From: Echinarachnius parma
Taxonomy: Eukaryota > Echinodermata > Echinoidea > Clypeasteroida > Echinarachniidae
DNA: 64,000 nucleotides
Direction: 5' to 3'
NCBI GenBank assembly: GCA_037951105.1
Contig: JBAMJV010010159.1
Location: forward strand, 27,893-91,892
Shown here: piece after piece, positions 1-64,000 of the stretch
How the letters are laid out: every line of letters begins with the position of its first letter
Position numbering within the stretch: the first letter of the stretch is position 1
Notes under the pieces: generated by a model
The model's database searches: none
Seen by the model: the letters and a program-made list of their open reading frames with translations, nothing else
Told to the model about the DNA's origin: nothing
Made by a program: the position numbers and the translations under genes

Positions 1-505
1 CATATCAGCCTTGTGGTTTTTGTATACACATGTAGTAAATACATGTATATTGGTGTGGATTAAAGGGACTGTGTTGCCCATTTCGAATGGCGCTTTCCAA
101 AGTTCTCAAGAGGAGTCTGCCATGTTAATTGGGTCATAGGAATTGAGGCTATCAATAAACAAGACCTGGTATAGGCCATGGACACAGCAGCATATATCAG
201 CCTTGCAGGTTTTTGTACAAACATGTAGTAAATACAGTATATTGGCGTGGATTAAAGGGACTGTGTTGCCCATTTCGAATGGAGCTTTCGAAAGTACTCA
301 AAGAGACGCCATGATTTGCACTAATTGGGTCGTAGGGAATAAAGGCTCACAATAAACAAGCCCTAGTATAGACAATGGACACAGCATGCCAGCCTTGCGT
401 TTTGCATACACATGTAATAAATACATGTGCATTCATTGGAGTTGATTAAAGGGACGGTGTTGCCCGCGTTGAATGTTGCTTTCCAAAGTGTTCAAAAGGA
501 GAATT
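1..505. repeat. Tandem repeat, about 190-bp unit, 2.6 copies
   Basis: Units begin at about 1, 191 and 385. Each opens with a CAGCCTTG stretch, followed by a TGTAGTAAATACA segment, then GGGACTGTGTTGCCC and a CTTTCCAAAG segment. The third unit breaks off near 505. The array reaches the left edge, so its full size is unknown. Copies differ by scattered substitutions and small indels. No gene is seen in it; the short open frame at 143-355 only follows the repeat. Confidence 0.85.
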
Positions 506-679
506 GAGAGTGAAGAGGGCATAAGTCGATTTTTTTGGAAAAACGGAATTATACATACCGTCTTGTAGGTCAGGGCACCCTCTACGCGATGCACAATTTT
601 CAGATAATTATGTCTTATTTTGGGAACATTCTGCAAATATCAAAGAGAGCTACATTGGCTTGTACGAGGTTCTCAAACT

Positions 680-1065
680 TTAAAGGGATCTAGTAACTTT
701 GTTGACATGTGCAAAAAGTGATGAATGGTTGATGCAATGTATATTGTTGTTATCTCATATGTCCACAGGGTATTGTGTGAAAATTTCAAGTCAAATGGAC
801 ATTGCATGGCCAAGTAATGAGCGAAAATGCAAAGTGATATTCACTAACTCACTGCACTCACTTTGTACACGGTTTCAAAACTCCACCTGAGTTTTTCTTA
901 TCTGAATACTTCGATCGTACATATCTTTGTAACGAAAAGGAAATTTGAAAAACCAAAACCTGTCCCATGATTTTATTGTTAATACGAATACAACAAGGTA
1001 TGAGGGAACCGCTAGAATTAAAATTTTATTTTGAGGATTTGGACAATGTTACTAAGTCCCTTTAA
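680..1065 (+). mobile_element. MITE with TTAA target duplication (family T1, copy 1)
   Basis: TTAA at 680-683 and 1062-1065 flanks a 378-bp element. The ends are imperfect inverted repeats, AGGGATCTAGTAAC on the left and the complement of AGGGACTTAGTAAC on the right. There is no coding capacity. Related copies lie at about 6011-6309 (reverse, truncated), 25355-25735 and 63444-63830, with a short end fragment near 37340-37372. TTAA target sites are known for the piggyBac and Kolobok superfamilies; which one applies cannot be told from the ends alone. Confidence 0.8.
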
Positions 1066-1084
1066 GTAATTCTCTTTCTTTGCC

Positions 1085-1175
1085 CTCCATATTATAACCC
1101 TTTGCTTATGGGTGGGAACCAGGTGGACTATGTACAAAATCTAGGGGCTTACAAAATCTCAAAGGGAACAGTTTG
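1085..1175 (+). repeat. Dispersed 75-bp AACCCATTGCC family, diverged copy
   Basis: This matches the family best seen at 40223-40436: a start like AACCCATTGCCTACGGGAAC, a CTGGTGG core, and an end near a GAACAGGTT segment. This copy has TTTGC for ATTGC and a four-base insertion. Confidence 0.55.
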
Positions 1176-1905
1176 ATGGTGTCTGATTTCTGTATTTCTT
1201 ATTTCCATACGTGCAGATGCAAGCAAATTTTTTCACTTTTTCCCTTTAAAACATGATTATCTTCAAAGTACAAAAAGTGACGTAGTGCCCTTTTGTTTCT
1301 CAACCGACAATATCAGAGTTTTCATAATGTGAACGAATCTTGAAGTCTGTTAGCATGTATAAATCTTGCACGATGAACATGATGGAAGGAGAGTCGGAGA
1401 GCCCGCAGAGCTTGCACTGTGGGAGCCTTACAAACAGAAAAATTGCTTAAACTTTCAATTTGGGCTGTTCGGCATCCATAAATTGATTTGATGATCTGCT
1501 TCCATCATTTCTTAATGCAAGGGCCTACTCATCATGCTGAAAATAGCAATTGAATTGAATCACGACAAAACGAGGTTAGGGACTTAACGAAAACTGTCAG
1601 ATCATATGCCAGACCTTCCTTTTCCACATTATTCTTTGAGTATCAAAAAGAAAACAATAAGGATGATAACGATTGCACAGAATCAGTCCAGATTACGAGT
1701 AGAACAAGTTTAAAAATGCACCCTTTCTTTTTACTTGTGTGAAGGTAGAAAGTGAAACAAATTTATTAATGAGATAATCGAAAGTGAGGACAATATAAGT
1801 AGTGAATGTACAGAAGTACAGAGTGTAATAAAGAAATTCATACTTAGCTGAAGTCCTATACCTTCAAATCTGTGTATTGGTTTCATGGGAACGTCCCCCA
1901 TTCAA
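1176..1905. other. Gene-free stretch
   Basis: There is no supported gene. Positions 1235-1320 match a dispersed repeat that also occurs at 18275-18420, 44240-44420, 56455-56540 and 56935-57015; its marks are AACATGATTATCTTC and a GAGAAAGAGAAGGGCGC-like segment in either orientation. The rest is unique-looking AT-rich sequence. Confidence 0.5.
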
Positions 1906-1907
1906 GG

Positions 1908-1979
1908 GGCCTTGTGGCTCTATGGTAGAGCACCGGTCTAGCAATCCGGAGGTCTCGGGTTCGATTCCCGGCGAAGCCT
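1908..1979 (+). tRNA. tRNA-like gene, anticodon AGC (possibly a pseudogene or SINE head)
   Basis: A full cloverleaf can be drawn. The acceptor pairs 1908-1914 with 1972-1978 (one C-A mismatch), the D stem pairs GCTC 1917-1920 with GAGC 1928-1931, the anticodon stem pairs 1933-1937 with 1945-1949 (last pair T-T), and the T stem pairs 1955-1959 with 1967-1971 around the loop TTCGATT. The seven-base anticodon loop CTAGCAA places AGC at 1940-1942, which would read Ala. The pol III B box GGTTCGATTCC is intact. The A box has T where A14 is expected. Ala identity normally needs G3:U70, and here position 3 pairs C-G, so a working tRNA-Ala is doubtful. The 45.3-45.9 kb array shares the same loop. Confidence 0.55.
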
Positions 1980-2109
1980 ATATTTCTTTGCTCATTTTCA
2001 ATCATTTAAAATATTTCTAGTCAGTTTTCTCTCTATGTTTGTTTTCACATTACAGTTCATTGTTAATCATATCAAGCGATGAAGAAAGAGAGGACTACGC
2101 GTGTGCGTG

Positions 2110-2370
2110 TCGACACTAGCACTTGCACGCTTGCCCGAGACAAGTAAAAAATGTATGTCGGGCAAGTAAACTATCATAAATGGTCTAGTTTGGTTGCCAT
2201 ATAGGGCAACATTATCCTTGGTCAACTAGAAGAGAATGTAGTTCTTTACAAATCTCATCAAGAAGTAAGTGGGCAAGCAAATTTTCTGTTCGGGCAAGTA
2301 GTATTCAAACATTTATGACTTCACTTGTCCGAATGGGCTAGCAAAGGCAAAAGTTAGTGTGGAGGCTCGG
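2110..2370 (+). repeat. GGGCAAGT-family dispersed repeat (family G), copy 1
   Basis: A 260-bp repeat opens with CGACACTAGCACTTGC, carries several GGGCAAGTAAA stretches and a TTGCCCGA/TCGGGCAA inverted core, and ends in GTTAGTGTGGAGGCT. Other copies lie at 16555-16671 (-), 33580-33855 (+), 37880-38150 (-), 41463-41804 (+) and 43890-44130 (-). It has no coding capacity and resembles a short non-autonomous element with internal inverted repeats. Confidence 0.75.
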
Positions 2371-2594
2371 TGTATGTATTACACTAAAATGCCATCATAT
2401 TTCGCATTCCATACCACTTTTTATGGCATCATGCAGGCCTTTTGTCAAAAAACAACAACCCACTTGCATCACAAATATGTGTATATATATTTTTCTTCAA
2501 ACTTTTGATTCCTGGCTCATTTTTAGACCACAAAATTGTATATATCAGTCAGGTGGGATAGAGGTAAAGGACAAATATAAAGTACAACATATAT

Positions 2595-4525
2595 GGGCAA
2601 TTCCACGACATATGGGACATAGATGCCAAAAATTCAAAATGATGTTTGGTTCAAATAACTCATATTTTTTAATAATACATGAGTTGAAGTTTAAGGAACA
2701 ATAATTTTTTTTTCAATGACGTCCATTTTTTTTCTCAAAATGGCCATCAAAGTATAAAAGTAGAAAATATGGTGACGGGAAAGATAAATTCACATACATT
2801 TTGCTATCTCTAAATCTACTAAACCATTACTTCAATTGATAAACTTTCACATGAACAGAGTTACCAGAATAACACTTTACCAAATGGTATGAACAAAATT
2901 GCTGGTTTGATTTTTGAATTTGACAAAAATCTTGATTAGCTCAGTTACCATAATGGATGTAACGTCAGTTACCAAAAACAAGGATTTTTTCAATTTATTC
3001 CACAAAGAAGTTGATATATGGGATGCTACTTGAGATTTGTAATCTTTGACCAACTCTCTTTCTATCAATACAAACAAAATTGGGATGCCTACATACCATT
3101 GGTAGAAATTGGCTCTTCAAAGTGTGTAACGTCAGTTACCATGTAACGTCAGTTACCATAATTTAACATCAATTACCATAATGTAACAACTAACATATGA
3201 TTTACCAATGGAACAATGATAATTGGATAGATTCATAAACCTTAAGGAGGCACTTGCTAAGTTGTTTAAGCCAGTTATTATCATGTAAATCAGTATGAAG
3301 TTCTTTCAAAAGACTAAACATTATGATGGAGGGGATGTAACGTCAGTTACCAAAATCATGGATTATAAAAATCTCATTTTAAGTTAAATTTTCATTTGTT
3401 TCTCTGTAAGTTTTATCTCCCAGTATGTGCAAATAGGGTGGAAAGCCCTTAATTTATCTGCTTTTGTTAATAAAGTGGAGTAAAAAAGGCAAAATCCTCT
3501 CTTTATTTCCGTGAAAAGGCAAAGGGACTTGCCCCTTAGATCCCCACACCCCATATCCATTCCAAATTATTGATAAATTACTGTTTTGAATCTTAAAAGT
3601 TAATATATTTAACATTAAACATGTGACTAGTATGGTATGATTCATGAGGAATCAACAAATTTGTTCTACAACCTAAACCTAATTTACATGTGTAACGTCA
3701 GTTACCACCCATAGGTAAAGTACATGTAAAACGTCAATTATCCCCATAGGTCCCGAGTTCCCATTGTTTGATCTTTTGCTAGGTTGATATCAGTATTTAA
3801 CATTTCACTAGTATGATATAATTCTTGATGCAGTGCAAAAACAGTGATAATATCAATTTCATGTAAACCCCATAGACAAAGCATTGTAACGTCAGTTACC
3901 GTAACGTCAGTTACCAGCATGCTCACAATAAACTTTCCAAAGAATTAAAAGAAAATGGACAAAGGTCTCCTTTCATTTGTGTATATGTTCTTGATGGACC
4001 AAGGTATTAATCCATACCCCAAAAATCATTCTAACAAGTTACGGAATTGAAATATTTCAAACTGATTCCAACACATGATTTTTCACGTGTTAAGTCTATG
4101 GGAAGTGTAACCGTAACGTCAGTTACGTAACGTCAGTTACCGACATGCCTTCAGTAAAGTTATCCTAGCATAAAGGGAGATGGTGCTAATTGTTCCATAT
4201 TTGGTACATCTGTTCCTGGTTACCTAGGGATGATGTCACATCAAACTCATCATTCTAGCAGGTCTGGGACATGAGATATTACACTTTGATTCAAGACCAT
4301 CATTTTGCATGTCTTTTTTGCGTAACGTCAGTTACCGACACATTTTTGCTCGCTGTTCGATTAAAAATTCAGTTTTGGTGAAAAAATTTATACTGATTTC
4401 TTCACTCTCATCAACTATATACATGTATCAAATAATAACCCCCAGGTATCTTTATTTACATAACTACAATGAAAACAAAGTTGTACAAATCCTACATTGT
4501 AACGTCAGTTACCGTGGAATTGCCC
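2595..4525. mobile_element. Element A: TIR element with palindromic box array
   Basis: The element is 1,931 bp. It begins GGGCAATTCCACG and ends in the complement; ATAT stands directly outside each end (2591-2594 and 4526-4529), consistent with a 4-bp target duplication. Inside are eleven exact copies of GTAACGTCAGTTAC, starting at 2959, 3126, 3143, 3337, 3692, 3886, 3901, 4113, 4127, 4322 and 4499, plus weaker versions near 2942, 3161 and 3726. The box is itself an inverted repeat (GTAAC...GTTAC). Box starts are mostly 165-195 bp apart or close doublets 14-17 bp apart. There is no long open frame, so the element looks non-autonomous. Superfamilies with 4-bp target duplications include Sola, Ginger and Academ; I cannot choose among them. 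Confidence 0.8.
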
Positions 4526-4753
4526 ATATGATGACACACGCAGTACCCCGGGGTACCGTTGTACCCCGGTTTCCCGCGTTGTGTAGCGCCATCTTGCATC
4601 CAACCGTACCGCAGCTATTGCGTTGTGCATGCAGTGCAGCGCGCGATTGTATGCACGCTACACCCACAGTACAGCCCTAAAAATTAAATAAATAATTAAA
4701 CAAAATGGCGGATTTTCGTCTGGTACCCTGGCGTACCGTTTATGTCATCATAT
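4526..4753. mobile_element. Small MITE with ATATGATGACA ends
   Basis: The sequence starts ATATGATGACA and ends with its near complement TGTCATCATAT. Just inside, GGTACC-containing segments (near 4553 and 4721) also face each other. The interior is GC-richer than its surroundings. It abuts the right end of element A, and its first four bases are also A's target duplication, so A may have inserted at the edge of this MITE. Confidence 0.55.
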
Positions 4754-5310
4754 ATATATTACACCACGATACCACCACTGTCAGATTATCTTACTCAATG
4801 TGATACTTTCCTTGCCACCATGTGGTACCGTTTTAAAGAATTGAATTTTGTTCGTTAAAAATGAATTCAATTTATTGAACTTCTTTGATATACTGTTCAG
4901 TAATATTGCTTTATTACAGGAACAGACAACATTTATAAGAATACAATTGCAGTCATATTGTACATATTCACAGAGCTTGATTAGAAGTCAGTTCCACATT
5001 CATCATTGCATTTTCCTTAAATAATAATATTAATAAAACTACATCAGCATGTATAATTAGTCAACATACACCAATTTTTAAGCCCTGTAAAAAGCAGAAA
5101 TAATATTTCTCTTGGTCACTCAGTACAATTCAAGCAGACTATAGTGTGCAAATTTCAACTCCCTGGGGAGCGAGCATACCACCAGCGTGTGGCCACAGAG
5201 GAGCATCAACCTTATTATGTAATCACTGCCCCACCCTACCTGGTACCCAGTACTCTTGGGTTTACAGAAACAAATATGGATAAGAGCGCCTTGCCAAGCG
5301 ACACAAACTA
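4754..5310. other. Gene-free stretch
   Basis: AT-rich sequence with no supported gene. Near 5155-5175 there is a CAACTCCCTGGGGAGC segment shared with the dispersed repeat at 18040-18230 and 18556-18755. Confidence 0.4.
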
Positions 5311-5317
5311 AGTCAAA

Positions 5318-5462
5318 ATTCCCATAGAAACCCATAGGACAATCCTATTGGTCTCTATATGGGTTCCATAGAAACCCATATTCCACTTTCCCTATGAAAC
5401 CAATAAAAACCATTTAATAGGCCTATGGGTTTCTATTGGTTTGGTTATATGGGAATTTCAAC
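5318..5462. mobile_element. Short foldback element (145 bp)
   Basis: The ends are AAATTCCCATA at left and the complement TATGGGAATTT at right. Inner segments such as GAAACCCATAGG face CCTATGGGTTTC. Several CCCATA/TATGGG blocks repeat inside, so the unit can fold over much of its length. It is non-coding. Confidence 0.6.
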
Positions 5463-5646
5463 CTGGGAAGGGCAGAGGTTGGGAATGTAACCCAAGAGCT
5501 TCACATTGAAAGCCAACAAACAGGAAGATATAAGATGATGAAAGGTTGAGACTTGAATCCACAACCTTCACATTTAGAAGAGGTACAGTAGGCCGCTCAA
5601 CAATAAGACGAAGACACTCCCACAAATATGATACAAGATGAGATTA

Positions 5647-5800
5647 ACCCATTGCTTACGGGAACCGGGTAGGCTGTGTACAAAGTCTAGGGGGATTTCG
5701 GAATCTCGAAGTGAACGGGTTAACATATTGCCTACGGGATCCTGGTGCGTCCTGTATTATCTCTACAGGAATTACAAAATCTAGTAGGGTACAGGTTACA
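5647..5800 (+). repeat. AACCCATTGCC family, two tandem copies
   Basis: Two 75-bp units lie head to tail: 5647-5722 (AACCCATTGCTTACGGGAAC start) and 5723-5797 (AACATATTGCCTACGGGATC start). Each ends near a GGGTTAAC or ACAGGTT segment. The same family is tandem again at 40223-40436. Confidence 0.65.
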
Positions 5801-6010
5801 GGTCTATGACTTAATAGAGGTGTCAGTTCAGTCACCTCTTGTCTACTTGAAGCACTTTGAAGGTAAGTTGATAAAAACAAGTAGATTGGTTAATAGAGAC
5901 AGGTGCGGGGCACACTGTGTGACATTAATACTTGTTTACCGATTGCAATGATGACCATTTAATGTTCAACATCCTCATCACACCTAGCCTCTTGACAAGG
6001 TCCCGTGTCT

Positions 6011-6309
6011 GAATGGAGCATGGAGCAGGTTTCAGTTTTTCAAATTTCCCTTTCGTTGAAAAGATGTTTACGATTGAAGTTTTCAGATTTTGTATTATCC
6101 ACTGGAAAGTTATAGCTGAGTACAAAAGTAAGTGCAATGAGTTAGCGAATATCACTTTGCAGGTTTGCTCATTACTTGGCCATATAATATCCATTTTCCA
6201 TGGAGTTTTCACACACCACTCAGTGGACAAATCATATCACAACAGTACACATTTTTATCAAACATTCATCACTTTTCGCACAGACCAACAAAGTTACTAG
6301 ATCCCTTTA
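6011..6309 (-). mobile_element. MITE family T1, reverse truncated copy
   Basis: Read on the minus strand this matches 684-1000: it starts at the TTAA-flanked AGGGATCTAGTAAC end (6283-6304) and carries the GTCCACTGAGTGGTGTGTG and GCAAAGTGATATTCGC segments. The opposite inverted end is missing, so the copy is truncated near 6011. Confidence 0.7.
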
Positions 6310-7137
6310 ATAAATCAAACAAACAAACAATTATTCATCTTCATGAACTTAATAAAAATCATAATTTAAGAATGAAGAAATACAATGCAGTTTCACTAAG
6401 TCATTACAAATATTTACTTCAATACCTACCATTAAATAGTATGGATATACCTTCATCATATTATGACATCTTTATGATTATGACTGACATAGTTTCGCCG
6501 AGTCATTTCGATGATTTATTTTTCATTAATGAGGATTAACTACGCACCATAATTATGTGCCATAAAAAATGTCATTACTAATATTTACTTGTCCTTAACG
6601 AGAAATAATTACTACACAGTTTAATTTCTTAATATAATATATGCTTTTGTCATTACGATCATAACCACTGTAGGGTTAAGTATGGAGCGGCAACATGAAA
6701 AGTGAACAAGTATAATTATCTGGTATGATTATGATTTTAGTTCCACTACATCGTAACAAACATCTACAAAAAGGATTTTGCAATAACTTAATAATACATA
6801 CCATCATCATGCGTCCTATGCCATCATTAGGATTATAAAACCGATGATGAGTGAATTAGGAGGAACAATTAGCAGCCCCTGGACAAATTTACCTACAAAT
6901 GTACGCCCGCCGTTTTAAAATGCAACAGCAGAACGGTAGGGATGCTCCAAAATCCATGCTATGCCTATATCTCCTGGGTAGGCTGTAGGTATACTGTAGC
7001 AATGTGTGGAGTGGATTTAACTCATGTGGTGCCAATGGTATACTGTACATAGCAATGTGGTTTTAACCCTTGTGTAGCCGACAGCACAGATTTGCGCCTA
7101 ACAGAACACACAATACCTATAGATAGAGAGCTACGGT
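6310..7137. other. Gene-free stretch
   Basis: AT-rich, no supported gene or recognised repeat. Positions 6360-6700 hold several TCATTA-like short motifs, too irregular to call a repeat. Confidence 0.4.
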
Positions 7138-7162
7138 AGACACACACACACACACACACATG
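7138..7162. repeat. (CA)n microsatellite
   Basis: An uninterrupted run of about eleven CA units. Confidence 0.9.
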
Positions 7163-8632
7163 TGAATTTCATTGTACAATACAAGAGCTCTCAAGCATGT
7201 GCATGGTAGATTCTTATACCTCGCTCGACTCAAGGTTACAATTTTACAAATTACACTATGCGCTGCCCTGGAAATGGAAACGCTCGCTCCCCGCGCTACC
7301 GCTGCTTTGACGATTAGCGCTAGGTGTGTATTCTGCCCTCCTTTAAGGGGCAGAAGGGCGCAAATGGCTGTATGACACATTTCTCAAACTGAGACTAACA
7401 ATTAGATATGTATTCTTTTATATATTGTAGTCATTATAGTTTAGTACCTAGCAAAATTTAAACCACAATTTGTCAATTTTTTTAAAAGAGAAATTAAAGT
7501 TACCGTATGGTAAAGATTTTATCAAATGACAATGTGACACATTCTCAAATTGAGTCTCAATATTACAATATGTGTTCTTACATTTTGTACTCATCAAACT
7601 ATATCTGCTATCAGAATTGTTTTTTGATTTTCCTCTATATGACTGTTTCGATAAAAACTATCAAATTTCGTGATATGTATTGGTTGTAATGGATATCAAA
7701 CAGCCCTAAATTTCATCGCTGCTGCCAATGTAACAGATGAGCACAGAATTCAATTCAACACTCGTTTACAGAAAATGTCAATGATGTCACTTGCTCCCTT
7801 TTACCATTGTTGGGTAGCATTTGTCTGATGAATTAGCAGCAAATGATTGCTTGCCATAATGATAAAAGGGGTGTGAACGTGAGGGAATTGCGTACAGTGG
7901 AATGATATCTCTTTCATGATGAAATGAAAGTAGCATTCTCTTCCCCACTAGCTCTGCAAAATGGAAAATAAAATTAAATATCAGTCTGTTTCCTTCTACA
8001 ACTTAAAATCAAATTAGGAGTTTATATATTATAGTATGCCATCTGGTAGGTAGGCATACAGTATATGCTATGCAGTAAAACATCACATTTATAAGCATAT
8101 ATTATTGTCAAGTGTTTTTTTTTTTTATCCAAGCTCATACCGTACTTAAATAATGTTGCAATTAAAAAAAAACGGTTCCAAGAAATGATCATAACAATTC
8201 ATATTGTACTTCAGTACTTGCACGTACAACACGTAGAGTTAATTTTCAGTTTCTTGGGGAATATGAAAAATAGGTCTCACTTTGAATTTAAATGACCCTA
8301 TAAAGCCTTCATCTTAGACCGACTGAAAGAAATCGATCTTAAAAATAAAACAGTAACAAAAGAAAATCCTGTTTTTTCATAAGTCCTTGTAAAAAAAACC
8401 TAACCATCGCAGTTTAAAACTCTGAACTTGCAGAAAACTAGGTGTCTTTATGCCATGGGCTACAATTTTCAGTGCCCATATCAATATTCAACGAATCCAC
8501 ATAATCATTTACCACTACCGATCAGTTGACTAGTGCATCTTTATTAAATTGAGTGTCATGAACCAGCTGATAATTCTAATAAATCCAATCAATATCATAA
8601 GAAATTAAGAATCCAAAGAATTTATTACCCCA
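7163..8632. other. Gene-free stretch
   Basis: No gene is supported. TGTGACACATTCTCAAA (7530-7550) echoes the ATGACACATTTCTCAAA stretch at 7370-7388, a possible diverged duplication of about 160 bp spacing. The rest is AT-rich with A and T runs near 8110 and 8165. Confidence 0.4.
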
Positions 8633-8633
8633 T

Positions 8634-8710
8634 CATAATAATAATAATTGTTGATTTTTATATAGCACTTTATCAACAAAGTCTCAAAGCGCTCTGAGCA
8701 TTATTACCTT
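8634..8710. repeat. TATAGCGC dispersed repeat, copy 1
   Basis: An AATAATAAT lead, then GATTTTTATATAGCACTTTATC and a CAAAGCGCT segment. Other copies lie at 18472-18560, 31165-31240 and 54170-54262 with the same order: AAT run, ATTTATATAGCGCCTAATAT, then GCGCTTTACAA. Confidence 0.65.
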
Positions 8711-8838
8711 GGCTTTTGCTGAGCTGCGAAGATGGGGCGCTCAAGCATTTCAAGGAATAAATTCGCACCTCTATTGAATTACGTGTCTAATTTATTTTCT
8801 TTCATATATTGTCAAGATCCATGGGTTTTTATATAAAG

Positions 8839-9050
8839 TACTGTAAACGTTGTTATTTTCGCGCGATTAATATTTCGCGCTGAGCGACACAAAAACAAAT
8901 TCGCGGGTTTTTAACTTCGCGGCCAAACAAGTGTTCATACGCATTGCAAATCGCGCATTTATATTCACAGGTTTTAATATTCGCGGACGCTGACTTCAGC
9001 GCGAAATCCGCGAAATTGAATGCACCGCGAACATTACCACGTTTACAGTA
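8839..9050. mobile_element. Foldback MITE with TACTGTAAACG ends
   Basis: The 212-bp element has inverted ends TACTGTAAACGT. The interior is full of short CG-rich words (TTCGCG, CGCGAA) in both orientations. This composition, unlike the AT-rich flanks, is typical of a recognised type of invertebrate foldback element. It has no coding capacity. Confidence 0.8.
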
Positions 9051-10352
9051 TTCCTATTCACTAATGACACACAAAGTCTCTCTAGTCTCTACTGACATAC
9101 ACTGTCAGCTGATAATTAGAATTCCTAGCAGAGTCAAAATAATCATTCCCCAATCAGTCCCTGTGTGCACCTTTATCTAATTATTATAGCATCAAACCAT
9201 ATTTATTTCACATCTCATCACAATCCACGGGGTTTAGATGTTTGTCTGTTCTTATATACTGACATTAAAGTTAACTTAAAGTGAGAGAGTATTGCCCGGC
9301 ATAAATTGCGATTGTTAATGCATCGCTTTATCACTGCCGATGGCTAGAAGCAAGGTTTTCTTTCATACTTGCATATCTTATTTTTCTCCAAGGAAGAGAA
9401 GAAAACGATCTGAGGATTTGACAGCTTTATGACCAAATGCATATTTTGAACAAGTAAACAAGGGATACATAAAGTCATTTCACACATTAAGAAAAAAGAA
9501 AAAAACAAAAAAAGAGACTTAACTTGTTTACAATATCGACTGCGGAAGCATTAGATTAAACGGTTTTCGGTGCAAGGGAACACAAAAAGAAATTTATGAG
9601 CAGGTTTTTAAAACGTGTCATGCCGAGGAAGTGTTCGCTCATGTTATCTTTGCACTCAAAACCAGAATTGATATACTTGTCAATACACAGAATATACTCA
9701 CGTGGCAACACAGCATATATACATTTAGATGTACATTACGTACAATGCATTCATCATTAATTATCACGATGTTCTAAATACTCACTTAAATTTGCGCATA
9801 TATACTTTCGCTGGTTATAGAATTTGCGCTTGAGGTATGTAGCATGAAATACATGAAAATCAATGTGCCACAAATATTACGACGTACTTCAGCACATCAA
9901 TTTCTACTTCCTGAAATTTGCCAATTGCAATCTTTTGTGTAAAAGGTCCGTATTAAACTCAACCTACATATCCTTTTGCTATCAGGATCCAAACTGATTG
10001 CAAACGAGTTGTTTTACCGTGTGAAACCATCCTCGATGATTTGTTCATCCGGCTTCGATGACATCAATCACCGAATTATAAGATTCGTGGAAACCCTCGC
10101 AGAGTATTTGTTCTACTGTTCGAGGTCTTCACGCTTTTATTGATCACCTAATACTTTCAAATTCTCCCCAGAGGGTTTTTAGCGTGTTTTTCATTCAATT
10201 TCAAATACAGTGGTGAAAATTACACTGATTAAGATAGCTGACAAAATTTAACAAACTGAACAGTTCCGTAATTACATTCTCTGTTGATCACCTACTCTAG
10301 AATTCCCCTTGTATAGTAAAGTGAGCTTTTTTTACATTGTAACAATGTCATT
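9051..10352. other. Gene-free stretch
   Basis: No supported coding sequence, RNA gene or repeat. Sequence looks unique and AT-rich. Confidence 0.4.
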
Positions 10353-10574
10353 GGCCCGTATTCACAAAGGAGGTTTGTACAAACCCTGGTTCAAACCGCG
10401 GTTTACATCTATGGAATGCCAATTGTAAACTGATGGAGAGAGAATGTGTACCATCAACATTGTTAACAAGTAAGGAATTTACATTCTCTCTCCATCAGTT
10501 TACAATTGGCATTCCATAGATGTAAACCGCGGTTTGAACCAGGGTTTGTACAAACCTCCTTTGTGAATAAGGCC
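10353..10574. mobile_element. MITE with 94-bp near-perfect inverted arms
   Basis: The arms are 10353-10447 and 10481-10574 and differ by only about one or two bases (GGCCCGTATTCAC against the complement of GTGAATAAGGCC). A 33-bp loop separates them. ATT lies directly outside both ends, a possible 3-bp target duplication. The arm similarity implies a recent insertion or correction between arms. Transcribed, it would form a long double-stranded hairpin. Confidence 0.9.
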
Positions 10575-10737
10575 ATTTAGTCTGAGTAATTAATTATTTT
10601 GAATATAACTCCTGCAAATTCACAAAAATTCACAAATTGTTTGCATGCTTTCATAAAAGTCAGATAAGTCTTTAAAGAGGCCCCATAATCTTAATTTTCT
10701 GATAAATTTTAAAGAAAATATATATATAGAAGCCTTG

Positions 10738-11160
10738 TAGCTAGACTATACAAGCCCGAGTGGAACGCCCTTGTCCAGCCCAATTGCACACACACTTGTT
10801 AGCCATCATCCGTATATGAAGTATGAATTTAAAAGGAGCCTAGATGCTCATCTTTTTTCTTTTCTTCTCTATGTAGAAAAGTGTATAATAGGTGTCTTTC
10901 TTTTGGGTTAATTAATTTGTTTAACAGAAAACTTGATTTAAGCTAGATCAACCCACATGGACACTTGACTAGCCAAATCCCACGCACACATTTTTGTATT
11001 CTTTTCTGCAATTTTTGTTTTTCTTCTAGATTTTTTGATTTTCGCCAAAGAAAAAAAAGTTGATATGCTAGACCAACCCATGTGCCACTTGTCTAGCCAT
11101 ATCACATGCACACTTGTTAGCCCTCATCCGTTGCTGAAGTGTGCATACAGAATTGAAACT
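10738..11160. repeat. Diverged tandem repeat, about 130-200 bp spacing
   Basis: Three related segments start near 10741, 10939 and 11068 with GCTAGAC or GCTAGATCAACCCA. They continue through a GACACTTGACTAGCCA or CACTTGTCTAGCCA segment to GCACACTTGTTAGCC and TCATCCGT. Spacing is uneven, so this may be partial duplications. Confidence 0.5.
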
Positions 11161-12960
11161 TAACCCTTTTTTTGGTCTCTCCTCTCTGTATTCCATCCAA
11201 AGATTCTTTGCATTTTGAACATTTATTACACCAAAATAGAAGGAAAGTATGATACAAATTGTTAATACTAAAACTGCTAGAGTCTAGACCCACACAGTTA
11301 TATCATGTGCATGCTTTTTTTTTTTTAGTGCAGATGGTTCATGATACCCAACAAATTTGTTGTAATTACTAGGGGAAAAAAGTACAGTAGTCGTCATTTA
11401 TCTCTGCCTATAGACGAAGGAACTGCCAGATTCAAAAGCTCGCGACTACATTGACTTACATTTTATTACATTTGCCTTTATAGCGGATTTATAAGCAGTT
11501 TTCAGCAGTTTTTTACATTTATTTACTAGAAAAAAATTGCATTGTCAGTACTAGAGCAAGACTAACTTTAACCCTGGAGTTTTTCTTTACCAAATGATGT
11601 AACAATCACTCAACACTACACAACTAAAGGTGAGGTGGGAAGGAAGGGAGGAAGTTCCCTAAATATTTTCAGTCTTTTCAGTTTGTTTTATTTTTTTATC
11701 TAAATTGACATCATCACACCAGGGGGGAGTTCAAGCTCAAAGAGATTTGTTCTGGCCTAAATAACCATGACCTCTTGACCCCAATTGACCTACATTGGAC
11801 CAAGGGGGACACAAGGTCAAGTGATGGGTAGTCTAAAAATAACCAGACCTTGTACAAAATAAGATTTTAAGAATGAATTTATCATTTATGTTGTCGTGTG
11901 ATATCACTGAGCAACTTTGTTACATAATGATTTCAAGACATAACATGCCAATTAGCTTGCATGTTAATTGAGGCGGGCTTGCTGTTCAAATGATGATTAT
12001 AATTTACAAATATTATAAAAATATAAAAATAATAATGTGTCATGCTTTGTGTATGGTAACCTAATTATGCAGTACTAGTGTATGTACACACTACAATGTG
12101 GGAACCACAATACAGGTAATTCAGTAAATCATCATTTTTCAGTACTTCATAATTCTTCAAACATATGAATTCACTTGATCAAAGTATAATAAATTATTAT
12201 AAATAAATTGTTAACATACTGTATGCATTCACTGGATATAACTGTCAGTGCCACCCAGATGGGATAATTATGTCAATATACTTTATGTAAAAATTTGCCA
12301 ATATACATGTACTTAATTTAGATATGGTTCAATCCTCTCTGGTTCAATAAATGTAGTTCAACTAAATGTAATCATGCATGTCAATTATGAGCTTTCCTTT
12401 CCGCTCTTCATTTCAATTTGAATAATAAACCGAAGAATATCATATTTATTTGTAAAGAACATCAAAATGGAGAAATAATGTCTTGTGCTTCCAGCTCTTT
12501 CTTTCAATTTGAATATTACAACAAAGATTATTCTTAACCCTCTGAAATCACGTTCGACTCCAAGACAACTGACATTGCAGAATGCAACATGCACAGCAGT
12601 CGCCTCAGAATGCATGGTGCATTATCAGGAAATAAACAAAATGCAAGTTATTTCTAGCCATAATAATAAAACACAAGACAAGAGTCTACAACTAGAAAAA
12701 CAATAATATACATCAATATTGATGCAAACATCATAAAAAACACACATCCTTGGCAGAGTCAGAGAGAGAGAGAAACAGCACACAGCATCATCACGATAAT
12801 ATAAAATCAAATTATCAGAAAGTCTCATGCATGCCACTATGTATTTGAGGGGCAGAGACAGACAGTAGTAAGACAAGGGGGTAATTTTCGCTAATTAGTT
12901 TGTAGTTTCCTGGCCACAAAAAAATAAAGTATAACAAATCATAACAATCAAGCCATCATT
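11161..12960. other. Gene-free stretch
   Basis: No gene is supported. 12160-12350 and 12480-12700 are AT-rich unique-looking sequence. A short GA run lies at 12760-12776. Open frames here are under 85 codons and overlap on both strands. Confidence 0.4.
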
Positions 12961-12964
12961 TTAT

Positions 12965-13050
12965 AATTATGGCTTGCCTACAGGAACCTGGTGGGCCCCG
13001 TTTTAACTCTATAGGGAATAGGGATTGCAGGGAATCTTGTAAGAACAGGT
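12965..13050 (+). repeat. AACCCATTGCC family, degenerate copy
   Basis: GGCTTGCCTACAGGAACC followed by TGGTGGGCC and TTTAACTCTATAGGG matches the 40.2-kb units. Confidence 0.55.
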
Positions 13051-13398
13051 GAACACCTGAAATCCTACTGTTCCTATATGGATTTTCAGATATAATATTT
13101 ACTGGTGCTCTATTTTGTGATTTTCCATGTCATCCCCATCTTCTTTCAGTGATTTGAGTTATATTTTTAAAAATTTTCTATTGAAGATTTACACATTTGA
13201 AAAGAGCCATTCAAAACATTATACCAATATGACAAACATTTGACAGGATTTAGGGAATAAAAAAAGAGGAAGAGAGGGAGGCAGATATATATCAACAAAG
13301 AGAGAGTTACAACGACCAAATGATATGAATATAGATAAATATGGATATTAGAGAAAAGGTAATTGGGAGGAGTCAGCCCCTTGCTGCAAAGGGGGATA

Positions 13399-13417
13399 AC
13401 CCCCCCCCCCCCCCCTT
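13399..13417. repeat. Poly-C tract
   Basis: About 18 C in a row, following a GGGGG run. Confidence 0.85.
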
Positions 13418-13559
13418 TCATCAGCCCAATAAAAGACAAAGAGAAAAGACAAACGATAAATTCAGCTCCCTCATTTTAGCCTCTACTGCCCCGTTTAAGA
13501 AATCAATTATTTGCATTTTCTCTCGGCTCCTGAAATAATCAAAGTCGTGACGTTCAGCG

Positions 13560-14180
13560 CTAGGTTCCCATTTCCCCCATTAGCGCTCAAATTCATTTTG
13601 CAAGCGCAGAGAGAGGGTGTACTAAAGTAGGCCCTTTTCACACTGAGGAATTAAATCTGGACCGTATCAATGAAAAGTGTGCTGTAAGTCATTCCTTTCA
13701 CATTTAAGTTAATGCTCCATCTGCATTAGCATTTCCCCATTAGCGCTCTCCATAACAGCATTCAAATTAATTTTGAAAAGAGCATAGAGAGAGGATGTGC
13801 TTAACAGAGCCCATTTCACATCGAGAAATTAAATCTAGACCATACTAAGAAAAGTGTTGTGTATTAAGTTAATCCTTTCACACTTAATGCCTCATCTGCA
13901 TAATTAGCATTTCCCCATGAGCGCTCCCCATGAAATTATGTAAGCGCAGCGACAGGGTGCACTAAAATTAGGACAATTTCGCATCTAGAAATTAATATGA
14001 ATGATGCTGGATCGGCATTATCAGTTCCCTTTTCCACATTAGCACTTAAATTCATTTTGAATGCACAGAGAGAGGGTGTAATTAAGAGAGCATATTTCAC
14101 GTCATAGTTTAAAATCTAGACCATAAAATTAAAAAAATAAGACCTTTCAAATTGCCCAATCTGCATTATCATTCCTGTTG
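13560..14180. repeat. Diverged tandem repeat, four units
   Basis: Units start near 13566, 13730, 13908 and 14029 with CATTTCCCCATTAGCGCTC or a variant. Each continues through an AGAGAGAGGGTGTAC segment and a TTTCACA/TTAAATCTAGACC segment. Spacings are about 165, 178 and 121 bp, so the third unit is deleted. Strong divergence marks it as old. Confidence 0.7.
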
Positions 14181-14417
14181 TAAGATTCAGAACAGTCTAA
14201 CATTTATATCTGTTACATATTAAATCCTGCAAGATCGTTTCAGAGACCGTTGCTTTCTTCAAATCAATGTGAACTGGACATATTAAAGAGTGATGCTGAT
14301 TTGGAAGGGGGGGAAGAGAAATAAAATAAAATCTGATATGAAAAATTGGACCAGCCTGGAGCCTTTGCAAAAAATTATCTCATGCTTGCTGAATTTTTCC
14401 TTTCTTTTTCCTTTTTT

Positions 14418-14500
14418 AACCCATTGTCTGTGACAAATCTGATATCTCCATAGACATATAAATGTGTGACAGACTAGGTTCCTGTAGGTAATGGGTTAAC
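14418..14500 (-). repeat. AACCCATTGCC family, reverse copy with inverted ends
   Basis: It begins TAACCCATTGTCTG and ends in GGTAATGGGTTAA, so both ends carry the ACCCATT word facing each other. This shows that the unit has inverted termini. Confidence 0.6.
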
Positions 14501-14769
14501 ACATCGAGTCAACCCACTGTTTTCTGTCAGGGGCACACCAAAACTCATCAACATACCAAACAGAATTAGGTAATAGTCGCTGGAAGGGGGAAATTCTACC
14601 GGGCACTGCTGGCAAAATATACAGACCGGCCAGGGCCAGTGGAGTAGACAGTATTGACCAATATGGGGTGGGGGGGGGGCGGGAGGGGAGAGGAAACCCC
14701 TCAGGAAGGGAACTTTAATGATGACATAGGATATTAACAATGCTACAGCGCTTAGAAATGTAATAAATA

Positions 14770-14800
14770 TTATCATCATCATCATCATCATCACCATCAT
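14770..14800. repeat. (ATC)n microsatellite
   Basis: About nine ATC units with one interruption. Confidence 0.85.
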
Positions 14801-16007
14801 AAGTATTTCCATTGAAGATGATCTGATGAGTAATATGCCTTCTCCATAATTCTCAGTATTTGGGGGAACATTTGCTTGACTATTAAAATGGCTAACAGGT
14901 AGGGGTGGGGCAGTGAAAGGGGAGGACAACATTTCTTCCACAAGGGAGGGGGGTTCAATTATTCCCCTTAGCTCCCCCCTCCCCCGCTATGCAACTGCCC
15001 GTGGCTCGTATGTACATGGGAGACACAGAGGGCAGACTGGACAAAAGGGGCCCACGAGTAAGCCGAGATGATTCGGAAGGAAGAGGGGACAAATTGGATA
15101 CGACCACCCAAAATCGAAGATGAATTTTATATCAAAGATGAGGTGTAGTGGCACACGTGCTATTCTATGCTCGCCATAAAAGAATGTGTACTTGCATGTG
15201 TTGGCATTGTGATGTCACATTGCGATTCACTGTCATGGGTAATGGTTCTAAACAATGTCAGGCAAGCCAAATATTTGTGACCTGGCGGTTGCCAAGAAAG
15301 CAATTGGCCAACTGCAACCAACTTTGATCTATCTGAAACTAAAAACAAAAGTATACTAATTTCTTTTGAGCTTTTGAATATTGGTCTTGGACAATCAGCA
15401 GTAGATAGACTTGTATTTTTTTGTTTCTTTTTTTTAGTTTTTTGGGGGTGGGGGGCAGTGATGGGGGAGGTGGAGAAAATATGGCACCTTAAAATATATT
15501 GTGTACATATAAACATATTCTCTTCTATGTTCATGCTCATTTATATAAGGATGGTAAATTAATTAACATCCAAATTTTGAAAATAGTTGCGACTCATACT
15601 TGGAAAAAGTCAGGGCAGGCATGTGTGCAGAGCTCTCATAAGCAAATCAGTACAAACATGATATATTATGTACATTTCTGAAACCAAGTGGAATTCTTGA
15701 CTTTTCCCTGATAGTAAAATGGTTATTTTAGACTTGATTAGAAATGCAGGTACTACAACAGCAAAAATGGTCAGTTGACCAATCAAACTAAAAGGGCGCT
15801 ACATACTGTACACTCTTACCCAGTAACCCAGTTGACAACCTTTTTACAAATTTGTCAGAGAACAATTTTTAATCAAAATGATTCATTATTCATAGTGGAC
15901 AAGGATACTGTTATGGCGGATTGTAATTCAGTTGGAAGTGAACTCAATCGCTATATTCAATAGGAAAGTCAGCAGAGTATTATATGCATGCAGCGGTGTA
16001 GTTATAT
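14801..16007. other. Gene-free stretch
   Basis: No supported gene. G-rich patches lie near 14665-14690 and 15440-15475. The open frame at 14474-14941 on the minus strand only reads repeat and microsatellite sequence. Confidence 0.4.
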
Positions 16008-16038
<31 letters not shown>

Positions 16039-16142
16039 GGTTCCCTGCCCCCAATAATTTGATAAAAACAATAAAACAAAAACATAAGGGTATCATTCAT
16101 AAAGCGTGCCCCCTGCCCCCCCCCCCCCCCCCCCCCCCCCCC
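16008..16142. repeat. Paired homopolymers: 27 G then 27 C
   Basis: A G run fills 16008-16034 and a C run fills 16116-16142, with 81 bp between. CCCTGCCCCC occurs after the G run and again within the C run, so the two sides share local sequence. An (AAT)n run follows at 16155-16175. The two runs could pair as a hairpin stem. Confidence 0.85.
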
Positions 16143-16554
16143 AATAAAAAAATTAAAATAATAATAATAATAATAAATAAATACAAAATAACACATTATT
16201 TATGATTTTCACAGATTATGTCCTTCTTACTTGAACAAAAAAATGTTTCTAATAAATTTCAAGCAGGTATCATTTCCTGTATTAGTGTATGGCTTAAATT
16301 ACACAATGCCTTTGAAATATGAACCCATTGAATACAATTTGATGTTTGTATTGCATGCATTCTCTATGGACCCCAGCCAGAGCATGTTCATGACCATTCC
16401 TGTATGAGTTAAGAATAATAATAATAATATTATTATTATTATATGCTTTGATGTATGCATAATAATCACCAGGACTCTCTAACAGAAAATTTACCTGCCC
16501 CTTCATACTTCTTGATGAGATTTCCGTGTAAGAAATTACATTTTTCTGTCACAG

Positions 16555-16671
16555 TTGACCAATTAGTAAGTTGCCCCAATGGACAACTAAACTAGACCAT
16601 TTTTGAATTTTTACTCTCCCCAACATCAATTTTGACTTGCCCAGGGCAACTGCTAGTGTCAAGCCCTGTTA
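16555..16671 (-). repeat. GGGCAAGT-family repeat (family G), partial reverse copy
   Basis: It carries GTTGCCCCAATGGACAAC and TTGACTTGCCCAGGGCAAC and ends in CTAGTGTCAAGCCCTG, the reverse of the family start seen at 2110. Confidence 0.65.
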
Positions 16672-17445
16672 TAGCAGCAGCAACAACAACAACACAATTG
16701 TAGCCTATAGTCAATACAAATCGAAAATGGAATTGCACTGAAACTGTCAACGAAATGTAGATTGACAGGCTTTTATTATCGATCTATATTTCTGACATTT
16801 ATTGTCCAAACAGGAATTTAAAAAAAGTGAGGGTTTGAAAAGTGATACTGCTTCTTTTTTTTTCTGTGCAAAAGGTCAAAGAAAAGGAAAAAAACAAACA
16901 AAACGGTTGATATTTTGTACACATTACAAACAGAGATCTCTCGTGGCCTTTCATGTCTTTTTCAATGGCAATGATGCTTCATGTGTGCTGGTATGATCAG
17001 ATGTCAGTGCGTGATATAATAAGACAAAATAGGAACCGGAAAAATACAACCAATTACTTTTGCAATGAAATAAGACCAAGGTGATTGGGTTTCCTAAAAG
17101 GAATCATTCATTCTGCTGTCAGGTAATAATGACGCATATATTCTCAGTTGTAAAGACAGGAAAAACATGAGCTTCTTTCGATAAAGGCACTTTGTAAAAT
17201 TAAATAGAGTGATTATTTAGTACATTTCACAACTACAAGAGATATGTATTACAATGTAATCAATATATTCAATTTTTTAATGCTTTGTGGTGAGTGCTAT
17301 AGCCGCTATTGTACTTTGCAAAATGAAATAGCATGTGACTTTTTATAATTTTCTTTTTTTTAGATTTAAAATGAACACAAGATAATCTTTTTTTTTTTTA
17401 AGTGCATTTTACTGTACAGTACTTTCAATAATTTTTCTTTATAGA
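16672..17445. other. Gene-free stretch
   Basis: A short CAA/CAG run lies at 16675-16695. The rest shows no gene or repeat I recognise. Confidence 0.4.
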
Positions 17446-17448
17446 TTT

Positions 17449-17760
17449 CTTATCAATTGAATCCATTTAATTCAATTTCAAAAGTGTTCTATCTTCCATA
17501 CAGGGTTATATTGTTACTGTGACGCCTTTTATTCATCTTATCTCGAAGCACAAGCAGGTAGAGTGCTCATTATGCCATACCCTATTACCTGAGCTGTACC
17601 ATACCTGCTCACTATATATAGTTACACACATGATATGAATGAAAGTTATTAATTTCTAATCAATTTAATCAAATTGATTCAATTTCATAATGTTCCTTCT
17701 TCCATACTGCATTACTGGTCTACAGTATACTGTGTTACAGTGACGTCTTCGATCAATCAA
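17449..17760. repeat. Tandem duplication, two diverged copies about 208 bp apart
   Basis: CTTATCAATTGAATCCATTT (17449) and CTAATCAATTTAATCAAATT (17655) begin matching segments. Each continues to a TTCAATTTCA word, then a CTTCCATAC word, and ends with TGTTAC-GTGACG-CTT-ATC. Confidence 0.6.
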
Positions 17761-17879
17761 TCTCACATGGTACACATGAAGGGAGGTTTATGTTAGTGTG
17801 GTTTACACCCATTTGGTCCACATCTCATTAGATCAACTAACATACTTGATGTGTGCAATTTCCTTTTTCCAAACTCTTA

Positions 17880-18000
17880 ACTTGACCACCTCCCCCAACA
17901 CTTTATAACCTAACCCTAATCCTATCACTAACCTGGATCCCAAACCCAAATCTTAATCTTAATCCATAACCTTAATCCTGAGGCTCTAAATTCTGATTCT
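17880..18000. repeat. Degenerate CCTAA-rich stretch
   Basis: Words such as AACCCTAATCC and CTTAATC recur irregularly over about 100 bp. It resembles a decayed interstitial telomere-like repeat but has no regular six-base phase. Confidence 0.35.
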
Positions 18001-18039
18001 GCACAGTATCATCTGTGAGCATGTTTCCCTATTGTTATA

Positions 18040-18230
18040 ACCCCAGTCATAGGATACAATACCGTCCCACACACATTGTGTGCAGCATCTCCACTCCCTG
18101 TGAAGCATTCCTTCCAAGCGGCTCATGGGCATTGAGAAGATCGTTTACATACAGGCTTTCAACTACTACCGTGTCCCCGTGTATGCACCTGGGTAGAGAG
18201 CAGCATGCAATAGCAGATTGTCTTGCTGAA
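18040..18230 (+). repeat. Dispersed repeat with CACCTGGGTAGAGAGCAGC, copy 1
   Basis: This runs from CCCCAGTCATAGGATACAAT through ACACATTGTGTGCA, CATTCCTTCCAAGCGGC and CATGGGCATTGAGAAGATC to CACCTGGGTAGAGAGCAGC and TTGTCTTGCT. The copy at 18556-18755 lies about 520 bp downstream in the same orientation with roughly 85% match by eye. In copy 2 a TATAGCGC repeat lies directly upstream, so the two may form one longer family. Confidence 0.75.
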
Positions 18231-18471
18231 GGAAAAATGCAAATGGGTATAGACCAAGACTCAAGGGGCAAGTGTATATCGTTGGTTGAGAAAGAAAAGG
18301 ATATTAAGTCACTTTGTATACCTTGGAAATAATCATGTTTAATTTTTGGAGGCCATGTAGAAACCAGCTGTATATCTCTTTAATTTTTGAATGAATATTT
18401 CAAAAATTTAGACATGATTATTATGTGAATATTTTGCATCACATAGAGTGGGCAGGGCACCAACCTGCAAA

Positions 18472-18755
18472 GATAATAATAATAATATACTCGATTTATA
18501 TAGCGCCTAATATTGATTGATAATCATCTTTAAGCGCTGTACAATGATAATATTACCCCCGGTCATAGGATACAATGCAAACCAGCACACATTGTGTGCA
18601 CCATCTCCAATCCCTGGGGAGCATTCCTTCCAAGCGGCACATGGGCATTGAGAAGATCCTTCACATATAGGCTTTCACCTCCTACCGGGTCCCCATTTAT
18701 ACACCTGGGTAGAGAGCAGCAATTGTGGATAAATTGTCTTGCTCAATTTCGCAAA
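18472..18755 (+). repeat. TATAGCGC repeat joined to CACCTGGGTAGAGAGCAGC repeat, copy 2
   Basis: The AAT run and TATAGCGCCTAATAT part occupy 18472-18560 and end at AGCGCTGTACAATG. CCCGGTCATAGGATACAATG and the remaining parts follow to 18755. The ACACATTGTGTG word near 18585 is palindromic. No coding capacity. Confidence 0.75.
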
Positions 18756-18999
18756 AAATGGACCTTACACCTTTACCTTTCTCATTCTCACCCGACAATA
18801 TGGAGTGAACCCTATCAGTATCACCTGAACTGCACGATACCTGCCAACTATATAAAACACTTCACACCCCCTGATAATTGGGTTAATAATTAATTAGAGG
18901 GAAAGTGTGAAACTCTGCACTCTGCAACCCCCATCTACGCAGCTATACATGCGCTCGTGACCTCACACAGTGAATTTTCCTTTGCAAGTAATACAGTGC

Positions 19000-19115
19000 T
19001 CAAAATCAGCACAGGCCCGCTGCTTCAGGGCCACCAAAAATTAGCTTGAGGCTACCCAAATTCATTGTTGTTAAATTCCACTAGCCTGAATGGGCAACCA
19101 GGTTTAACAGAATTT
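19000..19115. repeat. Fragment of a GGCCC/GGCCACC dispersed repeat
   Basis: CAGTGCTCAAAATCAGCAC, GGCCCGCTG and GGGCCACCAAAAATTAGC also occur in inverse form near 39685-39740 (CTAATTTTTAGTGGCCCCGG and GAGCACTGCC). Confidence 0.5.
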
Positions 19116-19282
19116 TAGTTTTTCTTTGTTTTGCCAATAGAATATAACTGGCGCCGGACCATTGCTAGTATCAACTGTCGTGTAGTGCTTAGGTGTAATA
19201 TGTTGGACATGAGGACACACCCCATAAATTTTTTTCATTTCATAATTATTGTTCATCATTAGAGATGGGAACGAAGGGAAAA

Positions 19283-19357
19283 TACATTGAAATTCGCCAA
19301 TCACTTTCCTTAGATACCTTTAAAGCTTTGTTGAAAACCTATTTATTTGAACAGTAG
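19283..19357 (+). pseudogene. 3' stub of a CR1/L2-like LINE reverse-transcriptase ORF
   Basis: Reading from 19289 gives EIRQSLSLDTFKALLKTYLF followed by EQ and a stop at 19355-19357. This is the usual tail of the second ORF in CR1/L2-type non-LTR retrotransposons, where a SLSTFK-like word precedes a K-THLF-like end. Upstream sequence does not keep the frame, so it is a 5'-truncated dead copy. An A/T-rich 3' stretch ending in AATAATAAATAATAAATG (19426-19443) fits a LINE 3' tail. Assignment rests on pattern memory. Confidence 0.6.
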
Positions 19358-20030
19358 GTGTACTCTAATTTGTTTTTGTATGTCTGTCTGTTTTTTTATT
19401 TTATTTGTTTTCTTTTTTTCCCCCAAATAATAAATAATAAATGAACCTAATGGATGTCCAGTGGACATGTTCTAACACGTTCTGACTGACATACAAATAC
19501 ATATTTCACCTCTAAAGGGTTGACGCCTACATGCATTGCTGGGTCCTAAGACCTTCCCCACCCTGCATGTGTGGCTGACCCCAGCAAACTGCCATCCACA
19601 TCATCCACTTGCGCCCCATGGCCCCCATCCCTCGCCCACCGAGTATTAAACCCAAACCCAAAACATAAACAAACTGGACCGTGACATAATTCGTTGGTGG
19701 CAACATTTACTTGAAGTTGTAGTATACCCAAGAAGAAGACCAAGGGTCTGCAGTGCAAAGACTACAAGTCATGTCCAATACTAAGCGTGAAACATCAATA
19801 TCAAGCTAAATCCTAGCTATAGTGCTTCCATAGTTGCATTTTCACCCAGGGGTATGGATTCCTCTGTATGATTGATGAAGGCCTTTCATGGGAGATGAGC
19901 CAAGGCCCAGCCTTGTTTCAAGTATCTTCCACTTTCATTCTACAAATTTAGTATAAATCTATGTACAACATGTGTGTTAAAAAGTTAACATTATTTATGA
20001 TTATTACAAATTTATGTATCCTGAACACCA
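19358..20030. other. Gene-free stretch
   Basis: No supported gene; sequence looks unique after the LINE tail. Confidence 0.35.
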
Positions 20031-20323
20031 GGGGGGTGTTTCACAAAGATCCTAAGTTGATCTTAGCACTAAGATGGTCTTAAATATTATGGAAAGCCAT
20101 TAGTGTCTTGAAACATTTTTGTAAAAGTTATGTTGAAATGCATAAAATTTCATGAATTTTATGTTAAGATTATGAATCTCTTTGATAAATAGAAAATATA
20201 TATGATTTGAATCAACATTTTATGCATTTCAACATAACTGTTTCAAGACACAAATGGCTTTCCATAATATTTAAGACCATCTTAGTGCTAAGATCAACTT
20301 AGGATCTTTGTGAAACACCCCCC
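20031..20323. mobile_element. Long-arm foldback MITE, GGGGTGTTTCACAAAGATCC family, copy 1
   Basis: Arms of about 125 bp face each other: GGGGTGTTTCACAAAGATCC at left and its complement at right, continuing through the paired words TAAGTTGATCTTAGC, TTAAATATTATGGAAAGCCA and TATGTTGAAATGCAT. AG directly follows the right end and precedes the left, a possible 2-bp target duplication. A second copy lies at 35210-35454. Confidence 0.85.
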
Positions 20324-20480
20324 AGAAGATCTGACCACCTGTCATATAGCCATATTCAGCAAATCATAAAAAGATTATTATTTTGTGTAATGTCCTTGTA
20401 CTCTAAATAAAAGACTATACAATGAGTATGCAGTAAGCACAAAATTGGGTCTGGAACATAGACTAAGATGTGTAAGCAGC

Positions 20481-20735
20481 CACTAAGCCCTGTTTACATC
20501 AGCAATCTGTCCATACCATGTGTCATGTTCATGCTCTCCTTCTACCATGTATGAAGGGCCATTCATGTCACAATTGGCATAAACACAAAGAGTATGAAAT
20601 TGACCACGCACTAAGCCCTATTTTCATCAACAATCTATCCATACCATGCGTCACATTCATTCTCTCCTGCAATCATGTATGAAGAGCCATTCATGTCAAA
20701 ATTGACAATGACTTTAAAAGTATGCAATTAATCAG
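20481..20735. repeat. Tandem duplication, 128-bp period, two copies
   Basis: CACTAAGCCCTGTTTACATC (20481) and CACTAAGCCCTATTTTCATC (about 20609) open matching units. Both run through CCATACCATG, CTCTCC and CATGTATGAAG-GCCATTCATGTCA. Confidence 0.8.
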
Positions 20736-20984
20736 GCACTTGATAAAGGCAATTCATATTCTATGTGATAAATAATTAGTGAGCTTCATACAAATATGCC
20801 TTCTCATTTCTTGTGAATGATATTTTGAATTGCATCAGCATTTCAGCATCTATTTTGACACAAGCCACCTTCCATACCCATGCACACTATAACCTGAATT
20901 ATTGTGTTCTTGCCCGCTCATTAAAAGGCACTTGATATGAAAGCTATTGGCCTATCTAGCGCTGGAAGCTATTTCAATTGTTAT

Positions 20985-21115
20985 TCAAAAAGCAGTCAAA
21001 TGAAAAGAAAGAAATCAATAATCTCTTCATTTCACATTCAAGTTATTATTTAAAAAGATGTCCAAATTGAAAAGAAAAATCAATAATCTTCTCTTCATGT
21101 CACGAGTATTATTTT
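20985..21115. repeat. Short tandem duplication, about 70-bp period
   Basis: GTCAAATGAAAAGAAAGAAATC and GTCCAAATTGAAAAGAAAAATC each lead to AATAATCT-CTTCAT-TCAC and a TTATT end. Only two units are seen. Confidence 0.6.
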
Positions 21116-21576
21116 GCAGATTTGTTTCCTTTCCTTTCATGATTGATTTCCAATATTTACTGACAATAATATGACGGTACATCGATGTTACTGCAGAAAA
21201 CATTTCATATTTGTTCTCTCATTCAATTTATGAAATATTAAAAAACAAAGTGATCACATTTATTGCTACCTTGAATGTATCTGTGAGCCACCTGACTAAA
21301 ATACAAAATTCAATAAACTTTACATTTATTAAAATGCCAAGGGCGCAAGCCCACTCATACACGAGTATAACATTCTACAATGGTATGTAAAGCAATAAAT
21401 ATCAAACTGTTCAGGAATAGTCGGTCAAAACTTCGGGTTAGTGTATTCACAGTAATTTGACAGTTTAAAACAATACCGTAAGTCAGAAAATGTGCATGTT
21501 TCAACCAATCACAGTTGTGCATTTAGAGCACATGATCTGACTTACTCAATTGTATCTCTTTCTGCAATGGAGCCCA

Positions 21577-22090
21577 GGACCGACAACCAATATCTATCAA
21601 ATTTGATGCTAAACGCATAGATCTACATTTTTCTTTAATTTTGTGATAAGAAAGTAAACAAACCTACACCAAGCACTATAAAACAGACCATCAAAACAGT
21701 TCAAGATGAAACATTTGAACTTCGTGTAAAAGTAGGCCTTGGTTATAAGGACTAACAACCCAAATCTATCAAGTTCCATGCCATGCAAAAGGGATGGCAC
21801 ATATATATCAGGACTGACAACCAAAATCTATCAAACTGGATGCCACAAGCTTCTACATTTTTCTTTAATTTTGTGGTTAGAACTAACAAACCTACAAGCA
21901 CTATAAAACAGGCCACAAAAACAGTACAAAATGGAGAGAAAAAATTGAACTTTGTGTAAAGGGAGTCCTCCCGCATAATGCCTAACAACAAAAATCTATG
22001 AAGCTCCAAGCCACCACGCAAAAGGGATGGCACGTGATACGACTAACGACCAACATCTATCAAACTCCATGCTATATGTACACATCTACT
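21577..22090. repeat. Two-part higher-order tandem repeat (about 170 + 62 bp)
   Basis: The word GACNAACNACC-AATCTATCAA recurs at 21577, 21749, 21811, 21980 and 22041, so spacings alternate about 172, 62, 169 and 61 bp. The long part carries ACATTTTTCTTTAATTTTGTG and AGCACTATAAAACAG-CCA. The short part carries GCAAAAGGGATGGCAC. Two full 232-bp pairs are seen plus a start. Confidence 0.75.
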
Positions 22091-22099
22091 GCACTGCAG

Positions 22100-23755
22100 T
22101 GTGGTTGGAGTATTAAAGGGGGGTGATTGCCTGACAAGATGATGACAGGCAATAACATGAATTGTGCATGACATGGGCCACGCTGCCAGGGATTATATTT
22201 GTGGCCAGAAATGTTTTTCTTTAATCTTGTGATTTACGGCAAAGGGGACCTGGAGTGTTATTAGCTACGGCAGGCTTAGGGGCGAGCTAGCTGCGAAATA
22301 AGGAACTTGATGAAAATAGTTGTGTGTGGAGCACGCTGAACAGTGGTTATATAATTTAGGAAAACATTTTGAAGGCACAAAGAGAACCAAATGGAGATAA
22401 ACCATGTTTCAAAAGAAAAACATTTACAAAACATTTAATTTACAGCAATAGACATTGGAAGATTGGGCCAAATCATAATTGATGTGTTCAACATAATTTT
22501 GTTAAAAAAAAAAATGTAATCTAAGTTGTGGACCCAAACAAATATTGCACACAAAAGCACATGCAATTCAAACCCTTTACATAATTTGTTCGTTATACAT
22601 ACTGTATAAATTCGCGAGAAATTGTGTATATTTGTATGTTTTATTAATTTGTAAACTGTTCCAGTTATTCTGTCTGTATGTATTATCCTGTTCACCCTGC
22701 CAATTGCAGAATGCGAATTTATTTTCAACTTCTGCCATGGACCTGGGTTTCAACCATTCTTTGTAACATTTGATTGATTTGAATAAATAAAGATGATTTA
22801 TAATAAAGGTATGTATACAACTACCACACACAAACACATAATACTGAAAAGCACATACAATCACTAATTGAAACACAAAGCATCACACAACAGCATTCAT
22901 CCTACAAACAAAAATTACATTTACTAGGACTATAAATATAAATATTTCCTGAAAAGCCAATTTACAGCGGATTATAGTATAATCCTATGACTATAATCCT
23001 ATGGTGCCCTATATGCTAAGTCCACATCTGTTTGATTCTGGCCATATTACAAATCAAATCTGCATTCTCTCTGAGCTAGATTAAATTGATACAATCTTTC
23101 ATTGGAAAATATATTATGCAAACAAAGCTTTCATTTTTGAAGGGAACAAATGACCATGAAGTAATCTCTGTCTGACACATGAACAAAATAAGTTTTAATA
23201 GAGTTTAATGAAGACTATATAGTCGTAACTACCATTTATTATTTCAAGATCTACATGTGTAAAAATAATTCCACAAAAGGGTATTTTCTCAGGCAAGTTC
23301 TTCCTGTAAATGACATTTTCTTTCTTATATAGTATGTGACAACTTAAGAATCTTGCAACGCTGGAATTTGGCTTGCAAAAGGAGGGCAGTATCTTTAAAA
23401 CCCTTTAGTATTGAGATATGAGAATTGAGAAGCCATTTGGGGTTCTATACACACAGTCACTCTGTCCATGGTGCCTAAAAGAATTAACAGTTTCTCTCCC
23501 TTACTGCATGCATGCCTGTACAGATTGGAAGCAAATATTTGGGCTCAATCAAGATCGAATCATCCCGATGAAAAATGTAATTTATTGATTCATTCGCCTC
23601 CATAGCGTTCTGCTCGAAATCAGCACATGAACTGGCTTATTGGGAAGGCACATATCGCCAATTACTGTGTAGTGAACTGCTAAATTTGTAGCGTTATTGC
23701 AAAAATAATTACGAAGTTCAGCTTTCTACTGTAGAACCGTTTATTATTAATATGT
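22100..23755. other. Gene-free stretch
   Basis: No supported gene. The segment ending TTTGAATAAATAAAGATGATTTATAATAAAGG at about 22780-22808 resembles a LINE 3' tail, but no coding part precedes it. Confidence 0.35.
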
Positions 23756-23826
23756 TCCCTACCAGATTTTGCAATTCGCATAGGGTTAATACAGGACCCA
23801 ACAGATTCTTGTGGGAAATGGGTTAG
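23756..23826 (-). repeat. AACCCATTGCC family, reverse copy
   Basis: It carries the reverse of the family: GGGTTAATACAGGACCC and TGGGAAATGGGTTA. Confidence 0.6.
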
Positions 23827-23839
23827 ATCACCGTGCATC

Positions 23840-24620
23840 ACCTTCCCTCCTTTCATCCTCCTCCTCTTCCTCTTCTTCCACCACCTCCTCCTCCTATTCC
23901 TTCTCCTTTTCCTCCTCCTTCTTTCCCTTCCCCATCTTTAATTTCATATCGCTCTCGGTTTATCATCATTGTTCCAGCCAAGGCATCCTACAGAGATCCA
24001 TACATTTGCTATCCTCCTCCTCTTCCTCCTCCCCCCTCCTCCTTCCCATCCCCAATCTTCCATTATATCTTGTTTACTCTTCACCTTCATTGTTCCAGCC
24101 TTTCAGAGGCAACATTCCAAGATGTCACAGGTTTTGTTTCTTGTTCCTCCTCCTCCCTTTTACAGTTTGTATCCTCCTCTTCCTTCTCCTTTTCCTCATC
24201 CTCCTCTTTCTCATACTCCTCCTCATTCTCCCTTCTCATCTCCCCCTCCTCCTCCCCCATCCTCCTCCCCCATCCTCCCCCCCCCCCATCCTCCCTTCTC
24301 CTCCTCCTCATCCTCCCTTCTTATCTCCTCCTCCTCCTCCTCCTCCCTTCTTATCTCCTCCTCCTCCTCCTCCCAGTCTTCTTCTCCTCTTTCATTTATC
24401 TTTCATTTACTTCACTGATCCAGCGAGGCAGGTTTTGTTTCTTGTTCCTCCTCCTCCCTTTTACAGTTTGTATCCTATTTCTCATACTCCTCCCCTCTCA
24501 TCTCCCCCTCCTCCTCCCCCATCCTCCCCCCATCCTCCCTTCTCCTCCTCCTCATCCTCCCCCTCCTCCTCCCAGTCTTCTTCTCCTCTTTCCTCATCGT
24601 TATCTTTCATTTACTTCACA
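23840..24620 (+). repeat. Polypyrimidine (TCC)n-rich tract with internal tandem units
   Basis: About 780 bp are dominated by C and T on the plus strand, mostly TCC and TTC words. Anchor segments recur among them: TTGTTCCAGCC at about 23970 and 24090, ATCCAGCGAGGCA at 24418 and 24621, and CAGGTTTTGTTTCTTGTTCC at about 24128 and 24428. The tract is therefore a minisatellite of large units with expanded TCC cores. Its plus-strand open frames encode only Ser/Pro/Leu-rich sequence and are not taken as a gene. Long mirror-like homopurine:homopyrimidine DNA can form triplex structures. Confidence 0.85.
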
Positions 24621-24679
24621 GATCCAGCGAGGCAACTTATTAAGATTCATCCCAGTTCTTCTGCACTTATACATTAGAA

Positions 24680-25350
24680 GGCATCACGATGCATGCAAGT
24701 CATAGAGATTTGCAAGGACGATTTGGGCGACTGGACTATAATAATATGCTGAGCTAAAAGATTTCAGATTAAACCCTTTGAGTTTGTTACACCTAGAGTT
24801 TTAAATCATTTAAGATTGACATTCAGGACTGCCAGATAAGAGTATCATGCTAAAATTAAATAGTGGCAGTATGCTCAAGTTCTTTGAATCAAGAGCCCCA
24901 AATGATAAACTGAGTTATTAAAGAGATACTGTAGTATGGGCTAGGATTGAAAGCTAGGCTGTATACGACTCTCATGGGCCCTTTCTGATAAATTATTTGT
25001 GTGTTTTCCCCCCTTGAAAATTAGCAACATATTGTGAATTAAAAACAAATGTATTATTAATAATAATAAGTATCATCATTCTAGCCTCTAATGAAGATTC
25101 TGCTATACATGTAGGCCTGCCCACAATTGAATCTTACTGTATTTCAAAGTATTGAGATTTATGTGTGTGGGCTCTATGGCAAAAAGTATTCACTGCGCCA
25201 GGCACATGATACAGCCCAACACACACATATTTTTGTGTGTGTAATGTGTCATGACATCTGGATAATAAGTTTTTACTATTTTAAGAGTGTTCTGAGGTTT
25301 GAATCCAAAGTGTTGTGCATCATTATTTCTCATACAGGACTGCTCTTGAG
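24680..25350. other. Gene-free stretch
   Basis: No supported gene. A (TAA)n-like patch lies near 25050-25070 and GTGTGTAATGTGTC near 25230. Confidence 0.35.
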
Positions 25351-25354
25351 CAGG

Positions 25355-25735
25355 TTAAAGAGATCTAGTAACTATGTTGACATATAAATATGCAATTTAA
25401 CTGACTCAGGGTTGAACAAATGTGTTTTTCTGTGATCTAGTATGTCCACTGAGTAATGTGTGAAAATTTCATAACAGATGCTAATGATCAAAATTCAATT
25501 TGCTATTTGCGAGCTTATTGCCATTATAAGTCTATACATATAGTTTTAATGATTACAGTGATTCTGTTCTCTTCAAATTAAATCATAGATAACTCAATAT
25601 TAATGTGAACATTTTGAGGGGGAAATGGTTCCATACTTCAAAATCAGAAAGAGGAAAATATCTAGGAATGAAAAAAAAAAAATAGAGATGCAAGCCTGTT
25701 TGGTAGATTCTGACAAAGTGACAAGATCCCTTTAA
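25355..25735 (+). mobile_element. MITE family T1, copy 3
   Basis: TTAA at 25355-25358 and 25732-25735 flanks inverted ends AGAGATCTAGTAAC and the complement of AGGGATCTTGTCAC. Only the ends resemble the 680-1065 copy strongly; the interior keeps TGTCCACTGAGTAATGTGTG and then diverges. Confidence 0.75.
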
Positions 25736-25799
25736 AGCACATAGCCAAATACCATTCGTGACAACACGTCAACACTTACAATATGATTCTAACGATTCT

Positions 25800-28700
25800 G
25801 GGCAATTCCGTATGAGAGAAGGCAAAAACACCACATCTCAAAGCTGAGCAATCTACCCTAAATCAAACTGTTATCAATAAAGGAAAACTTGAATTTTAGG
25901 AAACTGAAAACCGTTTGTATATAGCTCTATTGGTTTTTCAAATATTTCTGCTTGAATTGAACAGAAATTTATGACCTTATTTCATAAATCAGCTTCATTT
26001 TTATGAAAATAAAGTGAATCTTTTAATTCAATGACTGTTTCTGCTCATTTTCTCATATTTTCCATATGATATTGTAACAATCACAAATTGTAAAGCATGG
26101 GCAGTAACTTCATTGCATATTTTTTTGAGAATTTTTAAAAATCTATGCACATTTGATCGTAATTCCGTTACGATAAAACGTTTTAAGTTTTTATCAATAT
26201 CTGATTACTTGTTCTTTGGTCATGTCATTGTGAATTCTCTTCCTTCACCATAGTCCTAAGAACTTCCAACATAATTTTCTGAAATAATGTCACTACTTTT
26301 TCCAAAAATGGCGTAACAGTATTAGTAATTCCGTTACGTAACGGAATTACACGCACATGGTTTGTAAGGTATTGAATGATATTGCTGAAATTTTTGTTTC
26401 TTTCTTGTTCTGAATGTAGAAATACCCTTTAAATAGCATGTAGCATAACTGTAGCCATGTACGTAGACAAAAGTCATTATACATGTACTGTACAATGTTA
26501 CTTTGTGACTCATTGCCTCTAATGCTTCAGATTGCATCAATGGTGATTTAACTAAATTGATACACGATAGATAATTTCTCTCTCCATGAACATAATAGAG
26601 ATGATAATGTTCTATGATACTTCTATCATTAAATTAGTTTCTAGCAAGACCCACTTGACTGAAATTATGAAGATGCAGCAGATTCATGTTTGTACTTTAG
26701 AAAGGGAAAAACGAAAACAATAACACAAATTTAAAAATATCCAGTAATTAGTATCACACTGGTTCTACATTTATTTTCTCACATTAATTTACATTGATGC
26801 ATTATAAGATATAAATCATACCTTCAACTTTCAAGGAGATTTAATATTAATAATTTTGTATACATGTAGATTTGATTATCATTGATCTGTTAAGGGCTCA
26901 TAACTCACCATTAATTATGTAAATTTGTATTAAACTGAAGCATATAAAATCAAACCTAAATACAGAATAGGCTTCAAGATATTCAAAACTATATACATAA
27001 TACAGGCTAAGATATGTTTTATTCATTATCATAAAGTCAGAATTCATTGAGTGTTCAGTGTGCTTCTGTATGCAGATCAAAGAAGATGTACAAAGTATTT
27101 GCATTTTCAAATGGGAATTCCTAAAGGTGTCTTTCATTTTTTGTAATTCGATATTTATATTTGATATGCCAACTTTTTGTATTTGGATCATACATGTTTA
27201 TATCCGATATCATGTATTTCATGGAATGAATGAAAACGCATTCCAAATTAATTTGAGAGTAAATTAAGATCACTTTAAGGATGAATTTTCAAAAGAATAA
27301 TTTCAGAATATAACAAGAGTTTATACAACAAATCTCGATTTTTTTGTAATTCCGTTACGCACACACATAAATTCAGGATTTGTTCTGGTCCTTATGTAAG
27401 AGTTTAACAATTATTGTTTAACAATGCATACAAAATCTTTACTATAGACTATAAGCAGAAAAATGTAACCAAGAAATTGCATTTTTATGGGTGGATTCAT
27501 GGGTGGATTTCACAGGCGTAATTCCGTTACAGTGACATTCATTTGTCTTAAGGTGATTTCAGAGGTTAAAACAGATCATTTCTGGAAAAAAGATGTACCA
27601 AATTCAAGTTTGTAACTTACATGATAAGTTTTTATTACCAATGCAGAATTTTTTGAGGTAGCTTTTGCAGAAAATCATTACAAAATTAGTGTTGAATAAA
27701 AGACCACTTTCCGTTATGATTGTATTTTGGTCTCCTGACGCTACAGTGTTATAGATTTGTACCTCTAGTACCCCTGCCAGTTATTAAAGTTGTAAAAACT
27801 GTGGAAGTGAAAGGAATTTTAAATATGATTAAGAAAACAGAGCTAAAAATCACTTATTTGTCATTCTGTAACAGTGGAATTGCCCATTCACAATGCATTT
27901 CCATTCACACCTTGATTTTCAATATTTATGAAGTTTACGAGGCTTTATAGCATTGAAAGTGGAATGATTTGACCCGTTTGTGATTTTAAATTGTTTAAAT
28001 GTTTCTTGATATTGATGATGTGCAGTTCTTTAGCATGTCACATAATGTAGGTACTTTTTTTTTTTTTTACTTTTGGTTTTTTCCACAATTTAACCATTTT
28101 TCTTGAAGTAAAGGAAAAATTATAAAATGTTGCTATTTTTTTCTTCAAATATGGTTATTATTGTCACATTATTGATTTTTGAAAAGTATTGAAGCTAAAA
28201 TGTGAATTCTTTGTTGTTCATGTACCGATTTTTGGAAAAGTTGATTTCACTGCTTAAGTTGTGTAATTCCGTTACACACTTTAGTGGACATAGTTTCTAC
28301 GATTTTTCTTTAATTTAATTGATGCAATCCTTTTTAATTCCTTGCCTACTAATATGAAGCTGAAAATAAACCAAAATAAAGCTGGATTTTAGCAATAGTT
28401 TTTTCAAATTTCACTCTTAATTGTATTTTGGCCATATTTTCATTCATTTAACACATGACAAGTTTAAATATTGCTTTACAGATGTATCAAATTATGGTTT
28501 ATATTCAAGTGCTAGATAGCCTTGATGTTTGCATTAGTATGTAAGAAAAGTTGAGTGCAAAATAATTGAGTTTACCTTGTAACTGTCAGAGATGTAATTC
28601 CGTTACAATTTTGTGTAATTCCGTTACAGTGCTCTTTTTTCAAAAAAGTGAATTTGTGAACTTATCATTGTGTCGATTATGCACCTAATTGTTCCAAAGT

Positions 28701-29017
28701 GAAGTTGACATTATCAAGATAGAAAAAATACATAAAATCAGTTTCAAAGTGTCTTATATTTCAGAGAAACTTAACGCAAACTTGTAGCAAAAAAAAAACT
28801 CCATTCTCCAGTAATTCCGTTACGGTCACACATATTGGTCTAGTGTGCAACAACACATGGAAGATATAAAATCGTTTCCCTATCATTTTGTAGCCTGGCT
28901 GCCCGTGCAACTTATTTAAGTATCAACATTTACTTAAGTCATGAGAATATTGCGCAGAGAATAAAATAATGAGCAAAATAGGTCTCTGAATGTAATTCCG
29001 TTATGGTGGAATTGCCC
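25800..29017. mobile_element. Element B: TIR element with GTAATTCCGTTAC boxes
   Basis: The 3,218-bp element begins GGGCAATTCC and ends in its complement; TTCT lies directly outside both ends. Exact GTAATTCCGTTAC boxes start at 26159, 26325, 27346, 27518, 28263, 28594, 28615 and 28811. An inverted box at 26338 joins the 26325 box into a perfect 26-bp palindrome, and a one-base variant lies at 28992. Degenerate boxes lie near 27706 and 27868. Box distances from both ends match those of element A within a few bases to about 12 bp. GTAACAGTGGAATTGCCC at 27868-27885 repeats the right-terminal arrangement internally. No transposase-like frame is present. Element C is a near-identical inverted copy. 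Confidence 0.85.
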
Positions 29018-29150
29018 TTCTATATATTATCCTTTATAGCAAGCCATCACAAACAACTTGTGGGTCACAAATGTGCCCTGCCCCAGACTTATGAGAATTT
29101 CAAAACTGTTACGTGCCAATTAACCCCTTCCATTCGGCATTCTCTGCGTA
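29018..29150. other. Sequence between element B and a hairpin
   Basis: No gene. The part TTAACCCCTTCCATTCGGCATTC (29120-29142) looks like the start of an AACCCATTGCC-family unit whose matching GGGTTAA end lies at about 29314, with the hairpin in between. Confidence 0.4.
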
Positions 29151-29221
29151 GCATGCATGACTAAAAGAACCGATGCTCTATACAAATTGCATCGAGCATC
29201 GGTTCTTTTAGTCATGCATGC
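29151..29221. repeat. Perfect 28-bp inverted repeat, 15-bp loop
   Basis: Left arm 29151-29178 starts GCATGCATGACTAAAAGAAC. Right arm 29194-29221 is its exact complement. The loop is TATACAAATTGCATC. Sequence identity of the arms is complete. It could be a very young foldback insertion or a small-RNA precursor-like hairpin. Confidence 0.9.
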
Positions 29222-29800
29222 CAAGTCGTGGGCACGCTTTGGTAGCGAATGCCTTCCACTCGAGATTCTGAAATGCCCATAGACTTTGTACATAGCCCAC
29301 CATCAATTATGGGTTAACCAGGACCCGTATTCATACATCTCTGCTACCTTAGTTTCATGCTAAGTCTATTTTGGATGACATGGCTATGTATTTAAGCAAC
29401 AAGAAGTTTTCTCCATTTGCAACTTCAGTCAAGCCTTTGATTCTTACTACATGTAATTCCATCTCTATAGTTGGCAACTAAAATGAAGGGGGAAAATGTT
29501 GCATACCTACATGTAGCCCCAACATATAAAATGAGACTTGGCAAGATACAATGCTAGCAGGGTTTCATCGACAAGGCACTAGGCTTCAGAAAACAAAATT
29601 ATAACAATTTGGGGGCTACTTTTCAAAGAACGCCTACGTAAAAATTCCTTTTAAAATAGTTCTGCATTTAAAGGGGTAATACAAACTAATTTTTCATTAC
29701 CTCACAAAAAAAATTATTTCGTACAGCGCCCTCTATACATTTTTCTTCTTGGGGGGCATTTCGGGGCTAAATCACCCTTAGCCCCCCCTTGTATTTTTGT

Positions 29801-30238
29801 TTAAAGGGTACCACCACCCAAAAATAATATTCTTATCATAGAAAGGTACCATCTTTAGTATTCCATTCCTTCAACAAGTTCACAAAAATATGTTTTCAGA
29901 AAAAAAATTATAATTGGAAAACGCATCACCATTCTCAACCATGCGTTCATGCGGTCTGAATTGCGTAGACTATATGCGTGCAGAGCCAGAGCGCACTGTG
30001 CAGAGCGAATGAATCATCCGGGAATCTATTGACGTACGCGTGAAAGCATTGGCGCACTCGCAAATGCTTGGCCCGTATGGAACCAGGAAATAGCAGTGGT
30101 TCCGTAAGTGGTGGAAATTAATTGATTTGTTTATGAATTACACAACCCTTTGCAAAATGTTGGGTATCTTTTTGATATCACAAAACAGTACCAAAACATA
30201 TAATAATGTGTTGTCCTTTGCCTGGTGGTCCCCTTTAA
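29801..30238. mobile_element. MITE with TTAA target duplication (family T2)
   Basis: TTAA at 29801-29804 and 30235-30238 flanks inverted ends AGGGTACCACCA and the complement of AGGGGACCACCA. The GC-richer interior includes ATGCGTTCATGCGGTCTG. No open frame of note. Confidence 0.75.
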
Positions 30239-30499
30239 TGCTAGGCTTGTTCAAGAATCAGGCCACACTGTATAAGTAGGGTGCACTGTCCACCAACTCC
30301 AGCGTGATTAAATTTATGGGTGAAATTTCACTCAGGATATTTGCAGAGCAGTTTGTCAATCAACACCAATGTGTTTAATGCAAACAACATGGTTGAAAAC
30401 AACTAGTTTATAGGCATGCAGTACATTTATGCCCAAGACATGAAAAACTATAAAACTGTACTACTGCATGGCGCAACATAACATTTATCTTTAAAAGGT

Positions 30500-30680
30500 A
30501 CATGGTAGTCAGAGATAAAGTTTGTTTATTTTTCAGGGGCTCCTTTTCAAGTGTGCTTGCATAAAATAAGAAAAAAAAAAAAAATGTAATTGCAATCTGT
30601 GAAAATGTATGGGGCTCTTTTGGGCATTTCAGGAGCTAACCCATCCCCATCTCCCCCGCCCCCCCCCCCCCCCCCCCTGA
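30500..30680. repeat. GGGGCTCC/poly-C dispersed repeat
   Basis: TTCAGGGGCTCCTTTTCAAG, an A run, GGGGCTCTTTTGGGCATTTC and a C run at 30657-30677. Related pieces occur at 29605-29795, 38735-38815, 38930-38995, 39075-39175, 57480-57665, 59155-59300 and 59825-59990, each with AGCCCC words and often a C or G homopolymer. Confidence 0.6.
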
Positions 30681-31164
30681 GCCCAAATGTATTTTTCCAC
30701 CGATCGATGGTTCTTTTGATGCCATGTGCACAAATATTAGTTGGATAGGCAACATATTTATACACCTGTCTGATGTTAGATGCTTGCAAAATAATCTGTG
30801 AAAATTCATAGCAAACAGGTTAGTTTTGGCTAAGATATAACGAAAACAAATACATTAAAAAGAACAATGTGCTTCAGAGCACATTTCCATTCAAAATTAT
30901 AGATATTGTAGATATCGATATGAAATACCCATTGTGCATTATTCTCCTCAAAACGGACATTACTTAGTTTTCATAAGGCTAGGCTCATGTAAAATGTAGG
31001 CTGAAGTTGGCAGAATACCTGCAACTATTTCAAGCTGCCTTGGATCAGATTTCACAATGATATAACTATCAAACGAACCCCTTAAATGACATTAATACAA
31101 AACAAACAGTTCAAATAGCATTAATAAAACACAAAGAATTTAAATGGCATCCATATAAAACAGA

Positions 31165-31240
31165 ATAATAATAATAATAATAATATATTCGATTTATATA
31201 GCGCCTAATATAAAATTATCTCTAGGCGCTTTACAAAATA
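31165..31240 (+). repeat. TATAGCGC dispersed repeat
   Basis: An AAT run, then TCGATTTATATAGCGCCTAA and AGGCGCTTTACAAAATAA. Confidence 0.7.
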
Positions 31241-33575
31241 ATACAGAATAAACTTAATGCATATTAACTTGCTTCACTTTACAATAGTTATCTTATTCTA
31301 AAATTAAATAACAATTTACAAACATAACAAAAGGCAAAGAAAATTAACTACATAAGCGTAATTCATTAAAACAAAAGCCTAGTAACAACTCGATCAAACA
31401 CTGACTTCTACAGATTACATAATTTACATGTTAAAGAGATGAGTTCAAATGACATTAATAAAAAAACAAAAAAACAGTTAAATTGATCTTAATGAAAAAC
31501 AACATTTCTCCTCTGGAATAACCATTAAAGCCACTGTACTATTTTGATATCTACCAAAGATCCGCTTGTCAAATATTATTAAAGGGAAGATATTTTAATG
31601 CTTATTTCAGGTGTGACCAATGATCCAATCAAGCCAGATGTGTATTCAACATAATAATATAATCACTGAATGGATTCCGAGCATTCTACGGCAGTTGAAG
31701 TTTGATTGGGGTGTTGTGAGGGGGTGGTCCAAGGAGATGTGCTTTTATGACTTCCATAAGACAAATTGCACTAAGTATTGTGATCAAACGTTCAAACTGT
31801 TTTTCCTTATGAAATACCAATTTATTGCCAATGGTGTCCGGTAGTATGTCAAATCAAAACAAAACAATTTCCAAATGGATATGTTGTACATGATTAATAT
31901 ACAAGGAAAACAGAAATATAGCCTGCCATGGAAGGCCAAACACACAAAACCCATGTGCGACAGTATAGCATAGCATATCGTACATGTGTTGGAACCTGGT
32001 ATGATGTGGACTCCACCCTTTCTTGGGGTGTGTTCACATGCACCAGAAGTCCAAAAGGTTTCAAAACACAGATTCTAGGCTAGACAAGTTACTTTTAATG
32101 TTTAAACAAAATCTGAACATTGGAATCTATTCCCATCGTGGAACTTATGTTCACCATCTATATGGTGACTACAATATAATACATTCTCTTGTTTAGTAAA
32201 ATAAAACTGTGTTTTGTAATGTGTTTCAACCTAAGCTTTTGACAGGGTAAAGAGAATCCCCAGACACATTTCAAAAAGCTAATAACAATGTAAACAAGAA
32301 GATAAACATGCCCTACTATTTCACTTTCAGTCACAATTCAGTCACAATTCAATCACCGATTTGTACAAATCTTCCCTAGAAGTTCAAGAAACAATCAATT
32401 TTCTTTTGGAAAACGTGCTTTCGATGAAGATGCTTTGCTTGTGTGAACGCCCCAGACTCACTCATTACCACTCACGTGACACGTGCATACAAAACAAGTC
32501 ATCATGTTCTGCCGGACCAGTTTTCAAGCTGTTGTTACGCCTTGCCAAGAAAAACAACTTTGTAACCGACCCGACCCGAACTGCATGTGTAGGAAATGAC
32601 ATCAGAGATGCCGATTCATTTCGTAAGAGGACATTTGCTCACGACTCCTGTATTAAGTCACCTGTACACTGAATGTTTTACAGTATATAACAAACACATT
32701 ATATTTTCGCAAGAATACTTAGGGATTTCATCTTATAATGATAATGACGTGTTTGACTGCCGAAGAGATCTGCAACTTTTGATAAAATCATTTCCTAACT
32801 CGTTTTTACTTTTTTTCTCAAAAACTAACCATTTATATCTAAGCTCATTTAATACAAATCTAGGTTTCCAAACATATATCTACACTTATTTTTTACTAAA
32901 AACATATATTGTTTTGGGATGGAGACAAATTCTAGAATTGTGAATAAACATCAAAGTTTTGCTGAATTGTTATTAAAATATTTCAAAAATACTGAATACA
33001 ATACAGGTGTTTTTACTGCATGGCTGAATCCATTCAGTGTCAGAGAAGAGCCACCAATTTCCCTACTATTGATTTTGTCTACTACATTTTTCGTGAAATG
33101 ACCTCATAAATCCCTCCTTTCGCTAGGGACTGGATGGGATAGGCAAGGGGGATCAGCGTAACTTTAACCTCCTCCATCCAATGATCCATACTAGAATGCT
33201 GCAATTTATATTCTTGGCTAGCTAGTGGCCCAACGGGGCCAGTAAAATGATTTCCTCACAATATTTCTGGCCTCCCAAACAAACAAATATTTACTAGCCC
33301 CAAAATTGGATTTCATTTGTTTAAGTGTAAAATCTCAACACCTTCACTGAATAACAAAACTGTGATTATGAATATGGCTCAGCAAACAAAATAATAAAAG
33401 ATTTTCTCAGTTTGAAAATATAGTTGCCCAAACAGGCAACCAAAATGAGACTATCATTTTACAGGCCCAAGGTAAAATCTGGCCCTGGGCCAGTGGGCAA
33501 GTGTTCATATTGCCAAGCCCTGTCTTTACTATGAGCACCTCTTTCAGGATTTGTCCCCAAAATACTTAGGCTTGG
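31241..33575. other. Gene-free stretch with repeat fragments
   Basis: No supported gene. Open frames here reach 115 codons without a recognisable domain. Positions 33225-33530 hold a diverged repeat of GGCCC-type words (GGCCCAACGGGGCCAG, GTTGCCCAAACAGGCAAC, CTGGGCCAGTGGGCAAGTG) related to family G. Confidence 0.4.
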
Positions 33576-33579
33576 GTCA

Positions 33580-33855
33580 TGTTATACTAGCATTTGCACG
33601 TTAGCCAGGGCAAGTAATAATTGATGTTGGGCAATTAAAATTTCATAAATGGTCTAGTTTACTTGCCCGATCAGGCAACTTAATTTTTGTTTTACTATGT
33701 CTATGAGGTTAGAATGTAGTTCCTTACATGAAAATCACATCTAGAAGTAAGCGGGCAAGTAAATTGTCTGTTTGGGCAAGTAAAATTGGAACATTTATGA
33801 TTTTACTTGCCCGAATGGGCCAGTAGAGAAAAAAGTTAAGTGTGGAGGCTTGTGT
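33580..33855 (+). repeat. GGGCAAGT-family repeat (family G), copy 2
   Basis: It runs from ATACTAGCATTTGCACG through GGGCAAGTAATAATTGATG and TTGCCCGATCAGGCAAC to TTACTTGCCCGAATGGGCC and TTAAGTGTGGAGGCT. Confidence 0.75.
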
Positions 33856-34617
33856 TATACCAAAATCCAATCACCTTCAATGGGTTGATGTCCTTTTCAC
33901 TTCTTGGGGACTGTAAGGGTTAATAGAGTACACATAACACACCTCCAAGGTGTGGGAAGCACAATCTCATATTCTTGGCAAAAATCCCACATTTTGTCTT
34001 TATTTAATGTAGTTCCATGTTTTGTACTGTAGTTGTGTTACTTGAAATATTTGCCTTCCGATAAAAAACAACCCTGCTAGGTTGGAAAGCTCCTATTTTT
34101 CAATCTATTATTTCTTTCTCTCCACCTACCTTCAACTCTGTGATTCGACCTAAATTAGATGGATCTTAGTGATCTCACTATCCATTAGAGATACATACTT
34201 ACCCCCTTTAACGTATGTATATCAATTCTGAATATTTACCAAAATATACAAAACTAAACAACAAATGCAAATTATCACCACACAAACATAATCCTATACT
34301 GCTATAGATGTGCTACGAATAGCTTGCATAAATACTACACGGAAGGGGTTAATAATTCCCTGATGATACTAATAATCCGATGAAATATTTCATCGTAAAT
34401 CCCCTTTGACATTCCGACAGGAACAAAATCTAGTACTTGTAAGCCACAGCTCCAATCAATGCATTTCGAAGATAAAACAAGCAATCCTTTCCTGTTTTTG
34501 CAATGGACTGGGTTCAGCCCATCCATATCTTTCAGTCAACCCATTCACTCCCAAATGTTATAATTTATCACATGGTGTTGATACGATGTTTTTACACCAG
34601 GTAGTTATTATCAATGG

Positions 34618-34655
34618 GTTAAACCAAGGAGTTACTAGTAACTCATTGGTTTAAC
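34618..34655. repeat. 38-bp palindrome with no loop
   Basis: GTTAAACCAAGGAGTTACT is followed directly by its complement with one mismatch. The ACTAGT centre and the GGAGTTACTAGTA word recur near 41334, where CAAGGAGTTACTAGT is again followed by a near complement. Confidence 0.85.
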
Positions 34656-35127
34656 GTAGGAAGAAACACATTATAATTCTGTGTCAGACAGTGCTATATA
34701 CTTAAAGCAAATGTAAGTATTTGGAAAATCTGAATAAGTTGATTGAAATATCATCCGATTCCCACATATCCATAGTAAAGCTTTCAAGATCTATATTCAT
34801 GTGTGAGTATTATAACAAGGAAAGGAAAAAAGCTCACTTTTTACCCATTTTCTCATAGAAAATCAAAAATTTACAGGACAAACACATCAATTCCACTTAA
34901 AATTGTATTAACTCACCTGTAGAAGCAGAAATGTTGTAATCGTCAGAACCAAGAAAATATAAGAAAAGAGAAGAGAGAAAAGGGACATGTTAATTTGTTG
35001 TTTAAAGTCTCAAATGTTTCCTTTTAAAATGAACATGGTCAGCCCATACAAAGATTACATTATATATTCCAAAACAAATGGAGTTGACAATATAAAGAAC
35101 ACACATGAATAACATTTTTGTCTTTCT

Positions 35128-35466
35128 TTAACCCGTTTAGAACAGACTGATTTTGCTACAACATGTTTTCTCCATAGACCAAAGCCCAAATCTTTTCGGG
35201 ACCAGTCCTGGGGGGTGTTTCACAAAGATCCTAAGTTGAACTTAACTCTAAGTTGGACTTAAAAACTTTGGAAAGCCGTTAGTTTCTTTGAAAACAAATT
35301 GTAAACGTTATTTTTAAAGGCATAAAATGTTGATTAAAATTAAAAATAATTTCTATTATCAAGGAGATTTCATTTTCTCCGAGGCTACAAATGGCTTACC
35401 ATAATGTTTAAGTCCAACTTAAGTTCAACTTACGATCTTTGTGAAACACCCCCCTGAACGGGTTAA
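35128..35466. mobile_element. Outer foldback (TTAACCCGTT ends) carrying a nested MITE
   Basis: TTTAACCCGTTTAGAACAG at left and GTCCTGAACGGGTTAA at right are inverted ends of a small element. The same family lies at about 48285-48350 (GTCCTGAATGGGTTA and GTCCTGAACAGGTTAA). The nested GGGGTGTTTCAC MITE at 35210-35454 splits the word AGTCCTGAACGGG and duplicates TG on both sides, so the order of insertion is clear. Confidence 0.75.
35210..35454. mobile_element. Foldback MITE, GGGGTGTTTCACAAAGATCC family, copy 2 (nested)
   Basis: Inverted ends GGGGTGTTTCACAAAGATCC match copy 1 at 20031-20323. TG directly outside both ends is the target duplication, supported by the intact AGTCCTGAACAGG sequence at 48334. 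The arms are less alike than in copy 1. Confidence 0.85.
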
Positions 35467-36306
35467 TAATGTCAACATCTTGTTTTCTGAGTGTTCACAT
35501 ATGAAATGCAATACAATTTGTTTGCGTTGACATCAATATTAATATCTACTTCACAAAATTCTGGTTTGCCATTGTTTCGTTTAAACGTCTTTCCAATGAA
35601 GATATTTAAGATGAATAATTATGCGAGATGTAGATGGTAGTGTCCCTTTAAAATTCTCAATCCAGTCCATTTCTGGTGTTATTGGAAAATAGTTTCCTTC
35701 TTGGAAAAACACAAATCTGCTGGACACACGCACATAAATCCCTCCATAAATACAGAGAAAATACACACAAGGAGCTGCAGGATGGATGCATTAACAACAA
35801 CCCACAAAATCCTATCTCCTCTGATCTCCTTGATGCACTTACGGAGTCCAAAGAAAATAAATATTTTAGCTCCTTTAATGCTGTGTAGTCTATTTGAAAA
35901 GTCACCCGAGATCAAAACATCATAACGTGATGGTATGGATTACGCATGACATTTCAAGTTCTTCTTCCTAGGATTCTGCCACTATACTTGGCCGTTGGAT
36001 TTTGCTTTGTAATTTGAACAATTTTCTTGTTACAAAGACTTTCTTGTGTAATACAATTTATTTGTCATGGATTCAATAAGATTGCTAATGATATTTATTC
36101 AAATCTAGGGATTTCATAATGCCACATTATAAAGTTTATCATTTATATAAACAAAATGAACACAGTCTACGTGACTATTCATTGGTCCATCTGGCATTCA
36201 TACTTCAAAGGTTCTATATGTAAAACAAAATATTGCTACCATTTTTTAAAGAACAAAATGATCACCATTTAAATACCAAAATATTATCTCACGATACATT
36301 ACTCAT

Positions 36307-36543
36307 TAAGCTGCGTTTCCATTAGAGCAAATTTCCGTGGTGAATTTTTTTTTTCGCAGCGAATTTTTGAAAAAATTGGTCTGAGGAGCGATTTCAAAAA
36401 TTTGCTTGCAAATATTTGCCATTATATGAGAATACTATATATGAATAATATATGAATACCGTAAAACTCCGTGTATAAGACGCACTTTTTTTCCGTCGGA
36501 AAATTTTCAAAGTGGGGGGTGCGTCTTATACACAGGTACAGCC

Positions 36544-36582
<39 letters not shown>

Positions 36583-36952
36583 TTTTTTTTTTTAGAAATT
36601 TTTTTTTGGGACACCCGGTAGTCATGTTTAATGCATATTAAACTGGTCTAGGGCATGACAAGAGCTTGATATAAGGGGGAACATTTATCAAAATATACCT
36701 TTTTCCTACATAAATTATAGTGGTTAGCAAAACAAAATGCAAGTTTTTAAGCAGTAACACTGCTACTAATTGAATATTCAGATATTCATGAGTAGCAGCA
36801 CTCATTTAATATTCAATTTTCTAAACAGTGGTTATACATTTTTCTCAACAAAAAAGTTATTAATGAATTTAGTGTTTTGCATATTTAATGAGCATTGCTA
36901 CCTCATGATTATATGAATATTCATGAAAAAAATATTCTAAAAAAAAAAAAAA

Positions 36953-36990
<38 letters not shown>

Positions 36991-37124
36991 AGAAAGTTGG
37001 GGGTGCGTTTTATACACGAGTGCGTCTTATACACGGAGTTTTACGGTAACACTGATTTGGTCCGTGCGAATGTTCGCGGCGGAAATTTGCAGCGGAAATG
37101 CGCTCTAATGGGAATGCAGCTTTA
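36307..37124. mobile_element. Outer MITE (AAGCTGCGTTTCCATTAGAG ends) hosting another MITE
   Basis: The left end AAGCTGCGTTTCCATTAGAG faces the right-end complement CTCTAATGGGAATGCAGCTT. The interior has GCAGCGAATTTTT and TTCGCGGCGGAAATTT words. Removing the nested element at 36457-37048 leaves about 225 bp, the size of a typical short foldback. Confidence 0.8.
36457..37048. mobile_element. Nested MITE with CCGTAAAACTCCGTGTATAA ends
   Basis: TACCGTAAAACTCCGTGTAT at left and its complement at right form inverted ends of at least 28 bp. GGGTGCGTCTTATACAC segments lie just inside both ends. Inner A and T runs (36544-36601 and 36937-36986) are abrupt A-to-T junctions in the same order. Confidence 0.85.
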
Positions 37125-37339
37125 CATATCAAGGTACAATTATATTTCTGATGATATGAGTAATAGCATAACACCTTTTTTCCATCGTTTTTCAGCCGGT
37201 TAAATCAGAATTATATTACATTGGTTAAAATGGCTTTGTATTTATTGCATATCAACTCTTCACATACAAAATACTGTGTATGAATAATGAACCTGAATTT
37301 AAACGTAAATTGCACCCCGATTTTTACACATTGCTTTAA

Positions 37340-37372
37340 TAAAGTTATTACTTACTAGATCCCTTTAAATGT
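37340..37372. repeat. End fragment of MITE family T1
   Basis: AAAGTTATTACTTACTAGATCCCTTTAA matches the reversed T1 terminus; the other end was not found. Confidence 0.45.
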
Positions 37373-37879
37373 GAATGGGACCTGAAAACTGGACAGACCT
37401 GGTAATATTGTACTTTAATCTAGGTCAAACTGACCCCTTGGCATGGGCTGGAGAGGAGGAAGTAAGGCAAGGCAGGAAGAGGTAGAGAAAGGGGAAAAGA
37501 CGCCTCTAATAAGGGAATTATATGCCTTTCACACCAACTCAACTGAATATTAATCTAAGATCTGTGTAACCAATATGCAAGTGCCCCCTGCCCTCCCCTG
37601 CCCCACCCCCCTGGTTAGTGCAGAAGCTCTTCTCTTCTCACATGATTATGCTAAGTATTATAATATCAAATATTAATCCAATTTCTAGATTAAACTACAG
37701 GAGACACAAACGCTGAACGAACCAACTCAATTTTAAGTGGATGCATCTGGAAAAGTGCTGTATCTGAAAAGTCGCATGAGGGGAAAATAGAATTTAAAAA
37801 ACTCTTTGCGATTGACTCGTAATAATTATGATAATTATGATAAATTACATGAATGGGACTTCACCAAGATGGTAAAAAG

Positions 37880-38150
37880 AAAGCCTCCATACTAACATTT
37901 GTCCTTACTGGCTGTTCGGGCAAGAAAAATCTTAACTTTTCAAAATGTACTTGCCCGAACAGAAAGTTGACTTGCTTGCTTACTTCTAGATGAGATTTAA
38001 ACCTAATGAATCACATTATTCTCTCATAGTTTACCAATAATTAAGTTGCCCGATCGGGCCACCAAACTAGGCCACTTATGAAATTTTACTCTCCAGACAT
38101 AAAATTTTACTTGCCCTGGGCAATAGGGCAAGTGCTAGTGTCGAGCCCTG
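37880..38150 (-). repeat. GGGCAAGT-family repeat (family G), reverse copy
   Basis: It reads AAGCCTCCATACTAAC, TGTACTTGCCCGAAC, AAGTTGCCCGATCGGGCC and GCAAGTGCTAGTGTCGAGCC on the plus strand, the reverse of the 2110-2370 order. Confidence 0.75.
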
Positions 38151-38367
38151 TAAAAAGTGCACTCACTACATTGCATACCTGACTAGCACACTATCTTTCA
38201 TCGAGCACACATTAGCGCTCGATGATGATGTAGAATACTGGTACAATGATATAATAATAATATTCCCAGACTATAACTCATTTGTGAATTAGATGATTAC
38301 TAAAATATTGATATCATATTCCTTAGCATAATCAGGTGAGAAGAGAAGAGCTTCTTCACTAGATTTG

Positions 38368-38482
38368 GCAATCCTTATAGAATTAATACAGGATCCACCA
38401 GGTTCGCGTGGCAATTTTGCAATCCCAATAAAGTTAATACAGGACCTACTGTACCAGGCTCCCACAGGCAATGGGTTAATAG
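38368..38482 (-). repeat. AACCCATTGCC family, reverse tandem pair
   Basis: Two units: AGAATTAATACAGGATCC with ACCAGGTTCGCGTGGC, then AAGTTAATACAGGACC with ACCAGGCTCCCAC-GGCAATGGGTTAA. Confidence 0.65.
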
Positions 38483-38604
38483 CCTTGACGTTAGTCACAT
38501 TACTATTACATATATGTACATGTATTGTGTATGCCCTGTCCATTTCGTAATTGACTTTCAATTTTCACATGGAGCCAGCCAGAGCATGACGTTTTAATTC
38601 CCTC

Positions 38605-38995
38605 ATGGGTTTGGAATGGGCTGTCACAATTCATGCGTGGCTGTGGACTTCGAGTTCGAGCTAAATGTATTTCACATGTTGCAGCAGCTATATACATTGC
38701 ACTATCATTGGTGCTTCTTTGGAGGGGCAGTGAAAAAACACAAGAGGCTTGGGCGATTTAGCCCTCAAAATAGCATAAAGAGCCCCTCTGCCCCCCCCCC
38801 CCCCCCCCCAAAAAAAAAAAAAAAATTCCATTTTAATTTTCATGGGTTTAGAATGGGCTTTTACAATTCATGCGTGGCTGTGGACTTGGAGCTAAATGTG
38901 TTTCACATGTTGCAGGGCAGTGACAAAAATGCACAGGGGCTTGTGGGCCGATTAAGCCCCAGAAATACCAAGAGCCCCTCCCCCCCCCCCCCTAT
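38605..38995 (+). repeat. Tandem duplication (236-bp period) with poly-C tracts
   Basis: CATGGGTTTGGAATGGGC (38605) and CATGGGTTTAGAATGGGC (38841) begin matching units. Both continue through ACAATTCATGCGTGGC, GTGGACTT and TTTCACATGTTGCAG, and each ends in a GAGCCCCTC plus C-run segment (38792-38809; 38979-38991). Unit 1 has an A run after its C run. Confidence 0.75.
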
Positions 38996-39927
38996 AAATT
39001 TACATTGAGCTCAATGCAAAATAAATTGCATGCAGGCCTGAAAATTAGGTCCAAATTTATTAATTTGCTTTCTTGTTGCAGGGGAAAGGGCGATTAGTCC
39101 TCAAAATAGCAAAAAGAGCCCCTTAAAATCATAAGAGCTCCCCTCTCCCCCTCCCCCCCCCCCCCAAAAAAATATATATATATGACACGTAAGATGTGTT
39201 TGTAGTAAATCTCCCCCCCCCCCCCCACCCTAATCTCATCTTAGTCTTTTTCTTCCCTGCTCATTTCTCATAGCATTCAATGTAAAAATTAATTTCAGAA
39301 AAGTATTTTTAAAGTCTGGCTGGATTGAAAAGTAGCCCCCCTCCTGCCCCCCTTGTTATAATCTGATTGAATTTGGCTATATGCCTTTGCCCACTACATC
39401 CATTTGAGTCAATACATGTTTCAACATGTCCACGCTGTGCTATGTGCAATCATTTTGTACCGACATAGCGTACTCCCTAATGACATAAATCAATTATCAA
39501 TTTACTGCAATTACATCAGAACTAGTTTTACAATTATGAATCCACATTCAGAAAGTATGGAGATATGAACTTTAAAAATCTGGAAATGTTTGTTTCGTTT
39601 GCAGTGATCTGTTCAGCTTGTACTTGTAATTGTGCCTGGGTAGGGTTTGTTCAAGTCCCCATTCATTTGTACTAGCCATCAGCGAGGCTAATTTTTAGTG
39701 GCCCCGGACTAGCGGGCCTGAGCTAATTTTGAGCACTGCCTGTATAAAGCATCTTTTATTGACCTGTTAAAAAAATATGTTGTTGTTTCCTGGAACCCAA
39801 TCAAAGCTTCAGCTGCATAGAGAATGTGTTAATTACTTAATTGGTGATTAAAGGGATGCCAGTAAAGTGTCTAACTCCACGAAAATTACTTGGAGCTTCC
39901 TCGTTTCTCTTCTACCGTGTTGTTTAG

Positions 39928-40212
39928 CTTATGGTAAGAGAAGAATAAAATAGGGTTAGATTTTTTCAAATGCCCCTTTAGTATGACGATATCTATCATT
40001 CAGCTCAAGAGCGTTAATGAACGGTCATAAACCTCATAAACGTCATACAGTAATTCGTTGTAAAAGCTGACGCATATTTTCGCTTTTTTAAGCAGGAAAG
40101 CAGTGTTCTTTTTCAATTAAACTTTTACACATCATTCGGACATATCTTACAATGATTTTGGTACAGGATTGAAGTCTCCAATGACATTTTGGGCAATATC
40201 TGACACTTTACA
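39928..40212 (+). repeat. Duplicated 290-bp repeat, copy 1
   Basis: It matches 44449-44734 almost throughout, from ATGGTAAGAGAAGAATAAAA to TTGACACTTTACA, with small differences such as an extra ATAAACGTC and one missing TGATAATCATT. No coding frame is kept. Two copies 4.5 kb apart in the same orientation. Confidence 0.85.
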
Positions 40213-40222
40213 GGTGCGCCTT

Positions 40223-40436
40223 TAACCCATTGCCCACATAAGCATGGTGGGTCCTGTATTAACTCTATGGGGTTTGCTATATCTAGTAAGGAACAGGTTA
40301 ACCCATTGCCCACATGTACAGGGTGGGTCCTGTATTAACTCTATGGGGTTTGCTATATCTAGTAAGAAGCAGGGTAACCCATTGCCTACGGGAACCTGGT
40401 GGGTCATGTATTAACTCTATGGGAATTGCTATACAG
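40223..40436 (+). repeat. AACCCATTGCC family, three tandem units
   Basis: Units start at about 40227, 40301 and 40376 with AACCCATTGCC. Each carries a GGTGGGTCCTGTATTAACTC word (the last has GGTCATG), then TATGGGGTTTGCTATATC and a TAAG-AACAGG end. Period is 74-75 bp. Single copies of the same family are scattered through the window. Confidence 0.8.
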
Positions 40437-41232
40437 GGAATAGCTTTTGGAGATTTGGAGTGAAAAAAGCATAATGGCTCAAGGAAGAAACAAAAATCCA
40501 AAAAATTCATAAACAAGCACCCATATTTCATCACACAGAGTCCAATAATGTAAAATAACCGTTAAAGCTATTTTAGAGTAACTAAGCATGAAAGGTAGCC
40601 CCAGAAAATATGTAATTCCTTTCTTGCTTCCACTGGGCACAAAAAACTCAATAGTACATCAATCATACACATACAAACAAACAAGAAAAACATATATAGT
40701 CTATGTAATTATGAACACAAAAAATAAAAAATTTCTACTCTGTCACTTCTTTGATGCGTGTGCTAATTTCATATTCCTTACATTTTATGTAGATGTAAAT
40801 TAAATAGCAGAAAATATCTAATGCCATCATAAATATTCAATTATTACCCATTTACAAAATGTATCTAGTCAATTCTCTACAATATATACTTACTGTATAT
40901 ATATTTAGAGTAATGTATTATCTTGATCAGAACAAGAACATCCATTTTCCTTTCTCATAATTAATTTGCATTGGGTTTCTAACGGAACGAATAAGGCTTG
41001 AGCAGGAAATGCAGTCAGGATTATTAGATTATGAGTCCCAGGTAAAGGCAGACCTGGGGGAAAATTGTTGCCTTCTTTAATTCTTTTCATTTGTTTTCTC
41101 TTCTTCGATTCATGTATCTGCACGTATATGAAGGATACAGAAAAGCAAAGAGACTATACATATAATTCTTTTAAAGATCTATACAGGGAAGGTTTTTTGA
41201 GCTACACCAATCTACAGATTTGCAGCAGATTA

Positions 41233-41410
41233 AATAGAGAAATCTGTTTTCTTTCTAATTCATTCAAGGAGGTCCTTGTTTCATTCAAACATTCAAACAA
41301 ATAGAGAAATCTGTTTTCTTTCTAATTTATTCAAGGAGTTACTAGTACCTCCTTGATTCATTCAAACAAATAGAGAAATCTGTTTTCTTTCTAATTTATT
41401 CAAACATTTC
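41233..41410. repeat. Tandem repeat, 67-69 bp, three units
   Basis: AATAGAGAAATCTGTTTTCT starts at 41233, 41300 and 41369. Each unit is followed by TTCTAATT-ATTCAA. An inverted CAAGGAGTTACTAGT/ACCTCCTTG word lies between units two and three. Confidence 0.85.
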
Positions 41411-41462
41411 CTTTCTCTTTCTAGATGTATTGTCAGATACTTTCCATTCATCTGCACTAACA

Positions 41463-41804
41463 GGGCTCAACACAAGCCAACAAACCCTATTGCCCGGGGT
41501 AAGTACAAATTGGTGTCGGGCAATTAAAATCTACAAATATGGTCTAGTTTGGTTGCCCAATCAGGCAGCTAACATTTCTGTTCAAGTATGAGACCAAAAT
41601 GTTTCCTTTTGTGTAAATCTCATTTAGAAACAAGAGAGAACTTTGCTAACCAGATTGAGCTACATAGTACAATTAATTGTTCTTTTTCCCACATTGGTTT
41701 TTAGGGCCCGCGGCAAATACATTTTCTGTTCATAAAAGTAAAATTTGAAAATTCATGATTTTACTTGCCCGAATGGCCAAGTGGAAAAAGGTTAGTGTGG
41801 AGTT
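41463..41804 (+). repeat. GGGCAAGT-family repeat (family G), diverged copy
   Basis: GGGCTCAACACAAGCC start, TTGGTTGCCCAATCAGGCAG core, and TTACTTGCCCGAATGGCC with GTTAGTGTGG end. An insertion near 41650-41720 lengthens it. Confidence 0.65.
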
Positions 41805-42129
41805 TTAATTAATAAGCATAGCAAGGTGTTAACACTTGCATAGTACATTTAGGTTATTTTTTTCCTTCTGTAACTATAATTTTGTAATTACTTCTAATCA
41901 GCCACTACACCAAATTGTAGAAGAAATAATGATGCACCTGGAAAAAAGCAATTTTTCTTGCAGAAAGTGCCAATACTCAAATAATCCCTTTAAGAATTAA
42001 ATTAATATCACTTATTGCAATGAGGGGAAGACGAACCTTGTAAAAATGGATGAACTAGAAATGTTTACGTGAAGCTTACAAGACTTTGAGATGTATTAAT
42101 AAACTAAAAGTTTATCCATAAGCATTATA

Positions 42130-42535
42130 TACCTTGTCAGCCATATTTCAACTTTTAAGCATTAAAAGCATATAGATTTACATTGCTAATTCGTTTAAGA
42201 ACAGAAATACAACTACGGTTTAAATACAGAATCTACATCAATTGCTTAAAATGCGAGTAAGAAGAGAAACACAACTTTAAGTTTGATGAAATTAAATCTT
42301 TGTCAGCCATTTTTCACTTTTTAAGCATAAAAATCATAGAAGATTTACATTGCTAATGCGTTTAAGCATTATTAAAAGAATACAAGATTTACATTAATAC
42401 GCAAACCACACGTATTATCTACACCACCATGGAAGCCGATACTTACAAGCAACATCTAAGGTTTACATTGCTTGCGCGATTAAGAACAGAAATACAACTT
42501 TATTAGGTTTATTGAATTTAAATCTAAGACTTTAC
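42130..42535. repeat. Diverged tandem repeat, about 165-bp spacing
   Basis: TTGTCAGCCATATTTCAAC (42136) and TTGTCAGCCATTTTTCAC (42300) start matching segments, each with AGATTTACATTGCTAA-GCGTTTAAG. A third GGTTTACATTGCTTGCGCG-TTAAG segment lies near 42460. CAGAAATACAAC recurs in units one and three. Confidence 0.65.
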
Positions 42536-42740
42536 TTCAGATCAACTCTTAGTACTGCCAGCTTAAAAAGAAGATCTTCACTTATTTTGCTTTTTGAATT
42601 CTATTTTCATTACTCTGATATAATCCTAACAAAAGGAGATATGCTTGTGTTGCAAACATACACAATGTATTTCTACTAGGCATCTTTTATGAAAAACTGT
42701 CATTTCCATTAAAAACAAAATTTCCAATTATAAAATTTCC

Positions 42741-42772
<32 letters not shown>
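42741..42772. repeat. Poly-A run of about 30
   Basis: An uninterrupted A run after TTCCATT. Upstream ATTTCCATTA words occur three times, so it may be slippage rather than an RNA tail. Confidence 0.85.
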
Positions 42773-42775
<3 letters not shown>

Positions 42776-43889
42776 ATTTAGTATTAGATTTTATGTTCTC
42801 ACCGCTAGACATAATTTATGTCTCTGTAAATTTTTGCAATTGGTAGATTCACCAATTGTTTTAGTATTAGTCGGATAAAATAAATTGCAAAATGAGTAAT
42901 CATAATTCACTAGATTTACCCAAAAGCTATTTTGGTTCGTGTCATAATTTGAACTGATATCTAATACCTACGCTGTCCAACCCGACTAATATGAATGCTC
43001 AACAAAATGCAATTATCTTGTTCAACGTTTTAGCTAAATTAATCAAACCAAAGTAGTGAAATAATTCATGATATTCAATATATTCCAGTGATTCACCCAT
43101 GAAAATTCAGCACTGCCAAGGGAGTGCCTCCAATATAGAGCTTAATAATTATTGAACGATGCTAGTAGCGACAGGTTTAATCATTATGAAGCATGGACCA
43201 GGCATATTAAAATTAAATGATTTTTTTTTTTACCCTGCACATACATGTATACATGTGCAATATCATAGACGGTATAGACTGATAGAAAATGAAAGCAAAG
43301 CTGTATTATACAGGATGTATCAAATATAAACCTCAAATATTCCATACACGGATCCTGTTTGATGATTTCAATAAATACATTTCTGCTTTTGTTCATTTGA
43401 ATTGTTCATTTAATTCATTATCCATTTTATTTCCAAATTCTTTCATTACAGATTTCAATACATTGCACATATTTTTTTTCGATAGACAATTATTTTAAAA
43501 TATTTAACTAAAAAAGAGAAGAGAAAGGTGTGTATTTGGTCTAAATGGGGCTACGAGAGAAGGATGCAAGTGGTGATTTGCCCCCAATGACTACTACCAT
43601 CACACCACCAGAGTTATTTATCCCCAAATACTACTAGTGAGTTCTCGATGTGAATGTTGAGTGCATGAGGGGTGGGGCTTCATCATGACATCAGCGTCCA
43701 CGTTTTAGAATTGCAATCGAAAACCTCGCTAATAATTCAACAAGCACGCGGCTAATCAGCTCAATGTTTTCACAGAAACCTGAATTAGGTATGAATCAAT
43801 ATACCACGCACTAGCCCTCAACTTGCACTCTGGGAGACCCATTGCAATCATTGCTGAATTTCTCAGTGATCAAGTAATGGACTCTTTTC

Positions 43890-44130
43890 TGTACTGGCCG
43901 GTTTCGGCAACTTCAAAATTGACTTGCCCTAACAGAAAAATGTCTTGCCCGTGTACTTCTAGATGAGATTTACACATGTATACAAAATTGCATTTTTCTC
44001 TTGTAATTTTTTTTTGTTTAGTTGCCCAATCGGGCAACCAGATAAAACCATTTATGAAATTGTACTTGCCCGACATAAATGTGTACTTGCCCCTGGACAA
44101 TAGGGCAAGTGCTAGCGTCGAGCCATGTCT
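43890..44130 (-). repeat. GGGCAAGT-family repeat (family G), reverse copy
   Basis: TTGACTTGCCCTAAC, TTGCCCAATCGGGCAACC and GGGCAAGTGCTAGCGTCG appear in reverse family order. Confidence 0.7.
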
Positions 44131-44448
44131 ACAATGAACAGCAGAGAGGGAACAAATCGCTGGTGTGAGTGATAAGGGGCGTTAAGTCAGTTCTTTGCTA
44201 AATTGAGTTATGCATACCATCTTTTTGATCGGGGCTTCTTCTCAGATAATAATCATTTCATATTTTTGTAAAAGAGGGCTAACATTTGGTTCGAACAGGG
44301 GCTCCAAACTTTTTAACATGATTTTCTCGGAAGTACAAAAGTTGACTTTATGTAAGAGTGGCCTTCTCTTTCTCAGCCGATGAAATAAACACTTATTTTC
44401 AGGGGCTACTTTGCAAGCTTGTCTACATTAGATTCACACAAAATTTGT

Positions 44449-44734
44449 TTATGGTAAGAGAAGAATAAAATAGAGTTAGATTTTTTCAAATGCCCCTTTA
44501 GTATGACGATATCTATCATTGATAATCATTTAGCTCAAGAGCGTTAATGAACGGTCATAAACCTCATACAGTAATTTGTTGTAAAAAGCTGATGCAAATT
44601 TTCGCTTTTTTAACCAGGAAAGCAGTGTTCTTTTTCAATGAAACTTTCACACATCATTCAGACATATCTTACAATGATTTTGGTACAGGATTGAAGTCTC
44701 AAATGTCATTTTGGGCAATATTTGACACTTTACA
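44449..44734 (+). repeat. Duplicated 290-bp repeat, copy 2
   Basis: See the copy at 39928-40212. This copy is followed by unrelated sequence (GGTTTGGGCCGTATAGTC), so the duplication has a defined right border at TTTACA. Confidence 0.85.
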
Positions 44735-45289
44735 ACATACCTGTGTGGACTGATGCCTTTGGTTTGGGCCGTATAGTCCTGAGTATGAGGTATATTGTTC
44801 GGTGCGCGGCCATGTGGATGTGAGGTAGTGTCCTGCTATCGTGTCCAGAGAATTTGTCCGGCGGATTGCGGGGGCGGGGCTGGCACGTACTGCTTTGGGT
44901 TTTTCGACTGCAAGACAAAATAAAAGGAAACGGAAAAGACAAATGTATTATTAAAGGTGATCAACTATCAATTAAATAATTGTACAAAACAATTTTCTTG
45001 CTACCATTGTCAATCTTTGTTCACCATATATACAGTTTGGAGCCTCCAAACGTAATAAAAGTGTACAAAATACACCCAAAATAGAATGATTATCAAGTTT
45101 GAAAAGGATCATGCATTTGACCATGCCATAAAATTAAACAAATCTGTAAAGAAAATTTTGGATAAAGGTGCATTGATCGGGAATCAAGCATTTTCAAAAT
45201 GTTTCTTTACCTTTGATACTAATGAAATGAAAAGGGGCAAAGAATTTGGCTCAGGCGGAACACAAACCAAGAGAATTCCAGAATGCATG

Positions 45290-45908
45290 ACAAGCGCTGT
45301 ACCAACTGAGCTACAGAAGCACCCTAGTTGGTGGCTGATCCGGAAACCTCTGGATTGCTAGACCAGCGTTGTACCAACTGAGCTACAGAGCACCGTTGTT
45401 GGTGGCTGATCCGGAGACCTCTGGATTGCTAGACCAGCGCTGTACCAACTGAGCAACACAGCACCGTTGTTGGTGGCCCATCCCGAGACCTCTGGATTGC
45501 TAGACCAGCGCTCTACCAACTAAGCTACAGAGCACCCTAGTTGGTGGCTGATCCGGAGACCTCTGGATTGCTAGACCAGCGCTGTACCAACTGAGCTACA
45601 GAGCACCGTTGTTGGTGGCCCATCCCGAGACCTCTGGATTGATGGACCAGCGCTGTACCAACTGAGCTACAAGAGCACCCTTGTTGGTGACTCATCCCGA
45701 GACCTCTGGATTTCTAGACCAGCACTCTACCAACTGAGCTACAGAGCACACTAGTTGGTGGCTGATCCGGAGACCTCTGGATTTCTAGACCAGCACTCTA
45801 CCAACTGAGCTACAGAGCACACTAGTTGGTGGCTGATCCTGAGACCTCTGGATTGGGTAGACCAGCTCTTTACCAACTGAGCTAGAGAGCACCCTAGTTG
45901 GTGGTTCA
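45290..45908 (-). repeat. Tandem array of about nine tRNA-like 71-72-bp units
   Basis: ACCAACTGAGC recurs at 45301, 45373, 45444, 45515, 45586, 45657, 45729, 45800 and 45872, a spacing of 71 or 72. On the minus strand each unit reads TAGCTCAGTTGGTA (a good pol III A box and D arm), a CTGGTCTAGCAATCCAG anticodon arm with AGC, and AGGTCTC. The T arm and 3' acceptor strand are replaced by GGATGGGCCACCAAC or GGATCAGCCACCAAC, so the B box is broken. The anticodon arm matches the 1908-1979 tRNA-like gene. The first unit is more diverged. No unit makes a complete cloverleaf. Minus-strand open frames across it read QLVECWS-like strings, the usual translation of such repeats. Confidence 0.85.
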
Positions 45909-46655
45909 TCCTATTGATCCCTTTAATGTTCAACAACTCAGACCTATGCAACTGGGAACATACCCACAAGAAGAATACCAACCTATGAGAATACCAATTT
46001 TATTTTATTATAAAGTAATGGTTGTCATACTAGTATATCAAAACTACTTTGTATTAAACATATATGATTTGTCATGCTTTACACAGCTATTAAGTAAAGT
46101 TCTTACCTGCTTTATACATTGATGCTGGACAGTTCTCTTATCATGTTGCCTAGTGCAAGAGTACATTACCTATTAGAATCTACTATCAAATTGAAACCGG
46201 GGTGGCCAAAGTTACCTCGTCAAATACATTATAGACCAGACATGTGATAATTTTTCAGATCAAACAGTATTTGACTCTTTCCTAACATTCAGTTTTACAG
46301 TCTGGTAGGTTTTTATAACACCAGTTTAATTATTTGAAACCAAGATAACAATTTCTGGAATTCTTTCAACCTACGCAATCCAAGTCTAAAGGCAGGCTGC
46401 ACCAGCTACTTTCAGTTTTGGTTCAATCAAAAAGGAATATCCAAATACTTTAGTCAAATAATAACATGTATTTGACTATTATGTACACAATAAATGTTAG
46501 GAGGATTTGAAGGAATGAAGAGGAATTTCTGTCTAAAATGAGTACGCTAAATTTACACAAATTTTGGAGTTGCTGGAGCATACTACTAGGCATGCAACAT
46601 ATTCAGGATTATTTTCTCCATTTTTTTTTGGGGGGGGGGGGGAGGGGGGGAGTGT
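45909..46655. other. Gene-free stretch
   Basis: No supported gene. A G-rich tract lies at 46630-46652. Confidence 0.4.
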
Positions 46656-46658
46656 GAC

Positions 46659-47225
46659 TTAAGGGCAATGAAACCCAAGCAAACTGTTGCTTTCATCTAC
46701 TTTAAGAGATTATGAGGAATAATCTCTGAACGTGTGAGCATAATCGGGCAAGAAACAAGAAAACTACGGCTCTTTGAAGATGTCCATTTATTCCTAAGGG
46801 GAACTCAAATTGGCAACAAACTCTGATAAGTTTGTGGACTACTCCCCATATGTTTTGTACACAAATTTCCCTATTTTTCATTTTTCTTCTTAGTCACACT
46901 TTTTCTTTCCCCAGACTCATGATATGTTGTGTATAAATGTATTCTACAAAACATATGTTGAACTCAAACGATAGGTAAACATATATTTTGAGAAACTTAA
47001 CAAAAACAATTTGAAATTTTGTGTACTAAACGTATAGGGAGTAGTCCACAACTCTTCCAGAGTGCGTTGCCCATTTGAGTCCCTCTTAGAAATAAATGGC
47101 TATTTTAAAAGAGCCATAGTTTTCTTATTTCTTGACCGACTGTGCTCAAATTTTCAGAAATGATTCATCCTTTTCAGTGTCTTATACCGCATACAATGAT
47201 TTGTCTGGATTTCATTGTCCTTTAA
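46659..47225. mobile_element. Long-arm MITE with TTAA ends (family T3)
   Basis: TTAA at 46659-46662 and 47222-47225. Inverted ends GGGCAATGAAACCCA and the complement of AGGACAATGAAATCCA continue into arms of nearly 200 bp. The paired words include AAACAAGAAAACTACGGCTC with its counterpart GAGCCATAGTTTTC, and TTGTGGACTACTCCC with GGGAGTAGTCCACAA. Arms match about 80% by eye, so it is older than the 10.3-kb MITE. Confidence 0.8.
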
Positions 47226-47696
47226 TGTTGGTTGGATTGTCTTGAAAACCCTATTATGTATTTTTTACCATCATGAGGAAAATGGTACTGTGTGCCCTGT
47301 TTGTAAAAGTGCTCAGACTTTTTGCTTTACTCATGTTGCATACTCTTATGCAAATTATATAAATATAATATTTACAGGAAACTACAGACAAAAAGCAGGA
47401 GGCATACATGTATGTCTTGAAACATTTTGATTTATTACATCCAATGCTATGTCATGTAGACTTAAATGATAATTTTTTTAAACGATTATTCTTTGATTCT
47501 TATCGTAGACTACATAATCTCTATAAAAAACACCGGAATACTTTCAGTTTCGTTGTAACAATAGAAAAGAAACTTTTTAAAATAATACTTAAAGGCAATA
47601 ATATGCATGTGGAAAATATCTGAACAATGTTGAGTACTTGATCGCACAATCAAAATACTTCAGTCCCATTATGCAGGTAAATCTGTTCACCAGGAA
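47226..47696. other. Gene-free stretch
   Basis: Two overlapping plus-strand open frames of 71 codons are seen but neither shows a known domain; I do not call a gene. Confidence 0.4.
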
Positions 47697-48193
47697 TTAA
47701 AGGCCAATACCAGTTTTGGGAAACGTCCCACTCTCAAAAAATGAAATGGACGCTCTTATTACCAATCATGTGAAAAAATATGTTTTTACTAATACGGGAT
47801 GATACAAATTTTGCCTGGAAACCGCCTACTAATTGATATATTTGGTAAATCATGTAGTCATCTGTTGCGGATAGATATCTCGCTGATGGTCGTATGTTGA
47901 TATACAGCTTCGTGCACTGCGTGTTAATCCTATGGAAAATGCGCACATGGTAATGCGCACGAGCGAATCGCTCGAACGAGCGTATAGAATGTGTCCAGCA
48001 TAGACGGGCCAAGCTGACGGTGAATTTAGGCTCAATGTCAGCGGCTTTCATAAACGTTTTAACTGATATTTCTGCATTTGACGATAGTAAGGTTCTGATT
48101 TTTCCACACACGCTCTTTTTATGTTATTTCAATAATACTAATCAATTAGTTTGACTAATAAAGTTATTTCCCACTACTGGCATTTCCCTTTAA
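47697..48193. mobile_element. MITE with TTAA target duplication (family T4)
   Basis: TTAA at 47697-47700 and 48190-48193 flanks inverted ends AGGCCAATACCAGTTTTGGG and the complement of AGGGAAATGCCAGTAGTGGG. The 489-bp interior has an open frame of 125 codons on the minus strand with no recognised domain; it spans the element and is probably chance. Confidence 0.75.
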
Positions 48194-48284
48194 TTATGCT
48201 TCTTTTTTTTAATGAGAAAAGCCGAGATTCACACAGTATTTTCCATAGTCAATATCCCAAGTATTTTTGGGTCCAGTCCTGAAT

Positions 48285-48350
48285 GGGTTATAGTTGCAAA
48301 TATTAAGTACTGTTAAAAATAGCAAAATCAATCCGTCCTGAACAGGTTAA
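48285..48350. repeat. Fragments of the TTAACCCGTT foldback family
   Basis: GTCCAGTCCTGAATGGGTTA and CCGTCCTGAACAGGTTAATA match the right end of the outer element at 35128-35466 and show the uninterrupted target sequence of the nested MITE there. Confidence 0.65.
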
Positions 48351-50904
48351 TATGATATGGCGAAAGCATTCTTTGCAATATTCAAATAATGATGCTCCCT
48401 TTTCACAAAGAAAACAAGAAAAATTAAGAAATTTATAGGTGAATCACAGAGGAATAACGTATAGATCAATGGCTTTGGGGAAACGCCCAGTGCTTAAGGA
48501 TAACAAGTTCTGAAAGATGGATTTTAACTACATTGTAAATTCCATTCTAGAAATTAACTTCTTCTCCCCCCCCCCCCCCTTCTGATGTCCTGGCCAGGCA
48601 ACTTATATAGAGACTAAATACAAATGTTGCAATGTTGCGTATTTGATACAAGAAAAATGAAAGATTTAGATGTGAATCACGGAGCCAACGCATGAGGAAT
48701 ATAATGTAGATTGCTTTGAGGCTACACCCAGTCCATAGATAATAAGATATTCAGTTTTAAACATTAAAACTACTTTGTAAATCGCATTCCAAAAATAACT
48801 TCTATTTCCCCTTGATGGTTCCGGTCAAGTAAATAAAATATATCCTTTCACAACTTTTGCTTATTTGATAACAGAACTGGGTTACCCAAAACAAAGAAAC
48901 ATGTTTTTATTTGCCCAATTGGGCAAGTAAAATATAACATATGGGCAATTCCACCATAACGGAATTACATTCAGAGACGTTTTTTGCTCATTATTTCATT
49001 CCCTGCGCAATATTCTCATGACTTAAGTAAATTTTGATACTTATATAAGTTGCACGGGTAACCAGGCTACAACATGATAGGGAAATGGTTTTATATCTTC
49101 CATGTGTTGTTGCACACTAGACCAATATGTGTGACCGTAACGGAATTACCGGAGAATGGAGTTTTTTTTTTGCTACAAGTTTGCGTTGAGTTTCTCTGAA
49201 ATATAAGACACTTTGAAACTGATTTTATGTATTTTTTCTATCTTGATAATGTCAACTTCATTTTGGAACAAGTACGTGCATAAACAACACAATGATAAGT
49301 TCACAAATTCACTTTTTTGAAAAAAGACCACTGTAACGGAATTACACAAATTTGTAACGGAATTACATCTCTGAAAGTTACAAGGAAAACTCAATTATTT
49401 TGCACTCAACTTTTCTTACATGCTAATGCAAACATCAAGACTATCTAGCACTTGAATATAAACCATAATTTGACATATCTGTAAAGCAATTTTTGAACTT
49501 GTTATGTGTAAAATAAATGAAAATATGGCCAAAATACAAACAAGAATGAAATTTGAAAAAAATATTGCTAAACTCCAGCTTTATTTCGGTTTATTTTCAG
49601 CTTCATATTAGTAGGCAAGAAATTAAAAAGGATTGCATCAATTAAATGAAAGAAAAATCCTAGAAACTATGTCCACGAAAGTGTGTAACGGAATTACACA
49701 ACTTAAGCAGTGGGATCAACTTTTCCACAAATCGGTACATGAACAACAAAAAATTCACATTTTAGCTTCAATACTTTTCAAAAATCAATAATTTGACAAT
49801 AATAACCATATTTGAAGTAAAAAATAGCAACATTTTTTAATTTTTCCTTTACTTCAAGAAAAATGATTAAATTGTGAAAAAACCCAAGTAAAAAAAAAAA
49901 AAAAAGTACCTACATTATGTGACATGCTAAATAACTGCACATCATCAATATCAAGATACATTTAAACAATTTAAAATCACAAACAGGTAAAATAATTCAA
50001 CTTTCAATGCTATAAAGCCTCGTAAACTTCCTGAATATTGGAAATCTGTGTGAATGGAAATGCATTGTGAATGGGCAATTCCACTGTTACAGAATGACAT
50101 ATAAGTGATTTTTAGCTCTGTTTTCTTAATCATATTTAAAATTCCTTTCACTTACACAGTTTTTAAAACTTTAATAACTGGCAGGGGTACTAGAGGTACA
50201 AATCTATAACACTGTAGCGTCAGGAGACCAAAATACAATCATAACGGAAAGGGGTCTTTTATTCAACACTAACTTTGTAATGATTTTCTGCAAAAGCTAC
50301 CACAAAAAAATTCTTCATTGGTAATAAAAACTTATCATTCAAGTTACAAACTTGAATTTGGTACATCTTTTTTCCAGAAATGATCTATTTTAGCCTCTGA
50401 AATTACCTTAAGACAAACGAATGTCACTGTAACGGAATTACGCCTGTGAAATCCACCCATGAATCCACCCATGAAAATGCAATTTCTTGGTTACATTTTT
50501 CTGCGTACAGTCTATAGTAAAGAATTTGTATGCATTGTTAATTTGTATGCATTGTTAAACTCTTACATAAGGACCAGAACAAATCCTGAATTTATGTGTG
50601 TGCGTAACAGAATTACAAACAAATCGAGATTTGTTATATAAACTCTTGTTATATTCTAAAATTATTCTTTAAAAAAATTCATCCTAAAGTGATCTTAATT
50701 TACTCTCAAATCAATTTAGAATGCGTTTTCATTCATTTCATGAAATACATGTACGGATATAAACATGTATGATCCAAATACAACCAGAACGTCAATGACG
50801 TAGCGCTCATCCGCCATCTCGCAACATCAAATATCGCAAATTTCATGTGGTACACTTTTCAACTGGTCAAAAAATAAAAATTTGATGCCCTGGAAGGGAA
50901 ATGG

Positions 50905-51105
50905 GAAAAAATAAAAAAAAATAAAAAAATAAATTTAAAAAATCAAAATCAAAATAAAAATAAATAAAATAAAAAACAAAAACAAACAAAACAAACAAAC
51001 AAACAAAAAATAAAATAAAATAAAAAAAAATAAAAATAAAAATAGAAAAATAAATAAAAATTAAATTAAAAAAAATTAAAAAAATAAAAAAATAAAAAAT
51101 TTACC
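50905..51105. repeat. A-rich low-complexity block
   Basis: Over 90% A and T, made of AAATAA, AAAACAAA and AAAAAT words with no fixed phase. Confidence 0.85.
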
Positions 51106-52175
51106 ATAATGAATGGAGAAAAATTTCAAAATTCTGTGTAGCAGTTTAGTGTACCAAAGTTAGCTCTACCAGATAAAGCAAACCAAATCAAAATCGGTCG
51201 AGAAATGAAGGAGAAGAAGCATTTTTTGTGATTTCGAATAATTTGCATAAATTACCATAGATAATGAATTTCATGAATCTGTATAGAAGTTTGAAATCCC
51301 CCTCTTAGCCCTATCTTATGAAACCTAGCCCTATTAGATAAACCAAACAGAATGAAAATCGGTCGAGAAATGAAGGAGAAGAAGCATTTTTTGTGATTTC
51401 TGGAATAAATTTGCATAAATTACCATAATTAATTAATGGAGAAAAATTTCAAAATTCTGTGTAGAAGTTTAGTGTACCAAAGTTAGCTCTACCAGATAAA
51501 GCAAACCAAATCAAAATCGGTCGAGAAATGAAGGAGAAGAAGCATTTTTTGTGATTTTTGGAATAAATTTGCATAAATTACCATAATTAATTAATGGAGA
51601 AAAATTTCAAAATTCTGTGTAGAAGTTTAGTGTACCAAAGTTAGCTCTACCAGATAAAGAAACCAAATCAAAATCGGTCGAGAAATGAAGGAGAAGAAGC
51701 ATTTTTTGTGATTTTTGGAATAAATTTGCATAAATTACCATAATTAATTAATGGAGAAAAATTTCAAAATTCTGTGTAGAAGTTTAGTGTACCAAAGTTA
51801 GCTCTACCAGATAAAGCAAACCAAATCAAAATCGGTCGAGAAATGAAGGAGAAGAAGCATTTTTTGTGATTTTTGGAATAAATTTGCATAAATTACCATA
51901 ATTAATTAATGGAGAAAAATTTCAAAATTCTGTGTAGAAGTTTAGTGTACCAAAGTTAGCTCTACCAGATAAAGCAAACCAAATCAAAATCGGTCAAGAA
52001 ATGAAGGAGAAGAAGCATTTTTTGTGATTTCGAATAAATTTGCATAAATTAGCATATATAATGAATTTCACGATTCTGTGTAGAAGTTTTAAATCCCCCT
52101 CCTAGCCCTATCTTATGAAACAATCAGAATCAAAATCGGTTGAAAAATAACGAAGAAGAAGCATTTTGAAAATTG
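51100..52175. repeat. 158-bp tandem array, about seven units
   Basis: GTACCAAAGTTAGCTCTACC starts at 51151, 51474, 51632, 51789 and 51947, giving a 157-158 bp period among the last four. A diverged unit lies between 51290 and 51420 and another after 52070, both with CCCTATCTTATGAAAC instead. Each unit carries AATCGGTCGAGAAATGAAGG and GAAGAAGCATTTTTTG. The four central units are nearly identical, the outer ones diverged, as expected from unequal exchange. Confidence 0.9.
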
Positions 52176-52176
52176 T

Positions 52177-52255
52177 GGACGGACGGACGGACGGACGGAC
52201 GGAAGGACGGACGGACGGAAGGACGGACGGAAGGACGGACGGACGGACGCCGGAC
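52177..52255. repeat. (GGAC)n microsatellite
   Basis: About 19 GGAC units with three GGAA variants, ending at GCCGGACGC. Confidence 0.9.
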
Positions 52256-53660
52256 GCAACGCCATGGCATAAGCTCATCGGGCCCTTCGGGCCGGATGAG
52301 CTAAAAAGTTGGCATATATAAAATATAAAAATCGAATTGCAAAAAATGAAAGACACCTTTAGGAATTCCCATTTGAAAATGCAAATACTTTGTACATCTT
52401 CTTTGATCTGCATACATAAGCACACTGAACACTCAATGAATTCTGACTTTATGATAATGAATAAAAACATATCTTAGCCTGTATTATGTATAGTTTTGAA
52501 TATCTTCAAGCCTATTCTGTATTTATGTTTGATTTTATATGCTTCAGTTTAATACAAATTTACATAATTAATGGTGAGTTATGAGCCCTTAACTGATCAA
52601 TGATATTCAAATCTACATACAAAATTATTAATATTAAATCTCCTTGAAAGTTGAAGGTATGATTTATATCTTAAAATACATAAATGTAAATTAATGTGAG
52701 AAAATAAATGTAGAACCAGTGTCATACTAATTACTGGATATTTTTAAATTTTTGTTATTGTTTTTGTTTTTCCCTTTCTAAAGTACAAACATGAATCTGC
52801 TGCATCTTCATAATTTCAGTCAAGTGGGTCTTGCTAGACACTAATTTAATGATAGAACATTATCATCTCTATTATGTTCATGGAGAAATTTGAGAAATTA
52901 TTTATCGTGTATCAATTTAGTTAAATCACCATTGATGCAATTTATGAAGCATGTGAGGTAATGAGTCACATAAAGTAACATTGTACAGTATAATGACTTA
53001 TTGTCTACATGGCTACAGTTCATGCTATTTAAAGGGTATTTCTACATTCAGAACAAGAAAAAATGTTATTTTCAGCAATATCATTCAATACCTTACAAAC
53101 CATGTGCATGTAATTCCGTTACGTAACGGAATTACTAATACTGTTACGCCATTTTTGGAAAAAGTAGTGACATTATTTCAGAAAATTATGTTGGAAGTTC
53201 TTAGGACTATGGTGAAGGAAGAGAATTCACAATGACATGACTAAAGAACAAGTAATAAGATATTGAGAAAAACTTAAAACGTTTTATCGTAACGGAATTA
53301 CAATCAAATGTGCATAGATTTTTTTTAAATCTCAAAAAAATATGCAATGAAGTTACTGCCCATGCTTTACAATTTGTGATTGTTACAACATCGTATGGAA
53401 AATATGAGAAAATGAGCAGAAACAGTCATTGAATTAAAAGATTCACTTTATTTTCACAAAATGAAGCTGATTTATGAAAAAAAGGTCATAAATTTCTGTT
53501 CAATTCAAGCAGAAATATTTGAAAAACCAATTGAGCTATATACAAACGGTTTTCAGTTTCCTAAAATTCAAGTTTTCCTCTATTGATAACAGTTTGATTT
53601 AGGGAAGATTGCTCAACTTTGAGATGTGGTGTTTTTGCCTTCTCTCATACGGAATTGCCC

Positions 53661-54169
53661 ATATGCCATGTTAATACGCAAGCAATGCGCTCTCTAGATT
53701 TTACCTTTTTTTGTGTAAAGTCTACTGTAGTAGGCCGTCTCCCGCAAAGAGACTAAAAGCTTGAGCGATGAGATTAAAAGCTTCAGCAAGGTGCAAATGA
53801 GATTGCATGAGACTAGCGTCAACTAGTCTTTTGCTAGCATTCAAAATATTGAATATGTTCAAAACTGTTATTGTTGCAATGCTAGTGATGGGAAGTTGCA
53901 TCGAGTTTAATGCCTCAAACATCAAAAGTCTCCTCGTGAGTTTTGCGCATAAGCACAAACTCGCCTGAATAGGAAACAGGTTACCCTGCCCATGCAGTAA
54001 GTAACTTGAAAGCGCCCTCCACAAGAGAAGACAGTGTGCCTTTAACATGTAATTATGCGGAGGCCTGGCTGATAATACTAATAGCATGACTCATCGTCTG
54101 CTCTGGAGGAATCACATAGTTGGTTAACCCTAAACATACCCGGGGAATGCAAAGGAAGGGAAAATATAA
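53661..54169. other. Gene-free stretch
   Basis: No supported gene. The minus-strand frame 53722-54087 (121 codons) shows no domain and lacks a plausible exon context. Confidence 0.4.
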
Positions 54170-54292
54170 ATAATAATAATAATCTTTGATTTTATATAGC
54201 GCCTAATATGATTGATCATTATATCTCAAAGTGCTTTACAATGGTATTATCACCTTGGTCATCGGAAACACACACACACACACACACACAGT
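54170..54292 (+). repeat. TATAGCGC repeat with a (CA)n run
   Basis: An AAT run, then TTTTATATAGCGCCTAATAT, AAAGTGCTTTACAATG and a CA run of about 11 units at 54270-54291. Confidence 0.75.
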
Positions 54293-54399
54293 CAACCTGC
54301 ACTTCATGTTTAAGTGCTCTTTCTCAACTCCGTGTGGAGTATTCTAGCCAGACTACTTGTATTAAAAATACTGATAAATGTCAGAACTTCAGAAGAAGA

Positions 54400-54605
54400 C
54401 ATTTATAGGCATGTACAGTACACTCCGGTCTTCAAATAGAGTATTATTGAGAGAAAAAAACCTAGAACATGTGTATCATATGGTAATAGGGCATTATTTG
54501 CAGCAGCACTCCACATATAAATGGAATAGGCTACCCCTGAAATTAAAAACAATCTATTCCTAATATAAGTTTTTAAGAGCACTTGTTTAGAATTGTTTAG
54601 TTGTA
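54400..54605 (+). pseudogene. Decayed CR1/L2-like LINE reverse-transcriptase C-terminus
   Basis: One frame gives STLRSSNRVLL (54418 on), another gives YGNRALFAAAL (54479 on), and the first resumes with WNRLPLKLKTIYS before a stop near 54563. The order LRSS, YG-RAF-AAA, WN-LP is the usual ending of CR1/L2-type ORF2. At least two frameshifts and stops break it. It is a dead 5'-truncated fragment. Confidence 0.7.
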
Positions 54606-57100
54606 TTGGTACTTATTTTGATTTTTTTTTAAAACTATATAATACAGTTTCGTTTATATTTTCTTTCTTTCACTATGCCACCTATACACCGACGTTTGAA
54701 GCAAACACTCTATGCTGTACTTCTAGACCCCAAAATCGTTGCCAAGTTCCGCTCAACTGTACTTTGCATGGGAAGGGTTAACACATCCTCAAGAGAGTTT
54801 GGTGTGCAAACATATTTGTATTGATATTCGTAGTTATCATTACCTAGAAACTAGTAAGTAAACAAAGTGGATATTCATTTACAAATATCAATCACACTAA
54901 ATACCTAGATGCAAGGCAGACCAAAATTAAAACATGGAATATTTTTAAAATGCCAGAAACCACAACCCTTCAAACAAAAGTAGCAACCACATGTAGTCTG
55001 TATTCCCTAATGGTGATATCTGCACGACACAAAGTTCATCATTAGACAATATGTATCTCGATGTGCATGTAATTCAATTATTTGTTCACTTGTGTAAATT
55101 TAAACAGATCTATTAAACGTTAATGAAAGAACAAAGGATAAGACCTCTCGTGACAAGCCACCTGTCTGCATAGTTGAGGTTATTTTTTTTTGCTTTTTTA
55201 GCTATGTGTACAACTCATTATTAAAGATAATGTCCTCCTTTTGCAAGCCAATTTTCATATTTGCGAGATTGTCTCTAATATGAAAGAAAATACAATTTGA
55301 GAGCTAGTCAGAGAAGATTAGCACTTGAAAATATCTTTCAAGGGAATTATATTGACTTTTTTAGAGCTCGAGATTAAGCCTAAGTTCGGTTGGTCACACC
55401 GGTGCCCGACCGTCACTATCGGGTCATGGTTTTCGTTTTCTCTGAACCGGTGCAAAAACGTTGGCGCCCGTTTTATATTTTTTTTAAAAACACGACTCAG
55501 GCCTAATTGAAATACAAACTACATTGCAATAGTTTTCCTTGAATCCTTTATCACTGTGAACTTTAAAATTTCACCAAATTGATGTACGTAGTATCCTTGT
55601 GGTTTATAGAATGTTTTCCTGAACTTGAAGATGCCTGCAAAAGAAGGACACTCTCTTTAAATTGCCATTCCGCAAAAAATTGCTCTTTGCACTCCTGAAA
55701 TATCGCACATGTGACTGCGCGTGCTACACTTAAGACTCTACCCTTGGAAAATATCTTATCAGAAATGAGGCGAAAATTGTTCGTAATCGCAGCAACATTT
55801 TGTGTTGACCATTTCAGAATCTGCACTATTTTCTCTATAAGTTTTAAGCAATTTTAGTTAATTTTTACTCCAGAACATACTGTAAGAGGGATGTCAATGT
55901 GTAGACCACCCTACCATACTTGTCTAGAGTGAACTGATCAATGGTTAATTTTTGGCTAACCAGTTTAAACCATTCGTTGTCCTGTGTCAGTTCAGTACAA
56001 TTTGTGCACATTCTCCAAATTATACATACTACATAGTCACTTTGCATCAATTGAGCAAAGGATTTAGCCACAATAAAATATGCAGATATGGCAAAAACAG
56101 AAAACAACATTAAGGGACTAAAATATTCATGAGAAATAGCCACAAAGGCCCTTGGTAGAAAAACGGGAGTTTTATCACAAGACTGGAATTCTGTAGATTG
56201 TAAATATCTTTTCATGATATGTAGAGGGGAAGCGTTGCTTAGTTCTTTTGTCTTAAAGCTCTGAAATTACGTCATACATTCATGAGCAAATAAAGTCAAC
56301 CTTGCTTTAAATTTAAGTTGAATCCATTGGGAATGCGTAAAATGCTTCGACTTAGGCAAATTTTGACGTACTTGAGAACGATGAAATACAAAGAGACTGG
56401 AACCAGAATAGATCTTTGACTTGGCCAAGGTCAAGTGTCCATGAATATGTATAATGATGGTTGAGAAAGAGAAGGGCGCTAAGTCAATTTCTGTACTAAG
56501 GAGATAATCATGTTTACAATTTGGGAGCCCTATAGAAAATAAATGCAGCTCGCTTTGATTTTTTTGGTTATATTTCAATAATTATAATAACAAATTATTG
56601 TCCTGAAATTTGGAACCACATACTAGAAGCTCCGATCTACCAGATGGTATACATGTACATATTAACTCAGTTTAACCAAAAACAGACTTAATGCCCTTAT
56701 CACTCTCACCGAGAGTGAGAAGGCCATTCAGTTGATAGTTAGTTCTGTTCAGCATACTGTCTTGTAGGTCCCAGCCTTCTCTATGCATTACATTGTTTGT
56801 TTTCATTTAATTGAATGTTTTGCACGTGCAATATACAGCTTGTTTGCTGCCATACGTGTTCAAAATAAATACCAAATACCATGAATAAAATATGTGCTGT
56901 CAAACTTTCATATGATTATTAAAATTAAAGCGAGCTACGTTGGGTTTGTACAAGGCTCCCAACTTTGAACGCTGATTATCTAAGAGGTAAAAGCGCCCTT
57001 CTCGTTCTAAACAAACAAAATAGAAAGCAACATTCAATGCCATCTACGCAAATGATCCGCCTTTTCGAAAACTGAAGTACACAAAGCGCTCTGCATTCAT
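54606..57100. other. Gene-free stretch
   Basis: No supported gene. Repeat fragments of the GAGAAAGAGAAGGGCGC family lie at 56455-56540 and 56935-57015. A GC-balanced patch at 55385-55475 (GTGCCCGACCGTCACTATCG) stands out but shows no known feature. Confidence 0.4.
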
Positions 57101-57479
57101 CATGTATATTTATGTACATAAATGTATGCGTGTGTCATTTTATAGACGCCCATGCTGTCTGTTACAAATGGCACATGATACAAACATGAAGCGTAGGCAA
57201 ACATGTAAAAGGGTGCCTGAACTCGGTAAACCAAACAGTCATGAATGTCAACATGAATCACGGTCTTTATTCCACGAGTCTCACCGCAGGACAACTCCGG
57301 AGTTTGTCTTCTGTGAACACACGTTTGGTACGTAACCATCTACATATTGGTAAGTAACCATATATATACATATATGTATGTGACATGGAAATTGTTTCAA
57401 GAAGCAAACATTTATTTGGCACCTCAAAGCTGTTATCTACACGTATTGACACTTGCCCATACATAACATACATGCACAA

Positions 57480-57665
57480 AGCAGGGGAAAATTACAATTT
57501 TGTGGGTACTACTTTTCAAGCTCACCTGAATGAAAATACCACTCTAAATTTGTTTTGCATTGATCTCTACACTACAGTGAATGAACATTTTAAATTAATT
57601 TTCTCTTTTAAAATTATCTGGGGCTCTTTTTTTTTTTTTGGGGGGGGGGGGGGGGGGGGCTCAAA
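57480..57665. repeat. GGGGCTC/poly-G dispersed repeat
   Basis: GGGTACTACTTTTCAAGCTC, then GGGGCTC, a T run and a G run of about 20 (57640-57659). It is the same type as 30500-30680, in which the run is C. Confidence 0.6.
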
Positions 57666-58035
57666 CGCCCTGAGTCCCCATATATTTTTCACTGGTACAA
57701 AGCTAGAAAAAGTAATTGTGAAGGGGCAAAAGAAAACCATGGTGTTCAACTTTTTTCAAGAGTTACATTATGGTCTAAATGTGAACACACACGTTTCAGG
57801 CACGTGTAGTGACAATGCCATGACAGGTCCATACATAAAGTTAAACCACATTTACCAACAAAATGTTTGCACATTGTATTGACCCTACTGATTTACCTCA
57901 AATTGTGGTCTTGAACAAGCTTGCCTTACAACCCTTTTCACATCGGAGTTCTGCACCTACTTAGTCTACATCTCTAATCCTAACTACATCATGATTCCTA
58001 AAACTACAACAACTATCATTACCCAACTCAGAACC

Positions 58036-58150
58036 CCCATTTATTATTATTATTATTATTTTATTTATTATTATTTATTTAATTACTATTAATATAGAAT
58101 AATAAAAATAAATAAATAAATTAAATAAAATAATAATAATAATAATAAAT
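58036..58150. repeat. AT-rich low-complexity inverted block
   Basis: ATT-type words at 58036-58085 face AAT-type words at 58100-58150, so the block is largely self-complementary. Confidence 0.8.
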
Positions 58151-58321
58151 ACATAAATGGCCCAATGCCTAACCTTATTTTAATCCTAATCTGCCAATTT
58201 TGCTATTAGGTGAAATAAAGTAAGACCCAATGCATGTAGGCCAAGAAGGGATTACTGTTAATTAAGTCTGTTAAGGCTGAATTAGATCGATCAAATACCT
58301 TTTACATCATATTCATATCAA

Positions 58322-58610
58322 TTTAGTCCATGTCTAGATCAATTGAGAAACCGTTCAACTCTTTAATATGAAAAGGGTGTTAGTCTCTGGGACTACACAA
58401 TTTGTACAGAGTGGAGCTTGGTATTCAAATAGAATTCAGAGCATTGATAAACACACTCAATTCAACAAAATTTAGTCCAGGTCTAGATCAATTGAGAAAC
58501 TGTCCAATATGAAAAGGGTATTACTCTCTGGGACACTTTATATGTGTACAGAGTGAACTTTGCAATAAAATAGAATTCAGTGCATTGGTTAAACCCAGGG
58601 ACCTTTCTTG
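58322..58610. repeat. Tandem duplication, about 149-bp period
   Basis: TTTAGTCCATGTCTAGATC (58322) and TTTAGTCCAGGTCTAGATC (58471) start two units that share ATATGAAAAGGGT, CTCTCTGGGAC, GTACAGAGTG and ATAGAATTCAG. Words recall the 13.6-14.2 kb array. Confidence 0.75.
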
Positions 58611-58811
58611 CATTGTATATTTCCATAATGAACACATGTTACAACAAGAGACCTTGCCCTGTTACACATTTTTATTACCATTTTTCAGATCTAAAGGCCT
58701 GGATATTGGGCCAGTAAAGTTTCATGAGGGTCAAATGTTAGTGACCCGATCGGGCAACTAGGTTTTGTAGAATAATTGGGCTTATCCACCCCCCCCCCCC
58801 CCCCCCCCCCC

Positions 58812-59440
58812 ACCTAGAAAACATTCAAAATTCTGTAAAATATTTGTTGACCAGTTACATGTAGGCAGGTACAGTTTGACATAATTACATTTTCGTAGCA
58901 TGAATCACTTTTTTTTTGGGGGGGGGGGGGGGCGGGGTGGAGAGGTGCTAATTTCAACCATTTCAAATAATATTCAATACGAAATTTGAGTGGCCCGAAG
59001 TACTTTTGTTTGAGCAAGTGTTCTGGTGCTAGTTTTGAGCCTTGGGTATGGTGTGAAAACTAATATTTCAAATGATATTCAATATGTTAGATAAATAAAC
59101 CTTGATATCTTCACCATTCACTTCCACTGAACATCCTTGTCCTTGTTCAGGGTAGGAAATATACGGGGGCTGAGGGCGATTTTGCCCCTAATTTTCAAAA
59201 TAGCCCCCTGAAATCATTAGGTAGCCCCTACAAATTACATAGGTTATTAGTGAAACATTTCTAGATATCCATCAGATTGGAAAAGTAGCCACCCTAAAAT
59301 TAAAAATTAATTCCTGCATTGCCTTTGTTCTCATATCAATTATCATTCACGTTTCAATTGAAAGTCCTTGTCCGACAACCTTTCTGACAAAAGTAATACT
59401 ATACCATTATGCTATATCATATTGACTGATGTATACCCCA
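58812..59440 (+). repeat. 630-bp tandem duplication, unit 1
   Basis: It starts ACCTAGAAAACATTCAAAAT and ends with TGACTGATGTATACC. It includes a T/G homopolymer (58909-58932) and an AAATAGCCCCCTGAAATC segment. Unit 2 follows without spacer at 59441. Confidence 0.85.
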
Positions 59441-60112
59441 ACCTAGAAAACATTCAAAATTCTGTAAAATATTTGGTTGACCAGTTACATGAGGCAGGTA
59501 CAGTTTGACATAATTACATTTTCGTAGCCTGAATCACTTTTTTTTTGGGGGGGGGGGGGGGGGGGGGGTGGGGGGGGGGGGGGGGGGGGGGGGGGGGGGC
59601 GGGGTGGAGAGGTGCTAATTTCAACCATTTCAATAATATTCAATACGAAATTTGAGTGGCCCGAAGTACTTTTGTTTGAGCAAGTGTTCTGGTGCTAGTT
59701 TTGAGCCTTGGGTATGGTGTGAAACTAATATTTCAAATGATATTCAATAAGTTAGATATAAATAAAACCTTGGATATCTTCACCATTCACCTTCCACTGA
59801 ACTCCTTGTCCTTTTCCAGGGTAGGAAATATACGGGGGCTGAGGCGATTTTTTGCCCCCTAATTTTCAAAATAGCCCCCTGAAATCATTAGGTAGCCCCT
59901 ACAAATTACCATAGGTTATTATGTGAAAACTTTCTAGATATCCATCAGATTGGAAAAGTAGCCCCCTAAAATTAAAAATTAATTCCATGCATTGCCTTGT
60001 TCTCATATCAATTATCATTCACGTTTCATTGAAAGTCCTTGTCCGACAACCTTTCTGACAAAAGTAATACTATACCATTATGCTATAATCATATTGACTG
60101 ATGTATACCAAC
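59441..60112 (+). repeat. 630-bp tandem duplication, unit 2, with enlarged poly-G
   Basis: It repeats unit 1 end to end. Differences are mostly one-base insertions or deletions, many in short runs (GAAAACTAA/GAAACTAA, GCCTTTGTT/GCCTTGTT, TCAATTG/TCATTG), plus an expanded G run at 59547-59599. Such a profile suggests uncorrected long-read errors. Confidence 0.85.
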
Positions 60113-61030
60113 AAGCTGCTTTAATCTTTTCTTATCTATCTTTTTGAAATAGTGGTGCTGGCGATTATTATCTAGGGATATTTCAATTGTATCACTGTAA
60201 TCATAAGACAAACCCTTTTTTAATATTTAATTGTTGCACTATGAGGAAATCATCACTATCATATGACACCATTTCTAGTGTAATGTATATTTATCAGTTG
60301 TATCATTTTTCAGATTTCAAATCAAGTATTCATGATACTTGCTATGTATAACACCCACACGTATGCCACATGGGTTTGATGGGATTTTATAGAATCATTT
60401 ACTCTGCAAATCAGAAATCAGCCTAGATAACAGGACATCTCAACTATTAAGCATTATTTATAAATTATGCCTTTCTGCTAATTATTTCATTATTTGATTT
60501 TACCTTGGAGTGCACATTATTTTGACCTTCTACAGTGTAGCAACCGATTATTTACAAATACACATTAAAACATCTGGCAGAAACTCTCCAGAGGAAAAGT
60601 GCGTACACACACCTGTGATCTTTCGACTGAATGACGTTATTGGCATAACCTGCCTTTGTCAGTAGTGAGATCTTCGTTGGACACTGTTCGTAATCGTAAA
60701 ACGTGTTTTGAAAATCAGTTAGTTTAATCTATGTTAATTAAATATTTTTTTAAGAAGAATTAGAACAAATTATATATTGTTTCAGGACAGTTTAAAATTC
60801 TTGTTCGAGCCAGTAGAAAAAAAGTAAAATTATGGAGCCCTGTATTGTGATGATGATAAATGAGACCAAGCATAGCCATAGGCTGATTAATTATACAGAA
60901 TCATCGACGATAGTTATGACGCCATTGAAATAATGCAACATTTTGGCCACCTGAAAATGCTGAAATTCAATACTCGGGTGGCCCTGGATAGCCACCAGAA
61001 AAATAAGTAAGGGCAAGCCCTGACTTTCTA
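60113..61030. other. Gene-free stretch
   Basis: No supported gene. 60930-61015 carries GGCCACCTGAAAATGCTG and GGTGGCCCTGGATAGCCACC, a fragment of the GGCCACC repeat type. Confidence 0.4.
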
Positions 61031-61039
61031 TTCTTATCT

Positions 61040-62100
61040 AGCTGTTCTCTCTCTGTTTGTTCCACCTCCTTCATATTTCTCATCCCCTCTCTCTCCTTCA
61101 TTATCTATCTCGCTCTCCTATGTTATCTTTTCCCTCCCTCAATCTCTCTCCCTTTACCATATTTCTTCTCTCCCTTTCAGCCATTTCCTCCTGGTCTTAT
61201 CTCTAGCTCTCTTCTCGACTTTCCACTCTTCAATACATTTTGTTTTTGCTAATTGTGAAACTGGTTTCCAACTCTCCATCCCACTTCCTTTCTCTCTCCC
61301 CTCTTGCTTTTTTTCCTCCCCACCTAATCCTTCTCACCTCTTTCTCCCGAACCGTTCATTGCCTCGCGGATCGGTAGATCATTACGCCGACAGTCTCCTC
61401 TCGTTCTTTTTTCTCCTCCGAGAGCCGCCTCGCGACAAAAACGTCCTTAGACACCCGTCCTCAAAGGCTCACTTTGATCACAGATCACTAACCCCTAGTT
61501 TTTAAGCCCCCCCCTCCCCCCCCCCCCTCCTTGAAGTAGATTGATTTGATTTTACAAACAATTACAGATGTGGTCACATGCACTAAACAGGTGCAAGTTC
61601 GATCCCGAAATTCAGAACAATTTTGTTTGTTTTTTCCTCGCTCCAACTACTAACCATTAACATCGCACACCTAGTAACATCACCACTCCCTTCTCTCATT
61701 TCTATCCTTTCTTTTCCTTCGTCTCGTTTCTCCTCCCCCTCTTTCCTTCTCTTTATATTTAATTTTTACTCTCCTTCTTCTCTCCCTATCTTTTCTCATG
61801 GACAGACATAAGACACGCCGTTTTCTTCATGCGTATAATATTGTATCCCCCCCCCCCCCCCTCTCTGTTCCTCTACTCCTCCTATCTCTCTCTCATCTTT
61901 CAATCCTTTCTCTTTCTAGGCATGCAGAATACTGAACTTCCTTTCCTCTTTTATTCTACAATATTAACATTCTTCTCTCTATCCTCACTCCTTTTTCACT
62001 TTGCGCACAAGATGTTAAATCGCCCTTTCAGTCTTTCACTTTTCAGAAGATATTCATTTCAAGTCTGTATTTCTAACTCTCTCTAGGCACAAAAATATTG
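61040..62100 (+). repeat. Pyrimidine-rich minisatellite region
   Basis: C/T-rich sequence at 61040-61340 and 61620-62100 with CTCTCT and TTCCTC words. Anchors GCATGCAGAATACTGAACTT (61920), GCACAAGATGTTAAATCGCC (62003), GCACAAAAATATTGAATTGC (62086) and GCACAGAGAGGTTGAATGAC (62149) recur about 83, 83 and 63 bp apart. This is a diverged tandem array. Confidence 0.65.
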
Positions 62101-62179
62101 AATTGCCTTTCTTCTCAAGAAATTGGAGTAAGTCACCCCAGCTTTCTGGGCACAGAGAGGTTGAATGACAAATCAAACG

Positions 62180-62285
62180 CACACGACGCACATGCATACA
62201 CTGACACACACAACACACACATCACATAGGCCCACATTGACACACATACTGCATGTAGGCTCACACCATACACCCACACAAAACT
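62180..62285. repeat. CA-rich imperfect repeat
   Basis: ACACAC words with interruptions and two GGC(T/C)CACA-type anchors (62229 and 62259). Confidence 0.7.
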
Positions 62286-62752
62286 CTAGTTGATTTCAAC
62301 TTTCTACCATCATCCTTTTGTCACCAAGGGCATTGCACATTTTAGAAAACATGTTTTTTTTGCCAAAATTAGTTATTCATGAATGCAATCTAACACAATT
62401 TACTTGGATGTATTTCATTCATGGGGTGCATTCATGAATTTCAATACAAGTAATTATATCACAATGCAGGCCCAAATGCCAATATGGTGCAACCCTCTGA
62501 GTCAATACTGTACCTAATGTATGCTGGAAAGCTCTGGGGCTCATATTTTGGTTTTCGTTCAAAATGATTGTTTTCTCGCACAACAAGACATGAAAAGTAT
62601 GATCTCTTTTTCAGTTTTAGCAAATGAAAAGGTTCTCTTTGAAGTTCAAAACATTCAATCATTTTTGTCTTCCATGTTACCACATTACTGTGTAACCCCA
62701 GAGGCTATCACACAATGCAATCATCATCATGCACAGCTAACCCATCCTAGCA

Positions 62753-63271
62753 GCGTGTTCACACACAAAAAATTTTCAATCCCGAAATCATGCCTAAGAA
62801 TCATGACTAACATAACGTTGTATAAGGATCATGATTAACGAAACTAGGACACAAAAACAAGATCCCAAAACAGCTGGCATTCCGCTGCACGAAACATCTT
62901 ATAAGTGCGCAGTTTGCTACACGCGCACGTGTGCTACTGCGCAGTGTGCTTACTGCGCAGTGTGCTGTCTTTTTACTGTCTGCTTCACATAAGCCACGCC
63001 CTGTTAACGAGTGTCATATAGCGAATCATGATTAGCGAATCGACCATGGGGCGTTCACACACAAAACGAGCGTGATTCTTTAGTCAGCATCTCGTATGAA
63101 ACGCTGCTCAAACCCCCTTTTGTTTAATCATGATTCCATTATACGACGTTTCGTAGTGAGCGTTCTAGACACACAATTTTCCAGACAATTTACGTCGTAT
63201 AAGCGAGTCGAGAGCTGACTAGAGAATAGCACTCCTGACTAGCTATACGATTAAATTTGTGTGTGAACACG
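62753..63271. mobile_element. Foldback element with CGTGTTCACACACAAA ends
   Basis: CGTGTTCACACACAAA at left faces TTTGTGTGTGAACACG at right. A further GCGTTCACACACAAAACG lies inside at about 63052. CACAGCTAACCCATC stands close outside both ends (about 62733 and 63281). The interior has ACTGCGCAGTGTGCT twice (62936-62966) and numerous ATCATGATTA palindromic words. Confidence 0.75.
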
Positions 63272-63443
63272 GGGGTATCACAGCTAACCCATCATGGCAC
63301 TATACGAGTGAAAAGGCAATTACGTTTCCATACATGTGAGGCCAGGGGGTTGCATAGGGTTTAATAATAAAATCACTTTCAATATGGAAAATGATGGTTG
63401 CGTTTTTAATAAAATTGTTAACAAACACCCAAATAACAAAAAT
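63272..63443. other. Spacer with no feature
   Basis: Nothing recognised apart from the outer CACAGCTAACCCATC word. Confidence 0.35.
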
Positions 63444-63830
63444 GTGGATCTAGTAACTTTGTTGACATGGCAAAAAGCGTTGAGTGGTTGATACAATGTA
63501 TAATTGTTGTTAATATCTGATATGTCCACTGGGTGTTGTATGAAAATTTCAATTTAAATGGACTTTATATGCCGAGTAATGAGCAAAAAAAATGCAAAGT
63601 GACATTCACTAACTCATTGCACGCACTTTGTACACAGTTTCTGACGATCCCCATTTTGGAAAATTTGACATCTGAACATTTTAATCTTAAATATCTTTTT
63701 ACGAGAGGGAATTTGAAAAACGGAAACTTGTCCCATGCTTTTTTGTAATACGAATACGCAAGATATGAGGGAACCGCTAGATTTTCAATTGGATTTGAGG
63801 ATTTGGACAATGTTACTTAGTCCCTTTGAC
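63444..63830 (+). mobile_element. MITE family T1, copy 4
   Basis: GGATCTAGTAACTTTGTTGAC start, GTCCACTGGGTGTTGTATG and GCAAAGTGACATTCACTAAC interior and TTTGGACAATGTTACTTAG end all match 680-1065. The terminal TTAA is lost on both sides. The interior matches copy 1 well. Confidence 0.8.
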
Positions 63831-64000
63831 AAAACACCCTAATAACCAAAATGCACAAGCTGCATAACTGGGGTTACCGGATCTACACAAACAAAGCCAC
63901 AGGCAAGTACTCAATAATTTCATTTTCAATATTCTCTAGAAACATATTTTTTTATCTTAGATAGAATATCACTCTTCCCAAATGAACGATCACATCAACT
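63831..64000. other. Right edge, no feature
   Basis: AT-rich sequence with no supported feature. Confidence 0.35.

Follow-up and report, generated by a model that had tools for sequence, protein, structure and literature searches.

Fixed-distance box layout with family-specific box sequences at the ends of DNA transposons in Echinarachnius parma

The nearest precedent for the elements described here is the Arabidopsis VANDAL/VANC system (PMC5735166, PMC10398659). According to the data on binding given in PMC5735166, VANC21 binds YAGTATTAY, VANC6 targets carry the motifs AGTTGTCC/AGTTGTAC, and each motif is enriched in the non-coding regions of its own VANDAL families, with related proteins having quite different targets. 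For rigid placement of sites relative to the TIR, a precedent is provided by Hermes (PMC10368747).

The analysed window comprised 64,000 nt of E. parma DNA (GCA_037951105.1, contig JBAMJV010010159.1, 27,893-91,892, forward strand), and the genome-wide follow-up was performed in the source genome (1.2 Gb). Three non-autonomous DNA transposons, A, B and C, span 2595..53660 of the window, each with GGGCAATTCC at both ends as terminal inverted repeats and with exact 4-bp duplications (TSD). The features of element A are:

2595..4525, +, element A (family A), non-autonomous DNA transposon, 1931 bp, GGGCAATTCC / GGAATTGCCC ends, TSD ATAT
2591..2594, unstranded, left TSD, ATAT
4526..4529, unstranded, right TSD, ATAT
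2959..2972, +, box left 1, 364 from left end
3126..3139, +, box left 2a, 531 from left end
3143..3156, +, box left 2b, 548 from left end
3337..3350, +, internal box
3692..3705, +, internal box
3886..3899, +, internal doublet, first box
3901..3914, +, internal doublet, second box
4113..4126, +, box right 3b, 399 from right end
4127..4140, +, box right 3a, 385 from right end
4322..4335, +, box right 2, 190 from right end
4499..4512, +, box right 1, 13 from right end

The corresponding features of element B are:

25800..29017, +, element B (family B), 3218 bp, transposon ends, TSD TTCT
25796..25799, unstranded, left TSD, TTCT
29018..29021, unstranded, right TSD, TTCT
26159..26171, +, box left 1, 359 from left end
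26325..26337, +, box left 2a, 525 from left end
26338..26350, -, box left 2b, inverted, 538 from left end
27346..27358, +, internal box
27518..27530, +, internal box
27860..27885, +, internal decayed right end: degenerate box GTCATTCTGTAAC and 13 nt ending GGAATTGCCC at 27876-27885; also in C, at 50073-50082
28263..28275, +, internal box, 742 from right end
28594..28606, +, box right 3b, 411 from right end
28615..28627, +, box right 3a, 390 from right end
28811..28823, +, box right 2, 194 from right end
28992..29004, +, box right 1, GTAATTCCGTTAT, 13 from right end

Those of element C are:

48943..53660, -, element C, second copy of family B, 4718 bp, TSD ATAT
50783..52302, -, insert of ~1.5 kb (limits approximate) with a 158-bp tandem array (51107-52056)
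53110..53135, unstranded, left box pair, inverted
53289..53301, -, left box 1
48956..48968, -, right box 1, 13 from right end
49137..49149, -, right box 2, 194 from right end
49333..49366, -, right doublet, 390/411 from right end

An earlier interpretation of this DNA, made from the letters alone (the sequence-only reading), had proposed that A and B share a box layout while using different boxes. Its coordinates and box offsets were correct on recomputation, and the box is, as claimed, uniform in A (11 exact GTAACGTCAGTTAC) and nearly so in B (9 exact GTAATTCCGTTAC and the terminal GTAATTCCGTTAT, which is identical in 11 aligned B copies). Degenerate boxes with 3-4 mismatches are additionally present in both elements, and the left box pair of B is inverted, unlike the direct pair of A. 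A blastn comparison of A with B gave no similarity beyond the termini at E < 0.2, and the matches that it listed span 12-28 bp. As Tandem Repeats Finder picked up nothing but box doublets in A and no doublets in B, an array of simple tandem units does not account for the boxes. Element C, which had been counted as a third case, does carry the same box set but is not independent, as it is a 94% identical copy of B with the 1.5-kb insert.

When the B box groups were placed at random against A (200,000 trials), at least 4 matches within 6 bp were obtained in a fraction of 2e-5, and in 6.5e-5 when 8 bp was allowed. Inside single elements the boxes showed weak periodicity, with P 0.013 for A and P 0.22 for B. 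Taken alone, the layout match between A and B is suggestive, and the case rests on the genome-wide data.

A search of the genome for the termini confirmed the observation and showed it to be larger than is visible from the window: there are 11,907 exact GGGCAATTCC ends, compared to 564 for the reversed-pattern control. The 4-bp duplications were exact in 32 of 37 two-ended elements; they vary in sequence (ATAT, TTCT, AGTA, CTCA and others), with the AWWT pattern in 11 of the 32. At the right end 14 end types were read, and offsets were taken from one representative per family. One layout is common to 11 families, which between them use 10 box sequences. Counted from the right end, their boxes lie at ~13, ~192 and ~390/405 bases, and 8 of the 11 also have boxes at ~360 and ~525/545 from the left end; in F, J and K no left set was found. 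The right spacings are 178.5 (sd 3.4) and 194.0 (sd 4.4) on average in the 11 families, while in the 8 families left box 1 lies at 360.3 (sd 2.6) and the left spacing is 163 (sd 5.0). The spacings of ~163, ~179 and ~194 bp are nucleosome-sized.

The positions are not random, since windows derived from A and B, covering ~10% of the end regions, contain 32 of the 35 near-end boxes of families D, E, H, I, F and J. Across families the near-end positions agree to within ~10-20 bases. Departures from a strict layout are also seen: the offsets of family H are shifted by ~10-20 bp, and in a second D copy the right doublet lies 10 bp closer to the end (381/401). Internal boxes have no conserved positions. 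Three of the 14 right-end types do not show the layout, namely L159 (C29) and L165 (C48), with the terminal box alone, and L169 (C32:17.8 kb), with decayed boxes in an element of ~440 bp.

The boxes are abundant and pure. Exact counts in the genome were 1276 for the A box (11 for its reversed pattern), 6800 for the B/D box (19) and 8935 for the E box (44), and a comparison of 36 elements with 10 box types, in the sample read, gave no exact off-type match, so that exact box types are not mixed inside an element. Neither random positions, mixed sets nor simple tandem units were thus seen in the sample read, and the earlier interpretation is supported, with caveats, among them that GTAAC half sites facing each other are not general, the E box GTCCTTCCGTTAC being no palindrome. 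Divergence among D copies was 0.0017 in boxes and 0.016 elsewhere; in A and B, conservation of boxes among copies is weak, as random windows were equally low in 4.6% (A) and 9% (B) of cases. Most families use a different box word, apparently changed at all positions together.

The putative switch is seen most directly in G1 and G2, which are 87.5% identical; for G1 a single copy was read over its whole length. Across seven boxes, two particular box bases account for 13 differences at their 14 sites, the differences by box position being 0 0 0 0 0 0 7 6 0 0 0 1 1. Compared to 210 differences at 1715 positions outside the boxes, the two-base excess has P 2.5e-11, and the remaining box positions (2 of 77 differing) have P 0.006. 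Among 100 doublets listed of 855, 57 were pure G1, 30 pure G2, 6 of a pure third type and 7 one-step mixtures; none combined G1 with G2 (control 0). F and P show another pattern: their leftmost 380 bp, ending where the first box begins, are 90.8% identical, and no blastn match was found past that point. The best reading is that box sets change along two routes, through base changes made in parallel (G1/G2) and through the swapping of a whole box-bearing arm (F/P). The sequence-only reading had proposed a set-wide switch in one lineage: the coordinated difference stands, while switching occurred more than once and is not limited to one lineage.

A, B, D, J and the insert of L135 were scanned in six frames against Pfam; nothing rose above the cut-off, and these scans revealed neither an autonomous element nor a box-reading protein. 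The THAP domain of the one 15.4-kb element, C32, belongs to a nested Kolobok-like element with a TTAA duplication. With a TSD of 4 bp, the elements do not fit hAT transposons (8-bp duplications) or MULE/VANDAL (8-11 bp), although the VANDAL-type trait of family-private motif sets is present; the GGGCAATTCC termini do not match the CAC termini of CACTA/Chapaev (EnSpm). Kolobok is rejected by its TTAA duplication, even though its termini begin with two purines, as does the GG found here, and its description does not extend to box arrays in the sections of PMC9587614 consulted. KolobokP, whose solo repeats have 3-5 bp duplications and whose termini are purine-purine, is compatible with 4 bp and GG (PMC9587614); neither its transposase nor its long terminal direct repeats turned up here.

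The ends, duplications, layout, purity of the boxes, coordinated difference and exchange of arms are observed, whereas we infer the protein that reads the boxes, its part in transposition, the direction and cause of the switch and the link to nucleosomes. At a probability of about 0.64, they are distance-fixed sites of a putative transposon-encoded protein whose specificity switches. All families would form one large clade of cut-and-paste transposons with GGGCAATTCC termini and a 4-bp duplication, and the boxes would be bound by a trans-acting protein, most likely encoded by unseen autonomous partners. This protein would have to sit at fixed distances (right 13, ~192, ~390 and ~405; left ~360, ~525 and ~545), while the GGGCAATTCC end would be cut by the transposase proper. 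Given the nucleosome-sized spacings, the simplest mechanism would be a large asymmetric end complex (transpososome) built on box groups about one nucleosome apart. As protein specificity changed, families would diverge; the elements mobilised best would be those whose entire box set matches, so the set would change as one.

It is unlikely, by comparison, that the boxes act in VANC-like anti-silencing, i.e. recruit a transposon-encoded protein that lifts silencing of matching copies instead of assembling a cutting complex, with specificity and motifs co-evolving. The family-private sets follow the same logic as VANC21/VANC6, and boxes occur in the interior as well; however, VANC motifs are often in tandem repeats gained or lost between copies, as described in PMC5735166, while near-end positions here agree across families to within ~10-20 bases, and the box 13 nt from the right terminus in all eleven families points to end recognition. 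Common descent alone, with an inherited end architecture, decay of all but the boxes and box differences arising by arm recombination, is less probable again. When the left ends of A, E, F, G1, H, J, K and P are compared, 23 of the 28 pairs of families resemble each other (shuffle z >= 2.4), some interior similarity persists in E, G and J, and arm exchange is seen in F/P, but this leaves unexplained why boxes and distances resist the decay that erased most other sequence, and the base-by-base G1/G2 difference. It is compatible with, and partly contained in, the reading as switching protein sites.

Binding of a host factor (zinc-finger repressor, pioneer factor or nucleosome-phasing protein), with families using or having escaped different host proteins, is improbable. 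The nucleosome-scale spacing is consistent with it, and a 13-14 bp box would suit a zinc-finger array; yet escape from a repressor would favour box loss over re-creation of a uniform set at the same places, enrichment and purity of the boxes argue for a positive requirement, and it seems less likely that ten versions arose by adaptation to existing host activators at equal distances. DNA-level homogenisation (gene conversion, template switching, tandem duplication), equalising and replacing boxes as a set without selection, is disfavoured as highly improbable: A and E (1634-1720 versus 2238-2324) do hold diverged internal duplications and boxes are nearly uniform within G1 and within G2, but the flanks of the seven G1 boxes can be aligned with their G2 orthologues as far as the edge of each box (1-7 differences per 28-40 bp), so tracts of ~13-15 bp would be needed at seven places in both orientations, and the conserved distances would stay unexplained.

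There is about an even chance that the boxes form a mobile-element "address code", in which fixed nucleosome-scale multi-site ends are kept and the word is repeatedly rewritten at all sites, giving at least 10 mutually exclusive sets in one genome. Transposons would then speciate by changing their key, under pressure to evade parasitic non-autonomous copies or host repressors. It has long been puzzling how a DNA-binding protein and its many sites can change jointly, given that every intermediate state ought to fail. In the present genome there are thousands of copies of the sites, families that have diverged to various degrees exist side by side, and in the closest pair read it is the same two bases that differ in each box. 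If a protein reads the boxes, they would provide a natural dense record of specificity evolution, with a path such as GC -> GT -> CT (G1, GT type, G2) readable from thousands of sites, and the conserved distances would be a directly testable blueprint for the end complex.

The ends of Tn7 and Mu carry several transposase sites per end, asymmetric between left and right, but are bacterial and more closely spaced than here. In Hermes (hAT), multiple short subterminal repeats are bound by transposase domains and left and right ends differ; the repeats lie tens of bp from the end, compared to 190-400 bp here, and the account in PMC10368747, as far as used, describes no whole-set change. The Sleeping Beauty IR/DR has inner and outer transposase sites at each end, all four required, with ordered HMGB1-aided assembly, but it belongs to Tc1/mariner, with a TA duplication and two sites per end (PMC7827188). 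Sola2 has 4-bp AT-rich duplications (AWWT), of the length found here but with a pattern that only 11 of the 32 exact duplications follow, and its TIRs are short, measuring 12-13 or 21 bp; box arrays are not part of the description in the portion of PMC3627910 drawn on. No Sola transposase was seen in the elements studied. The sequence-only reading had known of no family behaving in this way, and for family-specific motif sets VANDAL/VANC is a precedent: in both, short family-private motifs lie in non-coding element parts, those of VANDAL being recognised by proteins of altered specificity, and one motif type (T-type) was built up in a single VANDAL subfamily (PMC5735166, PMC10398659). VANDALs are plant elements with 8-9 bp motifs, often in copy-variable tandem repeats, for which the same reports, in the parts consulted, describe no rigid end distance, whereas in the E. 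parma elements the boxes measure 13-14 bp, keep fixed positions near the ends and go with a 4-bp TSD. If the proposed reading is true, they would be an analogue of VANDAL/VANC with far stricter geometry.

Three non-autonomous DNA transposons lie in the window:

2595-4525, element A, duplication ATAT
25800-29017, element B, duplication TTCT
48943-53660, minus strand, element C, duplication ATAT; a 94% copy of B

Unlike B, element C carries an insertion of 1.5 kb that includes a 158-bp tandem array. The ends that the sequence-only reading had given to A and B are correct, exact 4-bp duplications flank both, and the boxes (motifs of 13-14 bp at set distances from the element ends) lie where it had placed them. 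Its claim that the two elements are dissimilar outside their termini agrees with blastn, which returned only matches of 12-28 bp (E 0.2 or worse). The left segments showed weak global similarity (z 2.1 and 2.7), and ungapped identity between the left boxes was 0.353, compared to 0.284 in shuffles (P 0.03), with chance level elsewhere. A six-frame Pfam scan of A and B gave no family above cut-off. The box set of A comprises 11 exact copies of GTAACGTCAGTTAC, and that of B nine exact copies of GTAATTCCGTTAC and GTAATTCCGTTAT at the terminal place; degenerate boxes were also found in both. When the box groups of B were placed randomly, the four positions shared with A within 6 bp were reproduced in a fraction of 2e-5 of 200,000 trials.

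A decayed right end is present inside both window copies of family B (27860-27885 and 50073-50098) and, with at most one mismatch, in 8 of 9 fetched copies. Boxes 355 and 527 bp inward of it mirror the left layout, and family B therefore looks composite. The window also contains a 71-bp tRNA-like unit in tandem (45289-45911, 8.7 copies; Rfam tRNA 30.9 bits, minus strand) and, separate from this array, a tRNA-Ala gene at 1907-1980.

Genome-wide counts were made on the 1.2 Gb source assembly, with the reversed pattern as control. Exact boxes of the B/D type occurred 6800 times (control 19), of the A type 1276 times (11) and of the E type, GTCCTTCCGTTAC, 8935 times (44). Ends of the form GGGCAATTCC numbered 8961 where the 35th place is A, C or T (control 478) and 2946 where it is G (86). 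In viral contigs, the 26-bp B palindrome had no match, while the A box matched at least 120 stretches, with one match each in the 80 listed, which was taken as chance.

Elements of the clade have the form GGGCAATTCC...GGAATTGCCC, flanked by 4-bp target site duplications. Families were sampled among the first 100 matches listed per search, hence from low-numbered contigs, and read from 14 + 20 + 5 + 2 + 5 + 3 fetched stretches. The duplications match exactly in 32 of 37 two-ended elements, the exceptions being L135, L146 (both fetched stretches) and the single copies of H, I and J. The layout was present in eleven of the families read, with ten box sequences.

Box sequences and distances by family (left, bases preceding the box from the left end; right, bases between the box and the right end; for H, a 13-nt box is assumed around the common 10-mer)
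A: left 364/531/548; right 13/190/385/399
B: left 359/525/538; right 13/194/390/411
D: GTAATTCCGTTAC, same as B; left 359/514/530/547; right 13/191/391/411, second copy 13/191/381/401
E: GTCCTTCCGTTAC; left 359/523; right 13/192/389/403
F: GTAACGCGAGTTAC; right 13/190/379/394/409
G1: GTCACGGCGTTAC; left 360/526/546; right 13/193/390/404
G2: GTCACGCTGTTAC; left 359/525/545; right 13/193/390/404
H: GTACGTCCGA plus three; left 365/519/541/555; right 13/182/370/384/406
I: GTCCCGTCTGTCAC; left 357/523/542/562; right 13/194/384/407
J: GTCCCGGTGTTAY; right 13/193/391/405
K: GTAACGTTACTAAC; right 13/195/382/397

With one representative per family, spacing from the first to the second box was 178.5 (sd 3.4) at the right end and 163.0 (sd 5.0) at the left, and from the second to the third right box 194.0 (sd 4.4). 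No left box set was found in F, J or K. That box positions are non-random, as had been proposed, was borne out by windows set at the A and B positions + 10-13 bp and drawn up after the offsets of the other families were known. In the outer 700 bp of D, E, H, I, F and J, ~10% of which the windows cover, they caught 32 of 35 boxes, the terminal box excluded. F is only 797 bp long, so that its boxes were counted from either end, and J was scored on one side. Against random placement, P for single families ranged from 0.02 (F) to less than 1 in 20,000 (D). G1, G2 and K, read afterwards and outside this count, also fit the layout. Since B/D, E/G/J and F/P retain some residual similarity, the families form about seven groups that cannot be aligned to each other (A, B/D, E/G/J, F/P, H, I and K).

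The table omits two further families, O and P, known from a left end only (601 bases each, GTAATGTCCGTGAC in both), with no exact partner end among the matches listed; they had been considered as candidates for long elements. The left boxes of O fit the left layout, shifted by a poly-C run, and those of P (372 and 396) fit a short element viewed from the opposite end, like F. Also omitted are three end types without the layout: L159 and L165, with the terminal box alone at the right end, and L169, an element of ~440 bp with decayed boxes 2-3 mismatches from GTAATGTCCGTGAC. The remaining omissions (L136, L137, L138 and L147-L154) are A-type ends that are truncated or inside larger repeats. In L148-L154, a lone A-type right end has the identical outer flank AAGT... 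in 7/7 fetched loci, which indicates its capture inside a larger repeated sequence. L136 and L147 carry an A-type left end and A-type boxes within larger repeated sequence; both are flanked by TTGT, and neither stretch contained a right end.

Box types were not mixed within elements: ten types searched in 36 elements of the 11 families gave zero exact off-type matches, after removal of a single E element that had inserted into a B copy and with the C32 contig copy of G2 included along with its nested element. H has four exact matches to the 13-mer searched for, its remaining boxes sharing the 10-mer only. Elements had been fetched for having a given kind of box or end, not selected against other kinds. 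Among copies, the minority-base rate in boxes and in the rest was 0.036 vs 0.055 for A (9 copies; the box rate raised by misaligned columns at the A doublet), 0.018 vs 0.031 for B (11 copies) and 0.0017 vs 0.016 for D (5 copies); random windows were as low in 4.6%, 9% and 0.2% of cases, respectively. B and C differ at 1 of 130 box bases, where about 6 differences would be expected (P 0.014 to 0.03).

The switch of a whole box set, postulated from A and B, is directly visible between G1 (L162, 2010 bp) and G2 (L163, 1814 bp), whose 1806 aligned bases show 87.5% identity. Over seven paired boxes, the differences by position are 0 0 0 0 0 0 7 6 0 0 0 1 1, GTCACG-GC-GTTAC in G1 corresponding to GTCACG-CT-GTTAC in G2 and the inverted box likewise; the exceptions are one G1 box with GT and the G1 terminal box, which ends in GTTTG. 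Elsewhere the two elements differ at 210 of 1715 bases. Relative to this background, differences are in excess at the two core positions (13/14, P 2.5e-11) and too few at the other box positions (2/77, P 0.006). The seven boxes belong to a single element and would not be independent if a mechanism copies them. Conversion of whole regions fails to explain the change, because each box has flanks that align to those of the corresponding box, with 1 to 7 differences in 28-40 bases.

The doublet GTCACGSYGTTACNGTCACGSYGTTAC occurs 855 times genome-wide (control 0). Among 100 listed, tallied by eye and with some overlapping as triplets, 57 were GC/GC, 30 CT/CT, 6 GT/GT and seven mixtures whose halves are one transition apart: six of GC and GT, one of CC and CT. 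G1 and G2 were not combined in any of them. The GT/GT doublets suggest a third box set, possibly a step between G1 and G2. They also occur in inverted pairs ~820-840 bp apart (G000:C204:81879-82724 and C709:127081-127948), which may represent symmetric elements with a right-type end on either side. The interiors of L162 and L163 (about 800-1500) contain repeated AGGTCAAAGGTCA words, similar to nuclear-receptor direct-repeat sites.

Sets also seem to be replaced in a second way. Starting at the left end, F and P share ~380 bp at 90.8% identity, a stretch box-free until its last few bases; beyond it blastn found no match within the 601 bp of P, and the box types differ. The box-bearing arm seems in this case to have been swapped as a block. 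Left-end bases 13-60 are alike (shuffle z >= 2.4) in 23 of 28 pairs of A, E, F, G1, H, J, K and P; B and D are similar to one another and to few of the rest, and similarity is weak for I and O. By the same measure an interior stretch scored high only in B/D, E/G/J and F/P pairs and G1/G2, and right ends have the last ten bases in common and little else. A single ancestor is thus probable for most families, the boxes and their distances having outlasted nearly all other sequence.

No autonomous copy was identified via three routes, and no transposase was seen in the elements examined. L135 (G000:C399:93000-102000), a 6.3 kb A element, was rejected: it contains an inserted foldback element, whose arms measure 1.3 kb and which carries short protein-like ORFs. 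The 5.46 kb J element had no Pfam match (bases 100-5000 of L155 scanned). A 15.4 kb G2 element at C32 contains a THAP domain (PF05485, E 2.1e-7), not counted towards an autonomous G2 copy because it is housed in 13.65 kb that has separate short termini (about AGTAGAATTCCGTTGA / AGGAGAATTCTGTTGA) and lies at a TTAA repeat, junctions being placed by inspection. This segment, about half of it Pfam-scanned on one strand, was taken for a nested Kolobok-like element. It sits between the left boxes of the G2 element (L160+L161, G000:C32:48850-64380) and has further ORFs on the opposite strand.

We consider the boxes to be distance-fixed sites of a transposon-encoded protein of switching specificity, with a probability of about 0.64, put lower because three of the end types lack the layout. 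Box periodicity within single elements is weak evidence for nucleosome phasing and was retained as a hint only. Anti-silencing of the kind modelled for the Arabidopsis VANC proteins (PMC5735166, consulted in part) would better account for the internal boxes, and it too predicts that the transposons encode a DNA-binding protein whose specificity switches. It is less favoured than transpososome assembly on multiple exactly placed boxes, mainly since the boxes close to the ends keep a set distance from the termini, one of them lying directly at the end. Hermes and Sleeping Beauty demonstrate that several sites at exact places can be necessary (PMC10368747 and PMC7827188).

In excerpts of the open-licence literature, including PMC2872659, PMC3627910 and PMC4455052, no description of this clade was recognised; of the end and box strings, only 10-base end strings matched in the 30 papers listed of 126, which by title are unrelated. 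The 4-bp AT-rich duplications are similar to those of Sola2 (PMC3627910), but AWWT occurs here in 11/32; the duplication length is compatible with KolobokP (PMC9587614) as well. Family-private motif sets are already known in VANDAL/VANC and rigid subterminal sites in hAT elements. In the open-licence papers searched, neither was seen together with near-end distances of 190-400 bp that are conserved in ten box types.
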